Made by a program: the position numbers and the translations under genes
Shown: piece by piece, positions 1 to 64,000 of the stretch
Layout of the letters: each line of letters opens with the position of its first letter
How positions within the stretch are numbered: the stretch's first letter is position 1
Notes under the pieces: model-generated
Database searches by the model: none
The model's input: the letters and a program-made list of their open reading frames with translations, nothing else
What the model was told of the DNA's origin: nothing
DNA from: an uncultured Flavobacteriales bacterium
Lineage (GTDB): Bacteria > Bacteroidota > Bacteroidia > Flavobacteriales_D > Parvicellaceae
Assembly: GCA_943787725.1 (NCBI GenBank)
Contig: CALSNM010000009.1
Location: 1 to 64,000 of the forward strand
Direction of reading: 5' to 3'
DNA: 64,000 nucleotides

Positions 1-1877
1 AAACTTACATTCCAAGAAAAGATATAGCCATTGTCCAAGCCAAATTGATCTGACACCTCTAAATCCCAGTTTCCATTTAAATCAGAGCCTAATAACGCAT
101 TTAAGTTTTCGAAAGAAGTATATGAGCCCTGAGGCAAATAGTTGTCTGTATATGTTCCACCTGTGGAAGATGGAATTGTGTGTGTATAGTTATTGGACTC
201 TTGAACCATTGTTAAATAAATAGGGGCTGCATTCCAACAATATTCGAATCCAATACCTGGATCAGTTAAATTACTGTTCGCTCCATCCACTGGTCCCGAA
301 GCAAAAGGCTCTCCTAAATCACATGATCCACCACCGTTAAACTCTTTTAATATAACTTCTTGACCTGAAGGAGAAATTACTTTTATTTGAAGATCCCCTA
401 AATAAGAGTGTTCCATGGTTGCGCAAATCTGCTGCAATTGGGTCATATTATCTAAAGTTTGGCCATTATCAAACCCACTAATAGGAATAGTGCTTGTATA
501 CGAAACGCCCGTTCCGTCCGGTAAAAAAGTAGTGTCAGCATCGTAAATTCCACCTATAACTAAAGCTTCTGCTTTACACCCATAGATATCATACACTTGC
601 ACTGAATAAACTCCTGCATCCAACCCTGCAACAGGGTTCATGGCATATTGTGTCATTGAGCCGTTTCCTCCATCATCAGTTACTTGATATGTATAAGGAG
701 GGAAACCTCCTGAGGCATTTACCAAAATTTCTCCTGTACTATTATCAAAGCAGGAGAGGTTGGTTTCATCTAATGTAAATTCAATTGGCTGTGCGTCATC
801 TATATACAGAAAGGCGGTGTCTGGTAGAGAACATAGGTCCGTTTGGAAAATAATATATATTGACTCTTGACCTTCTGGGAAACCATCAGAAAACGCGTTT
901 ATTATTATACTTGCCGCAGTGTCTCCGGCTGGTATTGTTACAAGCGTGTCAATAAATTGATAGTCTATTCCGTTAGTAGCGCTTCCTCCAACCTGGTAGT
1001 TAATTTCTGTATCTGTTGCTGAAGCTAGGTCAAGACTAAAGTTAAATTGAGCGGGAATACACCCTTCAAGGGCTATGTTATCTGCGTTAACCGTTTGTGT
1101 GTTTACATCCACAACTCCTTGAATAAAGCTATTTTCTAATAAGAAAACTGCCGAGCTCCAATCGGCATCTCCCGCATCCGCAAGCACTAATTTCATCGTG
1201 TATTCCTGACAAGGAACCAGATTTTGTCTTTCTGCAGTTAGTATTGTTGTCCATGCATCATATTGAACCGTTGCGCCACCTGCATTATCGAAGTAATACT
1301 GATTATTTGTCACTGCATTAATGTTATTAATCGACACAGAACTCGACGTTCCAGGCACCAACGCAATATTCTCTTCACCAATAATTCCAGGTCCGCTAAT
1401 GAAAAAAGCAAACACATCATTGAAGGAAGAGCTATTTGGTGGAGCGTATTCAGGATATTCCTCCGAAGCGAAAATATATTGAAATTGAATAAAGTCCGAT
1501 TGCACATTAAACGAAAATTCAAGTGTTATTGCGTCGAAGGAAATTGCTCCAGCCATACTATCCATTTGAGCAGTGCCGGGTTGTCCTAAATTAGCATTTC
1601 CCCCATTAGAATTATTGGGTCCAGGAGCATCTGCTACATCTCCATTTGATAAAATCACCCCTCCTGTCATTCCTATGTTTGAACTAGTTCCGTCAAAAGA
1701 CCCTGATGCAGTAGCGCCTCCTGTTAGCGTTGCTGAATTAATTGTAATATTTGGTCCAGCTAATATCTGAGCAAGCTGTACTGCCGTAAGACCATTGTTA
1801 ACGGTAAGCTGAGCGCTTGCAGCCAATGGAAACAAACAGGTTAAAAATAATACTCGTGTGATAAATTGGTTTCTCAT
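1..1877 (-). CDS. Choice-of-anchor-L domain secreted protein, partial (C-terminus runs off the left edge)
   Basis: Manual minus-strand translation from the CAT at 1875-1877 gives MRNQFITRVLFLTCLFPLAASAQLTVNNGLTAVQLAQILAGPNITINSATLTGGATASGSFDG...GVILSNGDV...FQYIFASEEYPEY...DVFAFFISGPG, the typical choice-of-anchor-L pattern. The left end reads ...NALLGSDLNGNWDLEVSDQFGLDNGYIFSWNVS, resembling a P-domain. Not in the ORF track because there is no stop inside the window. Confidence 0.85.
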   Translation of the reverse strand, partial: MRNQFITRVLFLTCLFPLAASAQLTVNNGLTAVQLAQILAGPNITINSATLTGGATASGSFDGTSSNIGMTGGVILSNGDVADAPGPNNSNGGNANLGQPGTAQMDSMAGAISFDAITLEFSFNVQSDFIQFQYIFASEEYPEYAPPNSSSFNDVFAFFISGPGIIGEENIALVPGTSSSVSINNINAVTNNQYYFDNAGGATVQYDAWTTILTAERQNLVPCQEYTMKLVLADAGDADWSSAVFLLENSFIQGVVDVNTQTVNADNIALEGCIPAQFNFSLDLASATDTEINYQVGGSATNGIDYQFIDTLVTIPAGDTAASIIINAFSDGFPEGQESIYIIFQTDLCSLPDTAFLYIDDAQPIEFTLDETNLSCFDNSTGEILVNASGGFPPYTYQVTDDGGNGSMTQYAMNPVAGLDAGVYSVQVYDIYGCKAEALVIGGIYDADTTFLPDGTGVSYTSTIPISGFDNGQTLDNMTQLQQICATMEHSYLGDLQIKVISPSGQEVILKEFNGGGSCDLGEPFASGPVDGANSNLTDPGIGFEYCWNAAPIYLTMVQESNNYTHTIPSSTGGTYTDNYLPQGSYTSFENLNALLGSDLNGNWDLEVSDQFGLDNGYIFSWNVS

Positions 1878-2248
1878 AGTAGTAATTTAATAATCAATAT
1901 GCCAAATTATTTTTACAGCATGTTGAAACACTTTTAATTATATATACGCAAACAACCCTATTTATGAGGGTTGAAAAAGAATATTATTTTTCAGGCACTA
2001 CAAATCGATTTAAGCCAGCGGGAGTAGAGGAATAAACATAATTCAACATTCCTTCAAGCCTATCTGTCTTATTTGCAATAAGCTGTTAAAATTACAAAAA
2101 GAGACGAAACCAATTCAATTATAGTTGCTCCAATTACCTTCATTGTTAGACTCCTAACAATAACTTTTGTGACATTCAAGAATGTTAGTTTCAATATGAA
2201 CTTTTCTAAATGTCAATGGTAATAACATTAAAACTAACGATAATTAAT

Positions 2249-3382
2249 ATGGAAAATAAATTAATAATTGCTGAACCCTGTCATGAAGACTGGAACAAAA
2301 TGACGACGGTGCAAAAAGGTAAACATTGTGCGATTTGTGCTAAACAAGTGGTTGACTTTTCAAAAAACTCCAAAAAGGAAATTATAGACTATTTAGATGA
2401 AGCTGAAGGTCAAACTTGCGGAAGGTTTAAAAAGGTACAAATAGATGTTTACGGGGAAAGCAATAACGCAATTAAAAAAACCGTAATTCCATTATACAAA
2501 ACAATAGCAGCTTCTATTATTACAATTTTAGGTGTTGGAGTGCCTTCTATTATCGCTCAAGGCCATGAGCACTTCCAAATGGGCGGCGTAAAGTCTCGCC
2601 CGATTGAAGATGTTGTAAAAAACAACAGCAACATCTCTATCAAAGGGAAAATCTCCTCACACAATCAATTCGTTGAAAATGCCAAAGTTTCAATTTATAC
2701 TGGAGGGAAATTAATTAGCTCCTCTCTAACCAAAACAGACGGCAAATATGTTTTTGAAATAAGAAAGGGAGTTTTAGTTAATAATCGATTCACGGTAAAA
2801 GTCTTTGCTGCTGGTATGGAGGCGAAAACAATTGAAAACCTTGAGGCGAATAAAACGGAAATTACAATAGATATTTCCATGGAACATGAGATGATGTTAA
2901 TGGGTGATGTTATTGCTCAGCCAGAAATTTTAGAGGTGGCAAAACCTGTAATTGAAGAGCGAAAAATAGAAGTCAAAGCTGACGAAACGAAATTTTATAA
3001 GGGGAATGTTTCTGTGTTTAAAAAAGAGGTGGCTAAAGAGCCGCTTTTTAATCAAACCGAAACATCAAAGCCTGATAGCCTAGAAGATGGTTTAGAAGGC
3101 TTGAAGGTGAATAAAGATGTCGTTCTTCCTGAAAACGTCAGCCCGCTAGAAGTCACTGTATATCCAAATCCTTCTACTTCCCGGGTTTTTGTCAGGACAA
3201 ATAAAAATGACACCTACCTATATGGCGTTGCAGACCTGACGGGAAAATTGGTTTTTTCAGGAATAAAAAAAGGAGAATCATTTGAATTAAACTTTACTGG
3301 AAAACCTAATGGTATATACTTTATTTCCATCTATCAAAATGGTATAGCCATAATAACTAAGCGGGTTGTTATTTCGCGGTAA
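2249..3382 (+). CDS. T9SS type A sorting protein with N-terminal cysteine-rich (CxxC) domain, TM segment and carboxypeptidase-regulatory-like domain
   Basis: The ORF track starts at 2210, but MENKLII at 2249 is the more likely start. CHEDWNKMT..GKHCAICAKQVVDFS...CGRF, then hydrophobic VIPLYKTIAASIITILGVGVPSIIAQ, then ISIKGKISSHNQFVENAKVSIYTGG, and a C-terminal VYPNPSTSRVFV...GIYFISI sorting domain. Confidence 0.8.
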   Translation: MENKLIIAEPCHEDWNKMTTVQKGKHCAICAKQVVDFSKNSKKEIIDYLDEAEGQTCGRFKKVQIDVYGESNNAIKKTVIPLYKTIAASIITILGVGVPSIIAQGHEHFQMGGVKSRPIEDVVKNNSNISIKGKISSHNQFVENAKVSIYTGGKLISSSLTKTDGKYVFEIRKGVLVNNRFTVKVFAAGMEAKTIENLEANKTEITIDISMEHEMMLMGDVIAQPEILEVAKPVIEERKIEVKADETKFYKGNVSVFKKEVAKEPLFNQTETSKPDSLEDGLEGLKVNKDVVLPENVSPLEVTVYPNPSTSRVFVRTNKNDTYLYGVADLTGKLVFSGIKKGESFELNFTGKPNGIYFISIYQNGIAIITKRVVISR

Positions 3383-3458
3383 GGCTTTATTGGTTCTTTC
3401 CTTCATGTTTACATTTAGATATTAAATTGCATTTTTTATCTTTATAAAAACATTTACA

Positions 3459-4799
3459 ATGCTTAAACGACTTGCTCTTACTTTTTTACTTTGGATTAAT
3501 TTCTTTTTAGTGTTTCCTTGTGGCTGGGACTCTGATACAATTGCCATGGAAAAAAGAATGTTTCCAACTGTTCATGAGTTAATTACTGGGAAGTTTCTAC
3601 AGCATTCACAAGAGTTTTATTATTGGAGAGTTGCTGACCGAAAAGAGAAAATAACTCTTTATCCAGATAGTCTCGATTTGTACGATGATTTGGCTTGGGC
3701 ACTTAACAAAGTAGGCGAACCAGAAAAAGGAATTGAAGTGATGCTTGAAAAGGAATCAATTACTCCAGGTCTCTATAAAACATATGCAAATCTCGGAACA
3801 TGTTATATTCATTCAAAACAATTTGAAGAGGGTTTAATCTACATTAAAAAAGCAATTGAAATTAACCCTGAAGCGCATTTTGGAAGAGAGGTTTACCAAC
3901 AATATTTAGTAGAATATGTTATTTCAAAAACAGATAGTTTAGGCCATTTTCCGTTGCCTTTAGGTACTAAAAACAACAACTTTTTCCATTATTTAAAAAA
4001 GCATCATTTCTCTGGAACAGCTAGCAGCGAAATAGCAAAAGCTGTTAAAGGAGTTGGAGGGATGATGAAGTTTTCGAATCATAATTCTCCGATATTATTG
4101 GAAGTGTTGGGCGACTTATTAAGCAACGCCGAGAATGGCTATGACCCTGGAGCAGGACATTTATCATCCAGAGCTTATTTAAAAGCTGCCTTGTTATCCA
4201 AAAAAGACGATGCTGTTGCTGCTTATAAAAAAAGGGCTAACGAAGAAAGGGAAAGGCAGTTCGCCGGAGCAAACCGACAAGGAAGGGATTTGCATTTTTC
4301 TTCTCATGTAATTAGTTTAGCGGATTTAGAGACCGTTTTAAAGTTAGAAATACAAGCGGCAAATGTATGGGTGCAAGAAATAAGGAAAAATGAATTAGTC
4401 TGGATCTCTGGAGGTCTTAATCCAGACTCGGCTTTTGCGGTTACTTATTATGAAGAACCTATTTCAAAACAGGTGTCGAAATATCATGCTCGTAGAAACA
4501 AAAATCAAATAGAAGAAGAATATTGGCTGAATCAACATCTGAAAAACATTAACAAAATAAACAATGCTTTCAACATTTTACAGCTTCCAGATTCGACTAA
4601 ACATTGGGTGGATAGCATTTATAAAATAGAATTTTCAGTTCTTCCCGAAAAAGTTGAAGAGATAGAAGTTTATGAAGAAATTGAGGCTAAGAAAAATAAA
4701 GATTTGCATCACCAGGATACTGGAATATGGGTAATTATTCTTGGTGTTGGAGGAATGGTTTTAATTATACTAGGAACCCGGTTTCTTTTAAGAAAATAA
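3459..4799 (+). CDS. Exported TPR-like protein with C-terminal TM anchor
   Basis: 446-aa ORF with N-terminal signal-like segment, TPR-like helices (LYDDLAWALNKVGEPEKGIEVMLEKESITPGLYKTYANLGTCYIHSKQFEEGLIYIKKAIEINPEA) and C-terminal WVIILGVGGMVLIILGTRFLLRK. Confidence 0.7.
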   Translation: MLKRLALTFLLWINFFLVFPCGWDSDTIAMEKRMFPTVHELITGKFLQHSQEFYYWRVADRKEKITLYPDSLDLYDDLAWALNKVGEPEKGIEVMLEKESITPGLYKTYANLGTCYIHSKQFEEGLIYIKKAIEINPEAHFGREVYQQYLVEYVISKTDSLGHFPLPLGTKNNNFFHYLKKHHFSGTASSEIAKAVKGVGGMMKFSNHNSPILLEVLGDLLSNAENGYDPGAGHLSSRAYLKAALLSKKDDAVAAYKKRANEERERQFAGANRQGRDLHFSSHVISLADLETVLKLEIQAANVWVQEIRKNELVWISGGLNPDSAFAVTYYEEPISKQVSKYHARRNKNQIEEEYWLNQHLKNINKINNAFNILQLPDSTKHWVDSIYKIEFSVLPEKVEEIEVYEEIEAKKNKDLHHQDTGIWVIILGVGGMVLIILGTRFLLRK

Positions 4800-4871
4800 C
4801 AATTGTGATGTCCTGCGCAAAAAGCTATACCCCGGATCACTTAAAAAAGTGTATATTTAGGGTTAATTAAT

Positions 4872-6356
4872 ATGTATCCTAATATGAACTTATTTGCTTA
4901 TTATAGGAAATTATTTGTTTTTTGGTTTGTTTTAGGCTCTTTTAGCGCCTATTCTCAGTGTTGCAACTACACGTTAGACATGCAAGATAGTTTCAGTGAC
5001 ACCTGGGATGGTGCTTCGCTAGAGGTGATCATAAATGGTTCTTCGCAAGGGTTGTTCTCTGTGCCAAACGGCAGCCCTTCATCTTCAGAAACCTTTGTTG
5101 TTTGCGATGGCGAAAGTATTGAGCTTATATTTAATTCAGGAGCTTTTGACGATGAAATTACTTATTCTTTTTCTTCTCCTTCGGGATTAGTTTTTAATGA
5201 TGGTCCTAGTCCTTCTATTGGTTCGGTTTTTTCCGGGGTAGGCAGTTGCTCTGTCTCTACTTGTGGTGGCGGACCAACTTCTAATATTGACTCCAATTTA
5301 GAATCCTTTTTCTTGCTAGGAAATACTTCTCAAATTAATTACAGTGGCTGTCCTGGTGTTCTTGGGGTTGAAAACCAAACAAGCTTAGGTGCAGACTTAT
5401 CTGCTGGCGGGAATTATGTTGCCGCGGTTCAATTTGGGACATGTGGAGGTAACTATTCTGGAGCTGGAGAAGCTTGGGTTGATTGGAATCAAGATGCTAT
5501 ATATGACGTTTCCGAGTCTATTGGAACTTGGCAAGGAACTCCTCCAACAGCAAGTTTAAGTTTTAATTTTACTGTTCCGGGCGGAGCTGTTTCCGGTGCT
5601 ACTACTATGCGTGTAACACAGCAAGAACAAGGATCTCTTCCGCTAGACCCATGTGCTGTTTTTACTTGGGGCTCTGTTGTTGAATTTAGTATTTTTATTA
5701 CAGGAGGAATTGACTGTACGGGCTTTGATGGAGACAACAGCACAGAGGCAATAGTGGTTCCATCTATCCCTTATGTTGACACCAATAGCACTGTAATGTG
5801 TTACTCTAGCCAGTCAGCTGTGTATAATTCTCCAGATGTTTTTTATAAGTTTGGTGTTAATCCTTTAGCGGCTAGCACAACTGTAAGTCTATGTAATTCA
5901 TCATTTGACACTTACTTAACGATATTGGATTTAAATTTAAATGTAATTGCATTTAATGACGATGGTGTTTCATGCGGTTCTGGAGAATCCGAAGTTACTT
6001 TTGCATCAGGAGCTTACGACACCCTTTATGCCGTTGTAGAGGGTTGGAACATTGAAAGTGGAGATTACATTATTAATATTACCGAAGAACTGAATGTTGG
6101 AATTGAGCAGAATTTAAAATCCTCTTTTAATCTGTATCCTAACCCGGCAAAAGACCTTCTTAAATTCTCAGGTAGTCTTATTTCCAAGGTAGACATCTAT
6201 GACATTCAAGGTAGAAAAGTTTTAGGCTTAGCTAATACACTCGGAGTCAGGGATATAGATGTTTCATTTTTGAATTCAGGTTCTTATTTTATCAAAATAA
6301 AGGGCATGAATGATGAGTGGCAGACAAAGCAATTAATTATCGCAAACAATGAATAG
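4872..6356 (+). CDS. GEVED-domain T9SS type A sorting protein
   Basis: Signal peptide; GEAWVDWNQDAIYDVSESIGTWQGTPP...MRVTQQEQGSLPLDPCAVFTWGSVVEFSIFI (GEVED-like); C-terminal NLYPNPAKDLLKFSG...SGSYFIKIKG. Confidence 0.8.
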   Translation: MYPNMNLFAYYRKLFVFWFVLGSFSAYSQCCNYTLDMQDSFSDTWDGASLEVIINGSSQGLFSVPNGSPSSSETFVVCDGESIELIFNSGAFDDEITYSFSSPSGLVFNDGPSPSIGSVFSGVGSCSVSTCGGGPTSNIDSNLESFFLLGNTSQINYSGCPGVLGVENQTSLGADLSAGGNYVAAVQFGTCGGNYSGAGEAWVDWNQDAIYDVSESIGTWQGTPPTASLSFNFTVPGGAVSGATTMRVTQQEQGSLPLDPCAVFTWGSVVEFSIFITGGIDCTGFDGDNSTEAIVVPSIPYVDTNSTVMCYSSQSAVYNSPDVFYKFGVNPLAASTTVSLCNSSFDTYLTILDLNLNVIAFNDDGVSCGSGESEVTFASGAYDTLYAVVEGWNIESGDYIINITEELNVGIEQNLKSSFNLYPNPAKDLLKFSGSLISKVDIYDIQGRKVLGLANTLGVRDIDVSFLNSGSYFIKIKGMNDEWQTKQLIIANNE

Positions 6357-7579
6357 GTATTACGTTTTTCCGTATATGATTTTGTTTTTCTTTATTAGCG
6401 GAAATGCCTTTGCTGAATCTTGGGTAAAAAAAACAAAATTTTGGTGGTGATGCTCGGCATCGATCAACTGCATTTTCTATTGGCAACAAAGGTTACATGG
6501 GTTTGGGACATGTTAACGCAATAAGCAATATATTGTACGAGGATATTTGGGAATATGATCCTGCATCAAACACATGGACACAAAAAGCAAATTATGGGGG
6601 TGGTTTAAATTATCATGCCGCTTGTTTTGTTGTTGACAATATCGCTTATGTTGGAACAGGAAGAATTTTAAGTGGGGACTATACAACGGAGTTTTATAAG
6701 TATGACGTTGGCACAAATACTTGGACTGCTATTGCAAATTTTCCTGGCCCCGCAAGAAGAGGTGCTATTGCATTTGCGATAGGCGGAAAAGGCTATGTTG
6801 GAACAGGGCAAACTGTTGCTGGGGTTTCGAAAGATTTTTATCAATATGACCCAAGTGTAAATAGTTGGTCTATAGTTGCACAATTGCCTGGTGCTGCTAG
6901 AACTTCTGCTGTGGCATTTGAATTAAATAATAAGGGATATGTTGGAACTGGCGGTTCTTCAACTTGGGGAAACTCACTGAATGATTTTTGGGAATATACG
7001 CCATCAAGCAACTCCTGGATTCAAAAAGCGAATGTTGGGACAACTCCAAGAATGGAAGCAACCGGATTTTCTGTTTATGGGAAAGGGTTTATTGGAACGG
7101 GAGACGATCAATCAAGCGGAACAAATTATAACGACTTTTGGGAATACGATCCAACAACAAACACCTGGATTCAAATTCAGGACTTCTTGGGAATGGCAAG
7201 AAGGTATTTGGTTGCGTTTACAATTGGGGATAGAGCATACGTTGGTTTAGGGACAAACGGGACAAACTTTAAAGATTTTTGGGAATTTGATTATTTGCTT
7301 TCTGCTAATGAAAGGGACAATGAATTAGTTCAATTAAAAACCTACCCAAATCCAGCAACAGATTATTTCACCGTAGATTTTTCAAATATTCCTGAACAAA
7401 TTAAGCCGAATGGCTGTGAATTTCAATTGTTTTCCGGAACAGGGCAATTGATAAAAAGCATTGCATTTATGACCAACAATCTTCATGTTGATGCAACGCA
7501 TTTTGAAAGGGGGATTTATTTCTATCAACTTGTTTATAATGGCGCATCTGTAAAATCGGGTAAAATAATTTTAAATTAG
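6349..7579 (+). CDS. Kelch-repeat T9SS protein, paralogue 1; one frameshift at the A8 tract 6426-6433
   Basis: ATG 6349 gives MNRYYVFPYMILFFFISGNAFAESWVKK then shifts frame. Removing one A restores WVKKQNFGGDARHRSTAFSIGNKGYMGLGHVN, collinear with paralogue 2 (WVKKENLGGVARHRATGVSIGQKGYIGLGHVN). Track ORF 6497..7579 carries the rest and the sorting domain (TYPNPATDYFTVDF). Confidence 0.8.
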
Positions 7580-7589
7580 ATTCATTCAT

Positions 7590-8753
7590 ATGAAAACGAA
7601 GAACATCTTTCTTATTCTCATTTTACTCTTAAGTTCTTTTTCGGATTTAATTGCAGGACAATGGGTGAAAAAAGAAAATTTAGGCGGTGTTGCTAGACAT
7701 CGTGCTACTGGTGTTTCTATTGGGCAAAAAGGGTATATCGGATTAGGACACGTAAACGGAACTGGTGTTAATTATGCATTTTCTGATTGGTGGGAGTTTG
7801 AGCCAGCATCCAACTCTTGGACCCAAAAAGCCGACTACCTTTTAGGTGAAGGTTACGGAGCTTCCGCTTTTTCTGTTGGGACAAAAGGGTATGTAGGTTC
7901 AGGTGTTTTTACCGGAGACTCTTGGTGTGAATATGATCCTGGAACAAATCAATGGACTTTAATTGCACCGCCTCCTTCATCCGGAACTGAACTTTCTGCG
8001 ATTGCTATGGGAGGTAAAGGCTACCTGATTGAAAATTCAAATATTTATGAATATGATCCGGTTGCAGATCAGTGGACTACTAAAGCAACGGCTCCTGTGA
8101 GCTTTGGGATTTGGGGTTCCGCTTTTTCCATTGGTAACAGCGGTTATGTAAATAAGGGGAGTACTTTTTATGAATACAAACCCTCTGCAGATCAATGGCT
8201 AGCTCGTGCCTCATTCCCTGGTTTATCTACCGGAGGTAGCGCGGCTTTTGCAATATTAAATAAAGGATATATTGTTGCTGGATATAGTGGGTCATTAGGA
8301 GATGTAAATAGAGAAACATGGGAGTACAACCCCGGAACCAACTCCTGGTCTATGGTAGAAGAATTCTTAGGATCTTCTCGTCGGTTTACAGTAGGATTTA
8401 GCATTGGAGACAGAGGTTATCTTGGAACTGGAACAAACGGAACAAACTTTAAGGATTTTTGGGAATATGACCCACTATTAATGGGTCAAGAAGAAATAGG
8501 AAATGACCTAACTATAAACACTTACCCTAATCCAACGTCTGATTTTTTTACTGTGACAATTGAGGGTAATTTTCCTTTACAAGGGCAGGTCGAGTTTGTA
8601 TTATATGATGATTTAGGAAAGTTAGTAAAACAAACTTCCGTAACGGAGGCAACTTTTATAGTTGATGCCGCTGACCTCCCAAGAGGTAATTATATTTACC
8701 GAATTGCATCAAGCTCAAAAAACATTAAACAAGGAAAAATTGTAATAATATAG
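7590..8753 (+). CDS. Kelch-repeat T9SS protein, paralogue 2
   Basis: Signal peptide, repeated GYxGTG...WEYDPxxNxW units, C-terminal TYPNPTSDFFTVTI...GNYIYRIASS. Confidence 0.85.
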   Translation: MKTKNIFLILILLLSSFSDLIAGQWVKKENLGGVARHRATGVSIGQKGYIGLGHVNGTGVNYAFSDWWEFEPASNSWTQKADYLLGEGYGASAFSVGTKGYVGSGVFTGDSWCEYDPGTNQWTLIAPPPSSGTELSAIAMGGKGYLIENSNIYEYDPVADQWTTKATAPVSFGIWGSAFSIGNSGYVNKGSTFYEYKPSADQWLARASFPGLSTGGSAAFAILNKGYIVAGYSGSLGDVNRETWEYNPGTNSWSMVEEFLGSSRRFTVGFSIGDRGYLGTGTNGTNFKDFWEYDPLLMGQEEIGNDLTINTYPNPTSDFFTVTIEGNFPLQGQVEFVLYDDLGKLVKQTSVTEATFIVDAADLPRGNYIYRIASSSKNIKQGKIVII

Positions 8754-9958
8754 TGGTAAGGTTAATTTTAATAACGACTCTGGTTTTAGCTGCTTTGTTC
8801 TCATTTGGGCAAAATGATTGGACAAAAAAAGCCTCATTTAGTGGGTATAAAGTTGAAAGGGCTGTTGGGTTCTCAATAGCAGGGCATGGGTATATATGCG
8901 CAGGGCAAGACACTGGAAATATTGTCCGTAACGACTTATGGCAATATAATCCAGCTTCCAATTCTTGGGGGCAAAAAGCAAATCTACCTGGCGTTGGTAG
9001 GCGAAATGCTGTTGCCTTTACAATCAATAACAAAGGTTATGTTGGAACTGGAATGAGTGCGGCGGAATCTTCATTGGGTTCAACATTAAATGACTTTTGG
9101 GAGTATAATCCAGCTACCAACTCTTGGTCACAAATTGCTAACTATCCTGGTGGTTCAGGAAATGGAATCTATTTCGCCACAGCTTTCTCTATTGACTCTA
9201 AAGGATACGTCTGTTGTGGTAAAGTCGGTGCATCAAACTATGCTAAAGACCTTTGGGAATATAAACCCTCAGTAGATCAATGGATTCCAAGAGCAAATTT
9301 TGGAGGAGGAGACCGCTACCAACTTATTAGCTTTGTTGTGGATGACAAAGCTTATGTGGGGCTTGGAACAGATTACGATGCTTATACTAATGACCTATGG
9401 GAGTTCAACCCTTCTACAAATTTATGGACTCAAAAAAACAACTTCCCAGGTGCAGAAAGAAGCGCTGCTAGCGCTTTTGGTATTGGGCAAAGAGGTTACT
9501 TAGGAATGGGAGGAGACGGAGGTTATTTGGATGATTTTTGGGAATACAACCCCTATTCAGATAGTTGGGTTATTCGAGAAGAGTTTCCAGGAGGCGAGCG
9601 AAGAAATGCAATTTCATTTGTAATTGGAGACAGAGGATATATAGGAACCGGAAAAGGGTATTCTGGCCTTCGAAAAAACATGTATGAATATACCCCTCTA
9701 GTTGTTGGAATGGAAGAAAGCAGTGTAGCCACATTTAATGTGTACCCAAATCCAACCATAGATCTTGTAACTATAGAAACTCAACATGCTTTTGTACTTT
9801 CAATTATGGATAATTTAGGAAGAATTATTAGGGCTATTAACGTGCCTAATGGAAAGACAACAATTGATGTTTCCTGCTTTTCAAATGGTGTTTATCAATT
9901 AATAGGGTTTAAGGAAAATGGAGAAAGGTTCACAAAACAATTAGTAATACACAGTTAA
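8753..9958 (+). CDS. Kelch-repeat T9SS protein, paralogue 3 (GTG start overlapping the upstream stop)
   Basis: TAGTG overlap at 8751-8755; signal peptide; kelch-like units; C-terminal VYPNPTIDLVTIET. Confidence 0.82.
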   Translation: MVRLILITTLVLAALFSFGQNDWTKKASFSGYKVERAVGFSIAGHGYICAGQDTGNIVRNDLWQYNPASNSWGQKANLPGVGRRNAVAFTINNKGYVGTGMSAAESSLGSTLNDFWEYNPATNSWSQIANYPGGSGNGIYFATAFSIDSKGYVCCGKVGASNYAKDLWEYKPSVDQWIPRANFGGGDRYQLISFVVDDKAYVGLGTDYDAYTNDLWEFNPSTNLWTQKNNFPGAERSAASAFGIGQRGYLGMGGDGGYLDDFWEYNPYSDSWVIREEFPGGERRNAISFVIGDRGYIGTGKGYSGLRKNMYEYTPLVVGMEESSVATFNVYPNPTIDLVTIETQHAFVLSIMDNLGRIIRAINVPNGKTTIDVSCFSNGVYQLIGFKENGERFTKQLVIHS

Positions 9959-9959
9959 A

Positions 9960-11165
9960 ATGAAACGATTTATTGGTGGTTTAGGAATTTGTGTGATGGC
10001 GGTAAGTTTACATGGCCAGGATACATGGGTGCAAAGAGATAGTGTTGGAGGACCTCCAAAGAGTGCTTGTGTCGGTTTTTCTATGAATGGATTTGGGTTC
10101 ATAGGCCTCGGTTTTGATCAATTTGAGTATAAAAGAAGCTTGTACTTATACAACTCTAACTTTGACGATTGGGAGAAAATGAATTCCATGGGAAGCATAA
10201 CCGGACAAGGTTTAGAGAGATCTTCAGCGGTTGCGTTTGTTGCAAATTACAACGCGTATATAGGAACGGGGCAAGGTGGCAATCCTTATTTAAGAGACTT
10301 TTGGGAATATAACAGCACCTCCAACACATGGACGCAAGTCGCGGATTTTGCGGGCTCCTCGAGAAGAGAAGCTGCAGCATTCGGAATATTAGACTTTGGA
10401 TATGTTGGAACAGGAATAGATTCAACCGGAACATTAAAAAAAGATTTTTGGAAATATGATCCTATATTGAACACCTGGACTTCAATTTCTGATTTTGGAG
10501 GCACTGCAAGAAAACAAGCTGTTTCTTTTACTATGGGGGGACAAGGGTATGTTGGAACAGGAGATGACGGGTCGTTTACAAATGACTTCTGGCAATATGA
10601 GCCCTTAACCGACAGTTGGGAGCAGAAAGCAGACTTCGCCGGAACAGCTAGATACGGAGCAACTGGTTTTGGAATTTTTCCAAACGCATATTTAGGAACA
10701 GGATATGACAACACTTTAAGCTACACCAATGACTTTTGGGAGTACAATTACTTTAATGACGCGTGGGTTCAAGTAGCAGATTTCATAGGAACCCCAAGGG
10801 CAAATGCTACTTCATTCGCGGTTGGAGACAGGGGTTTCTTAGGGACGGGATATGACGGACAAACATTAGACGACTTTTATGAGTATACGCCGATTTTAAG
10901 TGTAGAAAGTCAATTTCAAATTAAATCGAAGGTTTATCCTAATCCAGTAAAAAATGAATTAAACATATACTTAAACAATGGTATAGATGTAGATGAGTTA
11001 ATGCTTTATTCGTTATCGGGGAAAATTATTTTTCAAGAAACAAAAACAGTTACAAACAACAGAATCAGCACAAATGTAACCAAACTTGCTTCAGGGATGT
11101 ATTTATATTCTGCTAAGGAAAAGGGAAGAGTTGTTGCACATGGTAAATTTATGGTCGCCAAATGA
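9960..11165 (+). CDS. Kelch-repeat T9SS protein, paralogue 4
   Basis: Signal peptide; repeated GYVGTG/DFWEYN units; C-terminal VYPNPVKNELNIYL...GMYLYSAKEKGRVVAHGKFMV. Confidence 0.85.
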   Translation: MKRFIGGLGICVMAVSLHGQDTWVQRDSVGGPPKSACVGFSMNGFGFIGLGFDQFEYKRSLYLYNSNFDDWEKMNSMGSITGQGLERSSAVAFVANYNAYIGTGQGGNPYLRDFWEYNSTSNTWTQVADFAGSSRREAAAFGILDFGYVGTGIDSTGTLKKDFWKYDPILNTWTSISDFGGTARKQAVSFTMGGQGYVGTGDDGSFTNDFWQYEPLTDSWEQKADFAGTARYGATGFGIFPNAYLGTGYDNTLSYTNDFWEYNYFNDAWVQVADFIGTPRANATSFAVGDRGFLGTGYDGQTLDDFYEYTPILSVESQFQIKSKVYPNPVKNELNIYLNNGIDVDELMLYSLSGKIIFQETKTVTNNRISTNVTKLASGMYLYSAKEKGRVVAHGKFMVAK

Positions 11166-11560
11166 GAATCTGGATTTTAGCCCTTTTAGCGCTTGCCTCT
11201 TGCATTGAGCAACCGGAAATACGGAAAGAATCTCCGGCTCCTGATAACGGAGAAGTTCCTATAAAAAGGCAAGAGGAAAAAAGGGCAAGCGAAAATAATA
11301 AGCAACAAGAATTAGCCGGAGAAAGCCTATCATTAAAAATCACAGATAGTGAATATACCGGTTTTGGGTTTGAAATTTTACAAGGAACTAGTCCACTTAT
11401 TGTTCAGCCGCATATTCCTGCTATTCAGGGAATTAAGGGATTCAAAACAAAGGAACAAGCTTCAATTATTGGTAATTATATGATTTATAAAATCAATCAT
11501 GGAATAATGCCACCAAGTATATCTGTTCAAGATTTGGATAGTTTAGGCATCACATATTAA
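11162..11560 (+). CDS. Small lipoprotein, DUF4907-like
   Basis: Lipobox LASC; FGFEILQGTSPLIVQPHIPAIQGIKGFKTKEQASIIGNYMIYKINHGIMPPSISVQDLDSLGI resembles DUF4907. 4-nt overlap with the upstream kelch gene. Confidence 0.7.
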   Translation: MRIWILALLALASCIEQPEIRKESPAPDNGEVPIKRQEEKRASENNKQQELAGESLSLKITDSEYTGFGFEILQGTSPLIVQPHIPAIQGIKGFKTKEQASIIGNYMIYKINHGIMPPSISVQDLDSLGITY

Positions 11561-11571
11561 AACTTATTATT

Positions 11572-11976
11572 ATGAAATTAAGATCATTTTTCGGAATCAT
11601 TATCCTACTTGCCTTGTCAACACCAAGTTGTCGCAAAGGAGAGGGCAAAGGGGGCAAAGCATCAATATCAGGAAAAGTATATGTGCAACATTATACAAAT
11701 CTAGGCGCTACTCCGGGCATAAGCTATTATGCGCGAGATAAAGATGTCTTTATTGTTTATGGCAACAACACTTTCTATGACGATAAAGTAGCAACGCATC
11801 ATGACGGAAGCTATCGATTTGATTATCTAATGCCTGGTAATTATACGGTATACACCTATTCCAAGGACGTGGTTGGATCTGCAGACAACCCGAAAATACT
11901 CGTGCTCAAAGAAGTAACCATATCGGATAAAAACCAAACCGTTGAATTAGACGATTTTGAAATTGACGATGACTAA
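11572..11976 (+). CDS. Small lipoprotein with carboxypeptidase-regulatory-like beta fold
   Basis: Signal peptide plus STPSC lipobox; ASISGKVYVQHY...HHDGSYRFDYLMPGNYTVYTYS. Confidence 0.65.
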   Translation: MKLRSFFGIIILLALSTPSCRKGEGKGGKASISGKVYVQHYTNLGATPGISYYARDKDVFIVYGNNTFYDDKVATHHDGSYRFDYLMPGNYTVYTYSKDVVGSADNPKILVLKEVTISDKNQTVELDDFEIDDD

Positions 11977-11992
11977 TCACAAGGCTAACAAA

Positions 11993-12715
11993 ATGAAAGC
12001 TATTCTTTTTTCTCTTTTTCTGATTATCTCGACTCTTGGAAGGTCTCAATACACAACAGGTAATGCATGGGTTTCTGCGGGCATTTCTTATCGTATTTCA
12101 GATTTTACTTTTGGTCTAGAAGAAGGTGTTCGGTTTACGGAAGCAGCCATTAACCAAACCTATTCAGACATCTCGGTTAAATATAAGTTCAATAAATATT
12201 TGAGAACAGGATTTACTTGGAGAAATGCGCAAAAAAACGGATTTTTAGATGCGGACCGAATTGACAATCGGTTTAGCGGAGATATTTTAGGTAGGTTTAA
12301 AAAGAAAAAAACATTAACCTTTCTAAGGCTCCGTTACCAATCAAAATACAAAGATTGGTTTGTTAGGGAAAATGGACATTTGCCTGAGTCCTATCTTAGA
12401 ACGAAATTGGGTTTTCGATGTCCGTTGAGAAAAAAAGTTAGTTTAGAAACTGCAGCTGAGAGCTACTATACTTTTAAAAATGACGCGCGTTATATAAATC
12501 GGTTTCGAGTTTATTTTGGCGTTAATTACCAAATCAAAAAACAACATGGAATTGAGGTAAACTATATATATCAATCAAGAGTTCAAGAAGCCAACCCTGA
12601 AGTAGGTCATATATTGTCATTGTCCTATTCATATGATATAAATGCGGCACTTAAAAAAAGAAGGAAAAGAAGGAAAAAACAAGAAGGCCAGCAAATAAAA
12701 AAGCCAACCTTTTAA
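11993..12715 (+). CDS. DUF2490-like outer-membrane protein
   Basis: Start MKAILFSLFLIISTLGRSQ at 11993; NAWVSAGISYRISDFTFGLEEGVRF...YLRTGFTWRNAQKNG beta-barrel-like pattern. Confidence 0.65.
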   Translation: MKAILFSLFLIISTLGRSQYTTGNAWVSAGISYRISDFTFGLEEGVRFTEAAINQTYSDISVKYKFNKYLRTGFTWRNAQKNGFLDADRIDNRFSGDILGRFKKKKTLTFLRLRYQSKYKDWFVRENGHLPESYLRTKLGFRCPLRKKVSLETAAESYYTFKNDARYINRFRVYFGVNYQIKKQHGIEVNYIYQSRVQEANPEVGHILSLSYSYDINAALKKRRKRRKKQEGQQIKKPTF

Positions 12716-12964
12716 CCAAATAATCCTGCATTAAGCTGGGTTTCTTGCTGTTCTTGATTTACCCCACTTAGGTAATTTTGTCGCGGGTTGTTTCTGTTTT
12801 AAGCGCTAATTATGAAATCGGAGCAACTAAGGTTTTTTGAGACATTGTTAATCACGTAATAGGTTATTTTTGAATGACGCAACCCTTTGCTTTCTTTATT
12901 GAAGGCAACCTTCTTGAATTGAACCGTTATATTTAGTATACTTGTCATACCAAAACCTTCTTTT

Positions 12965-13372
12965 ATGAAAACCCTATTTTCCATACTAATTTTAGTCTTT
13001 GTAGTTAATACAGCCCATTTTAGTCAAGAGCTTTCTCAAGAAGACATCTCGCTTACAGAAAGTATCTTGGCTCAAAAATCATATCATATTGATTTACCAA
13101 CCTACGACAAGGCGGCAATAATTGTCCGTAGGTTGATTGCAGAAACCGATTTATCTGAACAGGGGATTATAGCCATATTGGATAATATGGTTTCAAATCA
13201 AGCTACCATTACTCGGCAATTATTAGAAATGTTTCATGGGCTTCCAGTCTATGTAAACACCGGAAACCCAACTGAAGATCAAGAAAACTACACCGCTTTA
13301 AAAACAGCATGGATAGAAAATAATCCAGACAAACACCAAGAGCTAATTAATTCAAATAGGTCTTCAAAATAA
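12965..13372 (+). CDS. Small exported hypothetical protein
   Basis: 135-aa ORF with signal peptide MKTLFSILILVFVVNTAHFSQ; ends 7 nt before the next gene. Confidence 0.6.
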   Translation: MKTLFSILILVFVVNTAHFSQELSQEDISLTESILAQKSYHIDLPTYDKAAIIVRRLIAETDLSEQGIIAILDNMVSNQATITRQLLEMFHGLPVYVNTGNPTEDQENYTALKTAWIENNPDKHQELINSNRSSK

Positions 13373-13379
13373 GAACATT

Positions 13380-16300
13380 ATGAAACGGTTACTTTTATTC
13401 GTGCTTTTGTTGATTTCTGTGACTGGAAAGAGTCAGTGCAACTACGAATTATGCATAACAGATGATTTCGGTGATGGCTGGAATGGGAACACCGTTGATG
13501 TTTTTGTAAACGGTAATCTTTATGGCAACTACGGTGCCTCTTTGGTTGGCACGGGGCCTGAGTGCTTCTTCATTGCTGTAAATAATGGAGATGATGTTGA
13601 TGTTATTTTCAACGCAACTGGCACTTTCGTTAATGAATGTAATTTCGCTTTAACGGATGCTTCAGGAAACCAAGCTGGAGCTGGAGATGATATTTCAAAT
13701 ATTAATAATGTAATAGGAAATTGTCCTTGTGGAGCAACTGCCGTTTCTGCAACCCCTGAGCTCATTCTTAACTGCAGTGGCATGCAAGACACCATCAATT
13801 TCGTAGCTGGAGGTATCTGTAACGGGAACTATGAATATCAGGTACTTGTTGGAGGAACAGTTGTACAAGGATGGAGTACTTCTTCCGTTTTTTATTCATC
13901 TCCAGCGTCAAACACGTCATATACAGTTCAGGCAAGGTGCAGTGCTTGTCCAGCATCAATTGCTTCTGATGATTTTGATGTTGAAATTATTGATCCTCCA
14001 ATAATTTCAGGAGTTTTAGAGTTTTGTGCGCCTGGATCAACTTCAATAACAGCTAGTGGATCAACCGGTGATTTTGAATGGTTTACTGATGAAATAGGAG
14101 GAACTCAATTGGCAACAACTCCCACATACACAACGCCTAATTTAAATGATACAACAACCTATTGGCTGCAGGCTAACGGACTTTCTACATCTGCAGGAAA
14201 AATCCTAATTACTGAGTGTGGGCTTGAGGGTTTTGCTGGAGCAACTTCGGCAGATTATTTAGAAATTTCAAATTTATATGCAACACCTGTCAACACCACT
14301 GGATGGGTTGCAGCGATAAGTGCAGACTACAACAATATTAACAACGTAAATCCAATTTTATGGGATCTTCCAAACACTTTCAACGCTTGCTCCGTTGAAT
14401 CAAGAAATGATATTTCTAGCGATCCTAACTATTGGGGAAACAACATAATGTGGAACCCGGGAGCAAATACCACTTATAAAAGTTGGGCAATTATTATTGA
14501 CAACAATGGAAATGTTATTGATTTCGTTGCATGGGGATGGAGTGCTGCAGATATTGCAGGATTTAACCCAACCATTAATGGCTTTAATATTACGCTTGGG
14601 CCTGAATGGGCTGGAAATGGATGTGATGCTACTTGCGGGGTTGCCGGTGGAGCTCCTCTAAGTATTCAAAGAATTGGAAATCAAGATGGAAATACGCTCG
14701 CTGATTTTGTTTGTCAGGCGTCCACACCAGATGTTGTAAACCCTGGGTTGTTTTGCGGATGGACTCCCGTCAGCTGTCGCACACCTGTTACAGTAATTGT
14801 AAATCCTTTGCCAATTATTGACATGAGTGAAGACACCTCTATCTGTAATGGAAATAGTGTAGAATTATTTGCTGACACAAATGGGATATTAGTTGAGCAA
14901 TTCACAATGACTTTTGACGCTGCCTTTTCTTATTCTACATTGAATACCAGTTTGCCTGGAAATTATTATGCTGTTGTAAGTGGTACTTTTTCAGGTGCAG
15001 GTGCTTGTGAAGAAAGAGATGGTGGGTTTTGGTTTTATCAAGGATGTAATAATATTAATCCTATTCCTGCTTATCCATGGCAATGGAATGGAACCAATCC
15101 AAATACTCAATCTCAAGTTCCAACGGTTTATAATCCCAATCATATTTATAATTTTTATTTTAATGGAGGTTCTTCTCAAGCTTTTTCATTTCAGGAACAG
15201 AATGCAAGTTGGTATGGAGATAATTCAGGGAGTTTAACTTTTCAGATTTATTATTTAGGAAATGTTTTATGGTCTAATGGAGTTACAACTACTTTTAATA
15301 ATGTTTCACCAACGCAAACAACAACATATACCGTAAGCGTAGATTATGGAAGTGGGTGTTTAGCTACAGACAGTGTTATTGTTACTGTTTCAGATCCTAG
15401 TTATGTTGAAAATATAGTTCCGTCAACATGTGGAAATTCAAATGGTGAGATTTCTCTTGCAGCCAGTAATGGAATTGCTCCTTATCAATTTTCTATTGAT
15501 AATGGAGTAACTTTTCAATCCAATGGTTTGTTTACAGGCTTAATGGCTAATTCTTACGATGTTCTAATAGTAGACGACATAGGCTGTCAAATACCTGTCT
15601 CTTTAACAGTTCCGGACCTTAATGGGCTTATTGCTCAAATTGATGCTCAAAATAATGTAAGTTGTTTTGCTGGTTCGGATGGTACAGTTGCAGTTGCTGC
15701 TTCTGGAAGTACAGCACCATACTCTTACTCTATTGACGGTATAACATTTGGACCGTCTAGTGTTTTCACGGGACTTTCTTCCGGAAATTACACAGTTACA
15801 GTGGAAAGTGCTCTTGGGTGTCAAGTTACTGTTCCTGTTACTATTGCTGAACCAACTGCTCTTATTGCAAATCTAGATGCCACATCAGATGCTCTCTGTG
15901 CAGGGGAAAATAATGGCTCGCTAACGGTTTCTGGCTCAGGTGCAACGCCTACTTACCAGTACTCAATTGATGGAGGAACAACTTATCAAGCGTCTGGGGA
16001 TTTCGAAAATTTAACCGCAGGCAACTATACCATTACAATTGAAGATTTTAGTGGTTGTCAAGCCAGCGTCAATGGCGTGATTAACGAACCACTTTCACTA
16101 ACAGGAAGTGTTGTTTCCACAACGGACGCAACTTGTGGTCAATCAAATGGCTCTGGAGAAACTGTTGGAGTAGACGGTACAGCAACCTATCAATATTCAA
16201 TTGATGGAGGAGCTACTTTTCAAGCTTCAGGAATCTTTGGAATGTTGGCCCCTGGAGCATATACAATTACAATCGAAGACTTAAATAATTGCCAAACTAC

Positions 16301-19300
16301 GGTGCCTGTCATCATTAATGACCTTACTGGATTAACTGCACAAATTGATGATCAGACCAATGTAACTTGCTTTGGTGGAAGTAATGGATCTGTTACAATT
16401 GCTGCTTCAGGGAGCACCGCTCCATACCAATACTCTATTGATGGCGGAACAACATTTGGGTCGCCAGGGAGCTACAGTGGCCTTGCTCCTGGACCTTATA
16501 CCATAATTTGTGAGGACTTTAACGGTTGTCTATTTCCAGTTTCAGTTACTATTTTAGAGCCAACACCTCTTATTGGAACCCTTCTTGGAACGAATAGTGT
16601 AACTTGTTTTGGTGGCAACGACGGCAATCTTTCTGTGAACGGTTCTGGCGCAACTCCAGCTTATCAATTTTCAATTGATGGGGGTGCAACTTTTCAGCCA
16701 ACTGGATCATTCTCAGGTATTTCTGCAGGCAACTACGTTATAACATTGGAAGATGCCAACCTTTGTCAATCAACCGTAAACGCTACCGTAAATGAACCAA
16801 CCCAGTTAATGGGTAATATAGATGCAACCATAGACGTTTCTTGTTTTGGTGGTTCAGACGGCTCGCTAACTATCTCTGCTTCTGGGGCCATTCCTAGCTA
16901 TCAGTTTTCGATTGATGGAGGCGTTACTTTCCAACCTTTAGGTACATTTAACAACTTGCCTCAGGGGTCCTATAATATAATCATAAAGGATGCAAACAAC
17001 TGTGAAATAATAGTAAGTGCCACTGTAAATGAGCCAGCAATATTAGAGGCTAGTTATGTTTCTGCTACTGATGCAACTTGTGGAAATCCAAACGGATCTT
17101 TTGAAGTGACAGGCACGGGTGGAACATCCTCGTTTGATTATTCGATAGACGGAGGTGTCACTTACCAAACCTCAGGTATTTTCAGCGGCCTTCTTGCTGG
17201 AAGCTATACCGTCACAGTTAAAGACGCGAACAATTGTACTGCAACAACCACAGTCACTATCAATAATTTAGGTAGCCCAACTATAGATCAAGTTACTGAA
17301 ATAAACGCTACCTGCAATGGCACTTGTGATGGACAAGTTGCGGTTAATTCAACTGGAGCAACTCAATTTAGTATTGACAATGGGGTTACTTTTCAAGCAA
17401 ACAATGTATTCAGTAATATTTGTGCTGGAACATATGTCTTGGCTGTCACAAACGCAATAGGTTGCCTAGAATATTCAACAGCGACAGTTGCAGAGCCGTT
17501 GCCTTTAGCTGTTAGTGTTAATACTACAAATTTATCATGCTACAATGTTTGCACTGGAGAAATTGATATAACCGCAACTGGAGGAACTGCTGCAATACAA
17601 TACAGTATTGACAACGGGGCTAGTTTTTCGCTCAGCGGAACATTTACGGGTGTTTGTGCCGGAACCCATGATATTGTCGTTAACGATGGAGGAACCTGTA
17701 CATATTCAACCCAAGCTATGGTATTCGAGCCAGCTTTATTAACTGCTTCTTTTGACATTACAGATGCGACATGTGCAGGCACCTGTGATGGCTCAATAAA
17801 CGCCATTCCTTTTGGTGGAACGGGCACTTATACTTACACTTGGAACCCAGCTCAAACAGGAAATAACTCAGTGGCACAAAATCTTTGCGTAGGTCCCTAC
17901 TCTCTTGTAATAGAAGATGCTAATGGTTGTTCTGCTGACACAACAGTAAGTGTTGGAGGTCCTCCTGGAATAGTAATTACAGGTGTTGATGCTACCGACG
18001 TATTGTGCGATGGAGACTGTAATGGCTCGATAACAATAAATGCTACCGATGCTTCGCAATACAGTATTGACGGAAGTACATATACCTCTAGCAATGTCTT
18101 CAATGGGCTCTGTGCAGGTGGATATACAGTATACGCACAGAATTCTAATGGATGTTTTGAGGTAGAGCAAGTTAACATAGGTAGTCCAACGATAGTAACG
18201 GTAATTGCTCAATCAGATACAACAATATGCATTGGAGGTACAGCCTCTCTTAATGCTTTTAGTTCGGGCGGTGTTGGTCCTTATGAGTATTCCTGGGACA
18301 ACAATATGAATACCCAAGTGATTAATGTTTCACCCTCAACATCACAAACATATTGTATTAGGGTAACAGATGCTAACGCTTGTATGAGTAACCTCTCTTG
18401 CTTAACGGTTACCGTAAACCCACCTATTAATGCAAACGCCTTAAGCGATCAAACAATTTGCCCAGAAGATTTTGCGCAAATATCTGCTTCTGCAAGCGGA
18501 GGAGATGGAGGTCCTTACAATTATCTTTGGGATCAAGGGGTTGGAACTGGTTCTAATCAATCCGTCTCACCTCCTGGAACAACCATATATAATGTAAGCG
18601 TAACAGACGGATGTGAAACCCCTGCCGGAACAGCTAGTATAACAATAACCATTCACCCCACTCCAAATATTGGGTTTAGTGGAGATATATTATCAGGGTG
18701 TATGCCAATAGATGTAAGTTTTGAAGAAATAAATATACCCGCAGGATCACAATGCCAATGGAACTTTGGTGATGGAGGTGCCAGCAATGATTGTAGCGAT
18801 GTATCTCACGTTTTTACGCAGGCAGGCTGTTGGAATATCTCTTTAGCGATAACGACTCCTGAGGGTTGTGCAACTAGCTACGAGGCGGCAAACTATATAT
18901 GTGTTTACGACTACCCAACGGCATCGTTTACGTTTGGCCCACAACCAGCAACTATTCTTAACCCTACTATTGATTTTGTTAATACCTCAAGTGGGGCTTC
19001 TACGTATGACTGGACGTTTGATGTTCTTGGAATTGCAGACAACGATAATGCGGAAAACCCGGCTTACACATTCCTTAGCGAACCTGGAACTTATGAAGTT
19101 TGTTTAAATGCAACCAGCAATGAAGGGTGTTCTACTGACACATGTGCCAATGTTTTAATTAATGATGAGCTGTTGCTTTATGTTCCAAACTCTTTCACTC
19201 CAAACGGAGATGGCATTAATGACGTTTTTGCACCTTTTGTTAATGGTGCAGACCCATTAAATTATGATCTTCTAATTTTTAATAGGTGGGGCGAATTAAT

Positions 19301-19451
19301 TTTCGAAGAACAACATTCTTCAAAAGGTTGGGATGGATATCAAAACGGCGTTCTTGCTCAGGATGGCGTATATGTTTGGAAAATAAATTGCAAAGAGGTT
19401 TCTGGAGGGCAATACCATGAATACATAGGACACGTAACCTTGATGAGATAG
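13380..19451 (+). CDS. 2023-aa SprB-repeat surface protein with gliding-motility-associated (T9SS type B) C-terminus
   Basis: Uninterrupted ORF; signal peptide; many ~75-80-aa repeats (VTCFGGSDGSLTISASGAxPxYQFSIDGGxTFQxxGxFxxLxxGxYxIxxxDxNxC); PKD-like segments; C-terminal YVPNSFTPNGDGINDVFAP...NRWGELIFE...WDGYQNGVLAQDGVYVWKI. Confidence 0.9.
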   Translation: MKRLLLFVLLLISVTGKSQCNYELCITDDFGDGWNGNTVDVFVNGNLYGNYGASLVGTGPECFFIAVNNGDDVDVIFNATGTFVNECNFALTDASGNQAGAGDDISNINNVIGNCPCGATAVSATPELILNCSGMQDTINFVAGGICNGNYEYQVLVGGTVVQGWSTSSVFYSSPASNTSYTVQARCSACPASIASDDFDVEIIDPPIISGVLEFCAPGSTSITASGSTGDFEWFTDEIGGTQLATTPTYTTPNLNDTTTYWLQANGLSTSAGKILITECGLEGFAGATSADYLEISNLYATPVNTTGWVAAISADYNNINNVNPILWDLPNTFNACSVESRNDISSDPNYWGNNIMWNPGANTTYKSWAIIIDNNGNVIDFVAWGWSAADIAGFNPTINGFNITLGPEWAGNGCDATCGVAGGAPLSIQRIGNQDGNTLADFVCQASTPDVVNPGLFCGWTPVSCRTPVTVIVNPLPIIDMSEDTSICNGNSVELFADTNGILVEQFTMTFDAAFSYSTLNTSLPGNYYAVVSGTFSGAGACEERDGGFWFYQGCNNINPIPAYPWQWNGTNPNTQSQVPTVYNPNHIYNFYFNGGSSQAFSFQEQNASWYGDNSGSLTFQIYYLGNVLWSNGVTTTFNNVSPTQTTTYTVSVDYGSGCLATDSVIVTVSDPSYVENIVPSTCGNSNGEISLAASNGIAPYQFSIDNGVTFQSNGLFTGLMANSYDVLIVDDIGCQIPVSLTVPDLNGLIAQIDAQNNVSCFAGSDGTVAVAASGSTAPYSYSIDGITFGPSSVFTGLSSGNYTVTVESALGCQVTVPVTIAEPTALIANLDATSDALCAGENNGSLTVSGSGATPTYQYSIDGGTTYQASGDFENLTAGNYTITIEDFSGCQASVNGVINEPLSLTGSVVSTTDATCGQSNGSGETVGVDGTATYQYSIDGGATFQASGIFGMLAPGAYTITIEDLNNCQTTVPVIINDLTGLTAQIDDQTNVTCFGGSNGSVTIAASGSTAPYQYSIDGGTTFGSPGSYSGLAPGPYTIICEDFNGCLFPVSVTILEPTPLIGTLLGTNSVTCFGGNDGNLSVNGSGATPAYQFSIDGGATFQPTGSFSGISAGNYVITLEDANLCQSTVNATVNEPTQLMGNIDATIDVSCFGGSDGSLTISASGAIPSYQFSIDGGVTFQPLGTFNNLPQGSYNIIIKDANNCEIIVSATVNEPAILEASYVSATDATCGNPNGSFEVTGTGGTSSFDYSIDGGVTYQTSGIFSGLLAGSYTVTVKDANNCTATTTVTINNLGSPTIDQVTEINATCNGTCDGQVAVNSTGATQFSIDNGVTFQANNVFSNICAGTYVLAVTNAIGCLEYSTATVAEPLPLAVSVNTTNLSCYNVCTGEIDITATGGTAAIQYSIDNGASFSLSGTFTGVCAGTHDIVVNDGGTCTYSTQAMVFEPALLTASFDITDATCAGTCDGSINAIPFGGTGTYTYTWNPAQTGNNSVAQNLCVGPYSLVIEDANGCSADTTVSVGGPPGIVITGVDATDVLCDGDCNGSITINATDASQYSIDGSTYTSSNVFNGLCAGGYTVYAQNSNGCFEVEQVNIGSPTIVTVIAQSDTTICIGGTASLNAFSSGGVGPYEYSWDNNMNTQVINVSPSTSQTYCIRVTDANACMSNLSCLTVTVNPPINANALSDQTICPEDFAQISASASGGDGGPYNYLWDQGVGTGSNQSVSPPGTTIYNVSVTDGCETPAGTASITITIHPTPNIGFSGDILSGCMPIDVSFEEINIPAGSQCQWNFGDGGASNDCSDVSHVFTQAGCWNISLAITTPEGCATSYEAANYICVYDYPTASFTFGPQPATILNPTIDFVNTSSGASTYDWTFDVLGIADNDNAENPAYTFLSEPGTYEVCLNATSNEGCSTDTCANVLINDELLLYVPNSFTPNGDGINDVFAPFVNGADPLNYDLLIFNRWGELIFEEQHSSKGWDGYQNGVLAQDGVYVWKINCKEVSGGQYHEYIGHVTLMR

Positions 19452-19734
19452 TTTTTCTGCGTCCTTGTTAGATTAGGGTAAACTTTAAAATACCACTGAA
19501 ATATTTAATGATTACCCAAAACAATTGAAAATATATTTATTTCAAAACACTCTAAATTTGTAGGTAGTCCATCTCAATGTTAATACAGAAACGGGTTATT
19601 TGTGTGAGTGAATTAAATTCTATTCACTTTAAGACAATATTTTTGAATTAGGGACTATAATATGTATTTGGTTTAACCCTACGTTGTAGTTAATTAATAT
19701 TAAAAGACATAAGATTAAAATTGGAGAGCAATTA

Positions 19735-21258
19735 TTACTCGAAATATATCCAAGGCTTACCAAAGTATATGTCTTTTGTATTGACTTTCTTAACTCTTTT
19801 CAGTTCCTTGCTTGCTTCTTTTTTGTCGTTGGTTTCAAGCGTGTAAATCAGAAACCATGAGGCTCTGGAATTACGAACAATTCTTGTTTTTAGCTTATAC
19901 TCCCTAGTTAGTATCTTTTGAAAGTTTTGCGCTTCTTTCATTTCCCTTGTCGCTCCAACTACAACGTATAAGTCTCCTTCAACTATTTTATCCGAAGAGT
20001 CTTCGTTAACTTCTGGCTCTTTGGGCTTTTCTTCTTCTGCGCTAGGAGAACTTTGCTCTGGCTCTATAGTTTCTGACTCTATATTTTCTGGTTCTGTAGG
20101 CTCCTCGCTTTCTAAGCTAGGGTTATTACTCGGTTTAAACTCAAACTCCGAAATCATTTTTTCCCTATCAGCTCTTTCCTTTTCAAGCGCCTTTTTCAAC
20201 TCTTCCAAACCATAGATTTTTTCTTTTAACAGTGCTTTTTGTTTCTCTAACTCTTCTTTTATTGTCAAGTTATCTTGCTCTAAGGCGTCTGTTCTCTCAT
20301 ATAATTCAGCATTTTGTTCCTCTAGTTTTCTAAAATTAGCATCAGAACCTCCGCCTCCAGAGCCAGATTTTCCAATTTTATATCCGATTAATATCTCGTG
20401 GGTACCACTGTTTTGAGTGCCTATTTCTTGACTTGAAATGCCATATGAATAGCCCAACAATAATTGCTTGGTGATGTTGGCTCCTATCATTGCCGAATAA
20501 CCAATGTCGTGATGGTACTTTAGTGTTCCTCTAAACTTCTTCTTGTACTCAGCGGAAATGGCGCCCTCAAAAATAAATGGAGTTCCCTGCGCTCCTTTAA
20601 TATATATACTCGGCATTAATCCCCATTTCCCTCCTTTCAATAGAAAATTATATTGTGCATTTGCATTAAAGTGAGGAATGTTGAGGAAAGATAAACTGTC
20701 TGAAGAAAAATTATTTTCATACCTAAACTTTGGAGACAACAAGTTGGAAATTGCAAAACCCAATTGAAGCTCGTTAAACTTATAATGAATTCCTGCTTTA
20801 GCATCAAAATTCGTTGCATTCTGATTATTATAAAACAGTTGCATCTCAGACTCATCTTCTGCAATGATGTTATTAAAAATTAACCTATTTTGAACTATCC
20901 CAGAAGATAAACCGAATCTAATTTTGTGCTTACTTGTAATGGAAACATTGTAAACATAAGAAAGATAACCCCCAGTACTTCCCAAAATATTTGTTTGGTC
21001 ATTAATAACCGTAAAACCTAAAGCCATTTTGTCTCGGTTAAAATTTCCATCAATCGTAAACACTTGGGTTTCTGGTGCTCCAGTAAAACCATGCCATTGC
21101 TTGTGTACGAGTAAATGTGCAATGTTTCCATTTAATCCAGCAGCAGCAGGATTAATAAAATATTGGTTTTGCAAATAATGCTCTATGACCGGTGTTTGCT
21201 GACCTTGAGACATCAATGAGCCTAGCAATATCGTTAGTAAAAGTAGTCCTCTTTTCAT
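19735..21258 (-). CDS. PorP/SprF-family T9SS outer-membrane protein with C-terminal coiled coil, acidic/Pro linker and SPOR-like domain
   Basis: QQTPVIEHYLQNQYFINPAAAGLNGNIAHLLVHKQWHGFTGAPETQVFTIDG is a classic PorP/SprF N-terminus; followed by NAELYERTDALEQDNLTIKEELEKQKALLKEKI coiled coil and GDLYVVVGATREMKEAQNFQKILTREYKLKTRIV...SWFLIYTLE. Confidence 0.88.
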   Translation of the reverse strand: MKRGLLLLTILLGSLMSQGQQTPVIEHYLQNQYFINPAAAGLNGNIAHLLVHKQWHGFTGAPETQVFTIDGNFNRDKMALGFTVINDQTNILGSTGGYLSYVYNVSITSKHKIRFGLSSGIVQNRLIFNNIIAEDESEMQLFYNNQNATNFDAKAGIHYKFNELQLGFAISNLLSPKFRYENNFSSDSLSFLNIPHFNANAQYNFLLKGGKWGLMPSIYIKGAQGTPFIFEGAISAEYKKKFRGTLKYHHDIGYSAMIGANITKQLLLGYSYGISSQEIGTQNSGTHEILIGYKIGKSGSGGGGSDANFRKLEEQNAELYERTDALEQDNLTIKEELEKQKALLKEKIYGLEELKKALEKERADREKMISEFEFKPSNNPSLESEEPTEPENIESETIEPEQSSPSAEEEKPKEPEVNEDSSDKIVEGDLYVVVGATREMKEAQNFQKILTREYKLKTRIVRNSRASWFLIYTLETNDKKEASKELKRVKKVNTKDIYFGKPWIYFE

Positions 21259-21263
21259 CTTTG

Positions 21264-24200
21264 TTATTTATTTCTTAATACCGTTAATGAGCCCTTATAC
21301 ACTTTGTCTGAATTCGTAAATTTAATTACATAATAATATGTTCCATCCGGCAGCTGGTCCGTTCCTGATACACCTTCCCAATCATTTTGATACCCTTTCA
21401 CAGAAAGCACCTCACCACCCCCATCTATCGTATACAAAAACATCTGCTCCCTCAAACGTTTCTATATTGGTAATTTTCCAGGTGTCGTTTAAACCGTTGC
21501 CATCAGGTGTTATTACGTTATAAATAAATAGTTTGAAATCCTCTATTACATTTACAACCATACTATCTATATTTTTACAGCCGTGTATATCCGTTACCTG
21601 CAAATAATAAGTGGTTGTTTCCAATGGATTTGCATCAGGATTTGAAATCGAGTTGTTGTCCAATGATTCTGTAGGTGTCCAACTGTATCCAGTAGCCCCT
21701 GGATAATAACCCTCTAATCCTACTGTAAAACCCTGACTAACACTTGTGTCTATCCCGGCATTTGGCTCCGGTAAAGGAAATACTTCGGCATACTTAGGTA
21801 TTGAATCTACACACAGTTCTCCAGTTGTTGCAACTAACCAAACTTGATAAAACCCATCTGTAGCATAGTTGTGCACAGGGTCTGTAGCGATAGATATGTT
21901 GTTATCGCCAAAACTCCAAGCATAAGAAATCGTTCCTGATGCTATCTGAGTCGAGTTTACAAACATTACAGGAGATCCAACGCAAGCATCTGTAACTTCA
22001 AAATTAGGATAAGGCATAGGATTAATAATTACCGACTGCGTTAACTGAGAAACACAGCCTTCATTGGATGTTACCGTTAAGCTAACGTTATACGTTTGGT
22101 CATTTAAATAATTATGCTGCGGATCGGTTGAAGTTGAGCTTGACCCATCACCAAAATCCCATGAATATCCAGTCAAAGAAGCTGGGGAATTAGCCGTGTT
22201 AATAGAACTTGTATCATCAAAAACAGATGTTTGAAAATGACACACCGGATCAGCAATAAAACCAACCTCCGGCAAAGGGTGAACGCTTACTGCCTGGGTA
22301 ATTGTATCCTTACAGTTATTGTTGGATGTTGCTATTAATTCAACATTATATATACTATCTAGACTATATAAATGGCTTGGTTGGTCAACTGTACTTGGCA
22401 AGGAGTTATCATCAAAATCCCACTCGTACGTTAAGGAGCCAGTCGTAATATTTGAGCCATTCGCAAAATTCATAGTATTTCCTAAACACACATCAGCAAA
22501 TGTGAATGAAGCTGTTGGCATGTAATAGATTGAAACTAGTTTGGAAACACTACTTGAACATCCATTTGAGGTGGTAGTCGTTAATTCAACATTATAGGTA
22601 TTGGGTAGTAAATATTTGTGCTTAATATCTTGAGTTGTGCCAACAGAAGCATCATCAAAGTCCCATAAAAATGTTAGGTTATTTTGACCTTCTGAAAAAA
22701 CAGTAGTACTATTAAATACCGAAGAATCTATTTGACATTCATTGGTAAAAGTAAAATCCGTTTGGGGTACTTCATATATAACCACCGTGTCTTGAGTAAC
22801 TCTTGTACATGTTGCAGGAAAGGTGCCAATTACCGCCTCCAATGCAACGACATATGTACCAGTATCCGCATAAGTATGCGATGGGTTAGCTAACGGAGAT
22901 ACTGCTCCATCGCCAAAAAACCAAGAATACTGAACAGTTGAACCTGGAGACACAGATGTATTTATAAAGGAACTTGCCGTTCCTTCACAAACACTATCAC
23001 AAATAAAACTAACGTCAACTGGCTCGGTTATTTCTACCTGTTTTGTAACTGAATCGACACAACCAAACGTTGACTCAATAATTAACTCTACATCAAAGGT
23101 GCCCGCAGATGAGTAACTGTAAGAAGGAGTAGCAATATTGTCTGTTCCTATACCGTCCCCAAAATCCCAATCATAGGAAGAAACATTACTAGGAGCAATT
23201 GATGTAACTGAAAAACTCATTGGAGACCCCAAACAGACCGCTGCTTGCGTAAAGTCCACAGATGGCAATGGGTTCACCTGGACGCTTTGCGTGATTGAGC
23301 CAGTGCAGCCTCTATCCGTTTCCACCGTAAGTGACACATTATAAAACCCATCAGCAGGATAAATATAACTAGGGTCCGAGGCTATACTCCCGCTTCCATT
23401 TCCAAAGTTCCAAGAATAGTTTGTAATTGTCCCATCGGTTGAAGTCGATCCGCTACTATTAAAAACGGTATTGAAGCCCTCGCATTCTGTTGTTGATGTA
23501 AAAGCTGGTTGCGGGTTTCCATTAACAACAATTTCCTCACTTTCTGAATAAGCGAATGGACAAACACCACTCTGAACTCTCGCTCTATATTGAGTGGTTT
23601 GCGTTAAATTTGCATAGCTTAAATCTCCTGTTGTATTAACAATGTTGGTCCCTGGAGTAGTGAAATTATCGTTAGAAGATTCCCACCATAATACATCTCC
23701 GTTTTCATAAACTAAATTAACAACTCCTCCGTTTCCGCCCGCACAAACCGTATTTGCACCAATTACAAAGCCACCAACCGTAGGGCTATTCACCACTACT
23801 TCATAAGGATTTGCTTGCGTTACCTCAGGGCATGTTCCACTTTTTACGATTGACCTAAAAAAAGTAGTTTGCATTATGTTCTCAAAAGGAAGAGATGGCG
23901 TTGTGTCATTCAAAGTAGTCCAAGGGCCAAGAAGACTGTTTGACATCTCCCATCTTAGTATATCTCCATTACTACCCGTCAAAACCAAGGAGTCTTCATT
24001 GGTTCCTGAACATAAAATATTTATTGGTGTAATTGTACCTTCACTGGATGCGTCTGCTACATTTACCTGCAAACTTTCTGTTACCGGCAAGCAACCTGGC
24101 ATTGCTATATCGACAGAGTATGAAGCTTGATCCGCTACAAGGACCGAGTTAATTGTGAAAGACTCAGTAGTGTAGGATAAAGCTGTTGTGTTTTTTTTCC

Positions 24201-25314
24201 AAGAATAAGAAGCTCCTGCAAAGATGTCAGCACTTATCTGAAATGTTTCTCCCTCGCAATAAGGACCCGTTGAAACAAGATTTACAGAGTTTGGATATTC
24301 TTCCTCCACGCCGATGACAGAAACAGGTTCCACAACAGCGTATTTTCGCGCTCGTATCCAATCTATTTGAAGACTTCCTGAAATACTTGAAGGAGGATCT
24401 TGACCGTTTTGAACGCCTACTATAACTTTTTTAGGCTCAACAAATGATGCCGTGAAATCTGATCTGGTTTCGTTGACTGCACCCGCTGGAAAAGTGATGC
24501 TTTGATTTGACTCCAAATTCCAATTAAATGACCATAAACCAACTGGGGTTAAGGGAGAGATTGCAGTAACCGTAACTAAAGGAGGTGTGAGCAACAAGTT
24601 TCCGTTACTAATTGTTGGTGGAGCTCCGGAAACTTGCTGCATTAACATGGACCCATTTTCATATGTAGATACAAAACCATCATTGTTGGAAGCATCTAAA
24701 AGCCCCATAGCCGCTATTCCACTTGAAGCAGTAATAGTATTCATTTCAACTGTTAGCGTATCCGTATAACTGGTCTTCGAAACCAATAATGCTTCCGGGT
24801 TTGCTGGATCTTGATTAAAAGTACACTTACCTCCAGACAAACTGATATTTGTATTGATTCCAAATTGATCCCATTTTAAAGCATCCACACCAGCTGCTTC
24901 AAAAGAGTCAAATAAATTAAATGTTGCATCGCCATTTGCAACTCCTGCGGCACTCGGATTACCATAATACATGTATATGGTTGTTGATCCTACAGGTAGC
25001 GTAGGCACTTTTACCCAAAAACGAGTGCTTAACTGATCATAGTCTAAAGGATCAAACCAATAGGATAAATTATTTCCTGAAGCATCTTTAAACCTAAAAT
25101 CGTCGCCATTATATTTTGCTTTTCCTGCTGCTACCAAAGCAGCTGTTGGAACATCTACCGCAACCTGAAACTCGGTATAAGCATTGTTCGATGCGTCAGA
25201 GGTGATCTCAATGGCTTGGCGATAATCAAAGCCCGGATAACATGGCTGGGATTGGCCTTTGCCTAAAATTAGGCTAGCCAAAAATACAACTATAACTTTA
25301 TTGATACTATTCAT
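21264..25314 (-). CDS. Giant DUF2341 + multi-PKD protein with gliding-motility-associated (type B) C-terminus; one frameshift at the C5 tract 21418-21422
   Basis: PCYPGFDYRQAIEITSDASNNAYTEFQVAVDVPT...YWFDPLDYDQLSTRFWVKVPTLPVGSTTIYMYYGNPSA (DUF2341); repeated SYxWDFGDGxxSxxxxPxHxY. Removing one base joins VFVYDRWG to GEVLSVKGYQNDWEGVSGTDQLPDGTYYYVIKF in ORF 21264..21455. Confidence 0.85.
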
Positions 25315-25317
25315 TTT

Positions 25318-28300
25318 CTATTTGTAAATTTTTATAAACTTAACTGTCTTTTGATCTCTTCCTGCCTTCACTCTTACTAAATACATTCCCGGCAATATTT
25401 TATTTAGTTCGTATTGTTTGTTTACTTCTTTGGCTACAAAACTATCCGATTCAATAAGCTGCCCCATCAGATTGAAAACATCTACCTGTATGGCGCTTGT
25501 ATTTTCAAGTCTTAACTTTAATGTAAAGTTACCATTATTTGGATTTGGGTAAACTAACGCCTCCAATATTGAAGTGTAAAGTTCAGGGTTCAACGGAGGG
25601 TTCTCCAATACTTTAGCAGCAGCTCTTACCGTTACGTTTTTCTTTTTGGTAGAATTGCAAACTCCGTTGTTTACTGTCAAGGCAACCTCATAGGTTATAG
25701 AGTCAACTCCAAATGGGACATAAAATTTATGTGAAGGCATGGAGGCCGTATCAATAGGCGTATTATTTCCAAAATTCCAACTTGAAGTGTAGGGTTGCGG
25801 ATAAGACAAGTTAACAAATTGAACTGTATCGGCATGTTCTATGTCGCTATCAAATAAAAACACCGAAAACAATTCTAAACTAGAGGGCAGTACCTCAATT
25901 GAATCAGTAGCAATACAGCCATATTCATTCTCGATATTCAAATAATAAGTTCCTGTATCTTGAACGAAATATGTTTCTGTAGAAGCAAGATTAGATGTAG
26001 AATTATACCAGCTATATGTAGAATTTGGAGGGGTATTGTCAGAACTTAATTCAACTGTTGAACCCTCACAATAATAAACATCATTTCCTAAATCGATGGT
26101 AAATAAAGGTAGAGAATTCACATTCACCGAGGCATTACTTAAGCAGCCTGTTGATTGATCGGCCAGTGTAACAGCATAGTTTCCTGTAGAAGCAACGGTT
26201 ATAGTTGGAGTAGTTGCTCCAGTATTCCATAAAAAGTTCACTCCTCCTGGGTTCCCTGGATCAATTACTAAGGTTTGGTAGCTACATATTGCCGTATCCT
26301 GCGGCATGTTCAGTACCGGAGAATCATGTATAATTACATCTATTGAATCTCTGACAGCGCATCCTGTTGAGTCAAGCGTTACCTCCGCCCAATAGGTGTC
26401 AGAAGTATAAACAGTATCTGAAAACCCTACGTTTCCGTTTTGAGAAGACCACTCATAGCTTACACCAGAACCGGCAAATGCATTTAACACAAGAGAATCA
26501 CACGATTGAGTTGACGACCCCAGAGAGAATGCAGGAATAGCAACGAAAGCAACCTCAACTGTATCACGCGAGCTACATCCTCCTGCAGTGACTTCAATCC
26601 AATAATATCCAGGCGATGTGATGTTTAAAGCAGGGTCTATTGACCCATCGTTCCATAAGTAATCCGTGCCTATTATATTTGACTCTAATGTATAAACAAC
26701 TCCTTCACAAGTATCTTGCAGAGGAGCTCCTAAACTAACGGGGGTGCTAGCCACAATCGTCACATTTATAGTGTCTCTACCCTCGCATCCATTTTGATCT
26801 GTGACTTTAACAATATACTCTCCATCAACAAAAACCGAGATCTCTTGTGCTGAGGAAGCCACTATAGGAGTTGATTCAGTCCAATCATAAGAGGCTCCTG
26901 AACCATAAGAGCCCGCGTTTAGAACGGCACTGTCACATTGAGCTCCGTCATTTCCTAAATTAGGAGAAACAGGAACATTCAATAAAACGTATGTACTATC
27001 CGATAACATGCAGCCATCAGAAGTTGTGATGTTGGCAACATACAGGCCAGTAATCGTTACATTTATATCAGATGATGAAGCCCCTGTATTCCAAGAAAAA
27101 CTTGAACCAGAATTACTTGATAATTCATTCGCGTCGATTATTAAACTTGTTCCGCATGTTTTGGTAGTGTCTCCAAAATTATCTACCGGCAAACTATTAA
27201 CCAGAACAGAGTCCAAAAGGGTGTTTTCACAGCCATTTACTGAAGTTGCAGTCAACTCTATATCATGATATCCCGCGGTTCCAAATGTTTGGATTTCATT
27301 ATTGTTTGCCGAAGTGTATGCCAAGGAGGGAATAGTCCAACCATAAGAAACAGCATTGGTTGTGGTGTTCCATATATTTACAGGAACGTCCTGACAGGTA
27401 GGCAAAACGGAAAAGCCAACCGATGGGCCGTCAAATATTGTAATTGACTGTGTTGATGTAGATGTACAATTTTGAGGCGTAGTTACCGTAAGGGTAGCTG
27501 TATAAACCCCGTTTGACAAATAAATATTTGACCCATTTTGAGTTGTTGACGTATTTCCGTCACCAAAGTCCCAACTCCAATCTGAAATAGCAGAACTACC
27601 CGCTGTTGACAAATCCGCAAATACCGCTTGCGTATTTTCGCATGTGTCATTCAAGGTAAAAATAGAAATTGGATTCTCATCAACGGTTACCGGAATAGTG
27701 TCTGTATTGACACATCCAAACATATTGGTAGCCTGCAGCGAAACGCTATAGTTTCCTGATGAAGGATAAGTATAATTTGGGTTTTCAAAAGTTGAAGTAG
27801 GCGAACCCAAACCTAAAGCAGTATTAAAATTCCAAAGAAAAGTTGTTGGAGAAAACCCAACAGTATCTGTTGAATTAACAAAATCAACAGCTTGACCTTC
27901 ACACGCGGACAAGGTGGTGAAATCCGGATTAGGCAGCGGATTTACTGTTACAGGAAATGTAATTGGCGCCGAAACACAATTATTAGAACTCGCAGTTAGC
28001 GTAACGTTATACGTTCCGGCAGCAGGATATGTGAATTGGGCATCTCCGCCCGACGGAAACTGATTCGTTGTTAAGTCAACAGTTCCATCGCTAGTAAAAT
28101 CCCAATTCAAATCAGTCGCATTACTACCCGAAATAGTGGTTTGATTTGTGAAGTTTACCGGTGAATTATGACATGCGGTTCCAGGTACAAAGTCTGCCAC
28201 TGGAATTGGATGAACAACAATGGGAGTAGTTTCCTCACTAATGCACCCATCGACAGTTGTAACCGTTAAGGTAACATTGTAGTTTCCATATGTAGAATAT

Positions 28301-29729
28301 ACGTGATTTGTTGCAGCGCTTGGAGAAGGAGTAGTTGTTAATGTATTACCATCTCCAAAATCCCAAAAATAAGAGGAGGTAGACACAGACCCAGTAGGAG
28401 TGAAACTAACTGAAACTTGATCGCAAGATTCCAAAGGCACATCAAAATCAGGATCTGCTTGAGGAGCAGGAAGTAAATCAAATTCTTTTTTGTTAACGCA
28501 CCCTCTTGCATTCTACACAAACCAAGGTATAAGAACCGGTATCAGTCACGGGAAATTCTGCCATTTGTAACCCCCGAAACTTGATTGTTACTCGGTGTTA
28601 TCCAATAATAATCTCCAGCACTTCCATCGGCTAATAACGTCTCATCAGGGTTTGAAGGATCACAAAGTAAAGCCTCGCTAACATCAAATAGTGTATCCGA
28701 TACATTTAAGATTTGATGAACGTAAACTTCTGGAAGAATGTCACATGAATCTTTTGCTATGGTATATGCGGAATTGTTAAATATATCAACACTGTCAGGG
28801 TCATTTGCATTGGACACAGTACCTGTACCAATAACACTACCGTCCTCTCCAATATCTCTCCACTCGGGTATAGTGGTATGATTAACATAAATGTGCATCG
28901 AGTCGGCATCTGCATACATCAATCGCTCCAATGGATTATGAAACCTTGCGGTTATATCCGCTAATTTTCCGGGTGCAGAGATACTATCAAATCGATATGT
29001 TCTTTCAACAGAGCCTGCCATTGGGCCACATTGCTGAGCTACATTGTACCGATAAATATTCGGAAAATTTGCTCCTAAATAATCTGTAGTATTAAAGTCT
29101 ATGCCTATTCCTTTTAGTTGCGCAAACGAATAGGTTGCTGCATTATTCCAAGTAACGTTTTGAACCACAATTGGGTAATCTGGACCATAAATACGATTTG
29201 TGTTTGTTTCATTTATTATGCCGCTAGATGAGGATACTGGAGAATTATCTAGGTAATACATTATAAGTCTATCACCTGCTAAAAAAACATTTCCAGCCAT
29301 CATGTCAAGGTCACCATTTATTTGTGTTTTTTTAAGGATGCTTAAGTTTAATCCTGACGTAAGGTTCACCTCCACATTACAAAAATTGATTTGACTGGTC
29401 CCTAAAATAGAATGACCTGTTGTTCCAAAAAACTGAAGGCTTCCTAACGTTGGCTGTGTTCCAAAAAAATTGAAATCACCAATGTTTTCTAAATCTCCAT
29501 CTAATTTTATAAATCCTGCATTTTTTAAACCGATGTTGTTGTTAGTCAAGCCTGCTGTTGTGGCCTCGCAGGAAGAAATCAAATCCCCAATAATAACCAT
29601 GTTACCGTTCGGGGCGACACTAAAAAATTTATCAACATGTCTCGTTTCAATTTGACTAGTCAACACATTGGAAATTAGGGTCAAAAGAAACAACCCTGTG
29701 ATTTTTATATATGTAATTTTTCTTATCAT
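25318..29729 (-). CDS. Giant multi-PKD T9SS type A protein; two 1-nt frameshifts (near 28513 and 28559)
   Basis: ORFs 28542..29729 and 25318..28440 join as ...SGVTNGEFPVTDTGSYTLVCVNARGCVNKKEFDLLPAPQADPDFDVPLESCDQVSVSF... when two single bases are removed. C-terminal VYPNPNNGNFTLKL...GMYLVRVKAGRDQKTVKFIKI. Confidence 0.8.
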
Positions 29730-29779
29730 ATTTTCAATATTTGAAAATTATACGTTCACCCTCAACTTCTCCATTTCAT

Positions 29780-30940
29780 TTAAAGCTTCATGATAAATGC
29801 CAAAGCGTAATAAGGCGGTCTGTTTTCATGAGAGGAGGGCGCTGTTGCAATATTCTTATCTCCAGAGTTCCCAACATGGTTGTCAACTGTTATACCAGTA
29901 GTTTCTGAACTTGTCTCATCATTACCTTCATTGTCTCCATTACCAGAATCGTCTATTCCGCCGCCGCCAAGACTATCATCCAAATCTATATCATGATTGT
30001 GACCAGGGTCGGTAATTGAATGTCCGTGATTAATAGAGTGATTGTGGTTTGGCAAAGCACATTGCGAATCCGTTAATGTAACTGTATTTGCTCCACCTTT
30101 ATTCCCTGGCGAATAACCCGCTCCTGCAACTGGATCTGTTGAATTCTCCCCTCCTGATCCCACAATAAAGCGCTCTCTTAAATCGGGTGCAACTATATCA
30201 CCTCCTCCTGCTAACCTACCATAGGCTTCGCCATCGCAAAGTGCCCATCCTGCAGGAATTGTGGTTCCTGACCACATAATAATTGCTCCTACCGGAATAA
30301 GTTCATGTCCGTATTGTCGGACCACACCAAATACATTTAATGAAGATGTGTCTGATGCCGACGCTCCAACTTGAACTCCTCCACCGCCTCCTTCTTGTAG
30401 TTTAAGTGTTCCTGCAGTATTAGCATTTGTCTTAACCAATATTTCATCATTATCGATAGACAAATGAGTGTCCGCATCAGACTGACCAATCAATAAAGGA
30501 GCTGAAGTGTTTGCTATATTAACATCTTTTGTTTTTAAGGCAATATGCAAGTTGCCTTGAAGACCTGAGGACAATCCAATTCCGACCCCTCCTATTGCAG
30601 AAGTAAACCCTGTTGGGTTAAAATATACATCAATTGGGTCAGGTCCAGTGAATATACTTTTCCATGGTGTTATAGCGTTAAACCAATTACCTGAACCTTT
30701 CAAGAAAAAATTTTCTTTATAGTACATCAATAAGCCTTCGGGAGCAGCAGACAACGAACCACTATTTGGATTACCTGCCGAATGAGGCATCAACAAACCT
30801 AAGCTATTGCCGTTCGTCAAATCTAATATTGCATTCGCATGCGGCAATGGTTGATCCCCTATACTTACTTGGGCGCTAGTGGGACTGATTTCAATAAATA
30901 TTGAAATGCAAATCAGTAATAATATCGTTATTAATTTCAT
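29780..30940 (-). CDS. Exported phage-tail-collar / tail-fibre-tip-like protein, paralogue C
   Basis: Signal peptide + AQVSIGDQPLPHANAILDLTNGNSLGLLMPH; PVGAIIMWSGTTIPAGWALCDG...DLRERFIVGSGG; HNHSINHGHSITDPGHNHD; ENRPPYYALAFIMKL. Confidence 0.85.
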   Translation of the reverse strand: MKLITILLLICISIFIEISPTSAQVSIGDQPLPHANAILDLTNGNSLGLLMPHSAGNPNSGSLSAAPEGLLMYYKENFFLKGSGNWFNAITPWKSIFTGPDPIDVYFNPTGFTSAIGGVGIGLSSGLQGNLHIALKTKDVNIANTSAPLLIGQSDADTHLSIDNDEILVKTNANTAGTLKLQEGGGGGVQVGASASDTSSLNVFGVVRQYGHELIPVGAIIMWSGTTIPAGWALCDGEAYGRLAGGGDIVAPDLRERFIVGSGGENSTDPVAGAGYSPGNKGGANTVTLTDSQCALPNHNHSINHGHSITDPGHNHDIDLDDSLGGGGIDDSGNGDNEGNDETSSETTGITVDNHVGNSGDKNIATAPSSHENRPPYYALAFIMKL

Positions 30941-30950
30941 AGTTATTTAT

Positions 30951-32060
30951 TTATAATTTCATGATATATGCTAAGGCATAATAAGGAGGTCTATTTTCAT
31001 GAGAAGCTCCGCCACCTGTACTGGAAATTGTGTGATTATGATCACCTCCAGAAAAACTGAAGTTGCTACTATTATTGGACCTCCAATATTGTTGTCCACC
31101 ACCCCCACTTGCATCGTGGTCTAAGCCATCTGTATCCATATTGACAATCGTATGAACATGTGAACCTCCAGGCTCTGTTGTGTGGGTGTGACTAGGTATT
31201 TGAGCCTCTGCTAAAGTTACGCTATTTTCTCCACCTATATCGGTTATCGAATACGCTCCTCCTGCTCCAACTATGAATCGATCTCTTAAATCAGGCGCAG
31301 TAATGCTGCCACTTCCATCTATTTTCTGGTGAGATAAGCCATCGCATAAGGCCCATCCAGAAGGGGCGGTAGAGCCTGTCCACATGATAATACCGCCTAC
31401 AGGCACCAACGCAAAACCATGTTGTTGTATTTCTCCTGTTACATTTAACGTTGACCTATTTGTACTTGCAGTATATGGAATAATAGCAGGATCTCCGACC
31501 TGAACAGTTCCTCCGCCTTCTTGCAGCTTTAACGTCCCGGTATTATTGTTAGCACCATTTTTTACTAAAATTTCATCGTTGTCCATAGACATGTGAATAC
31601 CTGCGTCAGAGTCTCCTATTAAAAAAGAGGCAGAGGTATTTACTGTGCTAACATCTTTACTGTTCAAAGCAATGTGCAAATTCGCTTTTATGGTATTAGA
31701 AATGCTTCCATCAAGGCCAATTCCTACTCCTATATATCCCGTTGGATTAAAGTATACATTACCAGGTGTTGCTCCAGTATAAATGCTTTTCCAGGGAGTT
31801 ATGGAGTTAAATGTTGTACCTGAGCCTTTCAAGAAGAAGTTTTCTTTATAGTACATCAACAAGCCTTCGGGAGCAGCAGACAATGCCGGATTTAGATTTG
31901 GGTTACCTGCCGAATGGGGTAGCAACAACCCTAAGCTATTGCCGTTCGTCAAATCTAATATTGCATAACCATTAGGCGATAATTGATCTCCTATACTTAC
32001 TTGGGCCTTTGTATTTAAAAGGGCAAAAAGAGAGAAAAATGCTAAAATAATAACTTTCAT
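30951..32060 (-). CDS. Exported phage-tail-collar / tail-fibre-tip-like protein, paralogue B
   Basis: Signal peptide; shared stalk; PVGGIIMWTGSTAPSGWALCDG...APDLRDRFIVGAGG...HTHTTEPGGSHVHT...ENRPPYYALAYIMKL. Confidence 0.85.
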   Translation of the reverse strand: MKVIILAFFSLFALLNTKAQVSIGDQLSPNGYAILDLTNGNSLGLLLPHSAGNPNLNPALSAAPEGLLMYYKENFFLKGSGTTFNSITPWKSIYTGATPGNVYFNPTGYIGVGIGLDGSISNTIKANLHIALNSKDVSTVNTSASFLIGDSDAGIHMSMDNDEILVKNGANNNTGTLKLQEGGGTVQVGDPAIIPYTASTNRSTLNVTGEIQQHGFALVPVGGIIMWTGSTAPSGWALCDGLSHQKIDGSGSITAPDLRDRFIVGAGGAYSITDIGGENSVTLAEAQIPSHTHTTEPGGSHVHTIVNMDTDGLDHDASGGGGQQYWRSNNSSNFSFSGGDHNHTISSTGGGASHENRPPYYALAYIMKL

Positions 32061-32064
32061 ATTT

Positions 32065-33201
32065 TTATAGTTTCATAATATAGTACAAAGCGTAAAAAGG
32101 TGGTCTATTTTCTGTGTTTGAAGCTCCAGTAGATTCCGTATTAGGCACATCTATATTATGCACATGCGCGCCTTGCGTACCCGCGGTTGAAAAACTATGA
32201 CTATGGCCGCCAGATGCCGTATTTTCTGATCCTAAAGGACAACCACAAGCCCTATATTTTGAGCTAGGACCTCCCGTAGTTCCAGAATGAGCATGGGCTC
32301 CTTCTGTTCCGGCCGTAGCAAATGAAATAGGGTTCACATCATGCTTGTGTGCGCTTGACACACTTCCTCCTTCCGAATTAGAACCCGGATTACCATTATA
32401 TGATGAACCTGCTCCAACCACAAATTTATTTCTTAAATCTGGTGTGCCTCCAGCCCCATTGCAAAGTCTCCAATTAGTATTGGCAACACCCCCAATTACC
32501 GGATTAACTCCGCTCAATGTGCCATACCACATTATAACAGAGCCGCTAGGAACAAGATCAAATCCATTTTGCTGCACTGCTCCATATACATTAAGTGTAG
32601 ATGGAGTAGATGGAGATTCTCCAACCTGAACAGTTCCTCCGCCTTCTTGTAGCTTTAACGTCCCGGTATTATTGTTAGCACTATTTTTTACTAAAATTTC
32701 ATCGTTGTCCATAGACATGTGAATACCTGCGTCAGATTCTCCTATTAAAAAAGAGGCAGAGGTATTTGCGGTGCTAACATCTTTACTGTTCAAAGCAACG
32801 TGCAAATTCGCTTTTATGGTGCTAGAAATGCTTCCATCAAGGCCAATTCCTACTCCTATATATCCCGTTGGATTAAAGTATACATTACCAGGGCTTGCTC
32901 CAGTATAAATGCTTTTCCAAGGAGATATTGAGTTAAATGATGAACCTGAACCTTTCAAGAAGAAATTTTCTTTGTAGTATATCAACAGTCCTTCAGGAGC
33001 AGCAGACAATGAACCACTATTTGGGTTACTTGCCGCATGAGGCAGCAACAACCCTAAGCTATTGCCGTTAGTCAAATCCAATATTGCATCCGTATCTGGT
33101 ACTGATTGATCTCCAATACTGACCTGTGCATTTGTCGTACTTGAATAAAATAAACAAGCAACAATTAAAATTGATACTGACTGATTTAGCTTCATCATCA
33201 T
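32065..33201 (-). CDS. Exported phage-tail-collar / tail-fibre-tip-like protein, paralogue A
   Basis: Signal peptide; shared stalk; PSGSVIMWYGTLSGVNPVIGGVANTNWRLCNGAGGTPDLRNKFVVGAGSSYNGNPGSNSEGG; HxH-rich segment; ENRPPFYALYYIMKL. Confidence 0.85.
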   Translation of the reverse strand: MMMKLNQSVSILIVACLFYSSTTNAQVSIGDQSVPDTDAILDLTNGNSLGLLLPHAASNPNSGSLSAAPEGLLIYYKENFFLKGSGSSFNSISPWKSIYTGASPGNVYFNPTGYIGVGIGLDGSISSTIKANLHVALNSKDVSTANTSASFLIGESDAGIHMSMDNDEILVKNSANNNTGTLKLQEGGGTVQVGESPSTPSTLNVYGAVQQNGFDLVPSGSVIMWYGTLSGVNPVIGGVANTNWRLCNGAGGTPDLRNKFVVGAGSSYNGNPGSNSEGGSVSSAHKHDVNPISFATAGTEGAHAHSGTTGGPSSKYRACGCPLGSENTASGGHSHSFSTAGTQGAHVHNIDVPNTESTGASNTENRPPFYALYYIMKL

Positions 33202-35183
33202 ATTTTTATTGTGGTCTTTCCAGACCTAATTATATCTCCATCTTTAGTATAGCCGCGTACCTCTATTTCAAGAGGAGCATTCAATTCTTTCTTCACCTTA
33301 AACTCAGTATAAATAGAAAGACCTGATGCAGGTCTTAGTATTCCCGAATCATCGGTAACATAAACAACATACCCTTTCATTTCATGTGTTTTTATCTCAT
33401 CCCACTGTATTGTAACTTGTTTTTTCTTATTGTTATAGTTAGCTTTTGAAACCATTATGGTATCCGTAACAGGTGCTTTTGGTATTTCAATTTTAAAAGT
33501 ATTCGAAGTTTCTGAAACATTACCTGTTACGTCGACTGCTTCAATGACATACAAATAAGAATCCCCTTTATCCGCGCGCCTATCGAGATAAGTCGCTGTT
33601 GCACTTGGTATCAACTTAATGTTTACTTGTTCCTTGGCTGCAGAGTCATTGAAACCTGACTTATAAAGATTATAGCCTTTCAAATCAGGATCAACATTTT
33701 TTAACCAATTAATTCTAATGTTGCCTTCTTCAAGAGAAACGTTTTTAATTACCGGCGTTAAGGGAGGGGTTACATCCGGCATTTGTGCTAAAGAATTAAT
33801 CGATGGCTGACTGCGATTAAAATTGGTGTCGATTGCCACTACCCGGTAAACAAATTTATTCTTAATATTCTTCGAAAGACTTTCTATGTATTGAGTTTCC
33901 TTAATCGGAGTTGAGTTGACGTTAATATAACGATTATCTTCTGGGTTCTTGTGGTTTAAAGACTTTTGTATATAATAGCCTAGAAGGTCTGATTCTGAAT
34001 TGGCTCTCCAGGAAAGTTTTATTTCTCCTGAGGTCGCTTCACTTACCAGGTTTTTCGGAGCACTAGGTGGCTCAACATCTTTAATTTCAGTAAACATAAG
34101 CCCTGATGACGCCTCATTACCTGCAATATCTACTGAAGAAACAGAAAAGTAATGCCCGCCTACGCTCATTCCAGCTAAGTCATACGATTTGCTCTCTTTT
34201 GAGATTAGCTCTGCATTTACTTTTATAAAGGAGCTATCTGGATTCTGGCCTGTATAAACATTATAACCTGCCAAATCAGCTTCGTCAATTGCCTCCCACA
34301 CCACATTCACTTTTCCTATCACCGAGTTGGGCGTCAATTTCAGCCCGAAAGGCATTTGTGGAGGAACAAAGTCTTTCATTGGTGCAGCTACTTCAGCAGA
34401 CATTTCCGATCTCTGATTAAAATAGTCTACTGCCTCAAACTTATATGTATAGCCTGTTTCATACACAATATTGGTATCAACAAAGAAAATAGAATTCTCA
34501 TTGTATTTTTTAGCGCTTTTTGGCTGAATCGCCCTAGGGCCAATTGTTGTTATTTTTTCATATTCACCTTCTCCTATCTCTTTCCTATAAATTTCTACCC
34601 CATAGTACCTGTATAATTCAGGTTTCCAATTAAAAGTAATGTACTTCTTTTTCCTGTTCAGCGTTGGGTTTTCCGGAGGCATAGGTTTACTGTACTCAGA
34701 ACACATTATTTCTTTAGACTGAGCAAGCTCTTGTTCTGTTCGCCATTGACCAATGCTATTTTATACGTATATTTTGTGCCCTTTCTGTGCGGTTTTATCA
34801 TGGTACATAATTCCACTGTAACCAGCCATTTCATTGCTATAGATTGACTTAATCAGAACAAAAGCTCGAATTATACTAACTTTTAGGTCTTCGTAAGGAG
34901 ATGCAATAAGAGCTGCATGCAAATCTGCTTCTTCTTTGTTTAAACCATGGCCATCAGGCAAAGATTTTCGTGGAACAATCGGCGTCGTATTCAACTTTGT
35001 CCACGATGCGCTTTCCGAACTCCGATAAACATTGAATCCTTCCGGGTGATAGAGATATTCATAAATCCATTTTAATTGTATGCCTTCTCCTGATGCAAAG
35101 TCATTGGTAACAAACAATTCCGCTTCTCCCTGCGCCTTAGCTGTTTGGGCAAACAATATAACTATGTAAAGTATCTTTTTCAT
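33198..35183 (-). CDS. Exported fibronectin type III multidomain protein; two compensating 1-nt indels (about 34779-34781 and 34738)
   Basis: ORF 34761..35183 (signal peptide, ASGEGIQLKWIYEYLYHPEGFNVYRS) joins via GTKYTYKIALVNGE..ELAQSKEI to MCSEYSKPMPPENPTLNRKKKYITFNWKPELYRYYGVEIYRK in ORF 33198..34706; FN3-like repeats (SAPKNLVSEATSGEIKLSWRANSESDLLGYYIQKS). Confidence 0.78.
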
Positions 35184-35187
35184 TTAT

Positions 35188-38100
35188 TTAAAAACTCGTA
35201 TTAAACGACATGTCAAAGCTTGCGCTTATAATATCTAGAACGGTAACATAGCCGCTTAGACTACCCGAAACCTGTGTCTCTGTTTCTAAGAATTTGGCCA
35301 ATAGCTCCCCTGAAAGACCCGCTTCAGCTAAGGTGCAGGAACCACTAACACCGACCGCCCAATAACTGGCTCTTATCGCCACGTATAGGTCTAGCCAAAT
35401 CCCTGCTTCTAATAATTGAAAGTCAGGATAGAGCTCTGCTGTGGCTTTAACGCCTAACTCCGCTGATGCCTCAGCCGAGAGGCCAGCTCCAATAACACTG
35501 CTTCCGATTTCAACAGAAGCACTTGCTCTCCAACCTACAAAGACACCTAAATCAACGGTTGTAGCAGAAGAGGTCGACTCTATGCCTAACCATCCTCCAC
35601 CTCCAAATCCAGAACATGTCGGATAAACCTCTATTCTTTGCTCTTCCGTACCAAGGTCCAGCTTAAATCTACTAGGAGACACATCCAATGCCATAGCACC
35701 TTCAATACAAACAGGACTATTTCCTGCAACAGCTGCATTTGCCACAAATCTGCTATTTTCGCTGTCAAAAGATAACTCTATCTGTCCTCTAATACTTCCT
35801 CCACCTTCATCAGCAATACTATTAGTGAGATGTGAAGGGCCATCCATAGCTTCTACAGTTCCTGATCCTTCCAAATACTCTGCTTCTGGTGGCACAGGTT
35901 CCGAACCGGTTATTGGTGTAATTCCCGACTCATCCTTTATAAATCCATAAACTGAGGAACCATTAATAAATCTAGTTTCTATATTTTTTTGAGCGTCGAC
36001 AGTAAAAGCAACTTCACCAAAATCAGGAGACTCTACACCAACCGTAACATCTTCATTTCTTTCTCCTTCTACATAAATCGTATGTCCATATGCCGTTACA
36101 TCAACTCCTGGCTTATTGCCTCCGCTTCCTCCTCTAATGCCTAATTCATAATCTCCTTGTTCATAGGTAACATAATGTGTGGGAGTAAACAAACCGATGG
36201 TTCTCTCTCCATCGGTCATTTCAATTTCCAACTCCTTACTTAGCGTTGCTGCATAGTTTCCATCCACAAATGAAAGTTTTTCATCCTGCGTTAACGCAAC
36301 ACTTTTAGTTCCATTTTTTAACTCCAAGAAATTATCATCTCCACCGATAATCAACTCTGTGCCATTGTCGCTGTATTTTGCACTGTTATTATTAACTTCA
36401 ATAAACCTTGAATCATCAATATCAACATGTAAGTATTCCTCATCGTTAATGGCAAAGTGTTTTCCTGAATAATCAACTTCAAAACCAGAATTATTGACGA
36501 AAAATCGATCTTCGCCATCCGTTAACTCTATTGCTTGAGCTCCTTCTTCATTGAGCACTGCTATACCTCTATCACCGTCGCTCATGGACAACCCACTTGT
36601 GCCAAGCTCAAATGACCTTGTTCCATCCGAAAAGCTCAGAGACTCTCCATTGCTAAATTCAGCTTGGATATCATCATACGTAAAGCTTACTTTTTGGTCT
36701 GCTTTATCAATCGATAAGCTCTTATTAGCCCCATAAGCCATACCAAAGGCACTTTCACTTAAATAAATACTATTATCGTCTTGGCTCAAAGCAAGTTCGT
36801 CTTGAGATAAATCAATAGTTTCTGTTCCATTCGTAAAGTATAACGCCTCTGAACCCAGTCTAACTTCGTTTTCTACATATTGCAGACTTAACAAATGTTC
36901 TTCTATTTTTAATTTTTTGTCTTCAGACAAAATAATTTCCATTTCATCTGGACTTAAACTAACAGACTTACCATCCTCAGCTAAACTCATCCCCTCCGGA
37001 GAAATCGCCAAAGACCTATTTGGGTCGTTGTAGGTGATTTCTTTTTCATCCGAAATAGTAAACGACTTTTCATCGTGGGATGCCGTTAAAACACCTCCTG
37101 TATATTCCAAAGAGTTTTGAGCATCGTAAGCCAAATAGCTTCTTTCCTCACTTACTATTAATTGCTTGTCTCCTTCTGTAAAAGATAACTCCGTTGAAGA
37201 AACACTATAAGCCCTTCCTTCTTCAGAGTAGGATAACTCATCTTCTGAAATTGCAAGGGCTTTTCCATCAAAATTCACCTCCAAGCCATTTTGCGGGTGG
37301 ATCTTAAAGTTTTTCCCCTCCTCATACTGAACAAATAGCTCTTTTTCTTGGTTATAGCTCATTTGTTTGTCTCCAGACTCAGCTGAAATCCCCGCACTGC
37401 TAATCGATGTACTGTTGTATCCATCTGTATAGTTCAGTCCTTCTGTTGAAGAAGCAGATACTTCATAATTATCGTAAACCAAGGAGCCTTCTGTTGGTGT
37501 TAATCGTAATTGATTTGTTGCACCTTGCTTAATCGTTAGCTCACTTCCCTCCAGTGATGCCTCGTAATCATTATATTTAACTGAGTAATTGCTTCCTTCT
37601 TTTTCAATTAAAAGATCATTTCCTGCAACATATCCTCTAATAATTCCATCTTGCAAGTCGGCAGCTTGCACATAAACCGAGTCGGCACCTTTCAATAAAG
37701 TAACGGCACTATTTCCTCCATTTATGTAGGGCCTTACTTGAACATCTCCAAATGTAAACACTTGAGACCAATTAACGTCCGGCACATTCGTATAATCATA
37801 TACCTCTTCATCATCAACATAAACCTTGTTATTTTGAACAAGTAAACTATGACCTGAATAGCTAACATACTCTCGATCATTACCCAAAATAACTTTTGCT
37901 CCCATACCTTCATATTCGATTTCCTTTAAAGATCCCTGAACCGTTCCCTTTAATGAGTGATCGCCTTTCGTAAATACCGTTGTGTAGGCATCGTCTTCTT
38001 TTTGAGCCGAAATGCTGAAATTATTTGTCAAACCAAATGTGATTTTCTGGAGCGTAGGGGAGTAATCTAATTCAGACAAAATATTTCCTTTTTCAAAGCC

Positions 38101-41100
38101 GATACCGAATGATTCATCTGATAAAGATGCACTTCCATCCATTGTTAAATCGCCTTTTTCAAATTCAAAACCGCCACTTTCGTTATTAATGTCTCCGGTA
38201 ACGGTTACGCCTAAATCTCCATGGTCAAAACTGATCGAACCTACACCGCTGGTATTTGCTGATAAACCAAATGACCCCAATGAATTCGTCAAGCCAATTC
38301 TTCCCATATTTCCAGCTATACTAGCAGATACTGTTTGCCCATTTCCATTATAATATACAGAGTCAAAGTCTGTCGATGTTCCATGTGAAAGGTATAATTC
38401 GTTACCAGCATACCCCAGCCCTAAGCCAATTTCACCTGAATATTTATAAAGACCTACACCTACGTTCCCATCATTATATCTCATGAAGCCAGTACCGTCT
38501 GACCTCCTTGTTAATGAAGCTGGCCCAGAATACATGTGTATAGAATCATCCAAAATCGCGGTAAACTCCAGGCTTGATTTCTTGATATCTATCAAGCCGG
38601 TATTTTCTGTTTTGTTTCCTTTTAAGTGAATAAAATCACCTCCATCTCCAACATAAATTTCTCCCGCTGTTTGCGGAATATTTACACCAAGCCTCGTTTC
38701 AATATTTCCTTTTTTGAACCCGACAAGTCCACTTCCGTCGTCACTTCCCTCAATAGAAAACTCGTATTCACCTGAAGATACAAAAAGAGAGGATTCCGTT
38801 TCTCCCACAACCCCTCTTACAGTATTGTTGTCAATACTAATGTCCAATTCGCCTGTCGCATCAGCAGCTCCTTTCGCGAAAATACTATTAGAGCCATCGG
38901 TCAATAATAAAGAACCGGATTTTTCTTCTAAATCAGCATTCACTTTTATTTGATTGGAGCCTTTAATCACCTCAATCATGCCTTTGTTTTGATTGTTTGA
39001 CTGAACATTCAGCTCAACATCTGAAAAAGCAATATTAATATATGACGAGTCTTCCGTAACTCCTGAAGCGAGTATCTTGTCGTCAAAGGACAAGCCAATA
39101 TTCCCTGTGTTGTTCGTGCGGTCTGCAGCTATCGTAAATTCAGCCGTATTGTCTTTATAGTGCACGCTTCCTGCCGTACCTTCGGTATTGCCTGAAATGC
39201 CAAACTCTTGTTCTCCATTTTTCAACAACAGACGAGCCCTGACTACTTTCTGTTAATTCCGCGAACAAGCGCTTGTCTCCGCTCACCAAATCAATATGAC
39301 CCGTGTTATCCTCTAAATCCGCTCCTACATCTATTCTGGTGTCGCTCACGTCAAGTAAAAAAGTACCTCCTTTTCCATATTCTCCTGAAACATCTAAGGT
39401 AACTCCCGAAGTGTTTAGAGCAAATGAAGCGCTCTTTTCAAGCGTGTTTACGTTTGTGTTCATTGCCAAACCGTCAATCGATAGATCGAATGAACCTTCG
39501 CCAGACTCCTTGTCTCCAGAAATACTGAACTCGTTCGTGCCTGCCGCTAAGCCAAGATAAGCAGAACCAGCAGTATTAAAGCCTGTTTCAAATTTTAAAT
39601 CGCTTGACAATTCCAAATTAAGGTATCCGCCATCCGTTTCAACTCCGAAATCAATCGACTTGTCTCCATATGCAAAAGCCAAAGTTCCTGTTTTATCAGC
39701 CCTATTAATTCGAGTTGCAAAAGAAACATCATCATATGTTAAATCTAAATATCCCTCATTCGTTCCTTGAATCCCTAATGATAAAGACTTACCGTCTAAT
39801 CCTAATCCTACTCCAAAAGAACCTGCGGCATTGGCGTTAAAACTTAAACTTCCTGGGCCTTTGCTATAATTAAACCCTATTCCAGGTGTAGAACCTAGCT
39901 CTGCGTCAAAACCAAAAGCCAGGTCACCCTTAGCAAAATCCATAGAGCCTTTTGTTAAGCCCTCCGCTTCGATTGTTAAGTCACCGCCGCCGACACTAAA
40001 AGTTAAGCTTATTGGACCTATTGCCTCCAAAGCTTCCTCCACTATTGCTTCTCCAACGGCAGATGTCATTCCGCCTCCAGCGGTTCTTCTATTTGTGTTC
40101 AGAAATGATCCGTCACCACTCATTGAGATAGTAAAGTCTCCTGATTCTAATACTTGAATTTCTGCGCCAGCATCAACAGCAAAAAGAGTACCTCCTGTTT
40201 GATTGTCAATGATCTGCATATACAGCCCCGCGCCAAATGCCATCTCTGGATCAATTACATATTCCGTTTCGTTTTTGGACATATGGTGATAAATCTTCCC
40301 CTCCATTGCCACTAAATTGAATAATGGAGGAACTGGAATACCCAAGCCTTCTCTATCATTAAAATAAGCATCGAAATACCAAAATTTTACTCCATCTCTA
40401 TCTCCAAAAATCATATTCGCCCCAACATCTATTTGCGTAGGAACCTTAAGGCTACCATTTATTCCTCCTCTAAATGATGTTCCCCATGTAGGGTCGTTAT
40501 TCGACAACTTTAAGTAGCCTTCCATGTCAACAATAACATTGTTTATTGCAATAAACATTTCATAGGTTGTCAATGTTGGTTCTCCCGGGTTAATATCCTC
40601 CGGAACAGAAATAGCCGGCTCTGGCTGTGGGTTTGTGGGACTAAAATCAGGCAACACAACATCACCTCCAACTTCTTCTACACTAGATATAGCAAGTAAC
40701 GGAGGTCCATCTTCACCAACTACATCTTCACCCATATCCAAAGCAGCGACATACGAAAAGACGTAGTTTCCATTAAAAAGCGAAGCGCCAACCTCGCTGA
40801 CATAAGCGGCAAACCCTTTATATTCTCCTTCAACTTGAGTGTCTAAAGAGTTCGAGCCACTTTTCGATCCTATTCCTATAGTGTTGTCTCCATAAACCCT
40901 AAAATCGCTAATCCCTGAAACCAATGCGCTTATTCCTGTCAAATCAGCATCTATTTCAAGGTCTAACCTTTCATTTTCAGCAAACACAGCTCTGTTTATA
41001 GTAATGTCTACCCGATTTTCTCCACCATATGGGTTGAACACCATATCTCTTTGGGTGAGGTCTTCGTTCAAATAACCTTGAGCCAAACCATCATTAGTAA

Positions 41101-43432
41101 CGGGAATTTCAAAGCCAAAACCATCAACTTTATCAATGACAGGAATGTTAATTTCTCCTATTATATTACTACTAGAAATTTGATTATTCTCAACATTAAA
41201 ATTGCCGGTAATTTCTGTGACAAAACCATTAAACGTAATCCCTTCTTGTGTTAAAGCATATTCATAATCTAATTTTAACCCTTCGTTTTCTAGCCAAAAA
41301 TCTGCATTCGTCTGGTCCTCGTGAAAATCAATTATTTCGCTAACCGAAAATTGGCCAGTAGCATCTGTTGCTCCTGGAGAAATTCGAACTTGAAACTCCG
41401 GAAAGTAAAACCCCTTCCAACCCGGGGTTCCAGATAACTTTTCAGGGGATTGCTCCTCAGACAAATCAATTATTACGCTTTTAGGCATGAAACCTATTTC
41501 GAGACCATCTGAAGGTTGAAGATAGTTTGTTGCTGAGCTTAATAAACTTGATATTTCAAAATAATGAACGGATTGTAAACTTGTAAAATTAACCAAGAAG
41601 GGGTTTCCGTCATTCGTTTTTACATCAGAATTGGAAGAAATTGAACCAGTAAAGCTCAATGAATATGTACCGTTCATAATTTGAAAACTTGACGCTTGAC
41701 CAATTTCAAATTTGAAATTATTTGGCTCTAACAACTCCAATTCCATGTCCTCCAACACATTAACTTCTCCATTAATTTGAAAAGCAGAATTAATACTAAA
41801 CTCAGCATTAGCCGATTTAACTTGCACAAGTTCGCCACTGCTCGTAGCGTGAGGAAATGGCCAAGAAACTTCTCCATTTGTCTGAATTCCTGAACTATTC
41901 AATGACCCGGTGGTAAACGAAAAAACAGCTACACCATTGCTAGCTATATTTGGCGTAAGTTCTACAGGTGTTAGATTAGATAGGTCAATAATTGCTTCAC
42001 CATCAACTAGTGCGTAATCTCCGCCTCCTAAATCACTTACGTTAAGGTTTTCGAATTCAAATTCAACAATGTCTTCCTCGTTAGCAGAAACCTGAAGCCT
42101 TCCCACACCTGACAAGTTTTCTAGTTCACCATTTGATATCGAAACTACTTCTACCCTATTGGGCCCAGCCATAAAATGGTCCACCAAAGGCGCTGAATAA
42201 AAAGTGTATATCTCACTCTTTGCAACCTCTTGCGCTCCGGTATAGGCCGTGACTTGCCAAATATATGTTGTTCCTGGCTCAGTTGTTTGGCTTAAAGGAA
42301 ACCCAGCTCCGTTTAACGAAGAAGTGGTAGGTAGGTTTTTCACGTACCAATCCGGATTTGCGTCCATCGCGTCCTCCTTTTCCTGACCCTCATTCAACTC
42401 TTTTATAACAGCCATGTAATTAAACTCCTGTCCTGGAACACCTAAATCACTAACATTCCAACCAAAAGACTTAGACTCAAACTTTCCGTATATGTGCTCA
42501 TCCTCAGGGGTTGTTATAGCCAGGTTGCCATCATGTGGATATCCATAAAAAAACCAGCACCATTCACTAAAACCATTGTTTCTATAAATATCTTTTCCGT
42601 CTCCATCGACCGCTCTTACTCTATACACATATTGCTTTCCGGGAGTTAGCATTGATGTGGTATTAATACCAAAATCTATTTGGTTTTGAGTCTGATTAAT
42701 AAAGTCGGACTCGTAGACTAGTAATGCATGGTTATTTGCAACAGCAAAATAAGGATCGCTACCTTCTTCTGTCACTTCATAAACCGATAATTGATAAAGG
42801 CTGTTCATTGCAACAAGCATTTGATCCGGGGATGCACTTCCAGCAATTTGCCATGAGAAATTGACAATCTGGGGATCTGAAGGAACTACGACTCCCTCAC
42901 ATTCAGGCTGCAATGTTACAGGCGGCGGGTCAAAAAAGATAAATGCAGGAGCGCAAGAGGGCAAAGACAGAGGCACTCCAGAAACATAATCTAAGACTTC
43001 AATACAAAAATTATAAATTCCTTCCGGGAGCTTTCCGCTTTGGTTGAGGCTTGCGGCTGTAATGCCTTCTAAATCAACATTATTAACATCTAGATATTGA
43101 GCAAATAGTGAGCCCTCTATAACTGAAGGTATACCTGAAGTTAGATTAATCGGATTCGAAGGAAGAAAGCTTTGTTTCGTTTTTATCCTAATTCCCTCAC
43201 CTTCAATAGTCACTAATAATCGTACGTCCCAAGAAGGTTCATTTAAATCGTTCAAGGTAATTATTCCTTGCAGCGCATTTGATCCTATACTATAATACTC
43301 ATTCACATAAACTGGATGTGGTGCGTTCATTATTGTAACGGCAGAAACCGGCAGCTGCTGACTATTTCCGAACAATGGCAGAAACAATATAAAGCCTAGT
43401 AAGTGATAAATTCTATTCATATTTTTACTCAT
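35188..43432 (-). CDS. Giant (~2750 aa) TANFOR-like surface protein with long degenerate beta-repeat region; one frameshift near 39235
   Basis: ORFs 39155..43432 and 35188..39228 join as TESSQGRLLLKNGEQEFGISGNTEG when base 39235 is removed. N-terminus (VTIMNAPHPVYVNEYYS...LPEGIYNFCIEVLDYVSGVPLSLPSCAPAFIFFDPPPVTLQP) resembles TANFOR. The remainder is repeats such as LSFSDGTRSFELGTSGLSMSDGDRGIAV. Confidence 0.75.
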
Positions 43433-45102
43433 TAAAACGCGTAGTTATATCCAAGTGAAATAGTAGTCTCTTGCGTATCTGTAGTTGCGTTGTTTTTCCC
43501 AATGGTTGAAAAAATCAAATTAAATGTGTGGTGTCGGTTTAACTTAAATGTCCCCATGCTTTTAACATTTAACACATAGCCGTTGTCCACGCCACCTAAA
43601 AATGTTTTTAAAGCCGAAGCGCTTGCTGAGGCGCTTATTTTACCGCTTAAAAACCTCTTATTCAAACCTAAAGTCGGTCCTACCGACACAATATCATATG
43701 TCTCAGTAATATTCTTTGAGGCGTTAATCGCAGAAACCACATTAAGACCCGACTTTAAATGCCCATATTGAAAACTAACACCTCCGTTATAAAGCGTTGT
43801 GTTATCTATTCCGTTGATTTTGGCATTTTGAAAATTACCTCTGATAGAGGCTGCAATTCTTCGAACATCATTTGCCTTTGCATACATGAGTTGAAGGTTT
43901 GCGTTTTTAGTAACCTGAGCATAGCGGTTTGTATCTAGCGAATTTACAATAGTCATATAACTTTGAGAATTAAAATTAGAAAAAGCACCGTTGACCATAA
44001 AATTCTCGTTTATGTTGTAGTTTGCCGACAAGGAAGATATTAATCGTAACATCTCTGACGCCTTGCTATCATCTAGGTTGTTTCGCTGAAAACCTGCACT
44101 TCCAGCCAAAGTTAACTTGTTTTTTAGCATTCTAAGCGATGTTTTTCCCTGAAGATCTTCAAAGTCATTGTTTAAATATACAGAACCCATTGTTTGGTAT
44201 TCAGGATCGATTCGACGATAACCAAAACCTACCTTAAACTTCTTTTTATTGTATTCTAAATCAGCTTTTACAGCTTTTGAAAACGAACTAGAAGCATTTG
44301 CGTGGAATAATGGCCCTATATTATTTAGGTAGGAAAACCCCTCAAGAACTGTTGGGTCCAACCTAAGGTCTTTGGTAAATGCACTCCAATCTATTTCCCC
44401 TTTAAAAGAGAGCTCTTTTGAGAGTTTTTGTTTTGTTGTTAAGCCAAAAATTAAATTCTCACCGGGCTTTATTGTTGCGTCGTTTGCAAAGGATGCAATA
44501 GACGCTTGATCATCTTTGGCTCTAAAAACAACAACTCCAACATTGTTTTTTGAGGACCCTATCTCAACCATTCCTCCCAAGCCCCATCGCTCGAAACTAG
44601 GGGAGCCCACAACTTTTCCATCCGTATAGTATCCGTCTACGGCCCTAGCGAAACGTCCATAAAGCGCCTTCCCTCGTACAATTGAGTTTTTCGGAGCGAT
44701 CTCAATACCTACTCCCAAAAACTGGTTTCCACTTAATGAAAAATCAGAAAACTTCAAAGACCTATAGCCTAAATGAGCTGTAATGCCCTTATACTTTGGA
44801 CTGAGGCCATATTGATTAAAGGGTTGAGTAAAGTTTCTTTCTTGCTGATTCATGACAGCCGAAAAAGGAATGGAAACTTGACCAATTTTAATGTTAATAT
44901 TTGCTCCTAACTGCCAAAAAAATGGATCCCTTTGAGAAAGACTTGTGTCATTAATCATGTAGGCTGTGCCGATGGATGAAAAGCCTCCGGATATTTTAAC
45001 GTTCTCTTTAGCTTTTTTAAATAAAGACAAACTGTCCTGACAATAAAAAGAGGTAGATACAAATAAGAGAATTATGCTAAAATTGAACTTCATGCGTGTC
45101 AA
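43432..45102 (-). CDS. Outer-membrane beta-barrel protein, uncharacterised
   Basis: Signal peptide (likely start 45093, MKFNFSIILLFVSTSFYCQ); alternating amphipathic strands; terminal ISLGYNYAF with C-terminal Phe; stop overlaps the next start (TAATG at 43432). Confidence 0.65.
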   Translation of the reverse strand: MTRMKFNFSIILLFVSTSFYCQDSLSLFKKAKENVKISGGFSSIGTAYMINDTSLSQRDPFFWQLGANINIKIGQVSIPFSAVMNQQERNFTQPFNQYGLSPKYKGITAHLGYRSLKFSDFSLSGNQFLGVGIEIAPKNSIVRGKALYGRFARAVDGYYTDGKVVGSPSFERWGLGGMVEIGSSKNNVGVVVFRAKDDQASIASFANDATIKPGENLIFGLTTKQKLSKELSFKGEIDWSAFTKDLRLDPTVLEGFSYLNNIGPLFHANASSSFSKAVKADLEYNKKKFKVGFGYRRIDPEYQTMGSVYLNNDFEDLQGKTSLRMLKNKLTLAGSAGFQRNNLDDSKASEMLRLISSLSANYNINENFMVNGAFSNFNSQSYMTIVNSLDTNRYAQVTKNANLQLMYAKANDVRRIAASIRGNFQNAKINGIDNTTLYNGGVSFQYGHLKSGLNVVSAINASKNITETYDIVSVGPTLGLNKRFLSGKISASASASALKTFLGGVDNGYVLNVKSMGTFKLNRHHTFNLIFSTIGKNNATTDTQETTISLGYNYAF

Positions 45103-45282
45103 AATAATTTATAAATATACCTTTTTCTAGTGGTTAAAAAAAACGGTTTGACGAAACTGCTTATAATAAGGTTAAATACAGTTTACAAAGCCCTCTCAAA
45201 CTAACTAAATCATTTGAAAACAAGAGACCCAAAGCTCCAGGCCATTGAAAAATACTGCTTCACTTTTTGGTAGGATAAAAAT

Positions 45283-48084
45283 TTACATCACAACGTTAAT
45301 AATACGCTGCGGAACCACTATCACTTTTTTAGGGTCTTTACCGCTCAAATAATGTGCTGTTTTTTCATGTTCAAACAGTGCTTTTTCAACTTCCTCTTTT
45401 GACATTGTTACGGGTAATGATATTTTGAAACGCATTTTACCGTTAAAAGAAACGGGGTATTCAAAATCGCTTTCTATTAGGTGAACTGCTTCAAATTTTG
45501 GCCAAGATGCAACGGTTACACTGGAGGAGTTTCCTAATAAAAACCATAATTCTTCTGCAATATGCGGCGCAAATGGGGAAACCAACACTACCAAGTCTGA
45601 AAGAATTGCTTTGTTATTACATTTTTGCGAACCTAATTCGTTAACCGCAATCATTAGGGTGCTAACCACCGTATTAAACGAATAGCGCGTTATGTCTTCG
45701 GTAACTTTTTTGATTGCTTGGTGTAGTGATTTTAAGTTCTCTTTTGTTGGCTCCTGTTTGGAAATAGTAAAGCTCTCTCCCTGATGAAAAAGGCGCCATA
45801 GTTTTTTTAGAAAGTTGTTTACTCCACTAATCCCTTGAACGTCCCATGGTTTTGCCTGCTCCAAAGGACCTAAAAACATTTCATAACAGCGAAGCGTGTC
45901 TGCTCCATATTTTTCAACCAATTCATCTGGCGTTTGAACATTGTATTTCGACTTTGACATTTTTTCTATTTCGGATCCGCAAATGTACTTTCCGCCTTCT
46001 AATACAAATTCTGCATCCGCAAATTCAGGTCTCCATTTTTTAAACTCACCAACGTTCAATTCATCATTTACCACATTTGATATGTCCGCATGCAGTCGCT
46101 GGGTTTTGTGTTCTTTCCTTAAGCCAAAAGAAACAAATTTATTTTCATCTTTAACCTTGTATACGAAACTTGACCTTCCTAAAATCATTCCTTGATTAAT
46201 CAACTTTTTGAAAGGTTCGTTAAAAGCAATATACCCCATGTCATACAAGAACTTTGTCCAAAAACGGGAATACAATAAGTGACCTGTTGCATGCTCTGCT
46301 CCGCCGATATATAAATCAACTTGATTCCAATAGTCTGCTTTTTCTTTACTTACAAATTCCTCCTAAGTTATTTGGGTCCATATACCGTAAAAAGTACCAT
46401 GAAGAACCTGCCCACCCGGGCATAGTATTGTGTTCCATTCTATCTCCCTCAAACACATCCCATGCAGATTTTTCTGCTCTAGCTAATGGAGGCTCACCTT
46501 CCTCCGTAGGTAAGTATTTATCCACTTCAGGAAGCGTAACGGGTAGCTTTTCGTCGGAAATTAAGTAAGGGGTTTCACCTTTGTAGTATATTGGAAATGG
46601 CTCCCCCCAATATCGTTGCCGCGAGAAAATAGCATCGCGCAACCTATATAGCGTTTTACCTTTTCCAAAGCCTTTTGCTTCGATAGGCCTCAATCGCTTT
46701 TACAATACTTTGTTTGACGGGTAAGTTGTTTAAAAAGTCGGAGTTTGCTAATACAGCGTCTTTGTCTGTATAAGCCGCTTCCGAAATATCTTTCCCTTCA
46801 AATATATTTGGTATGTCTATTCCGAAGTGCTTTGCAAAATCGTAATCGCGCTGATCTCCGGCTGGAACTGCCATAACCGCTCCCGTACCATAAGAAGCCA
46901 AAACATATTCTCCAATCCAAATTTGCACTTTTTCTCCCGTAAAAGGGTGCAAAGCATACGCTCCAGTAAACTGACCTGTTATGTCTTTTACGTTTGCTTG
47001 CCTGTCTCTTTCTGTTTTGGCAGCAGCTTTGGTTTTGTATTCAGCTATTGCCGCTTTATTATCATCTGTAGTAATTTGATCAACCAATTCGTGTTCTGGG
47101 GCCAAAACCATAAATGTAACACCGAAAATTGTATCAGGTCGAGTTGTAAATACCTCGATTTTATCATCTCGTCCTTCTAAAGTAAACTGTACCGAAGCCC
47201 CTTGAGATTTTCCAATCCAATTACGCTGTTGCTCTTTTAACGAGTCGGAAAAGTCTACTTCATTCAACCCCTTCAATAACCTTTCGGCATAGGCAGAAAT
47301 TCGCATGCTCCATTGGCGCATTAATTTTTGCTCAACCGGATGTCCGCCACGTTCAGAAACGCCGTCTTTAATTTCATCATTTGCTAATACTGTTCCTAAT
47401 ACAGGACACCAGTTTACCCAAGAGTCTGCTAAGAAGGTTAGCCGATAGTTCATCAAAATCTTACGCTGAACTGCTTCACTCCATGCATTCCAATCTTCGG
47501 CAGAAAAAGTAGCTGCCTCATCACAAACAGCATTTACGTTTGCATTTCCTTCTTTTGCAAAAACAGTCGTAAGCGTTGTCAATGTTTTCTGCTTTGTCGT
47601 GTTTTTGTTGTACCAAGAGTTAAATATTTGCTTAAAAATCCATTGCGTCCATTTATATATTCTGGACTTGAGGTACGCACTTCCCTGTCCCAATCGAAAG
47701 CAAACCCCATAATATCAAGTTGCTTTCTGTAACCGTCAATTACATTTCCTTGTTTGTCAACTCCTCCATCAATGTTTACTTTTGTGGTTACTGCTGGGTG
47801 CTGGCCTGTTTGAATTGCATATTGTTCTGCAGGCAACCCAAAAGAATCATATCCCATTGGATGCAAAACGTTAAAGCCTTCGTTCCTTTTGTAACGAGCA
47901 TATATGTCTGAAGCTATATATCCAAGGGATGTCCAACATGCAGTCCTGCCCCTGAGGGATAGGGAAACATGTCTAAAACATAAAACTTCTCTTTTGAAGA
48001 ATTTTCTGTTGCTTTATAGGTTTTGTTTTTGCGCCAATCTTTTTGCCATTTTTCTTCAATGGCTTTGTGGTTATATTCACTCAT
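45283..48084 (-). CDS. leuS: Leucyl-tRNA synthetase, broken by four 1-nt indels (about 47922, 47657, 46685, 46369)
   Basis: Reconstructed [67 protein letters not shown]...[25 protein letters not shown]...[19 protein letters not shown]...[40 protein letters not shown]. Spans ORFs 47579..47866, 46656..47693, 46346..46693 and 45283..46275. Confidence 0.93.
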
Positions 48085-48170
48085 GCTATTTGTTTGAAGC
48101 TGCGAAAGTACGTAGTTTGGTATGTAAGGAGGAAATTTTAATTCTCCGCTTTATTTAGCAGCGTTCTTAT

Positions 48171-48395
48171 CTATTTGGCAACAATCTTTGCTAAGGGTTT
48201 CTGGAGCATATCGCCGTCTTCTGAAACTAAATTTCCATTTACCGCAAACCTTTCAGGACCTCCTTTTGAATTTATTTGATCTATAACTCCGATGCTTTTG
48301 AATTTGAAAGCCTTATTTCGAATTACAAGAGTGCTGCCTAATAGTCCTTTTGCTTTTTCTATAAGTGTGTCTAGTTGATTTGATTTAAGGCTCAT
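48171..48395 (-). CDS. Small hypothetical protein
   Basis: 74-aa ORF, start and stop present, no recognised domain. Confidence 0.4.
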   Translation of the reverse strand: MSLKSNQLDTLIEKAKGLLGSTLVIRNKAFKFKSIGVIDQINSKGGPERFAVNGNLVSEDGDMLQKPLAKIVAK

Positions 48396-48451
48396 GTTCT
48401 TTTTGAATTTTAGCGCAATGTAGTTATAAAATTGTTTTTAATGAATAAAAA

Positions 48452-48476
48452 AAGGGAGCTCAAATTTAGCTCCCTT
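48452..48476 (-). terminator. Rho-independent terminator (probably for the minus-strand gene ending at 48496)
   Basis: Perfect hairpin aagggagct-caaattt-agctccctt preceded on + by an A tract, giving a T tract on the minus-strand transcript. Confidence 0.85.
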
Positions 48477-48495
48477 AAATTTTGTATATGTTTAT

Positions 48496-50452
48496 TTATT
48501 TCGAAACAACCAATTTAGTTACAGAAACAGTATCATTTGAAACAAGAACAACCGAGTATACGCCATTTGCAATTGCATTCAATTCAATATTTGTTTTGTT
48601 TGCATTGATTCTTTGAGAATATACCCTCTTTCCGCTTAGGTCAAGGATTGACAATTCAACATTTGGGTTGTAACCATAATATTCAATTGTAAATACTCCA
48701 GTTGAGGGATTTGGATAAACAGAAAAATTATTGCAACAGCTTCAGCAATTCCTGTACAGTCAATTAGGTCAACCGTAATTGTTGTTGTTGCGTCAGCACA
48801 AACACCATTTGAAGCTGTATAAGTAAACTGATACGATCCGGCGTTTAAAGAACTTACTTGAAGGCTCGCCCCTGTTAATACTCCTGTTCCTGTATCATCG
48901 TTCCAGTTGCCGCCAATATCAATTGTTCCAGATAATCCGTCATACAAGTAAATATTTCCCCAATTACAGACTTCAAAAGGAGAAACTGGAGTTCCAGTAT
49001 TCGCTGGTTGGAAGGTGCTTAACTTCAATTGAAGCAGTATCTGCGCCACAAGCGTTTGACACGATATAGTAAAAATCGTTTGATGTAAACGTCATGTCGC
49101 CGGTATTAGCCAAACTGTCGTTAAAAACAACTCCAGGGTTTGATGGATAACTCCATGTTCCAAATTGGTTGTCATTGTTTGACAGGTTGTCCCAAAGGTT
49201 TAAAGTGTCTCCAGCACAAGCACTCGCAGAGCTATCTGAACCGGCATTTAAGGATATTTCATAGACCTGCAAAGGGATCACTCCCCCTAGACTACTTGAA
49301 GACCATGGGCCAACCCAAAAGAGTATAGTGTCTCCAGGAGGTAAACCACATAGCTCAATTCCTGCTGGATGCGAACCTGAGCAACCCCATGGATTATAAT
49401 CAGCGTAGCCTAATGATGTATATGCGGTAAAATCCGAGCAATCGTTCGTTTTAAAAACTTCAAGCTCATTATCAAAGCTTATATCACAAGTAGAAATAGC
49501 TACATTTCCGGAAGCAGGGGCAACAAAACTAAACCAGACCGTTTTGTTAGGTGTGTTGCCGGGTTCGCCCGGTTGAACCGTGGCTCCAACACTAGTAAAC
49601 ATATTAACTGAGCCGTCAACCGGCACCATAATTGCGTTGCAAGCATCGTCGTTAGAAATTGATGTATTAAAGGATATAATACTGGCTCCGCTTGAATCTC
49701 CAACGCCACATATAGATTGAACGTAAATATCGTAAAACGAGCCTGAAGTTGTTCCTGTTATTGTGTCATTTAGGCACTGTAGTTGCATAAGAAGTTCCTG
49801 TTCCTGGAGTAAATCCTTGTGGACCCCACTCAACAAACCATTCGGTTTCAATTCCGCCAGCCGACCAAGAAAAGAAAACAGAATCTGCAGAAAAGCCATC
49901 AGTGGATAAGCCGCTGACCGGTAAACAAGAAGACCCCCCAGAAATTGTAATTGAAAAGTCGGTCACAGATCCCCAAATAAATGTTCCACATGGGTCTAGT
50001 GGCAATGCTCCACCTTCTTGTTGCATTACTCTTATTCTGTGTGTTCCATCTAACGCATTCGAAGGAACGGTGAAAGTATTGGTTACTGAAGGAGAAGTAG
50101 GCGTTCCGACCCATGTTCCAATAGACTCATTTGCATCAAAGTTTTGATTTCCATTAAAATCAATCCAAACTTCTGCAGCGTTTCCATAAGAGCCACCACA
50201 AGTTCCATAAACCAAGTCAACAGAATAGGTGTTTCCTGCTATTACATCTGCTACTTGTGTCGTTTGATCCTCTAAGCCAATCACTCCTGGACAGCCCGTG
50301 TAAGATATACTGGTAGTTTCTCCAGTTAATGAAACGGAACCAATATTTGAGTCGTTGGCAGAAGACGGCCCTGCTAAAGTGCAGTACTGCGATATAATGG
50401 CCAACGGACTTGTTATAATTAGCAAAAATGATAATAAGTAATTTCTTCTCAT
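48496..50452 (-). CDS. GEVED + FN3 T9SS type A sorting protein; at least three frameshifts (about 49780, 49015, 48738)
   Basis: ORFs 49766..50452, 48973..49899, 48636..49049 and an untracked C-terminal reading (NNFSVYPNPSTGVFTIEYYGYNPNVELSILDLSGKRVYSQ...VVLVSNDTVSVTKLVVSK, stop 48496) form one collinear protein. Confidence 0.75.
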
Positions 50453-50756
50453 TCAAATATGTTTTAGTTTCAACTGCACTAATATAGCAATATAACCACT
50501 ATTAGCCTAATCAATAATTTTCAAAATTTTATAACAAATAGAAAAACACGCTGTTTTAGTGACCCATAGTGGTTGATTTGAGTTGGACAAAATTATGTAA
50601 GCTGCCTAAAGGCATAACCATAAGCAAATGCATTTCTTTCATCATCGGTTTATGTCTTTTGGTCGATATTTTTGTTTTTTTAGCTATTTTCCATTGGAAA
50701 TAAACTATAATTGCCTATCTTAATTGGGACATAATTAAAACTTTAATCTTACATAT

Positions 50757-53700
50757 ATGAAAAATTTTACTTTTTTACTTACTACTTTACTTGTAACCAC
50801 ATTTGGCTGGCAGGCGAATGCGCAATTTGGTTGCGGTTCTGGAATTCCTATTGCAAATGGCTTCACTCAAATAGGCATAACCACACCTGGTGTCGGAGGC
50901 CCAGAGGACTGGAACACAAATCCGTCAGGGACATCTATCAGCTCCTCATATTGGGATGATGATGTTTATTTGTTTGAATACACCGCAGGTGTAACTAATG
51001 AAAACATTTCTATGACCATTGATTCTAGAAATAGCTGGTTTGGAATCGGAATATTCGATAATTGCACTGGAACCACATTTGATACTGAATTAGATGCAAA
51101 TGGCAGCACAACATCAGGAGTACTGACGGTATCAGCGGCAATAGCTCCCGGCAACACCGTGTATATTGCTGTTGGACAATGGGGAACACCAAATGATTTA
51201 GATTTTGATGTAACTGATTTTACTGTGAATCAAGTTTCTTGTCCTGACCCCTCTCTTTTAACTGCCACGAACATCAGCGGCTCATCCGCTGATTTAGCTT
51301 GGACAGAAAATGGAACAGCTACAGTATGGGACATAGAATATGGTGTGGCCCCCTATACACCTACTGGAATACCAACAGCTTCTGGTGTTGCCAACCCTTA
51401 CAATTATTCAGGCTTAACACCGAACACTACTTATGAGTTTTATGTGAGAGCTGATTGTGGAGGAACTAGCGGAACAAGTGCATGGGCTGGTCCTTATAGC
51501 TTTTTTACAGGGTATTGCACACCAAACCCTTCCAGCGTTGATAATGATGGTATTACTAATGTAACAATAGGCACCATTAATAACACGACCTACAGAGCTT
51601 GGGAATTATGGAGATTACACAGCTCAAATAACAGATGTTCAGCAATCTGTATCAGTAGATTTGTCTGTTACCGTTACTTACAATAACTACAATGTTTTCG
51701 CATGGATTGACTGGAATAATGACTTAGACTTTGATGATGCTGGAGAAACATATTATGTTGGAGAATTTGCAACCACCGGTGTTGTTTCTATTCCCGTTCC
51801 AGCTGCGGCTAGTTTAGGTAATCATAGACTAAGAATAGGTGGTGCCGATAGTGGATTAGGATCTACAATCCCCTTCTGACCCTTGTTATACTGGGTCATG
51901 GGGAGCTTTTGAGGATTACACTTTAAATGTGATTCCAGCTCCTGCATGCGTTCCTCCTTCGTCATTAACAGCGTCTAACATTACTGCTGCTTCTGCTGAT
52001 TTAGCTTGGGCAGAGAATGGAACGGCTACTGTCTTGGGACAGTGGAATACGGACTCAGCTCCTTTTGCCCCTACAGGAACCCCAACTACCGCTGTCAGCC
52101 GGAACCAATCCGCTTGCTAATTATTCTGGCTTAACTGCTAATCACTTCTTACGACTTTTACGTAAGAGCTGATTTGTGGTGTAGGACTGATGGTCTAAGC
52201 GCTTGGGCTGGGCCTTACAGCTTTGTTACAACGCCTTGTAATACTGCGGCAATTACTTACACGCAAGATTTCACTACTTGGCCTATGCAGTGTTGGGATC
52301 TAACTGGTGGTAGTCAATCATGGGGTGATAACGGCTCAGGAATTGCCTTGGCAAACTTCTGGAGCTGGCCAAACCCGACTGATGCTATTATGTCTACAGA
52401 GCCAATTGACATTAGTGTTGATGCTCGCGTGCGGTTTGATTGGTCTCACCTTTACAGTGCAACATATCCGTTGGACTCATTAAGTGTTGATGTGAAGGTT
52501 TTACCCGGTGGTACTTGGACTAGTATCTGGGGGAAAGGTGGTTCAGACTTAGAATCAAATGACGGAGCAGGTAACACGACGCCTGGTTCTATGGTTACTG
52601 AAACGATTCTGCTTGACCCTGCGACCTATACAGGACAAGATGTTCAAGTCAGATTTGTCGCAACTTCAGGATATGGTCCAGATTTATTCGTGGACAATCT
52701 AATAATAGAGCCTGTGCCTGCTTGTATTGATCCAAGCGGATTAACAGCGTCTAACATTACTACTGCTTCTGCTGATTTAGGCTTGGACAGAGAATGGAAC
52801 GGCAACTTCTTGGGAAGTGGAATATGACTCAACTGGTTTTGTGCAAGGAACAGGAAACTACTGTTGTTACCGGAACGAACCCACATGCTTTAACCGGGCT
52901 ATCAGCTAATTATTCTTATGACTTTTACGTAAGAGCTATTTGTGGTGTAGGTGATTCTAGCGCTTGGGCTGGTCCTTACAGCTTTGTTACACCTTGTAAT
53001 ACTGCGGCAATTACTTACACGCAAGATTTCACTACTTGGCCTATGCAGTGTTGGGATCTTAACTGGTGGTAGTCAATCATGGAGTGATAACGGCTCAGGA
53101 ATTGCCTTGGCAAACTTCTGGAGCTGGCCAAACCCGACTGATGCTATTATGTCTACAGAGCCAATTGACATTAGTGTTGATGCTCGCGTGCGTTTTGATT
53201 GGTCTCACCTTTACAGTGCAACATATCCTTTGGACTCATTAAGTGTTGATGTGAAGGTTTTACCCGGTGGTACTTGGACTAGTATCTGGGGGAAAGGTGG
53301 TTCAGACTTAGAATCAAATGACGGAGCAGGTAACACGACGCCTGGTTCTATGGTTACTGAAACGATTCTGCTTGACCCTGCGACCTATACAGGACAAGAT
53401 GTTCAAGTCAGATTTGTCGCAACTTCAGGATTTGGTCCAGATTTATTCGTGGACAATCTAATAATTGAACCTGTGCCTGCTTGTATTGATCCAAGCGGAT
53501 TAACAGCGTCTAACATTACTACTGCTTCTGCTGATTTAGGCTTGGACAGAGAATGGAACGGCAACTTCTTGGGAAGTGGAATATGACTCAACTGGTTTTG
53601 TGCAAGGAACAGGAAACTCTGTTGTTACTGGAACGAACCCACATGCATTAACCGGACTATCAGCTAATTATTCTTATGACTTTTACGTAAGAGCTATTTG

Positions 53701-55361
53701 TGGTGTAGGTGATTCTAGCGCTTGGGCTGGTCCTTACAGCTTTAACACTCCTTGTAATACTGCGGCAATTACTTACACGCAAGATTTCACTACTTGGCCT
53801 ATGCAGTGTTGGGATCTAACGGGTGGTCGCTCAATCATGGGGTGATAACGGCTCAGGAATTGCCTTGGCAAACTTCTGGAGCTGGCCAAACCCGACTGAT
53901 GCTATTATGTCTACAGAGCCAATTGACATTAGTGTTGATGCTCGCGTGCGGTTTGATTGGTCTCACCTTTACAGTGCAACATATCCGTTGGACTCATTAA
54001 GTGTTGATGTGAAGGTTTTACCCGGTGGTACTTGGACTAGTATCTGGGGGAAAGGTGGTTCAGACTTAGAATCAAATGACGGAGCAGGTAACACGACGCC
54101 TGGTTCTATGGTTACTGAAACGATTCTGCTTGACCCTGCGACCTATACAGGACAAGATGTTCAAGTCAGATTTGTCGCAACTTCAGGATATGGTCCAGAT
54201 TTATTCGTGGACAATCTAATAATAGAGCCTGTGCCTGCTTGTATTGATCCAAGCGGATTAACAGCGTCTAACATTACCACTACTTCTGCTGATTTGGCTT
54301 GGACAGAAAATGGAACGGCAACTTCTTGGGAAGTGGAATATGACTCAACTGGTTTTGTGCAGGGAACAGGAAACTCTGTTGTTACTGGAACGAACCCACA
54401 TGCATTAACCGGACTATCAGCTAATTATTCTTATGACTTTTACGTAAGAGCAATTTGTGGTGTGGGTGATTCTAGCGCTTGGGCTGGTCCTTATAGCTTT
54501 GCCACTTATGGCGATTGTTCTAGTAGCGGGGTCTATGATTATGGTAATAACGAAGACTCTACTAATGCAATTGGTTTTGTTGCCAACACCCCTGGAGATT
54601 ACATTACTTTAACATTTACTGGCGGAATCAACTGAAGCTGGATATGACTATTGGTTCATTAACGATGCCGCGGATGGTTCAGGAACAACGATTGCAACAG
54701 GTGACTGGTCCAGATTACTGGAGCTTACGAATCAACCACTGGAGAAATTTCTTTTTTCGTTAATTCTGATGGCTCTTGGTCTCCGGTTGGCGGTGGCGGA
54801 ACACCGGGAACTACCTGGGATACTTTTGTAGTACGACTTGTCGTGTGCACCCTCCATGCTGCGGGTCTTACGGTTGATTTAGGCGCAGACACTACATTGT
54901 GTTCAGGACAAGATTCAGTAATGCTGGATGCTGGTGCTGGACCATACACTTACGAATGGTCTACCTTGGAGACAACGCAGACAATTGTGGTTAGCAGCTC
55001 AACTGTTGGAACTGTGGAGTACAGTGTTCTGATTACTGACACGATTTCAATGTGTCAAGCAATAGATACGGTTAGTGTTACATTCGATGATTGTTCTAAT
55101 ATTTCTGAACTGACTGGATCTAATGTTAGTGTTTACCCTAATCCGAGTAACGGGAATTTCATTATCTCTTTAAGCAATATCAGCGAGCAGGTTTCTGTGC
55201 AAGTTGTTGATATGCAAGGAAGATTGATTTATTCTCAAATGGAAGGGCTTAAAGTTGGAAAAGAGAATGTTATTTCTCTTGACAACGTTGAGAGAGGTGT
55301 TTACCTTATCTCTGTTTCTTCAGACAAAGGAAGGTATACCCAATCCATTGTTATTCAGTAA
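50757..55361 (+). CDS. FN3/GEVED/jelly-roll-repeat T9SS type A protein, interrupted by many frameshifts
   Basis: Start MKNFTFLLTTLLVTTFGWQANAQFGCG; successive frames contain FN3 (SADLAWTENGTATVWDIEYG), GEVED-like (FAWIDWNNDLDFDDAGETYY) and repeated DFTTWPMQCWDLTGG units; C-terminal VYPNPSNGNFIISL...RGVYLISVSSDKGRYTQSIVIQ. Confidence 0.75.
52234..54500 (+). repeat. Three tandem near-identical ~758-bp repeats (about 52234-52991, 52992-53749, 53750-54500)
   Basis: ccttgtaatactgcggcaattacttacacgcaagatttcactacttggcctatgcag recurs at 52234, 52992 and 53750 with nearly identical sequence throughout; each encodes a jelly-roll-like plus FN3 module. Confidence 0.95.
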
Positions 55362-55384
55362 AATTTAACATCTTAAATCAAAAA

Positions 55385-55416
55385 GCCCGATTTGCATTTG
55401 CAAATCGGGCTTTTTT
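55385..55416. terminator. Strong bidirectional intrinsic terminator between convergent genes
   Basis: gcccgatttgc-attt-gcaaatcgggc hairpin followed by T6 and preceded by A5. Confidence 0.92.
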
Positions 55417-55437
55417 GTTAAGCATAAGATTCTATTC

Positions 55438-55860
55438 TTATTTGATAGCAATTTTTTTCGCAAGCTTGCTCTCCTTGCTTATTGGAATTGAAATGGAAAG
55501 TATACCGTCTTTATAGTCACCTACTATTTTTTTCTCTTCCACGTTTTTTGGTAGGTTAAATGTTCTCTGGAATTTACCGTAAATAAATTCTCTTCTTACA
55601 TATTTACCTGCATCTTCGTTTTCCACTAGTTCTTTTTCGTTAGAAATAGATAGCTTATTGTTTTCCAACTCTATATTTAAATCCTCCTTTTTCATTCCAG
55701 GAACAGCCAGTTCGATAACAAAACCTGTTTCATGTTCTTTGACATTTACGGCAGGTATAGTGTGCTTATTATAATTTGTATCCAACTTATCTGTATTGGT
55801 GAAAAAATCATCGAATAACGAATTGATACTTGGTCTGTGGTTAAATTTTACTATTGACAT
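55438..55860 (-). CDS. Hsp20 / alpha-crystallin family small heat-shock protein
   Basis: MSIVKFNHRPSINSLFDDFFTN...VNVKEHETGFVIELAVPGMKKEDLNIELENNKLSISNEKE...RTFNLPKNVEEKKIVGDYKDGILSISIPI. Confidence 0.95.
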   Translation of the reverse strand: MSIVKFNHRPSINSLFDDFFTNTDKLDTNYNKHTIPAVNVKEHETGFVIELAVPGMKKEDLNIELENNKLSISNEKELVENEDAGKYVRREFIYGKFQRTFNLPKNVEEKKIVGDYKDGILSISIPISKESKLAKKIAIK

Positions 55861-55933
55861 AATTTTTTGTTTTTGATTTCTAATTAAATTTCGAAATCAC
55901 TAGTTCAAACTATATGCCGTTGCATTTTATTTT

Positions 55934-55950
55934 AAAAAGACTGTCTTTTT
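55934..55950. promoter_or_regulatory. Perfect inverted repeat upstream of hsp20 (possible operator)
   Basis: aaaaagac-t-gtcttttt, 8-1-8, about 75 nt upstream of the hsp20 start at 55860. Confidence 0.35.
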
Positions 55951-56011
55951 GTCTGTTTTTAGTCGTTTTGGCTTTCAGATACTGTCAATATTTCCGAAAT
56001 TAGCTTTGTTT

Positions 56012-57076
56012 TTAGTTTTTGATAAAAACACCACTCTTTCCGTTGACTGATATGATGTATGTTCCTTTGGTGAATTTAGACACGTTGATTGCATTAGTGT
56101 CAGCACTTATTTGTTTAGATAAAATTTGCTTTCCAACAGAGTCGGTAATTGTAATAAATCCGTTTTCTTCAATAAATAATATTTCATTTGAAGGGTTCGG
56201 ATAAAACTTAACCTTATTAATAGCTCTCTCCTCTATACTTAAACTTGCTGGGCAATAATTGCCATCTGGAGCATTTTGAGGCAACTTATAGGCTGGGTTA
56301 GTAATCAAAGCATAGCCTAATACATCGGTGGATTGAAGTAACGCCGGCGAACATGGCTCCCACTCATTGGCAATGCCATTGCAAGTAGGGGTGTCGTTTA
56401 ATATACCCATATTAGTGACTATCATCCAATATAAGTATTCAATTGCCATACACCCATAATCGCATGTTGCATCGTCATAGTGATACCAGGCAGAACTTGG
56501 GTAAGGGTTTGGAATACTTAAGAACTGACCTCCTCTTGCAACATCCATTGCAACCGATAAAAGAGAGGAATTAGGAGAGAAGTCAAATGCAGCCGGATAG
56601 ATATTTGCATGGCCAACACCATTAATGGTGTGCAAAACCTCTTCTACTGTAGCGTCTGAACCCCAATAACCTGGAGCAGTTGGATCCATTTCTGATTTCC
56701 ACAATACCGCTGACACGCCGCTCCCATTGTAATTATTAAAAAAGGCAAGCATAGCCGCGTTTTCATCCGCGGCAAACACAGGCATCATGGCTTCATTTGC
56801 AACAAGCTCCGCAAGCAAAGCTGGGTCATCAACAACACCGTCCTCATCGTTATCAATTAACTCTGCCCAGATTGCTGCGGCATGCAATACTTTTTCATCT
56901 GGAACGGTACTCTCTGCGTACACAGAGCAACCAAACACATCAACATATTTCGTAAACGAACTTAATGCAGGGTCGGACGAATTGGGGTTAGAGACAACCG
57001 TGAAACAAACGTTGTTTTGCGCGCTAGTTGTTGCAATTAATAATCCTAGAGCTACTAGGCTTGATAATTTTTTCAT
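56012..57076 (-). CDS. Exported protein of unknown function, T9SS type A-like C-terminus
   Basis: Likely start MKKLSSLVALGLLIATTSAQ at 57076; DVFGCSVYAESTVPDEKVLHAAAIWAELIDNDEDGVVDD; EEVLHTINGVGH; C-terminal FYPNPSNEILFIEENG...KGTYIISV. Confidence 0.7.
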   Translation of the reverse strand: MKKLSSLVALGLLIATTSAQNNVCFTVVSNPNSSDPALSSFTKYVDVFGCSVYAESTVPDEKVLHAAAIWAELIDNDEDGVVDDPALLAELVANEAMMPVFAADENAAMLAFFNNYNGSGVSAVLWKSEMDPTAPGYWGSDATVEEVLHTINGVGHANIYPAAFDFSPNSSLLSVAMDVARGGQFLSIPNPYPSSAWYHYDDATCDYGCMAIEYLYWMIVTNMGILNDTPTCNGIANEWEPCSPALLQSTDVLGYALITNPAYKLPQNAPDGNYCPASLSIEERAINKVKFYPNPSNEILFIEENGFITITDSVGKQILSKQISADTNAINVSKFTKGTYIISVNGKSGVFIKN

Positions 57077-57147
57077 GTGGACAAATGTTTTGTGTGGCCT
57101 ATGCAAATTAACGAAGGTATTTTTATTATCGTATGAGCATTAGGTAA

Positions 57148-60100
57148 TTAGTTTTTTATCAGTCTTTTAATTTGTTGTTTTTCACCATTACTAATTTTTA
57201 TAAAATAAATTCCACATTCCATTTCTCCCAAATCAACTTGAGTTTTTACTATATGTTCGCTACCTGAAATTAGATCGCTAGATATTTCCCGACCAGTAGC
57301 GTCTAGCACCGTTATGCTCATGCTTTTTCCAAAACCCTCTATTTCTATATTAAAAATTGTTTCGCTGGGGTTTGGAAAAATTTCAACCGAAGTATAGCTC
57401 TCAATTTCTTCTTCGCTTAAAGTATATCCAACCGTAAAGTAATGTGTAATATGCGTTCCAAAATCAGAGTCGAATTGGTCTAATTGAGGTCCACCAAGCA
57501 TTTTGGTTTTTATCGATCCATTACCATCACTATTTGCAAAAAAGCCTAAACCATCGCCGTCGGAGTCTAAAAACTCCATTTTGTAGCATCCAGAAGGCAA
57601 GCTTAACGTGTCTTTATATTGAGTCGAATTTGCAAAGTTAGTTCTTGAAAAAACCACATTTCCATTTTCATCATAAACGTATAGCTCATTTTCACTTGCC
57701 GCATTATTTGTGATTGTCCAAATATAAAAATCGGAAGGATATGTTTTTGGAGCTTCAAACTCCACGCTATAAATGTTGTCATAATCGTAATCGTCAGAAG
57801 TTCCGTTTGTGCTTACAATATCAATATTAAACCACTTGCAGTCTTGCGCTTCAAACCAAAACTCTTGACCCGATATGGGTAGCTCAACCTCTTCTGTTTC
57901 TCCAAAAGCCAAATTCCCAGTCCAATTGAAAGACTCGTGACCTCCGTTGCAAACCCAAAACTCTATCGTTGCACTCGTTAAATTAGCGCTTCCATTGTTT
58001 TTAATTACAATTTTAGGGTTATCGCAAATCGGATTTACTCTATTGTGATATTCCCAAATGTTGGGAGAAATCACATCATGAACAGTCGCATTATTTAAAA
58101 AATTAATGTCACCATAAGAAACAAGCTGAACAGTGGTTCGGTAATTTCCTTCCATTCCTCCGGCATCATATTCCATTCCATAATCAATCGAAGCAACTCC
58201 TCCGGGCGTGATGTAAGGTGTAATGTCATGGTTGTATGTATCGCCAAATGTTCCTGGACACCAACCGGCCCTGTCATAAATCCATGTTCCTCCTTGGGAA
58301 ATAACCGGATTATCGGCACATGTTTTCCAGTTTAACCACTGAAATTGTTGTGACCCATTAATGCTTAAATCGTGTAATTTAGGACAAAATTCTGCGCAAT
58401 TCTCAAAGCCTCCAAACCAGTGTCCTGTGGTTCTGGTCTTCACCGTATATTGAGTTGCTAAAGAATTTAATTGGACATCAACCGCTGGCATAGAAATGTC
58501 GTTAGCTATATTTGAATGCTGATAATCCCCTAGCCATATGGTTTCAAAATCAATAACATCCCTAGGCGGAGTTCCATGTATCATTACAAATTTAACATCT
58601 ATCAGCTCTTGTTGGTTTCCTGCAGAAAACTCAACAGTATCATGAAACAAAGGCATATAGTCAGTTACATCATAAACCCACCTGAACCCATTCGGGCCAA
58701 GACTTAGCCCTATTCCATAAGGAGTAACATAGTTTTGAATTTGATGAGTGGTTTGATTGTATGTGTTTACAAAATAACCATCGTAAGAAATGTAGTTTGA
58801 ATCTATAACAAAGCCATTATTCTCATAGGTGTATGAATACCCCGGTAACCACCCATAAGCAGTGTCAACCGCAGAAGAGGATATTCCAGTGATATTCATG
58901 TCAACCGAAGTCGTAGTTTCGACAATAGAAACTTGGTGGTGTTCTATAGAGTCAATGACTAAAATAGAGTCAAGGTGAGATGTGTAGTTTCCTTGTATAA
59001 AAGTGATATTTGGACGGTTTGTAGATTGTAAAACATTAGAACTTACCTCACACCCACCTTGCTGGCGCCAAGAAGGAAGCCCCATTAATTGAGCGTCATG
59101 TCCATTAATACTATAATCCACCGCTACAGACCCTCCTAAATCATTGAAATTATAAGCCGCCTGCAGGTTGGCTATATTTGGGTGGGTTGCATCTATAGAT
59201 TTATTCATCCAACCTTGAATCGTTGTTTGGTCAAGCGCAGCATTCCAAACCCTAAATTCATCGATATAGCCATCATATCTTCCTGAGTAGTCATTTTGTG
59301 CAGGCCCTCCGATTTTAAACTTTTCTATTCCTGCCATTGTTTTGGTTTTTCCTGTTCCAGACATAAAAATAGCGCCGTTTAAGTAAGCTGTCATGTTTCC
59401 TGTGGCTGCGTTCTTTGTAAGCGCCCAATGATTCCATTGACTCGCAAAATCAATTGTATTTGCCGCTTGATCAATTCTGTCATAGGAATTAGTTGAGCTA
59501 TTCCCTGCGTCCCAATAAACCCTGCTATTGCTCCAGGGAAGGTGAGAGTTAACGACTCGATAGCCATTAGCATCTTTTCCCTCAAAAATATACGAATTCA
59601 TCGGCATTACATTTGGGTCACCATAACACCAGAATGAAACCGTAATTTGATCGGAAATAGTTGAAAAGACTGCCGAAGGAACCTCGACGTAATCTCCACT
59701 TCCAAAGTCCAAATAACCATTTTCAGAAGCTGTTATTCCAGCATTAAATCCAGCTGCATCGCCAGTAATTGAAAAGTCGCTTCCGGCAGATGTATTGTCA
59801 AAACAAAACTCTACAGCTATATTGGAAGTACCATCCCATACAAACGGCGTGTGAAAGTTAAAATTCGAAGTTCCAACCGAAGTTATATTTGTGTTAATAT
59901 TATATACTTCTTGCAGGTTTGCTTCATAAGATGCAGGCGTTAGTTCATTAAGCGTAGTATGTTTTAAGCTTATCTTGAGGTTGTTGATGTTTGATCCTAA
60001 AGCTGTTACTTCAAGAGCAAGCTTATCAATAGAGCCCGCAACAATTCCTGCGGTAGTTAGTTCACTAGCAGTAAATATATATTGGGACTTTCCGGTTCTG

Positions 60101-60561
60101 TTAGCAGTATTCAGCACCTCAGTTAACGAAGCTGCCCCTACACCAACTACTCCACTTGTTTCAGATGTTGTTACATCATATACGGGAAAGTATTGGTATG
60201 ACTGATTGTAGTCATAAATTGGATTGCTAACATAAAAGATTGTATCAGGGTTTGTGTTCCCTAAATAATAATAGGGTGATCCAATATTTTCGTGCTGGTA
60301 TAAATTTGTATAGGTTGTATAATCCCATTCTCCACAGGCGTAGCCATCTTGAGTGGTTGCAGCATCACATTTAAGTGTGTAATACATTAATATTTTAGAA
60401 TACGTGTTTGTATCACTAGGAAAAACGTACCACCCTCTTCTTTTGGTAATATCGGAAAACTCAAGGGTTTGGACGACTGTGGTATCTCCTATATTTTGGG
60501 CATTAACGCAAGGTGCCATTGTGGCTATAAAAAGTAGGTTGATTAAAATTGTCTTTTTCAT
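57148..60561 (-). CDS. Peptide-N-glycosidase F-like protein with inserted LamG/concanavalin-like domain and T9SS type A sorting domain
   Basis: Likely start MKKTILINLLFIATMAPCVNAQ at 60561; ITKRRGWYVFPSDTNTYSKILMYYTLKC...ACGEWDYTTYTNLY; TGHWFGGFENCAEFCPKLHDLSINGSQQFQWLNWKTCADNPVISQGGTWIYDRAGWCPG; LamG-like YLDFGSGDYVEVPSAVFSTISDQITVSFWCYGD...GYIDEFRVWNAALDQTTI; C-terminal IFPNPSETIFNIEI. Confidence 0.82.
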   Translation of the reverse strand: MKKTILINLLFIATMAPCVNAQNIGDTTVVQTLEFSDITKRRGWYVFPSDTNTYSKILMYYTLKCDAATTQDGYACGEWDYTTYTNLYQHENIGSPYYYLGNTNPDTIFYVSNPIYDYNQSYQYFPVYDVTTSETSGVVGVGAASLTEVLNTANRTGKSQYIFTASELTTAGIVAGSIDKLALEVTALGSNINNLKISLKHTTLNELTPASYEANLQEVYNINTNITSVGTSNFNFHTPFVWDGTSNIAVEFCFDNTSAGSDFSITGDAAGFNAGITASENGYLDFGSGDYVEVPSAVFSTISDQITVSFWCYGDPNVMPMNSYIFEGKDANGYRVVNSHLPWSNSRVYWDAGNSSTNSYDRIDQAANTIDFASQWNHWALTKNAATGNMTAYLNGAIFMSGTGKTKTMAGIEKFKIGGPAQNDYSGRYDGYIDEFRVWNAALDQTTIQGWMNKSIDATHPNIANLQAAYNFNDLGGSVAVDYSINGHDAQLMGLPSWRQQGGCEVSSNVLQSTNRPNITFIQGNYTSHLDSILVIDSIEHHQVSIVETTTSVDMNITGISSSAVDTAYGWLPGYSYTYENNGFVIDSNYISYDGYFVNTYNQTTHQIQNYVTPYGIGLSLGPNGFRWVYDVTDYMPLFHDTVEFSAGNQQELIDVKFVMIHGTPPRDVIDFETIWLGDYQHSNIANDISMPAVDVQLNSLATQYTVKTRTTGHWFGGFENCAEFCPKLHDLSINGSQQFQWLNWKTCADNPVISQGGTWIYDRAGWCPGTFGDTYNHDITPYITPGGVASIDYGMEYDAGGMEGNYRTTVQLVSYGDINFLNNATVHDVISPNIWEYHNRVNPICDNPKIVIKNNGSANLTSATIEFWVCNGGHESFNWTGNLAFGETEEVELPISGQEFWFEAQDCKWFNIDIVSTNGTSDDYDYDNIYSVEFEAPKTYPSDFYIWTITNNAASENELYVYDENGNVVFSRTNFANSTQYKDTLSLPSGCYKMEFLDSDGDGLGFFANSDGNGSIKTKMLGGPQLDQFDSDFGTHITHYFTVGYTLSEEEIESYTSVEIFPNPSETIFNIEIEGFGKSMSITVLDATGREISSDLISGSEHIVKTQVDLGEMECGIYFIKISNGEKQQIKRLIKN

Positions 60562-60679
60562 ATCTGCATGATTCGGGTTATTTAGCACTAAGATAATGGT
60601 AACTGTCTTAAAAAAACGGCTGATTATCCCAAAGGTTTGAATTCCTACCTTAAAGGCTTATCAACTAGTTTCAAAAACT

Positions 60680-61357
60680 TCACTTTTTCTGACCTTCCAA
60701 AACAAGCACAAACTCTCCTTTCGGAGCCTTTTCTTGGAAATGAAGCAAAGCCTCAGATAGTGTTCCTCGGATGTTTTCCTCATAGATTTTTGTTAGTTCT
60801 CTTGTTACTGAACACTTTCGATCCGGTCCAAAAACCTCAACAAATTGCTCAAGAGCCTTAACAACTCTATACGGAGACTCATAAAAAACCATGGTTCGTG
60901 GCTCATCTTTCAGTGCTTCTAGTCGTTTTATTCTTCCCTTTTTATGAGGTAAAAAGCCTTCAAACAAGAACCGGTCACACGGAAGGCCAGAGTTTACTAA
61001 AGCAGGCACAAAAGCCGTCGCGCCAGGCAAAGTTTCAACATCAACAGCATTTTCAATGCAAGCTCTTACCAACAAGAAGCCCGGGTCCGAAATCGAAGGA
61101 GTGCCAGCATCACTTACCAAGGCAAAAACATTTTCTGTAGAAGAAAGGTCGCCCACTAATTGCTCCACAATTTTGTGTTCGTTATGCAAATGAAAGGAGC
61201 GTTGCGGCGTCTTTATGTTAAGATGTTTCAATAATTTTCCGCTTGTACGGGTGTCTTCAGCTAAAATTAAATTCGCTTCTTTTAAGGCGCGAATAGCACG
61301 AAGAGTTATATCTTCTAAATTCCCAATAGGGGTTGGCACAACAATTAGTTTTCCCAT
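60680..61357 (-). CDS. rsmI: 16S rRNA (cytidine(1402)-2'-O)-methyltransferase
   Basis: MGKLIVVPTPIGNLEDITLRAIRALKEANLILAEDTRTSGKLLKHLNI...LVSDAGTPSISDPGFLLVRACIE...LPGATAFVPALVNSGLPCDRFLFEGFLPHKKGR. Confidence 0.96.
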   Translation of the reverse strand: MGKLIVVPTPIGNLEDITLRAIRALKEANLILAEDTRTSGKLLKHLNIKTPQRSFHLHNEHKIVEQLVGDLSSTENVFALVSDAGTPSISDPGFLLVRACIENAVDVETLPGATAFVPALVNSGLPCDRFLFEGFLPHKKGRIKRLEALKDEPRTMVFYESPYRVVKALEQFVEVFGPDRKCSVTRELTKIYEENIRGTLSEALLHFQEKAPKGEFVLVLEGQKK

Positions 61358-61358
61358 T

Positions 61359-62117
61359 TTAAGATCTCGTTAGCACAATGTAGTCCTGTAATATAGTTTT
61401 TAAAAACGTGACTTTGTTATTTGGAATAGTTGTAATATTAAGCTTTTCACTAACTATTTTAGTTAGTTCCGTGATTAACTTTTTGTGTTGTTTGTTTGGG
61501 CGGCTTCTAAATCTATCAATTGAATTTTTGACTAACAACATATCTTCATCCGACAACTGCACTACTTGCGGATATTTTGTCTCATAATTCTCTTTGTTTT
61601 TTATTGTTAAAATATCTTTTATGCTGTATTGTGAAGTGGACTTAAGTTTTATGACACATGTGTTTGCAATAACATCTCCTAGGCGTTGCATTTTATCTGA
61701 TGATGAAGCCGACAAAGCCGCGATTGACCCAACAGAAAACAAAATATCTATTAACCTAAAAGACCACCTTAAAAACAGTTCACCCATTGAAGGGGTGCCG
61801 CCTGAAACTTTTACAACCCTAATTCCAAGTGCTATTTTACCTATAGATTGTCCTCCAAAAAAAGCCTCCATAATAAAAGAATAAAAAAAGACAGGAAGCA
61901 TAAACAAAGTAAAAGCTGTATAAATCACTTCACCCGAATCAAGCAATTTATTTGTGGCAAAGCCTGCAGCTAATGTGGTGAACAGAGTTGTACATATTGT
62001 GATGTAAAAAAACAATATTACTAGGTCCAATAGTAAAGCCAAAGCCCTACTTGATATTGGAGCTAGTTGATACTGAATGATAACGTTATGTGCAGTTACT
62101 ATCTCTGTGGTTTTCAT
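61359..62117 (-). CDS. RDD family membrane protein
   Basis: Likely start MKTTEIVTAHNVIIQYQLAPISSRALALLLDLVILFF at 62117; FGGQSIGKIALGIRVVKVSGGTPSMGELFLRWSFRLID; QRLGDVIANTCVI. Confidence 0.9.
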   Translation of the reverse strand: MKTTEIVTAHNVIIQYQLAPISSRALALLLDLVILFFYITICTTLFTTLAAGFATNKLLDSGEVIYTAFTLFMLPVFFYSFIMEAFFGGQSIGKIALGIRVVKVSGGTPSMGELFLRWSFRLIDILFSVGSIAALSASSSDKMQRLGDVIANTCVIKLKSTSQYSIKDILTIKNKENYETKYPQVVQLSDEDMLLVKNSIDRFRSRPNKQHKKLITELTKIVSEKLNITTIPNNKVTFLKTILQDYIVLTRS

Positions 62118-62268
62118 TTCTGAAGCTAAATATAGGAAGGAATACTTCTTAAAATAAAAAAAATGGGTTTTATCTATTTTCTTTAACTCTTCTTTTCTCA
62201 ATTTGAGAAGTCAATTTTAACCCTTACATTTAGGAGTTATTTAACACAAAACTCCTGAGTAAAGCTCC

Positions 62269-64000
62269 ATGAAGGAAACAGCTTTTATTAATCAGAATAA
62301 AAAAAAGTGGGCGAAATTCGAACGAATGTCCAAACAAAACCAGAGCGATCCGGATGAGCTGAGCGATTTGTTTATTGAAATAACAGATGATTTGGCTTAT
62401 GCTAGAACTCATTATTCCAAAAGGTCTGTAAAAGTTTATTTAAACTCGCTTGCGCAAAAATCATTTCAAGGGATTTATAAAAAAAACCGTACGTCTTTTA
62501 GTGTTTTTTTTCAGTTTTGGACAACCAGCCTTCCATTAGAAATGTTTAGAATCCGCAAGGCATTGCTTGCATCATTTATCGTTTTTTTTATCGGAATGCT
62601 GATAGGCATGGTTTCTACAATGGATGACCCCGATTTCTTGGGAGCAGTAATAGGTTACGAATATGTTCATATGACCGAGCAAAACATTGCCAACGGAGAA
62701 CCAATGAGTGTATACGGAAACAACGGAGGTGAAATGTATTCTTTTATTTCTATTGCTCAAAACAATTTAAGGGTAACTCTTATGGCTTTTGTTTTGGGAA
62801 TATTTTTTTCTGTGGGTTCTGCTGTGTATATGTTTTTTAATGGAATAATGGTTGGTGCTTTTCAATGGTTTTTTAAAGTAAGGGGTCTTTTGCTAACCTC
62901 TTTTTTAACTATTTGGGTACATGGCGCTTTCGAAATATCTGGGATAATAATTGCTGGCGCTGCGGGTATTACTCTTGGGAATGGTTTTATGTTTCCAGGA
63001 ACATTAACCCGAATGCAATCTTTATCGATTGCTGCAAAAAGAGGAGTGAAAGTGATTATTGGGTTATTCCCTGTCATTCTTTTTGCTGCTTTTATTGAGG
63101 GGTTCGCTTCGCGGCACACTGAGTGGCCAGACGCAATAAAGGGAGGAATCATCTTTTTAAGTTTTACTATTATGGTTTTCTATTTTGTTCTGTACCCTTA
63201 TATTGTGGCTAAAAAGCACCATTTCAATGAGAATGTATCTGAAAAACCAACTTTTGTTGAAAAGAAACCTTTTGAGTTATATAAAGTCCGTAATGTTGGC
63301 GGAATTTTTACAGATACGTTTGTCTTTTATAGAAAGTTTTTTCACTACTTCTCCAAAGTTTATTCATTCATTTTTCCTGCAACCATAACATATATTGTTT
63401 GGTTTTTTTATCAGTATCCTTATGGAGGTACAATTAATGACTGGTACGAAAATATGTCCATTGCTTTTGGTATTGGCAACAGTGCTTTTCGTTGGGAAAC
63501 TTTTAGTGTGCTTACTTTTCTTTTTTCTTTAAACGTCACAAGCGTCTTTTTTGCTTTTACAATAGCAAAAGGACAAGAAAAACCTAATAACCTTACAAAA
63601 GCTTTTTTAACATATATGTTAAAAAATGTTTGGAGGGTTGTTCCAATAGTTGGAGCAGCTCTGTTGTTAATGCAGGTCAATATTTGGATAATTTTTTTAG
63701 CCTGTTTTCTAATGCCATTTGCTCTATCTTTAAGTTTTCCTGGAGCTTTTGAAAACAGAAGGTTGTTTATGGGGATTGGACGCGGCCTTTTAATTGGAAA
63801 AAGGGGGTGGACTGCAGGCCTGGGTGTCTTTTTTATATTCTTGTTTATTCTGGGATTAATTTTCTTTTTTGCTTTTGGACCTGTGCAGGATTTAATAAAA
63901 ATGGTTTTGAATTGGTTCCTAATTTCAACAACGGATGACTATTTTCTAATAATGAACATTGTCGAAGCTTGTCTTTACATGTTAATAGCTCATTTCATAG
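62269..64000 (+). CDS. SpoIIM-family (stage II sporulation protein M-like) membrane protein, partial at right edge
   Basis: Manual translation from ATG 62269: MKETAFINQNKKKWAKFERMSKQ...ITDDLAYARTHYSKRSVKVYLNSLAQKSFQGIYKK...NNLRVTLMAFVLGIFFSVGSAVYMFFNGIMVGAFQWFF...WVHGAFEISGIIIAGAAGITLGNGFMFPGT. Open to the window end, so absent from the ORF track. Confidence 0.88.
   Translation, partial: MKETAFINQNKKKWAKFERMSKQNQSDPDELSDLFIEITDDLAYARTHYSKRSVKVYLNSLAQKSFQGIYKKNRTSFSVFFQFWTTSLPLEMFRIRKALLASFIVFFIGMLIGMVSTMDDPDFLGAVIGYEYVHMTEQNIANGEPMSVYGNNGGEMYSFISIAQNNLRVTLMAFVLGIFFSVGSAVYMFFNGIMVGAFQWFFKVRGLLLTSFLTIWVHGAFEISGIIIAGAAGITLGNGFMFPGTLTRMQSLSIAAKRGVKVIIGLFPVILFAAFIEGFASRHTEWPDAIKGGIIFLSFTIMVFYFVLYPYIVAKKHHFNENVSEKPTFVEKKPFELYKVRNVGGIFTDTFVFYRKFFHYFSKVYSFIFPATITYIVWFFYQYPYGGTINDWYENMSIAFGIGNSAFRWETFSVLTFLFSLNVTSVFFAFTIAKGQEKPNNLTKAFLTYMLKNVWRVVPIVGAALLLMQVNIWIIFLACFLMPFALSLSFPGAFENRRLFMGIGRGLLIGKRGWTAGLGVFFIFLFILGLIFFFAFGPVQDLIKMVLNWFLISTTDDYFLIMNIVEACLYMLIAHFI

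Follow-up and report, generated by a model that had tools for sequence, protein, structure and literature searches.

The TANFOR proteins entered the literature in 2020 as a class of polymorphic toxins encoded near SprB, FN3, PKD and Por_Secre_tail proteins, and their export by the T9SS was proposed from gene neighbourhoods alone, without a test (PMC7073777; Jana, Salomon, Bosis 2020). In the SprB/SprF type of cargo and carrier, SprF needs a Cys-X-Cys motif in its periplasmic C-terminal tail to join GldK and move (PMC12635249). We analysed a 64,000-nt stretch of DNA from a Bacteroidota genome, here called the window, that contains a compact array of nine genes. As in the TANFOR class, FN3, PKD and Por_Secre_tail neighbours accompany a giant gene in a genome that bears a T9SS and encodes the SprA translocon. 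We give a probability of about 0.5 to the reading that all nine genes code for a single cell-surface apparatus of the TANFOR kind, linked to the T9SS.

All nine genes lie on the minus strand, in the order barrel, giant, FN3 protein, three collar proteins, PKD giant with a type A signal, DUF2341/PKD giant with a type B signal, and PorP/SprF carrier. The first-pass annotation had reported this arrangement, with neighbouring genes spaced −4 to about +50 nt apart, and both gene coordinates and junctions were reproduced: a TAATG overlap at 43432, a gap of 4 nt at 35188/35183, a 4-nt overlap at 33201/33198, another gap of 4 nt at 32065/32060, and further gaps of 10, 50, 3 and 5 nt. Frameshifts split four of the nine genes, which have no such splits in relatives. 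The upstream neighbour leuS (45283–49899) is also broken into several frames here, yet it is a single intact ORF of 933 aa in the near-identical genome G002; assembly indels are therefore the likely cause. The proposal of one transcript is compatible with the nine-gene set, which is itself conserved. At the locus, consensus promoter scans gave as many hits as expected by chance and terminator scans gave slightly more, and no site of the TANNTTTG-type promoter pattern was found within the locus; the scans speak neither for nor against one transcript. An Rfam search returned no match. Elsewhere in the window, four consecutive exported proteins of 360–401 aa are encoded on the plus strand (6497–11165); the two that were tested have Kelch repeats and type A T9SS signals, and similar genes lie near the corresponding locus of the sister species G003. 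A minus-strand gene at 57148–60588 encodes a 1146-aa protein that has a type A T9SS signal in addition to Laminin_G_3 and PNGase F C-terminal domains.

The giant (35188–43432, minus strand, about 2740 aa) is read in two ORFs, 39155–43432 and 35188–39228, with a frameshift near 39.2 kb. The orthologues each keep one ORF, coding for 2722 aa in G001 (truncated by the end of the contig), 3059 aa in G003, 3024 aa in G038 and 3319 aa in G029. The TANFOR profile TIGR02542 had no match in the window genome at E 0.001, and we therefore re-tested the TANFOR label via relatives. Orthologues from the same locus did match the profile, below its curated cut-off (G029, 2.6e-5; G033, 6.2e-5), and the N-terminus of the giant aligned with 78 relatives. 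Sequence homology thus indicates, by way of its relatives and without a direct profile match in the window protein, that the giant is probably TANFOR-type. When genome contigs were searched using the N-terminal alignment, 144 relatives were recovered. The 80 loci that we kept include Flavobacteriales MAGs, Flexithrix, Flammeovirga, Pedobacter, Chitinophaga, Spirosoma, Aquimarina, Tenacibaculum and Flavobacterium.

The giant begins like a signal peptide and carries no recognised T9SS sorting signal. Compared with relatives of 1367–1722 aa, giants of the window type have ~ 1000–1600 extra residues between the body and the C-terminal domain. In a predicted, all-beta model of residues 300–1404, the final ~ 260 residues form very regular hairpins of eight-residue strands, for which the greatest Foldseek likeness was to the single-layer sheet of OspA. 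Because global confidence is low (pTM 0.44), the overall shape is uncertain, and a ribbon, a solenoid and a shell are indistinguishable. Teneurin, ApoB and phage proteins gave long Foldseek alignments with very low TM-scores and were discarded. We found no tandem DNA repeats, and the repeats of the giant would therefore be diverged protein repeats. The G003 giant (L033, ORF 930–10109) contains ~ 300 residues of pentapeptide-like repeats at about 1895–2200 (DFSGIDLSG and variants) that are absent from the window and G001 giants.

We compared the ends of TANFOR proteins within two groups. Within Flavobacterium, median identity over the first 900 aa is 75%, but only one of 21 pairs is related over the last 250 aa, as expected for polymorphic toxins. 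For the window's lineage, N-terminal identity is 40%, and 18 of 21 pairs are related over the last 250 aa, at 55% identity. These sequences point to a TANFOR subclass with a conserved, non-polymorphic C-terminus, to which the window protein would belong. A profile of the conserved C-terminal domain, with seeds from the window's lineage, Flexithrix, L100 and f8 that themselves include collar loci, found the domain in 12/12 loci with collar genes, and collar genes occurred in 0/62 loci without the domain, a count limited by the length of the fetched flanks. This subclass is also accompanied by T9SS cargo of both types, A and B, and by a PorP whose tail is SPOR-like.

In the TANFOR class a polymorphic C-terminal toxin is encoded in cis or by the next gene, mostly together with an immunity gene. 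Toxin, HINT and immunity genes were not seen in the window locus or its close relatives. The family f8 differs in this respect: in two of the three f8 loci tested, the protein that ends the array matches PT-HINT above the cut-off (47 and 62 bits), and the toxin of these loci is a separate protein. Relatives of this f8 protein were not found in the window's family, save for a stretch inside the TANFOR protein of G033. The f8 end proteins (L109 16021–22110, L107 16108–21621, L110 16103–19195) carry a HELGH motif, with PT-HINT in two of them; they differ at their C-termini and are always preceded by a protein of ~ 310 aa that belongs to no known family. L109 (CP034120.1) is titled Glaciecola amylolytica yet groups in the window's order with a TANFOR/T9SS locus, and the name looks wrong. 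The first-pass interpretation needs one change, since the core of the locus is no orphan: TANFOR proteins were already known as polymorphic toxins with T9SS cargo, FN3 and PKD proteins as neighbours (PMC7073777), and sister loci of like composition end in PT-HINT genes.

The barrel gene (43432..45102, minus strand) encodes a putative outer-membrane beta-barrel of 556 aa that matched no Pfam or NCBIfam family. AlphaFold predicts an all-beta protein of ~ 25 strands (mean pLDDT 84.5). Against the PDB, Foldseek ranked MtrB best, followed by S-layer porins, ushers and LptD. With identity of about 9% and no relative in a PDB sequence search, the modelled likeness to MtrB, ushers and LptD would reflect size class, not homology. 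We then counted strong matches (E below 1e-20) in a sample of 299 genomes of the order. The barrel occurred in 43 genomes and TANFOR in 41, and 40 of the 41 TANFOR-positive genomes carry the barrel, which supports the earlier proposal that it is dedicated to this locus. The associated Fisher value of 6e-45 treats related genomes as independent and so overstates the link, although the pattern still spans many families. At 25/45 strong TANFOR places the barrel lies within 300 bp, and at the others it is further off or on another contig; in the f8 loci the distance is about 12 kb. For the 80 named TANFOR loci, the barrel is in the fetched flank of 61 and directly beside TANFOR in 53. The co-occurrence argues that TANFOR proteins come with a dedicated outer-membrane barrel of a predicted ~ 25 strands, an association found here. 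In Flavobacteriaceae loci (L144 7507–9954, L152 7447–9993 and others) the partner barrel is 810–848 aa long and has an extra region.

The FN3 repeat protein (33198–35183, minus strand) is split into ORFs 34761–35183 and 33198–34706; in G003 it is a single ORF of 661 aa, and this orthologue matches fn3 above the cut-off. Behind it on the same strand lie collar protein 1 (32065–33201, 378 aa), collar protein 2 (30951–32060, 369 aa) and collar protein 3 (29780–30940, 386 aa). Copies 2 and 3 exceed the Pfam Collar cut-off of 24 bits (30.7 and 28.4 bits) and match the tail collar fibre family PHROG 1800 at 8e-28 and 3e-27; copy 1, which has a signal-peptide-like N-terminus, was recognised through PHROG 1800 (7e-14). 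Signal peptides at their starts agree with the earlier view of the collar proteins as exported without a T9SS signal. The three copies are about 80–95% identical in parts of the shaft and about one third identical at the tip, as expected if the tips had diversified for binding, and the window genome holds no further copies. Near a contig end, a 159-aa ORF of L037 (12619–13098) fuses a signal region like that of the type A PKD protein to a collar-like C-terminus; it is either a true chimera or an assembly fault.

These observations can also be read as a pure attachment organelle, in which the beta-sheet of the giant, stalks of the PKD and FN3 proteins and collar tips would together make a fibre that adheres to particles, algae or other cells, and the toxin link of the relatives would be irrelevant. 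The conserved C-terminus of the giant, the tips that vary among collar copies in the manner of binding tips and the lineage without a toxin gene would all fit, as would the pairing of type B cargo with PorP, which is typical of adhesins (PMC12618676). However, the core of barrel, TANFOR and FN3 is common to toxin-carrying loci, and the full-set relatives closest to the window locus, those in f8, end in PT-HINT genes. We regard the attachment organelle as possible but doubtful. The surface appendage or adhesin proposed from the first reading thus keeps its place among the candidates, and homology supports a machine of the toxin-delivery type at least as well.

We next consider the gene set in other genomes. 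The search for neighbourhood co-occurrence suggested at first pass showed that the families do occur together elsewhere, the opposite of the result that would have spoken against the first interpretation. In G003 all nine genes are intact and in identical order with gaps of −4 to +13 nt, and in G026, G029 and G021 the genes for barrel, giant, FN3 and collar proteins and for both PKD giants (A and B) are present as far as the contigs reach. The giant, barrel, FN3 and collar queries matched 14, 13, 11 and 10 of the 39 genomes analysed from the window's family, and their strong matches share loci. The f8 genomes (G096, G120, G134) have the same seven protein families as the window locus in rearranged order: barrel, FN3, collar, PKD A, PorP, PKD B, TANFOR, the ~ 310-aa protein and a protein of 1030–2029 aa. 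Families f4, f9, f11 and others have smaller sets of barrel, TANFOR, FN3 and sometimes PKD/CTD, and part of the set, namely barrel, TANFOR, FN3, collar and PKD A, is found in the cultured Flexithrix dorotheae DSM 6795 (locus L103). Since G003 keeps all nine genes in order and f8 keeps the same seven families in another order, the nine-gene locus is a conserved unit.

A shared neighbourhood could equally mean shared regulation, and the array might be an operon whose products, T9SS cargo and other exported proteins, form no single complex. T9SS cargo genes are indeed abundant near the locus. Yet the families still occur together in f8, where the genes are rearranged, and throughout the order barrel and TANFOR are hardly ever found apart, so that co-regulated separate proteins seem an unlikely explanation.

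The last three genes on the minus strand encode T9SS cargo and carrier. The type A PKD giant (25318–29729) is split into ORFs 28542–29729 and 25318–28440, the latter with matches to Por_Secre_tail (48.6 bits, cut-off 27) and TIGR04183 (49.8 bits, cut-off 23); it is unbroken in G001 (1462 aa) and G003 (1485 aa). The DUF2341/PKD giant (21264–25314; main ORF 21412–25314) has a frameshift within its type B signal. CHU_C scores 35.1 bits in the main ORF, where it is truncated, and the rest lies in another frame, in which the completed reading stops a few nt before the PorP start; in G003 the protein is a single ORF of 1365 aa. The adjacent gene (19735–21258, 507 aa) matches PF11751 (187 bits) and TIGR03519 (201 bits), which bears out the noted pairing of PorP with type B cargo. 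Its product ends in a coiled coil and a SPOR-like domain that scores 16.5 bits in the window, below the cut-off, and above it in the L109 orthologue. None of six PorP orthologues has a cysteine past residue 290, and the Cys-X-Cys of SprF is thus missing from their tails. Because of the SPOR-like tail, the missing cysteines and the CXC requirement of SprF, we infer from the sequence that the window PorP is probably a static carrier held at peptidoglycan.

This bears on whether the array is a gliding-adhesin locus of the SprB/SprF kind. Type B cargo adjoins PorP/SprF, and a SprB-repeat protein is encoded just downstream on the opposite strand, both in keeping with such a locus. However, the PorP tail has a SPOR-like domain in place of the cysteine pair needed for the track (PMC12635249), and SprB/SprF loci come without the barrel, TANFOR and collar set. 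The gliding reading is therefore very unlikely, and we set it aside for PorP as the tail cysteines are absent. The SprB-repeat protein itself (13380–19451, plus strand, 2023 aa) has a type B T9SS signal and is convergent with the PorP gene; it may share the PorP carrier of the locus, since the window contains no other PorP. A degraded prophage tail or extracellular contractile injection system, to which only the match of the collar C-termini to phage tail families would point, is hardly credible and was rejected, as no sheath, tube, baseplate or ATPase family is present among the locus ORFs, the collar proteins begin with signal peptides and the gene order is conserved across genera.

For the T9SS-linked apparatus of the TANFOR kind, we infer the assembly of the parts, the export route of the giant, what the tips do and which function the apparatus has in this lineage, as follows. 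The barrel would be the outer-membrane partner of the giant and would export or hold it, since the giant starts with a signal-peptide-like sequence and has no recognised T9SS signal. The giant, with its long beta-hairpin array, would project outside the cell, and the FN3 and collar proteins would serve as stalk and binding tips. The two PKD giants, whose type A and type B signals are observed, would leave via the T9SS. PorP would carry the type B cargo, with the SPOR-like tail replacing the SprF cysteine pair, and would be peptidoglycan-held and off the gliding track. In sister loci the apparatus plausibly delivers a toxin to neighbouring cells, because a PT-HINT toxin gene ends the array there. 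No PT-HINT-type gene was found in the window's lineage, whose giant has the long hairpin array in its place, and the best reading is therefore that the apparatus here is toxin-less, perhaps kept as a contact or attachment device, or loads an effector encoded elsewhere.

A more specific form of this proposal, which we put forward tentatively, is that TANFOR and barrel make up an independent delivery machine: the barrel would export or display TANFOR, with the toxin in cis or docked in trans. In the subclass found here, PKD scaffolds exported by the T9SS would combine with collar tips and a PorP held at peptidoglycan into a target-binding contact apparatus, which the T9SS would build without secreting the effector. 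A barrel that accompanies TANFOR across the order would be a concrete alternative or additional component for TANFOR toxin exit, a step that the original description of the class left open. The collar/PorP-SPOR subclass would unite T9SS cargo, phage-tip-like proteins and a giant lacking a T9SS signal in one surface machine of several parts. Several parts of the locus are newly linked here. In agreement with the first-pass statement, we found no described system of such composition, and a search limited to open-licence literature found no paper that combines tail collar proteins with the T9SS.

Among known systems, the TANFOR polymorphic-toxin loci of Bacteroidetes (PMC7073777) share with the window a probable TANFOR-type N-terminus, a predicted signal peptide, very large protein size and FN3, PKD and Por_Secre_tail neighbours. 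The window differs in the conserved, non-toxin C-terminus, in lacking an immunity gene and in having collar, PorP and partner barrel genes, none of which we found named in the consulted sections of that paper. SprB/SprF-type loci (PMC12635249, PMC12618676) likewise place a CHU_C-type cargo gene directly before PorP/SprF, whereas here the PorP tail combines a coiled coil with a SPOR-like domain and lacks cysteines, and the array includes further non-T9SS parts. The window barrel resembles MtrB, the PapC/FimD ushers and LptD in its about 25 predicted strands and in its Foldseek matches, but has no sequence relation to them, and its partner is a TANFOR protein. The predicted eight-residue-strand hairpins of the giant's repeat region resemble the OspA single-layer beta-sheet in structure alone, and the modelled array is far longer than that of OspA. 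Finally, the collar proteins share the C-terminal collar domain and tail-fibre profile matches with phage tail collar and short tail fibre proteins but, unlike these, they have signal peptides, are encoded apart from phage genes and keep a fixed place behind the FN3 gene.
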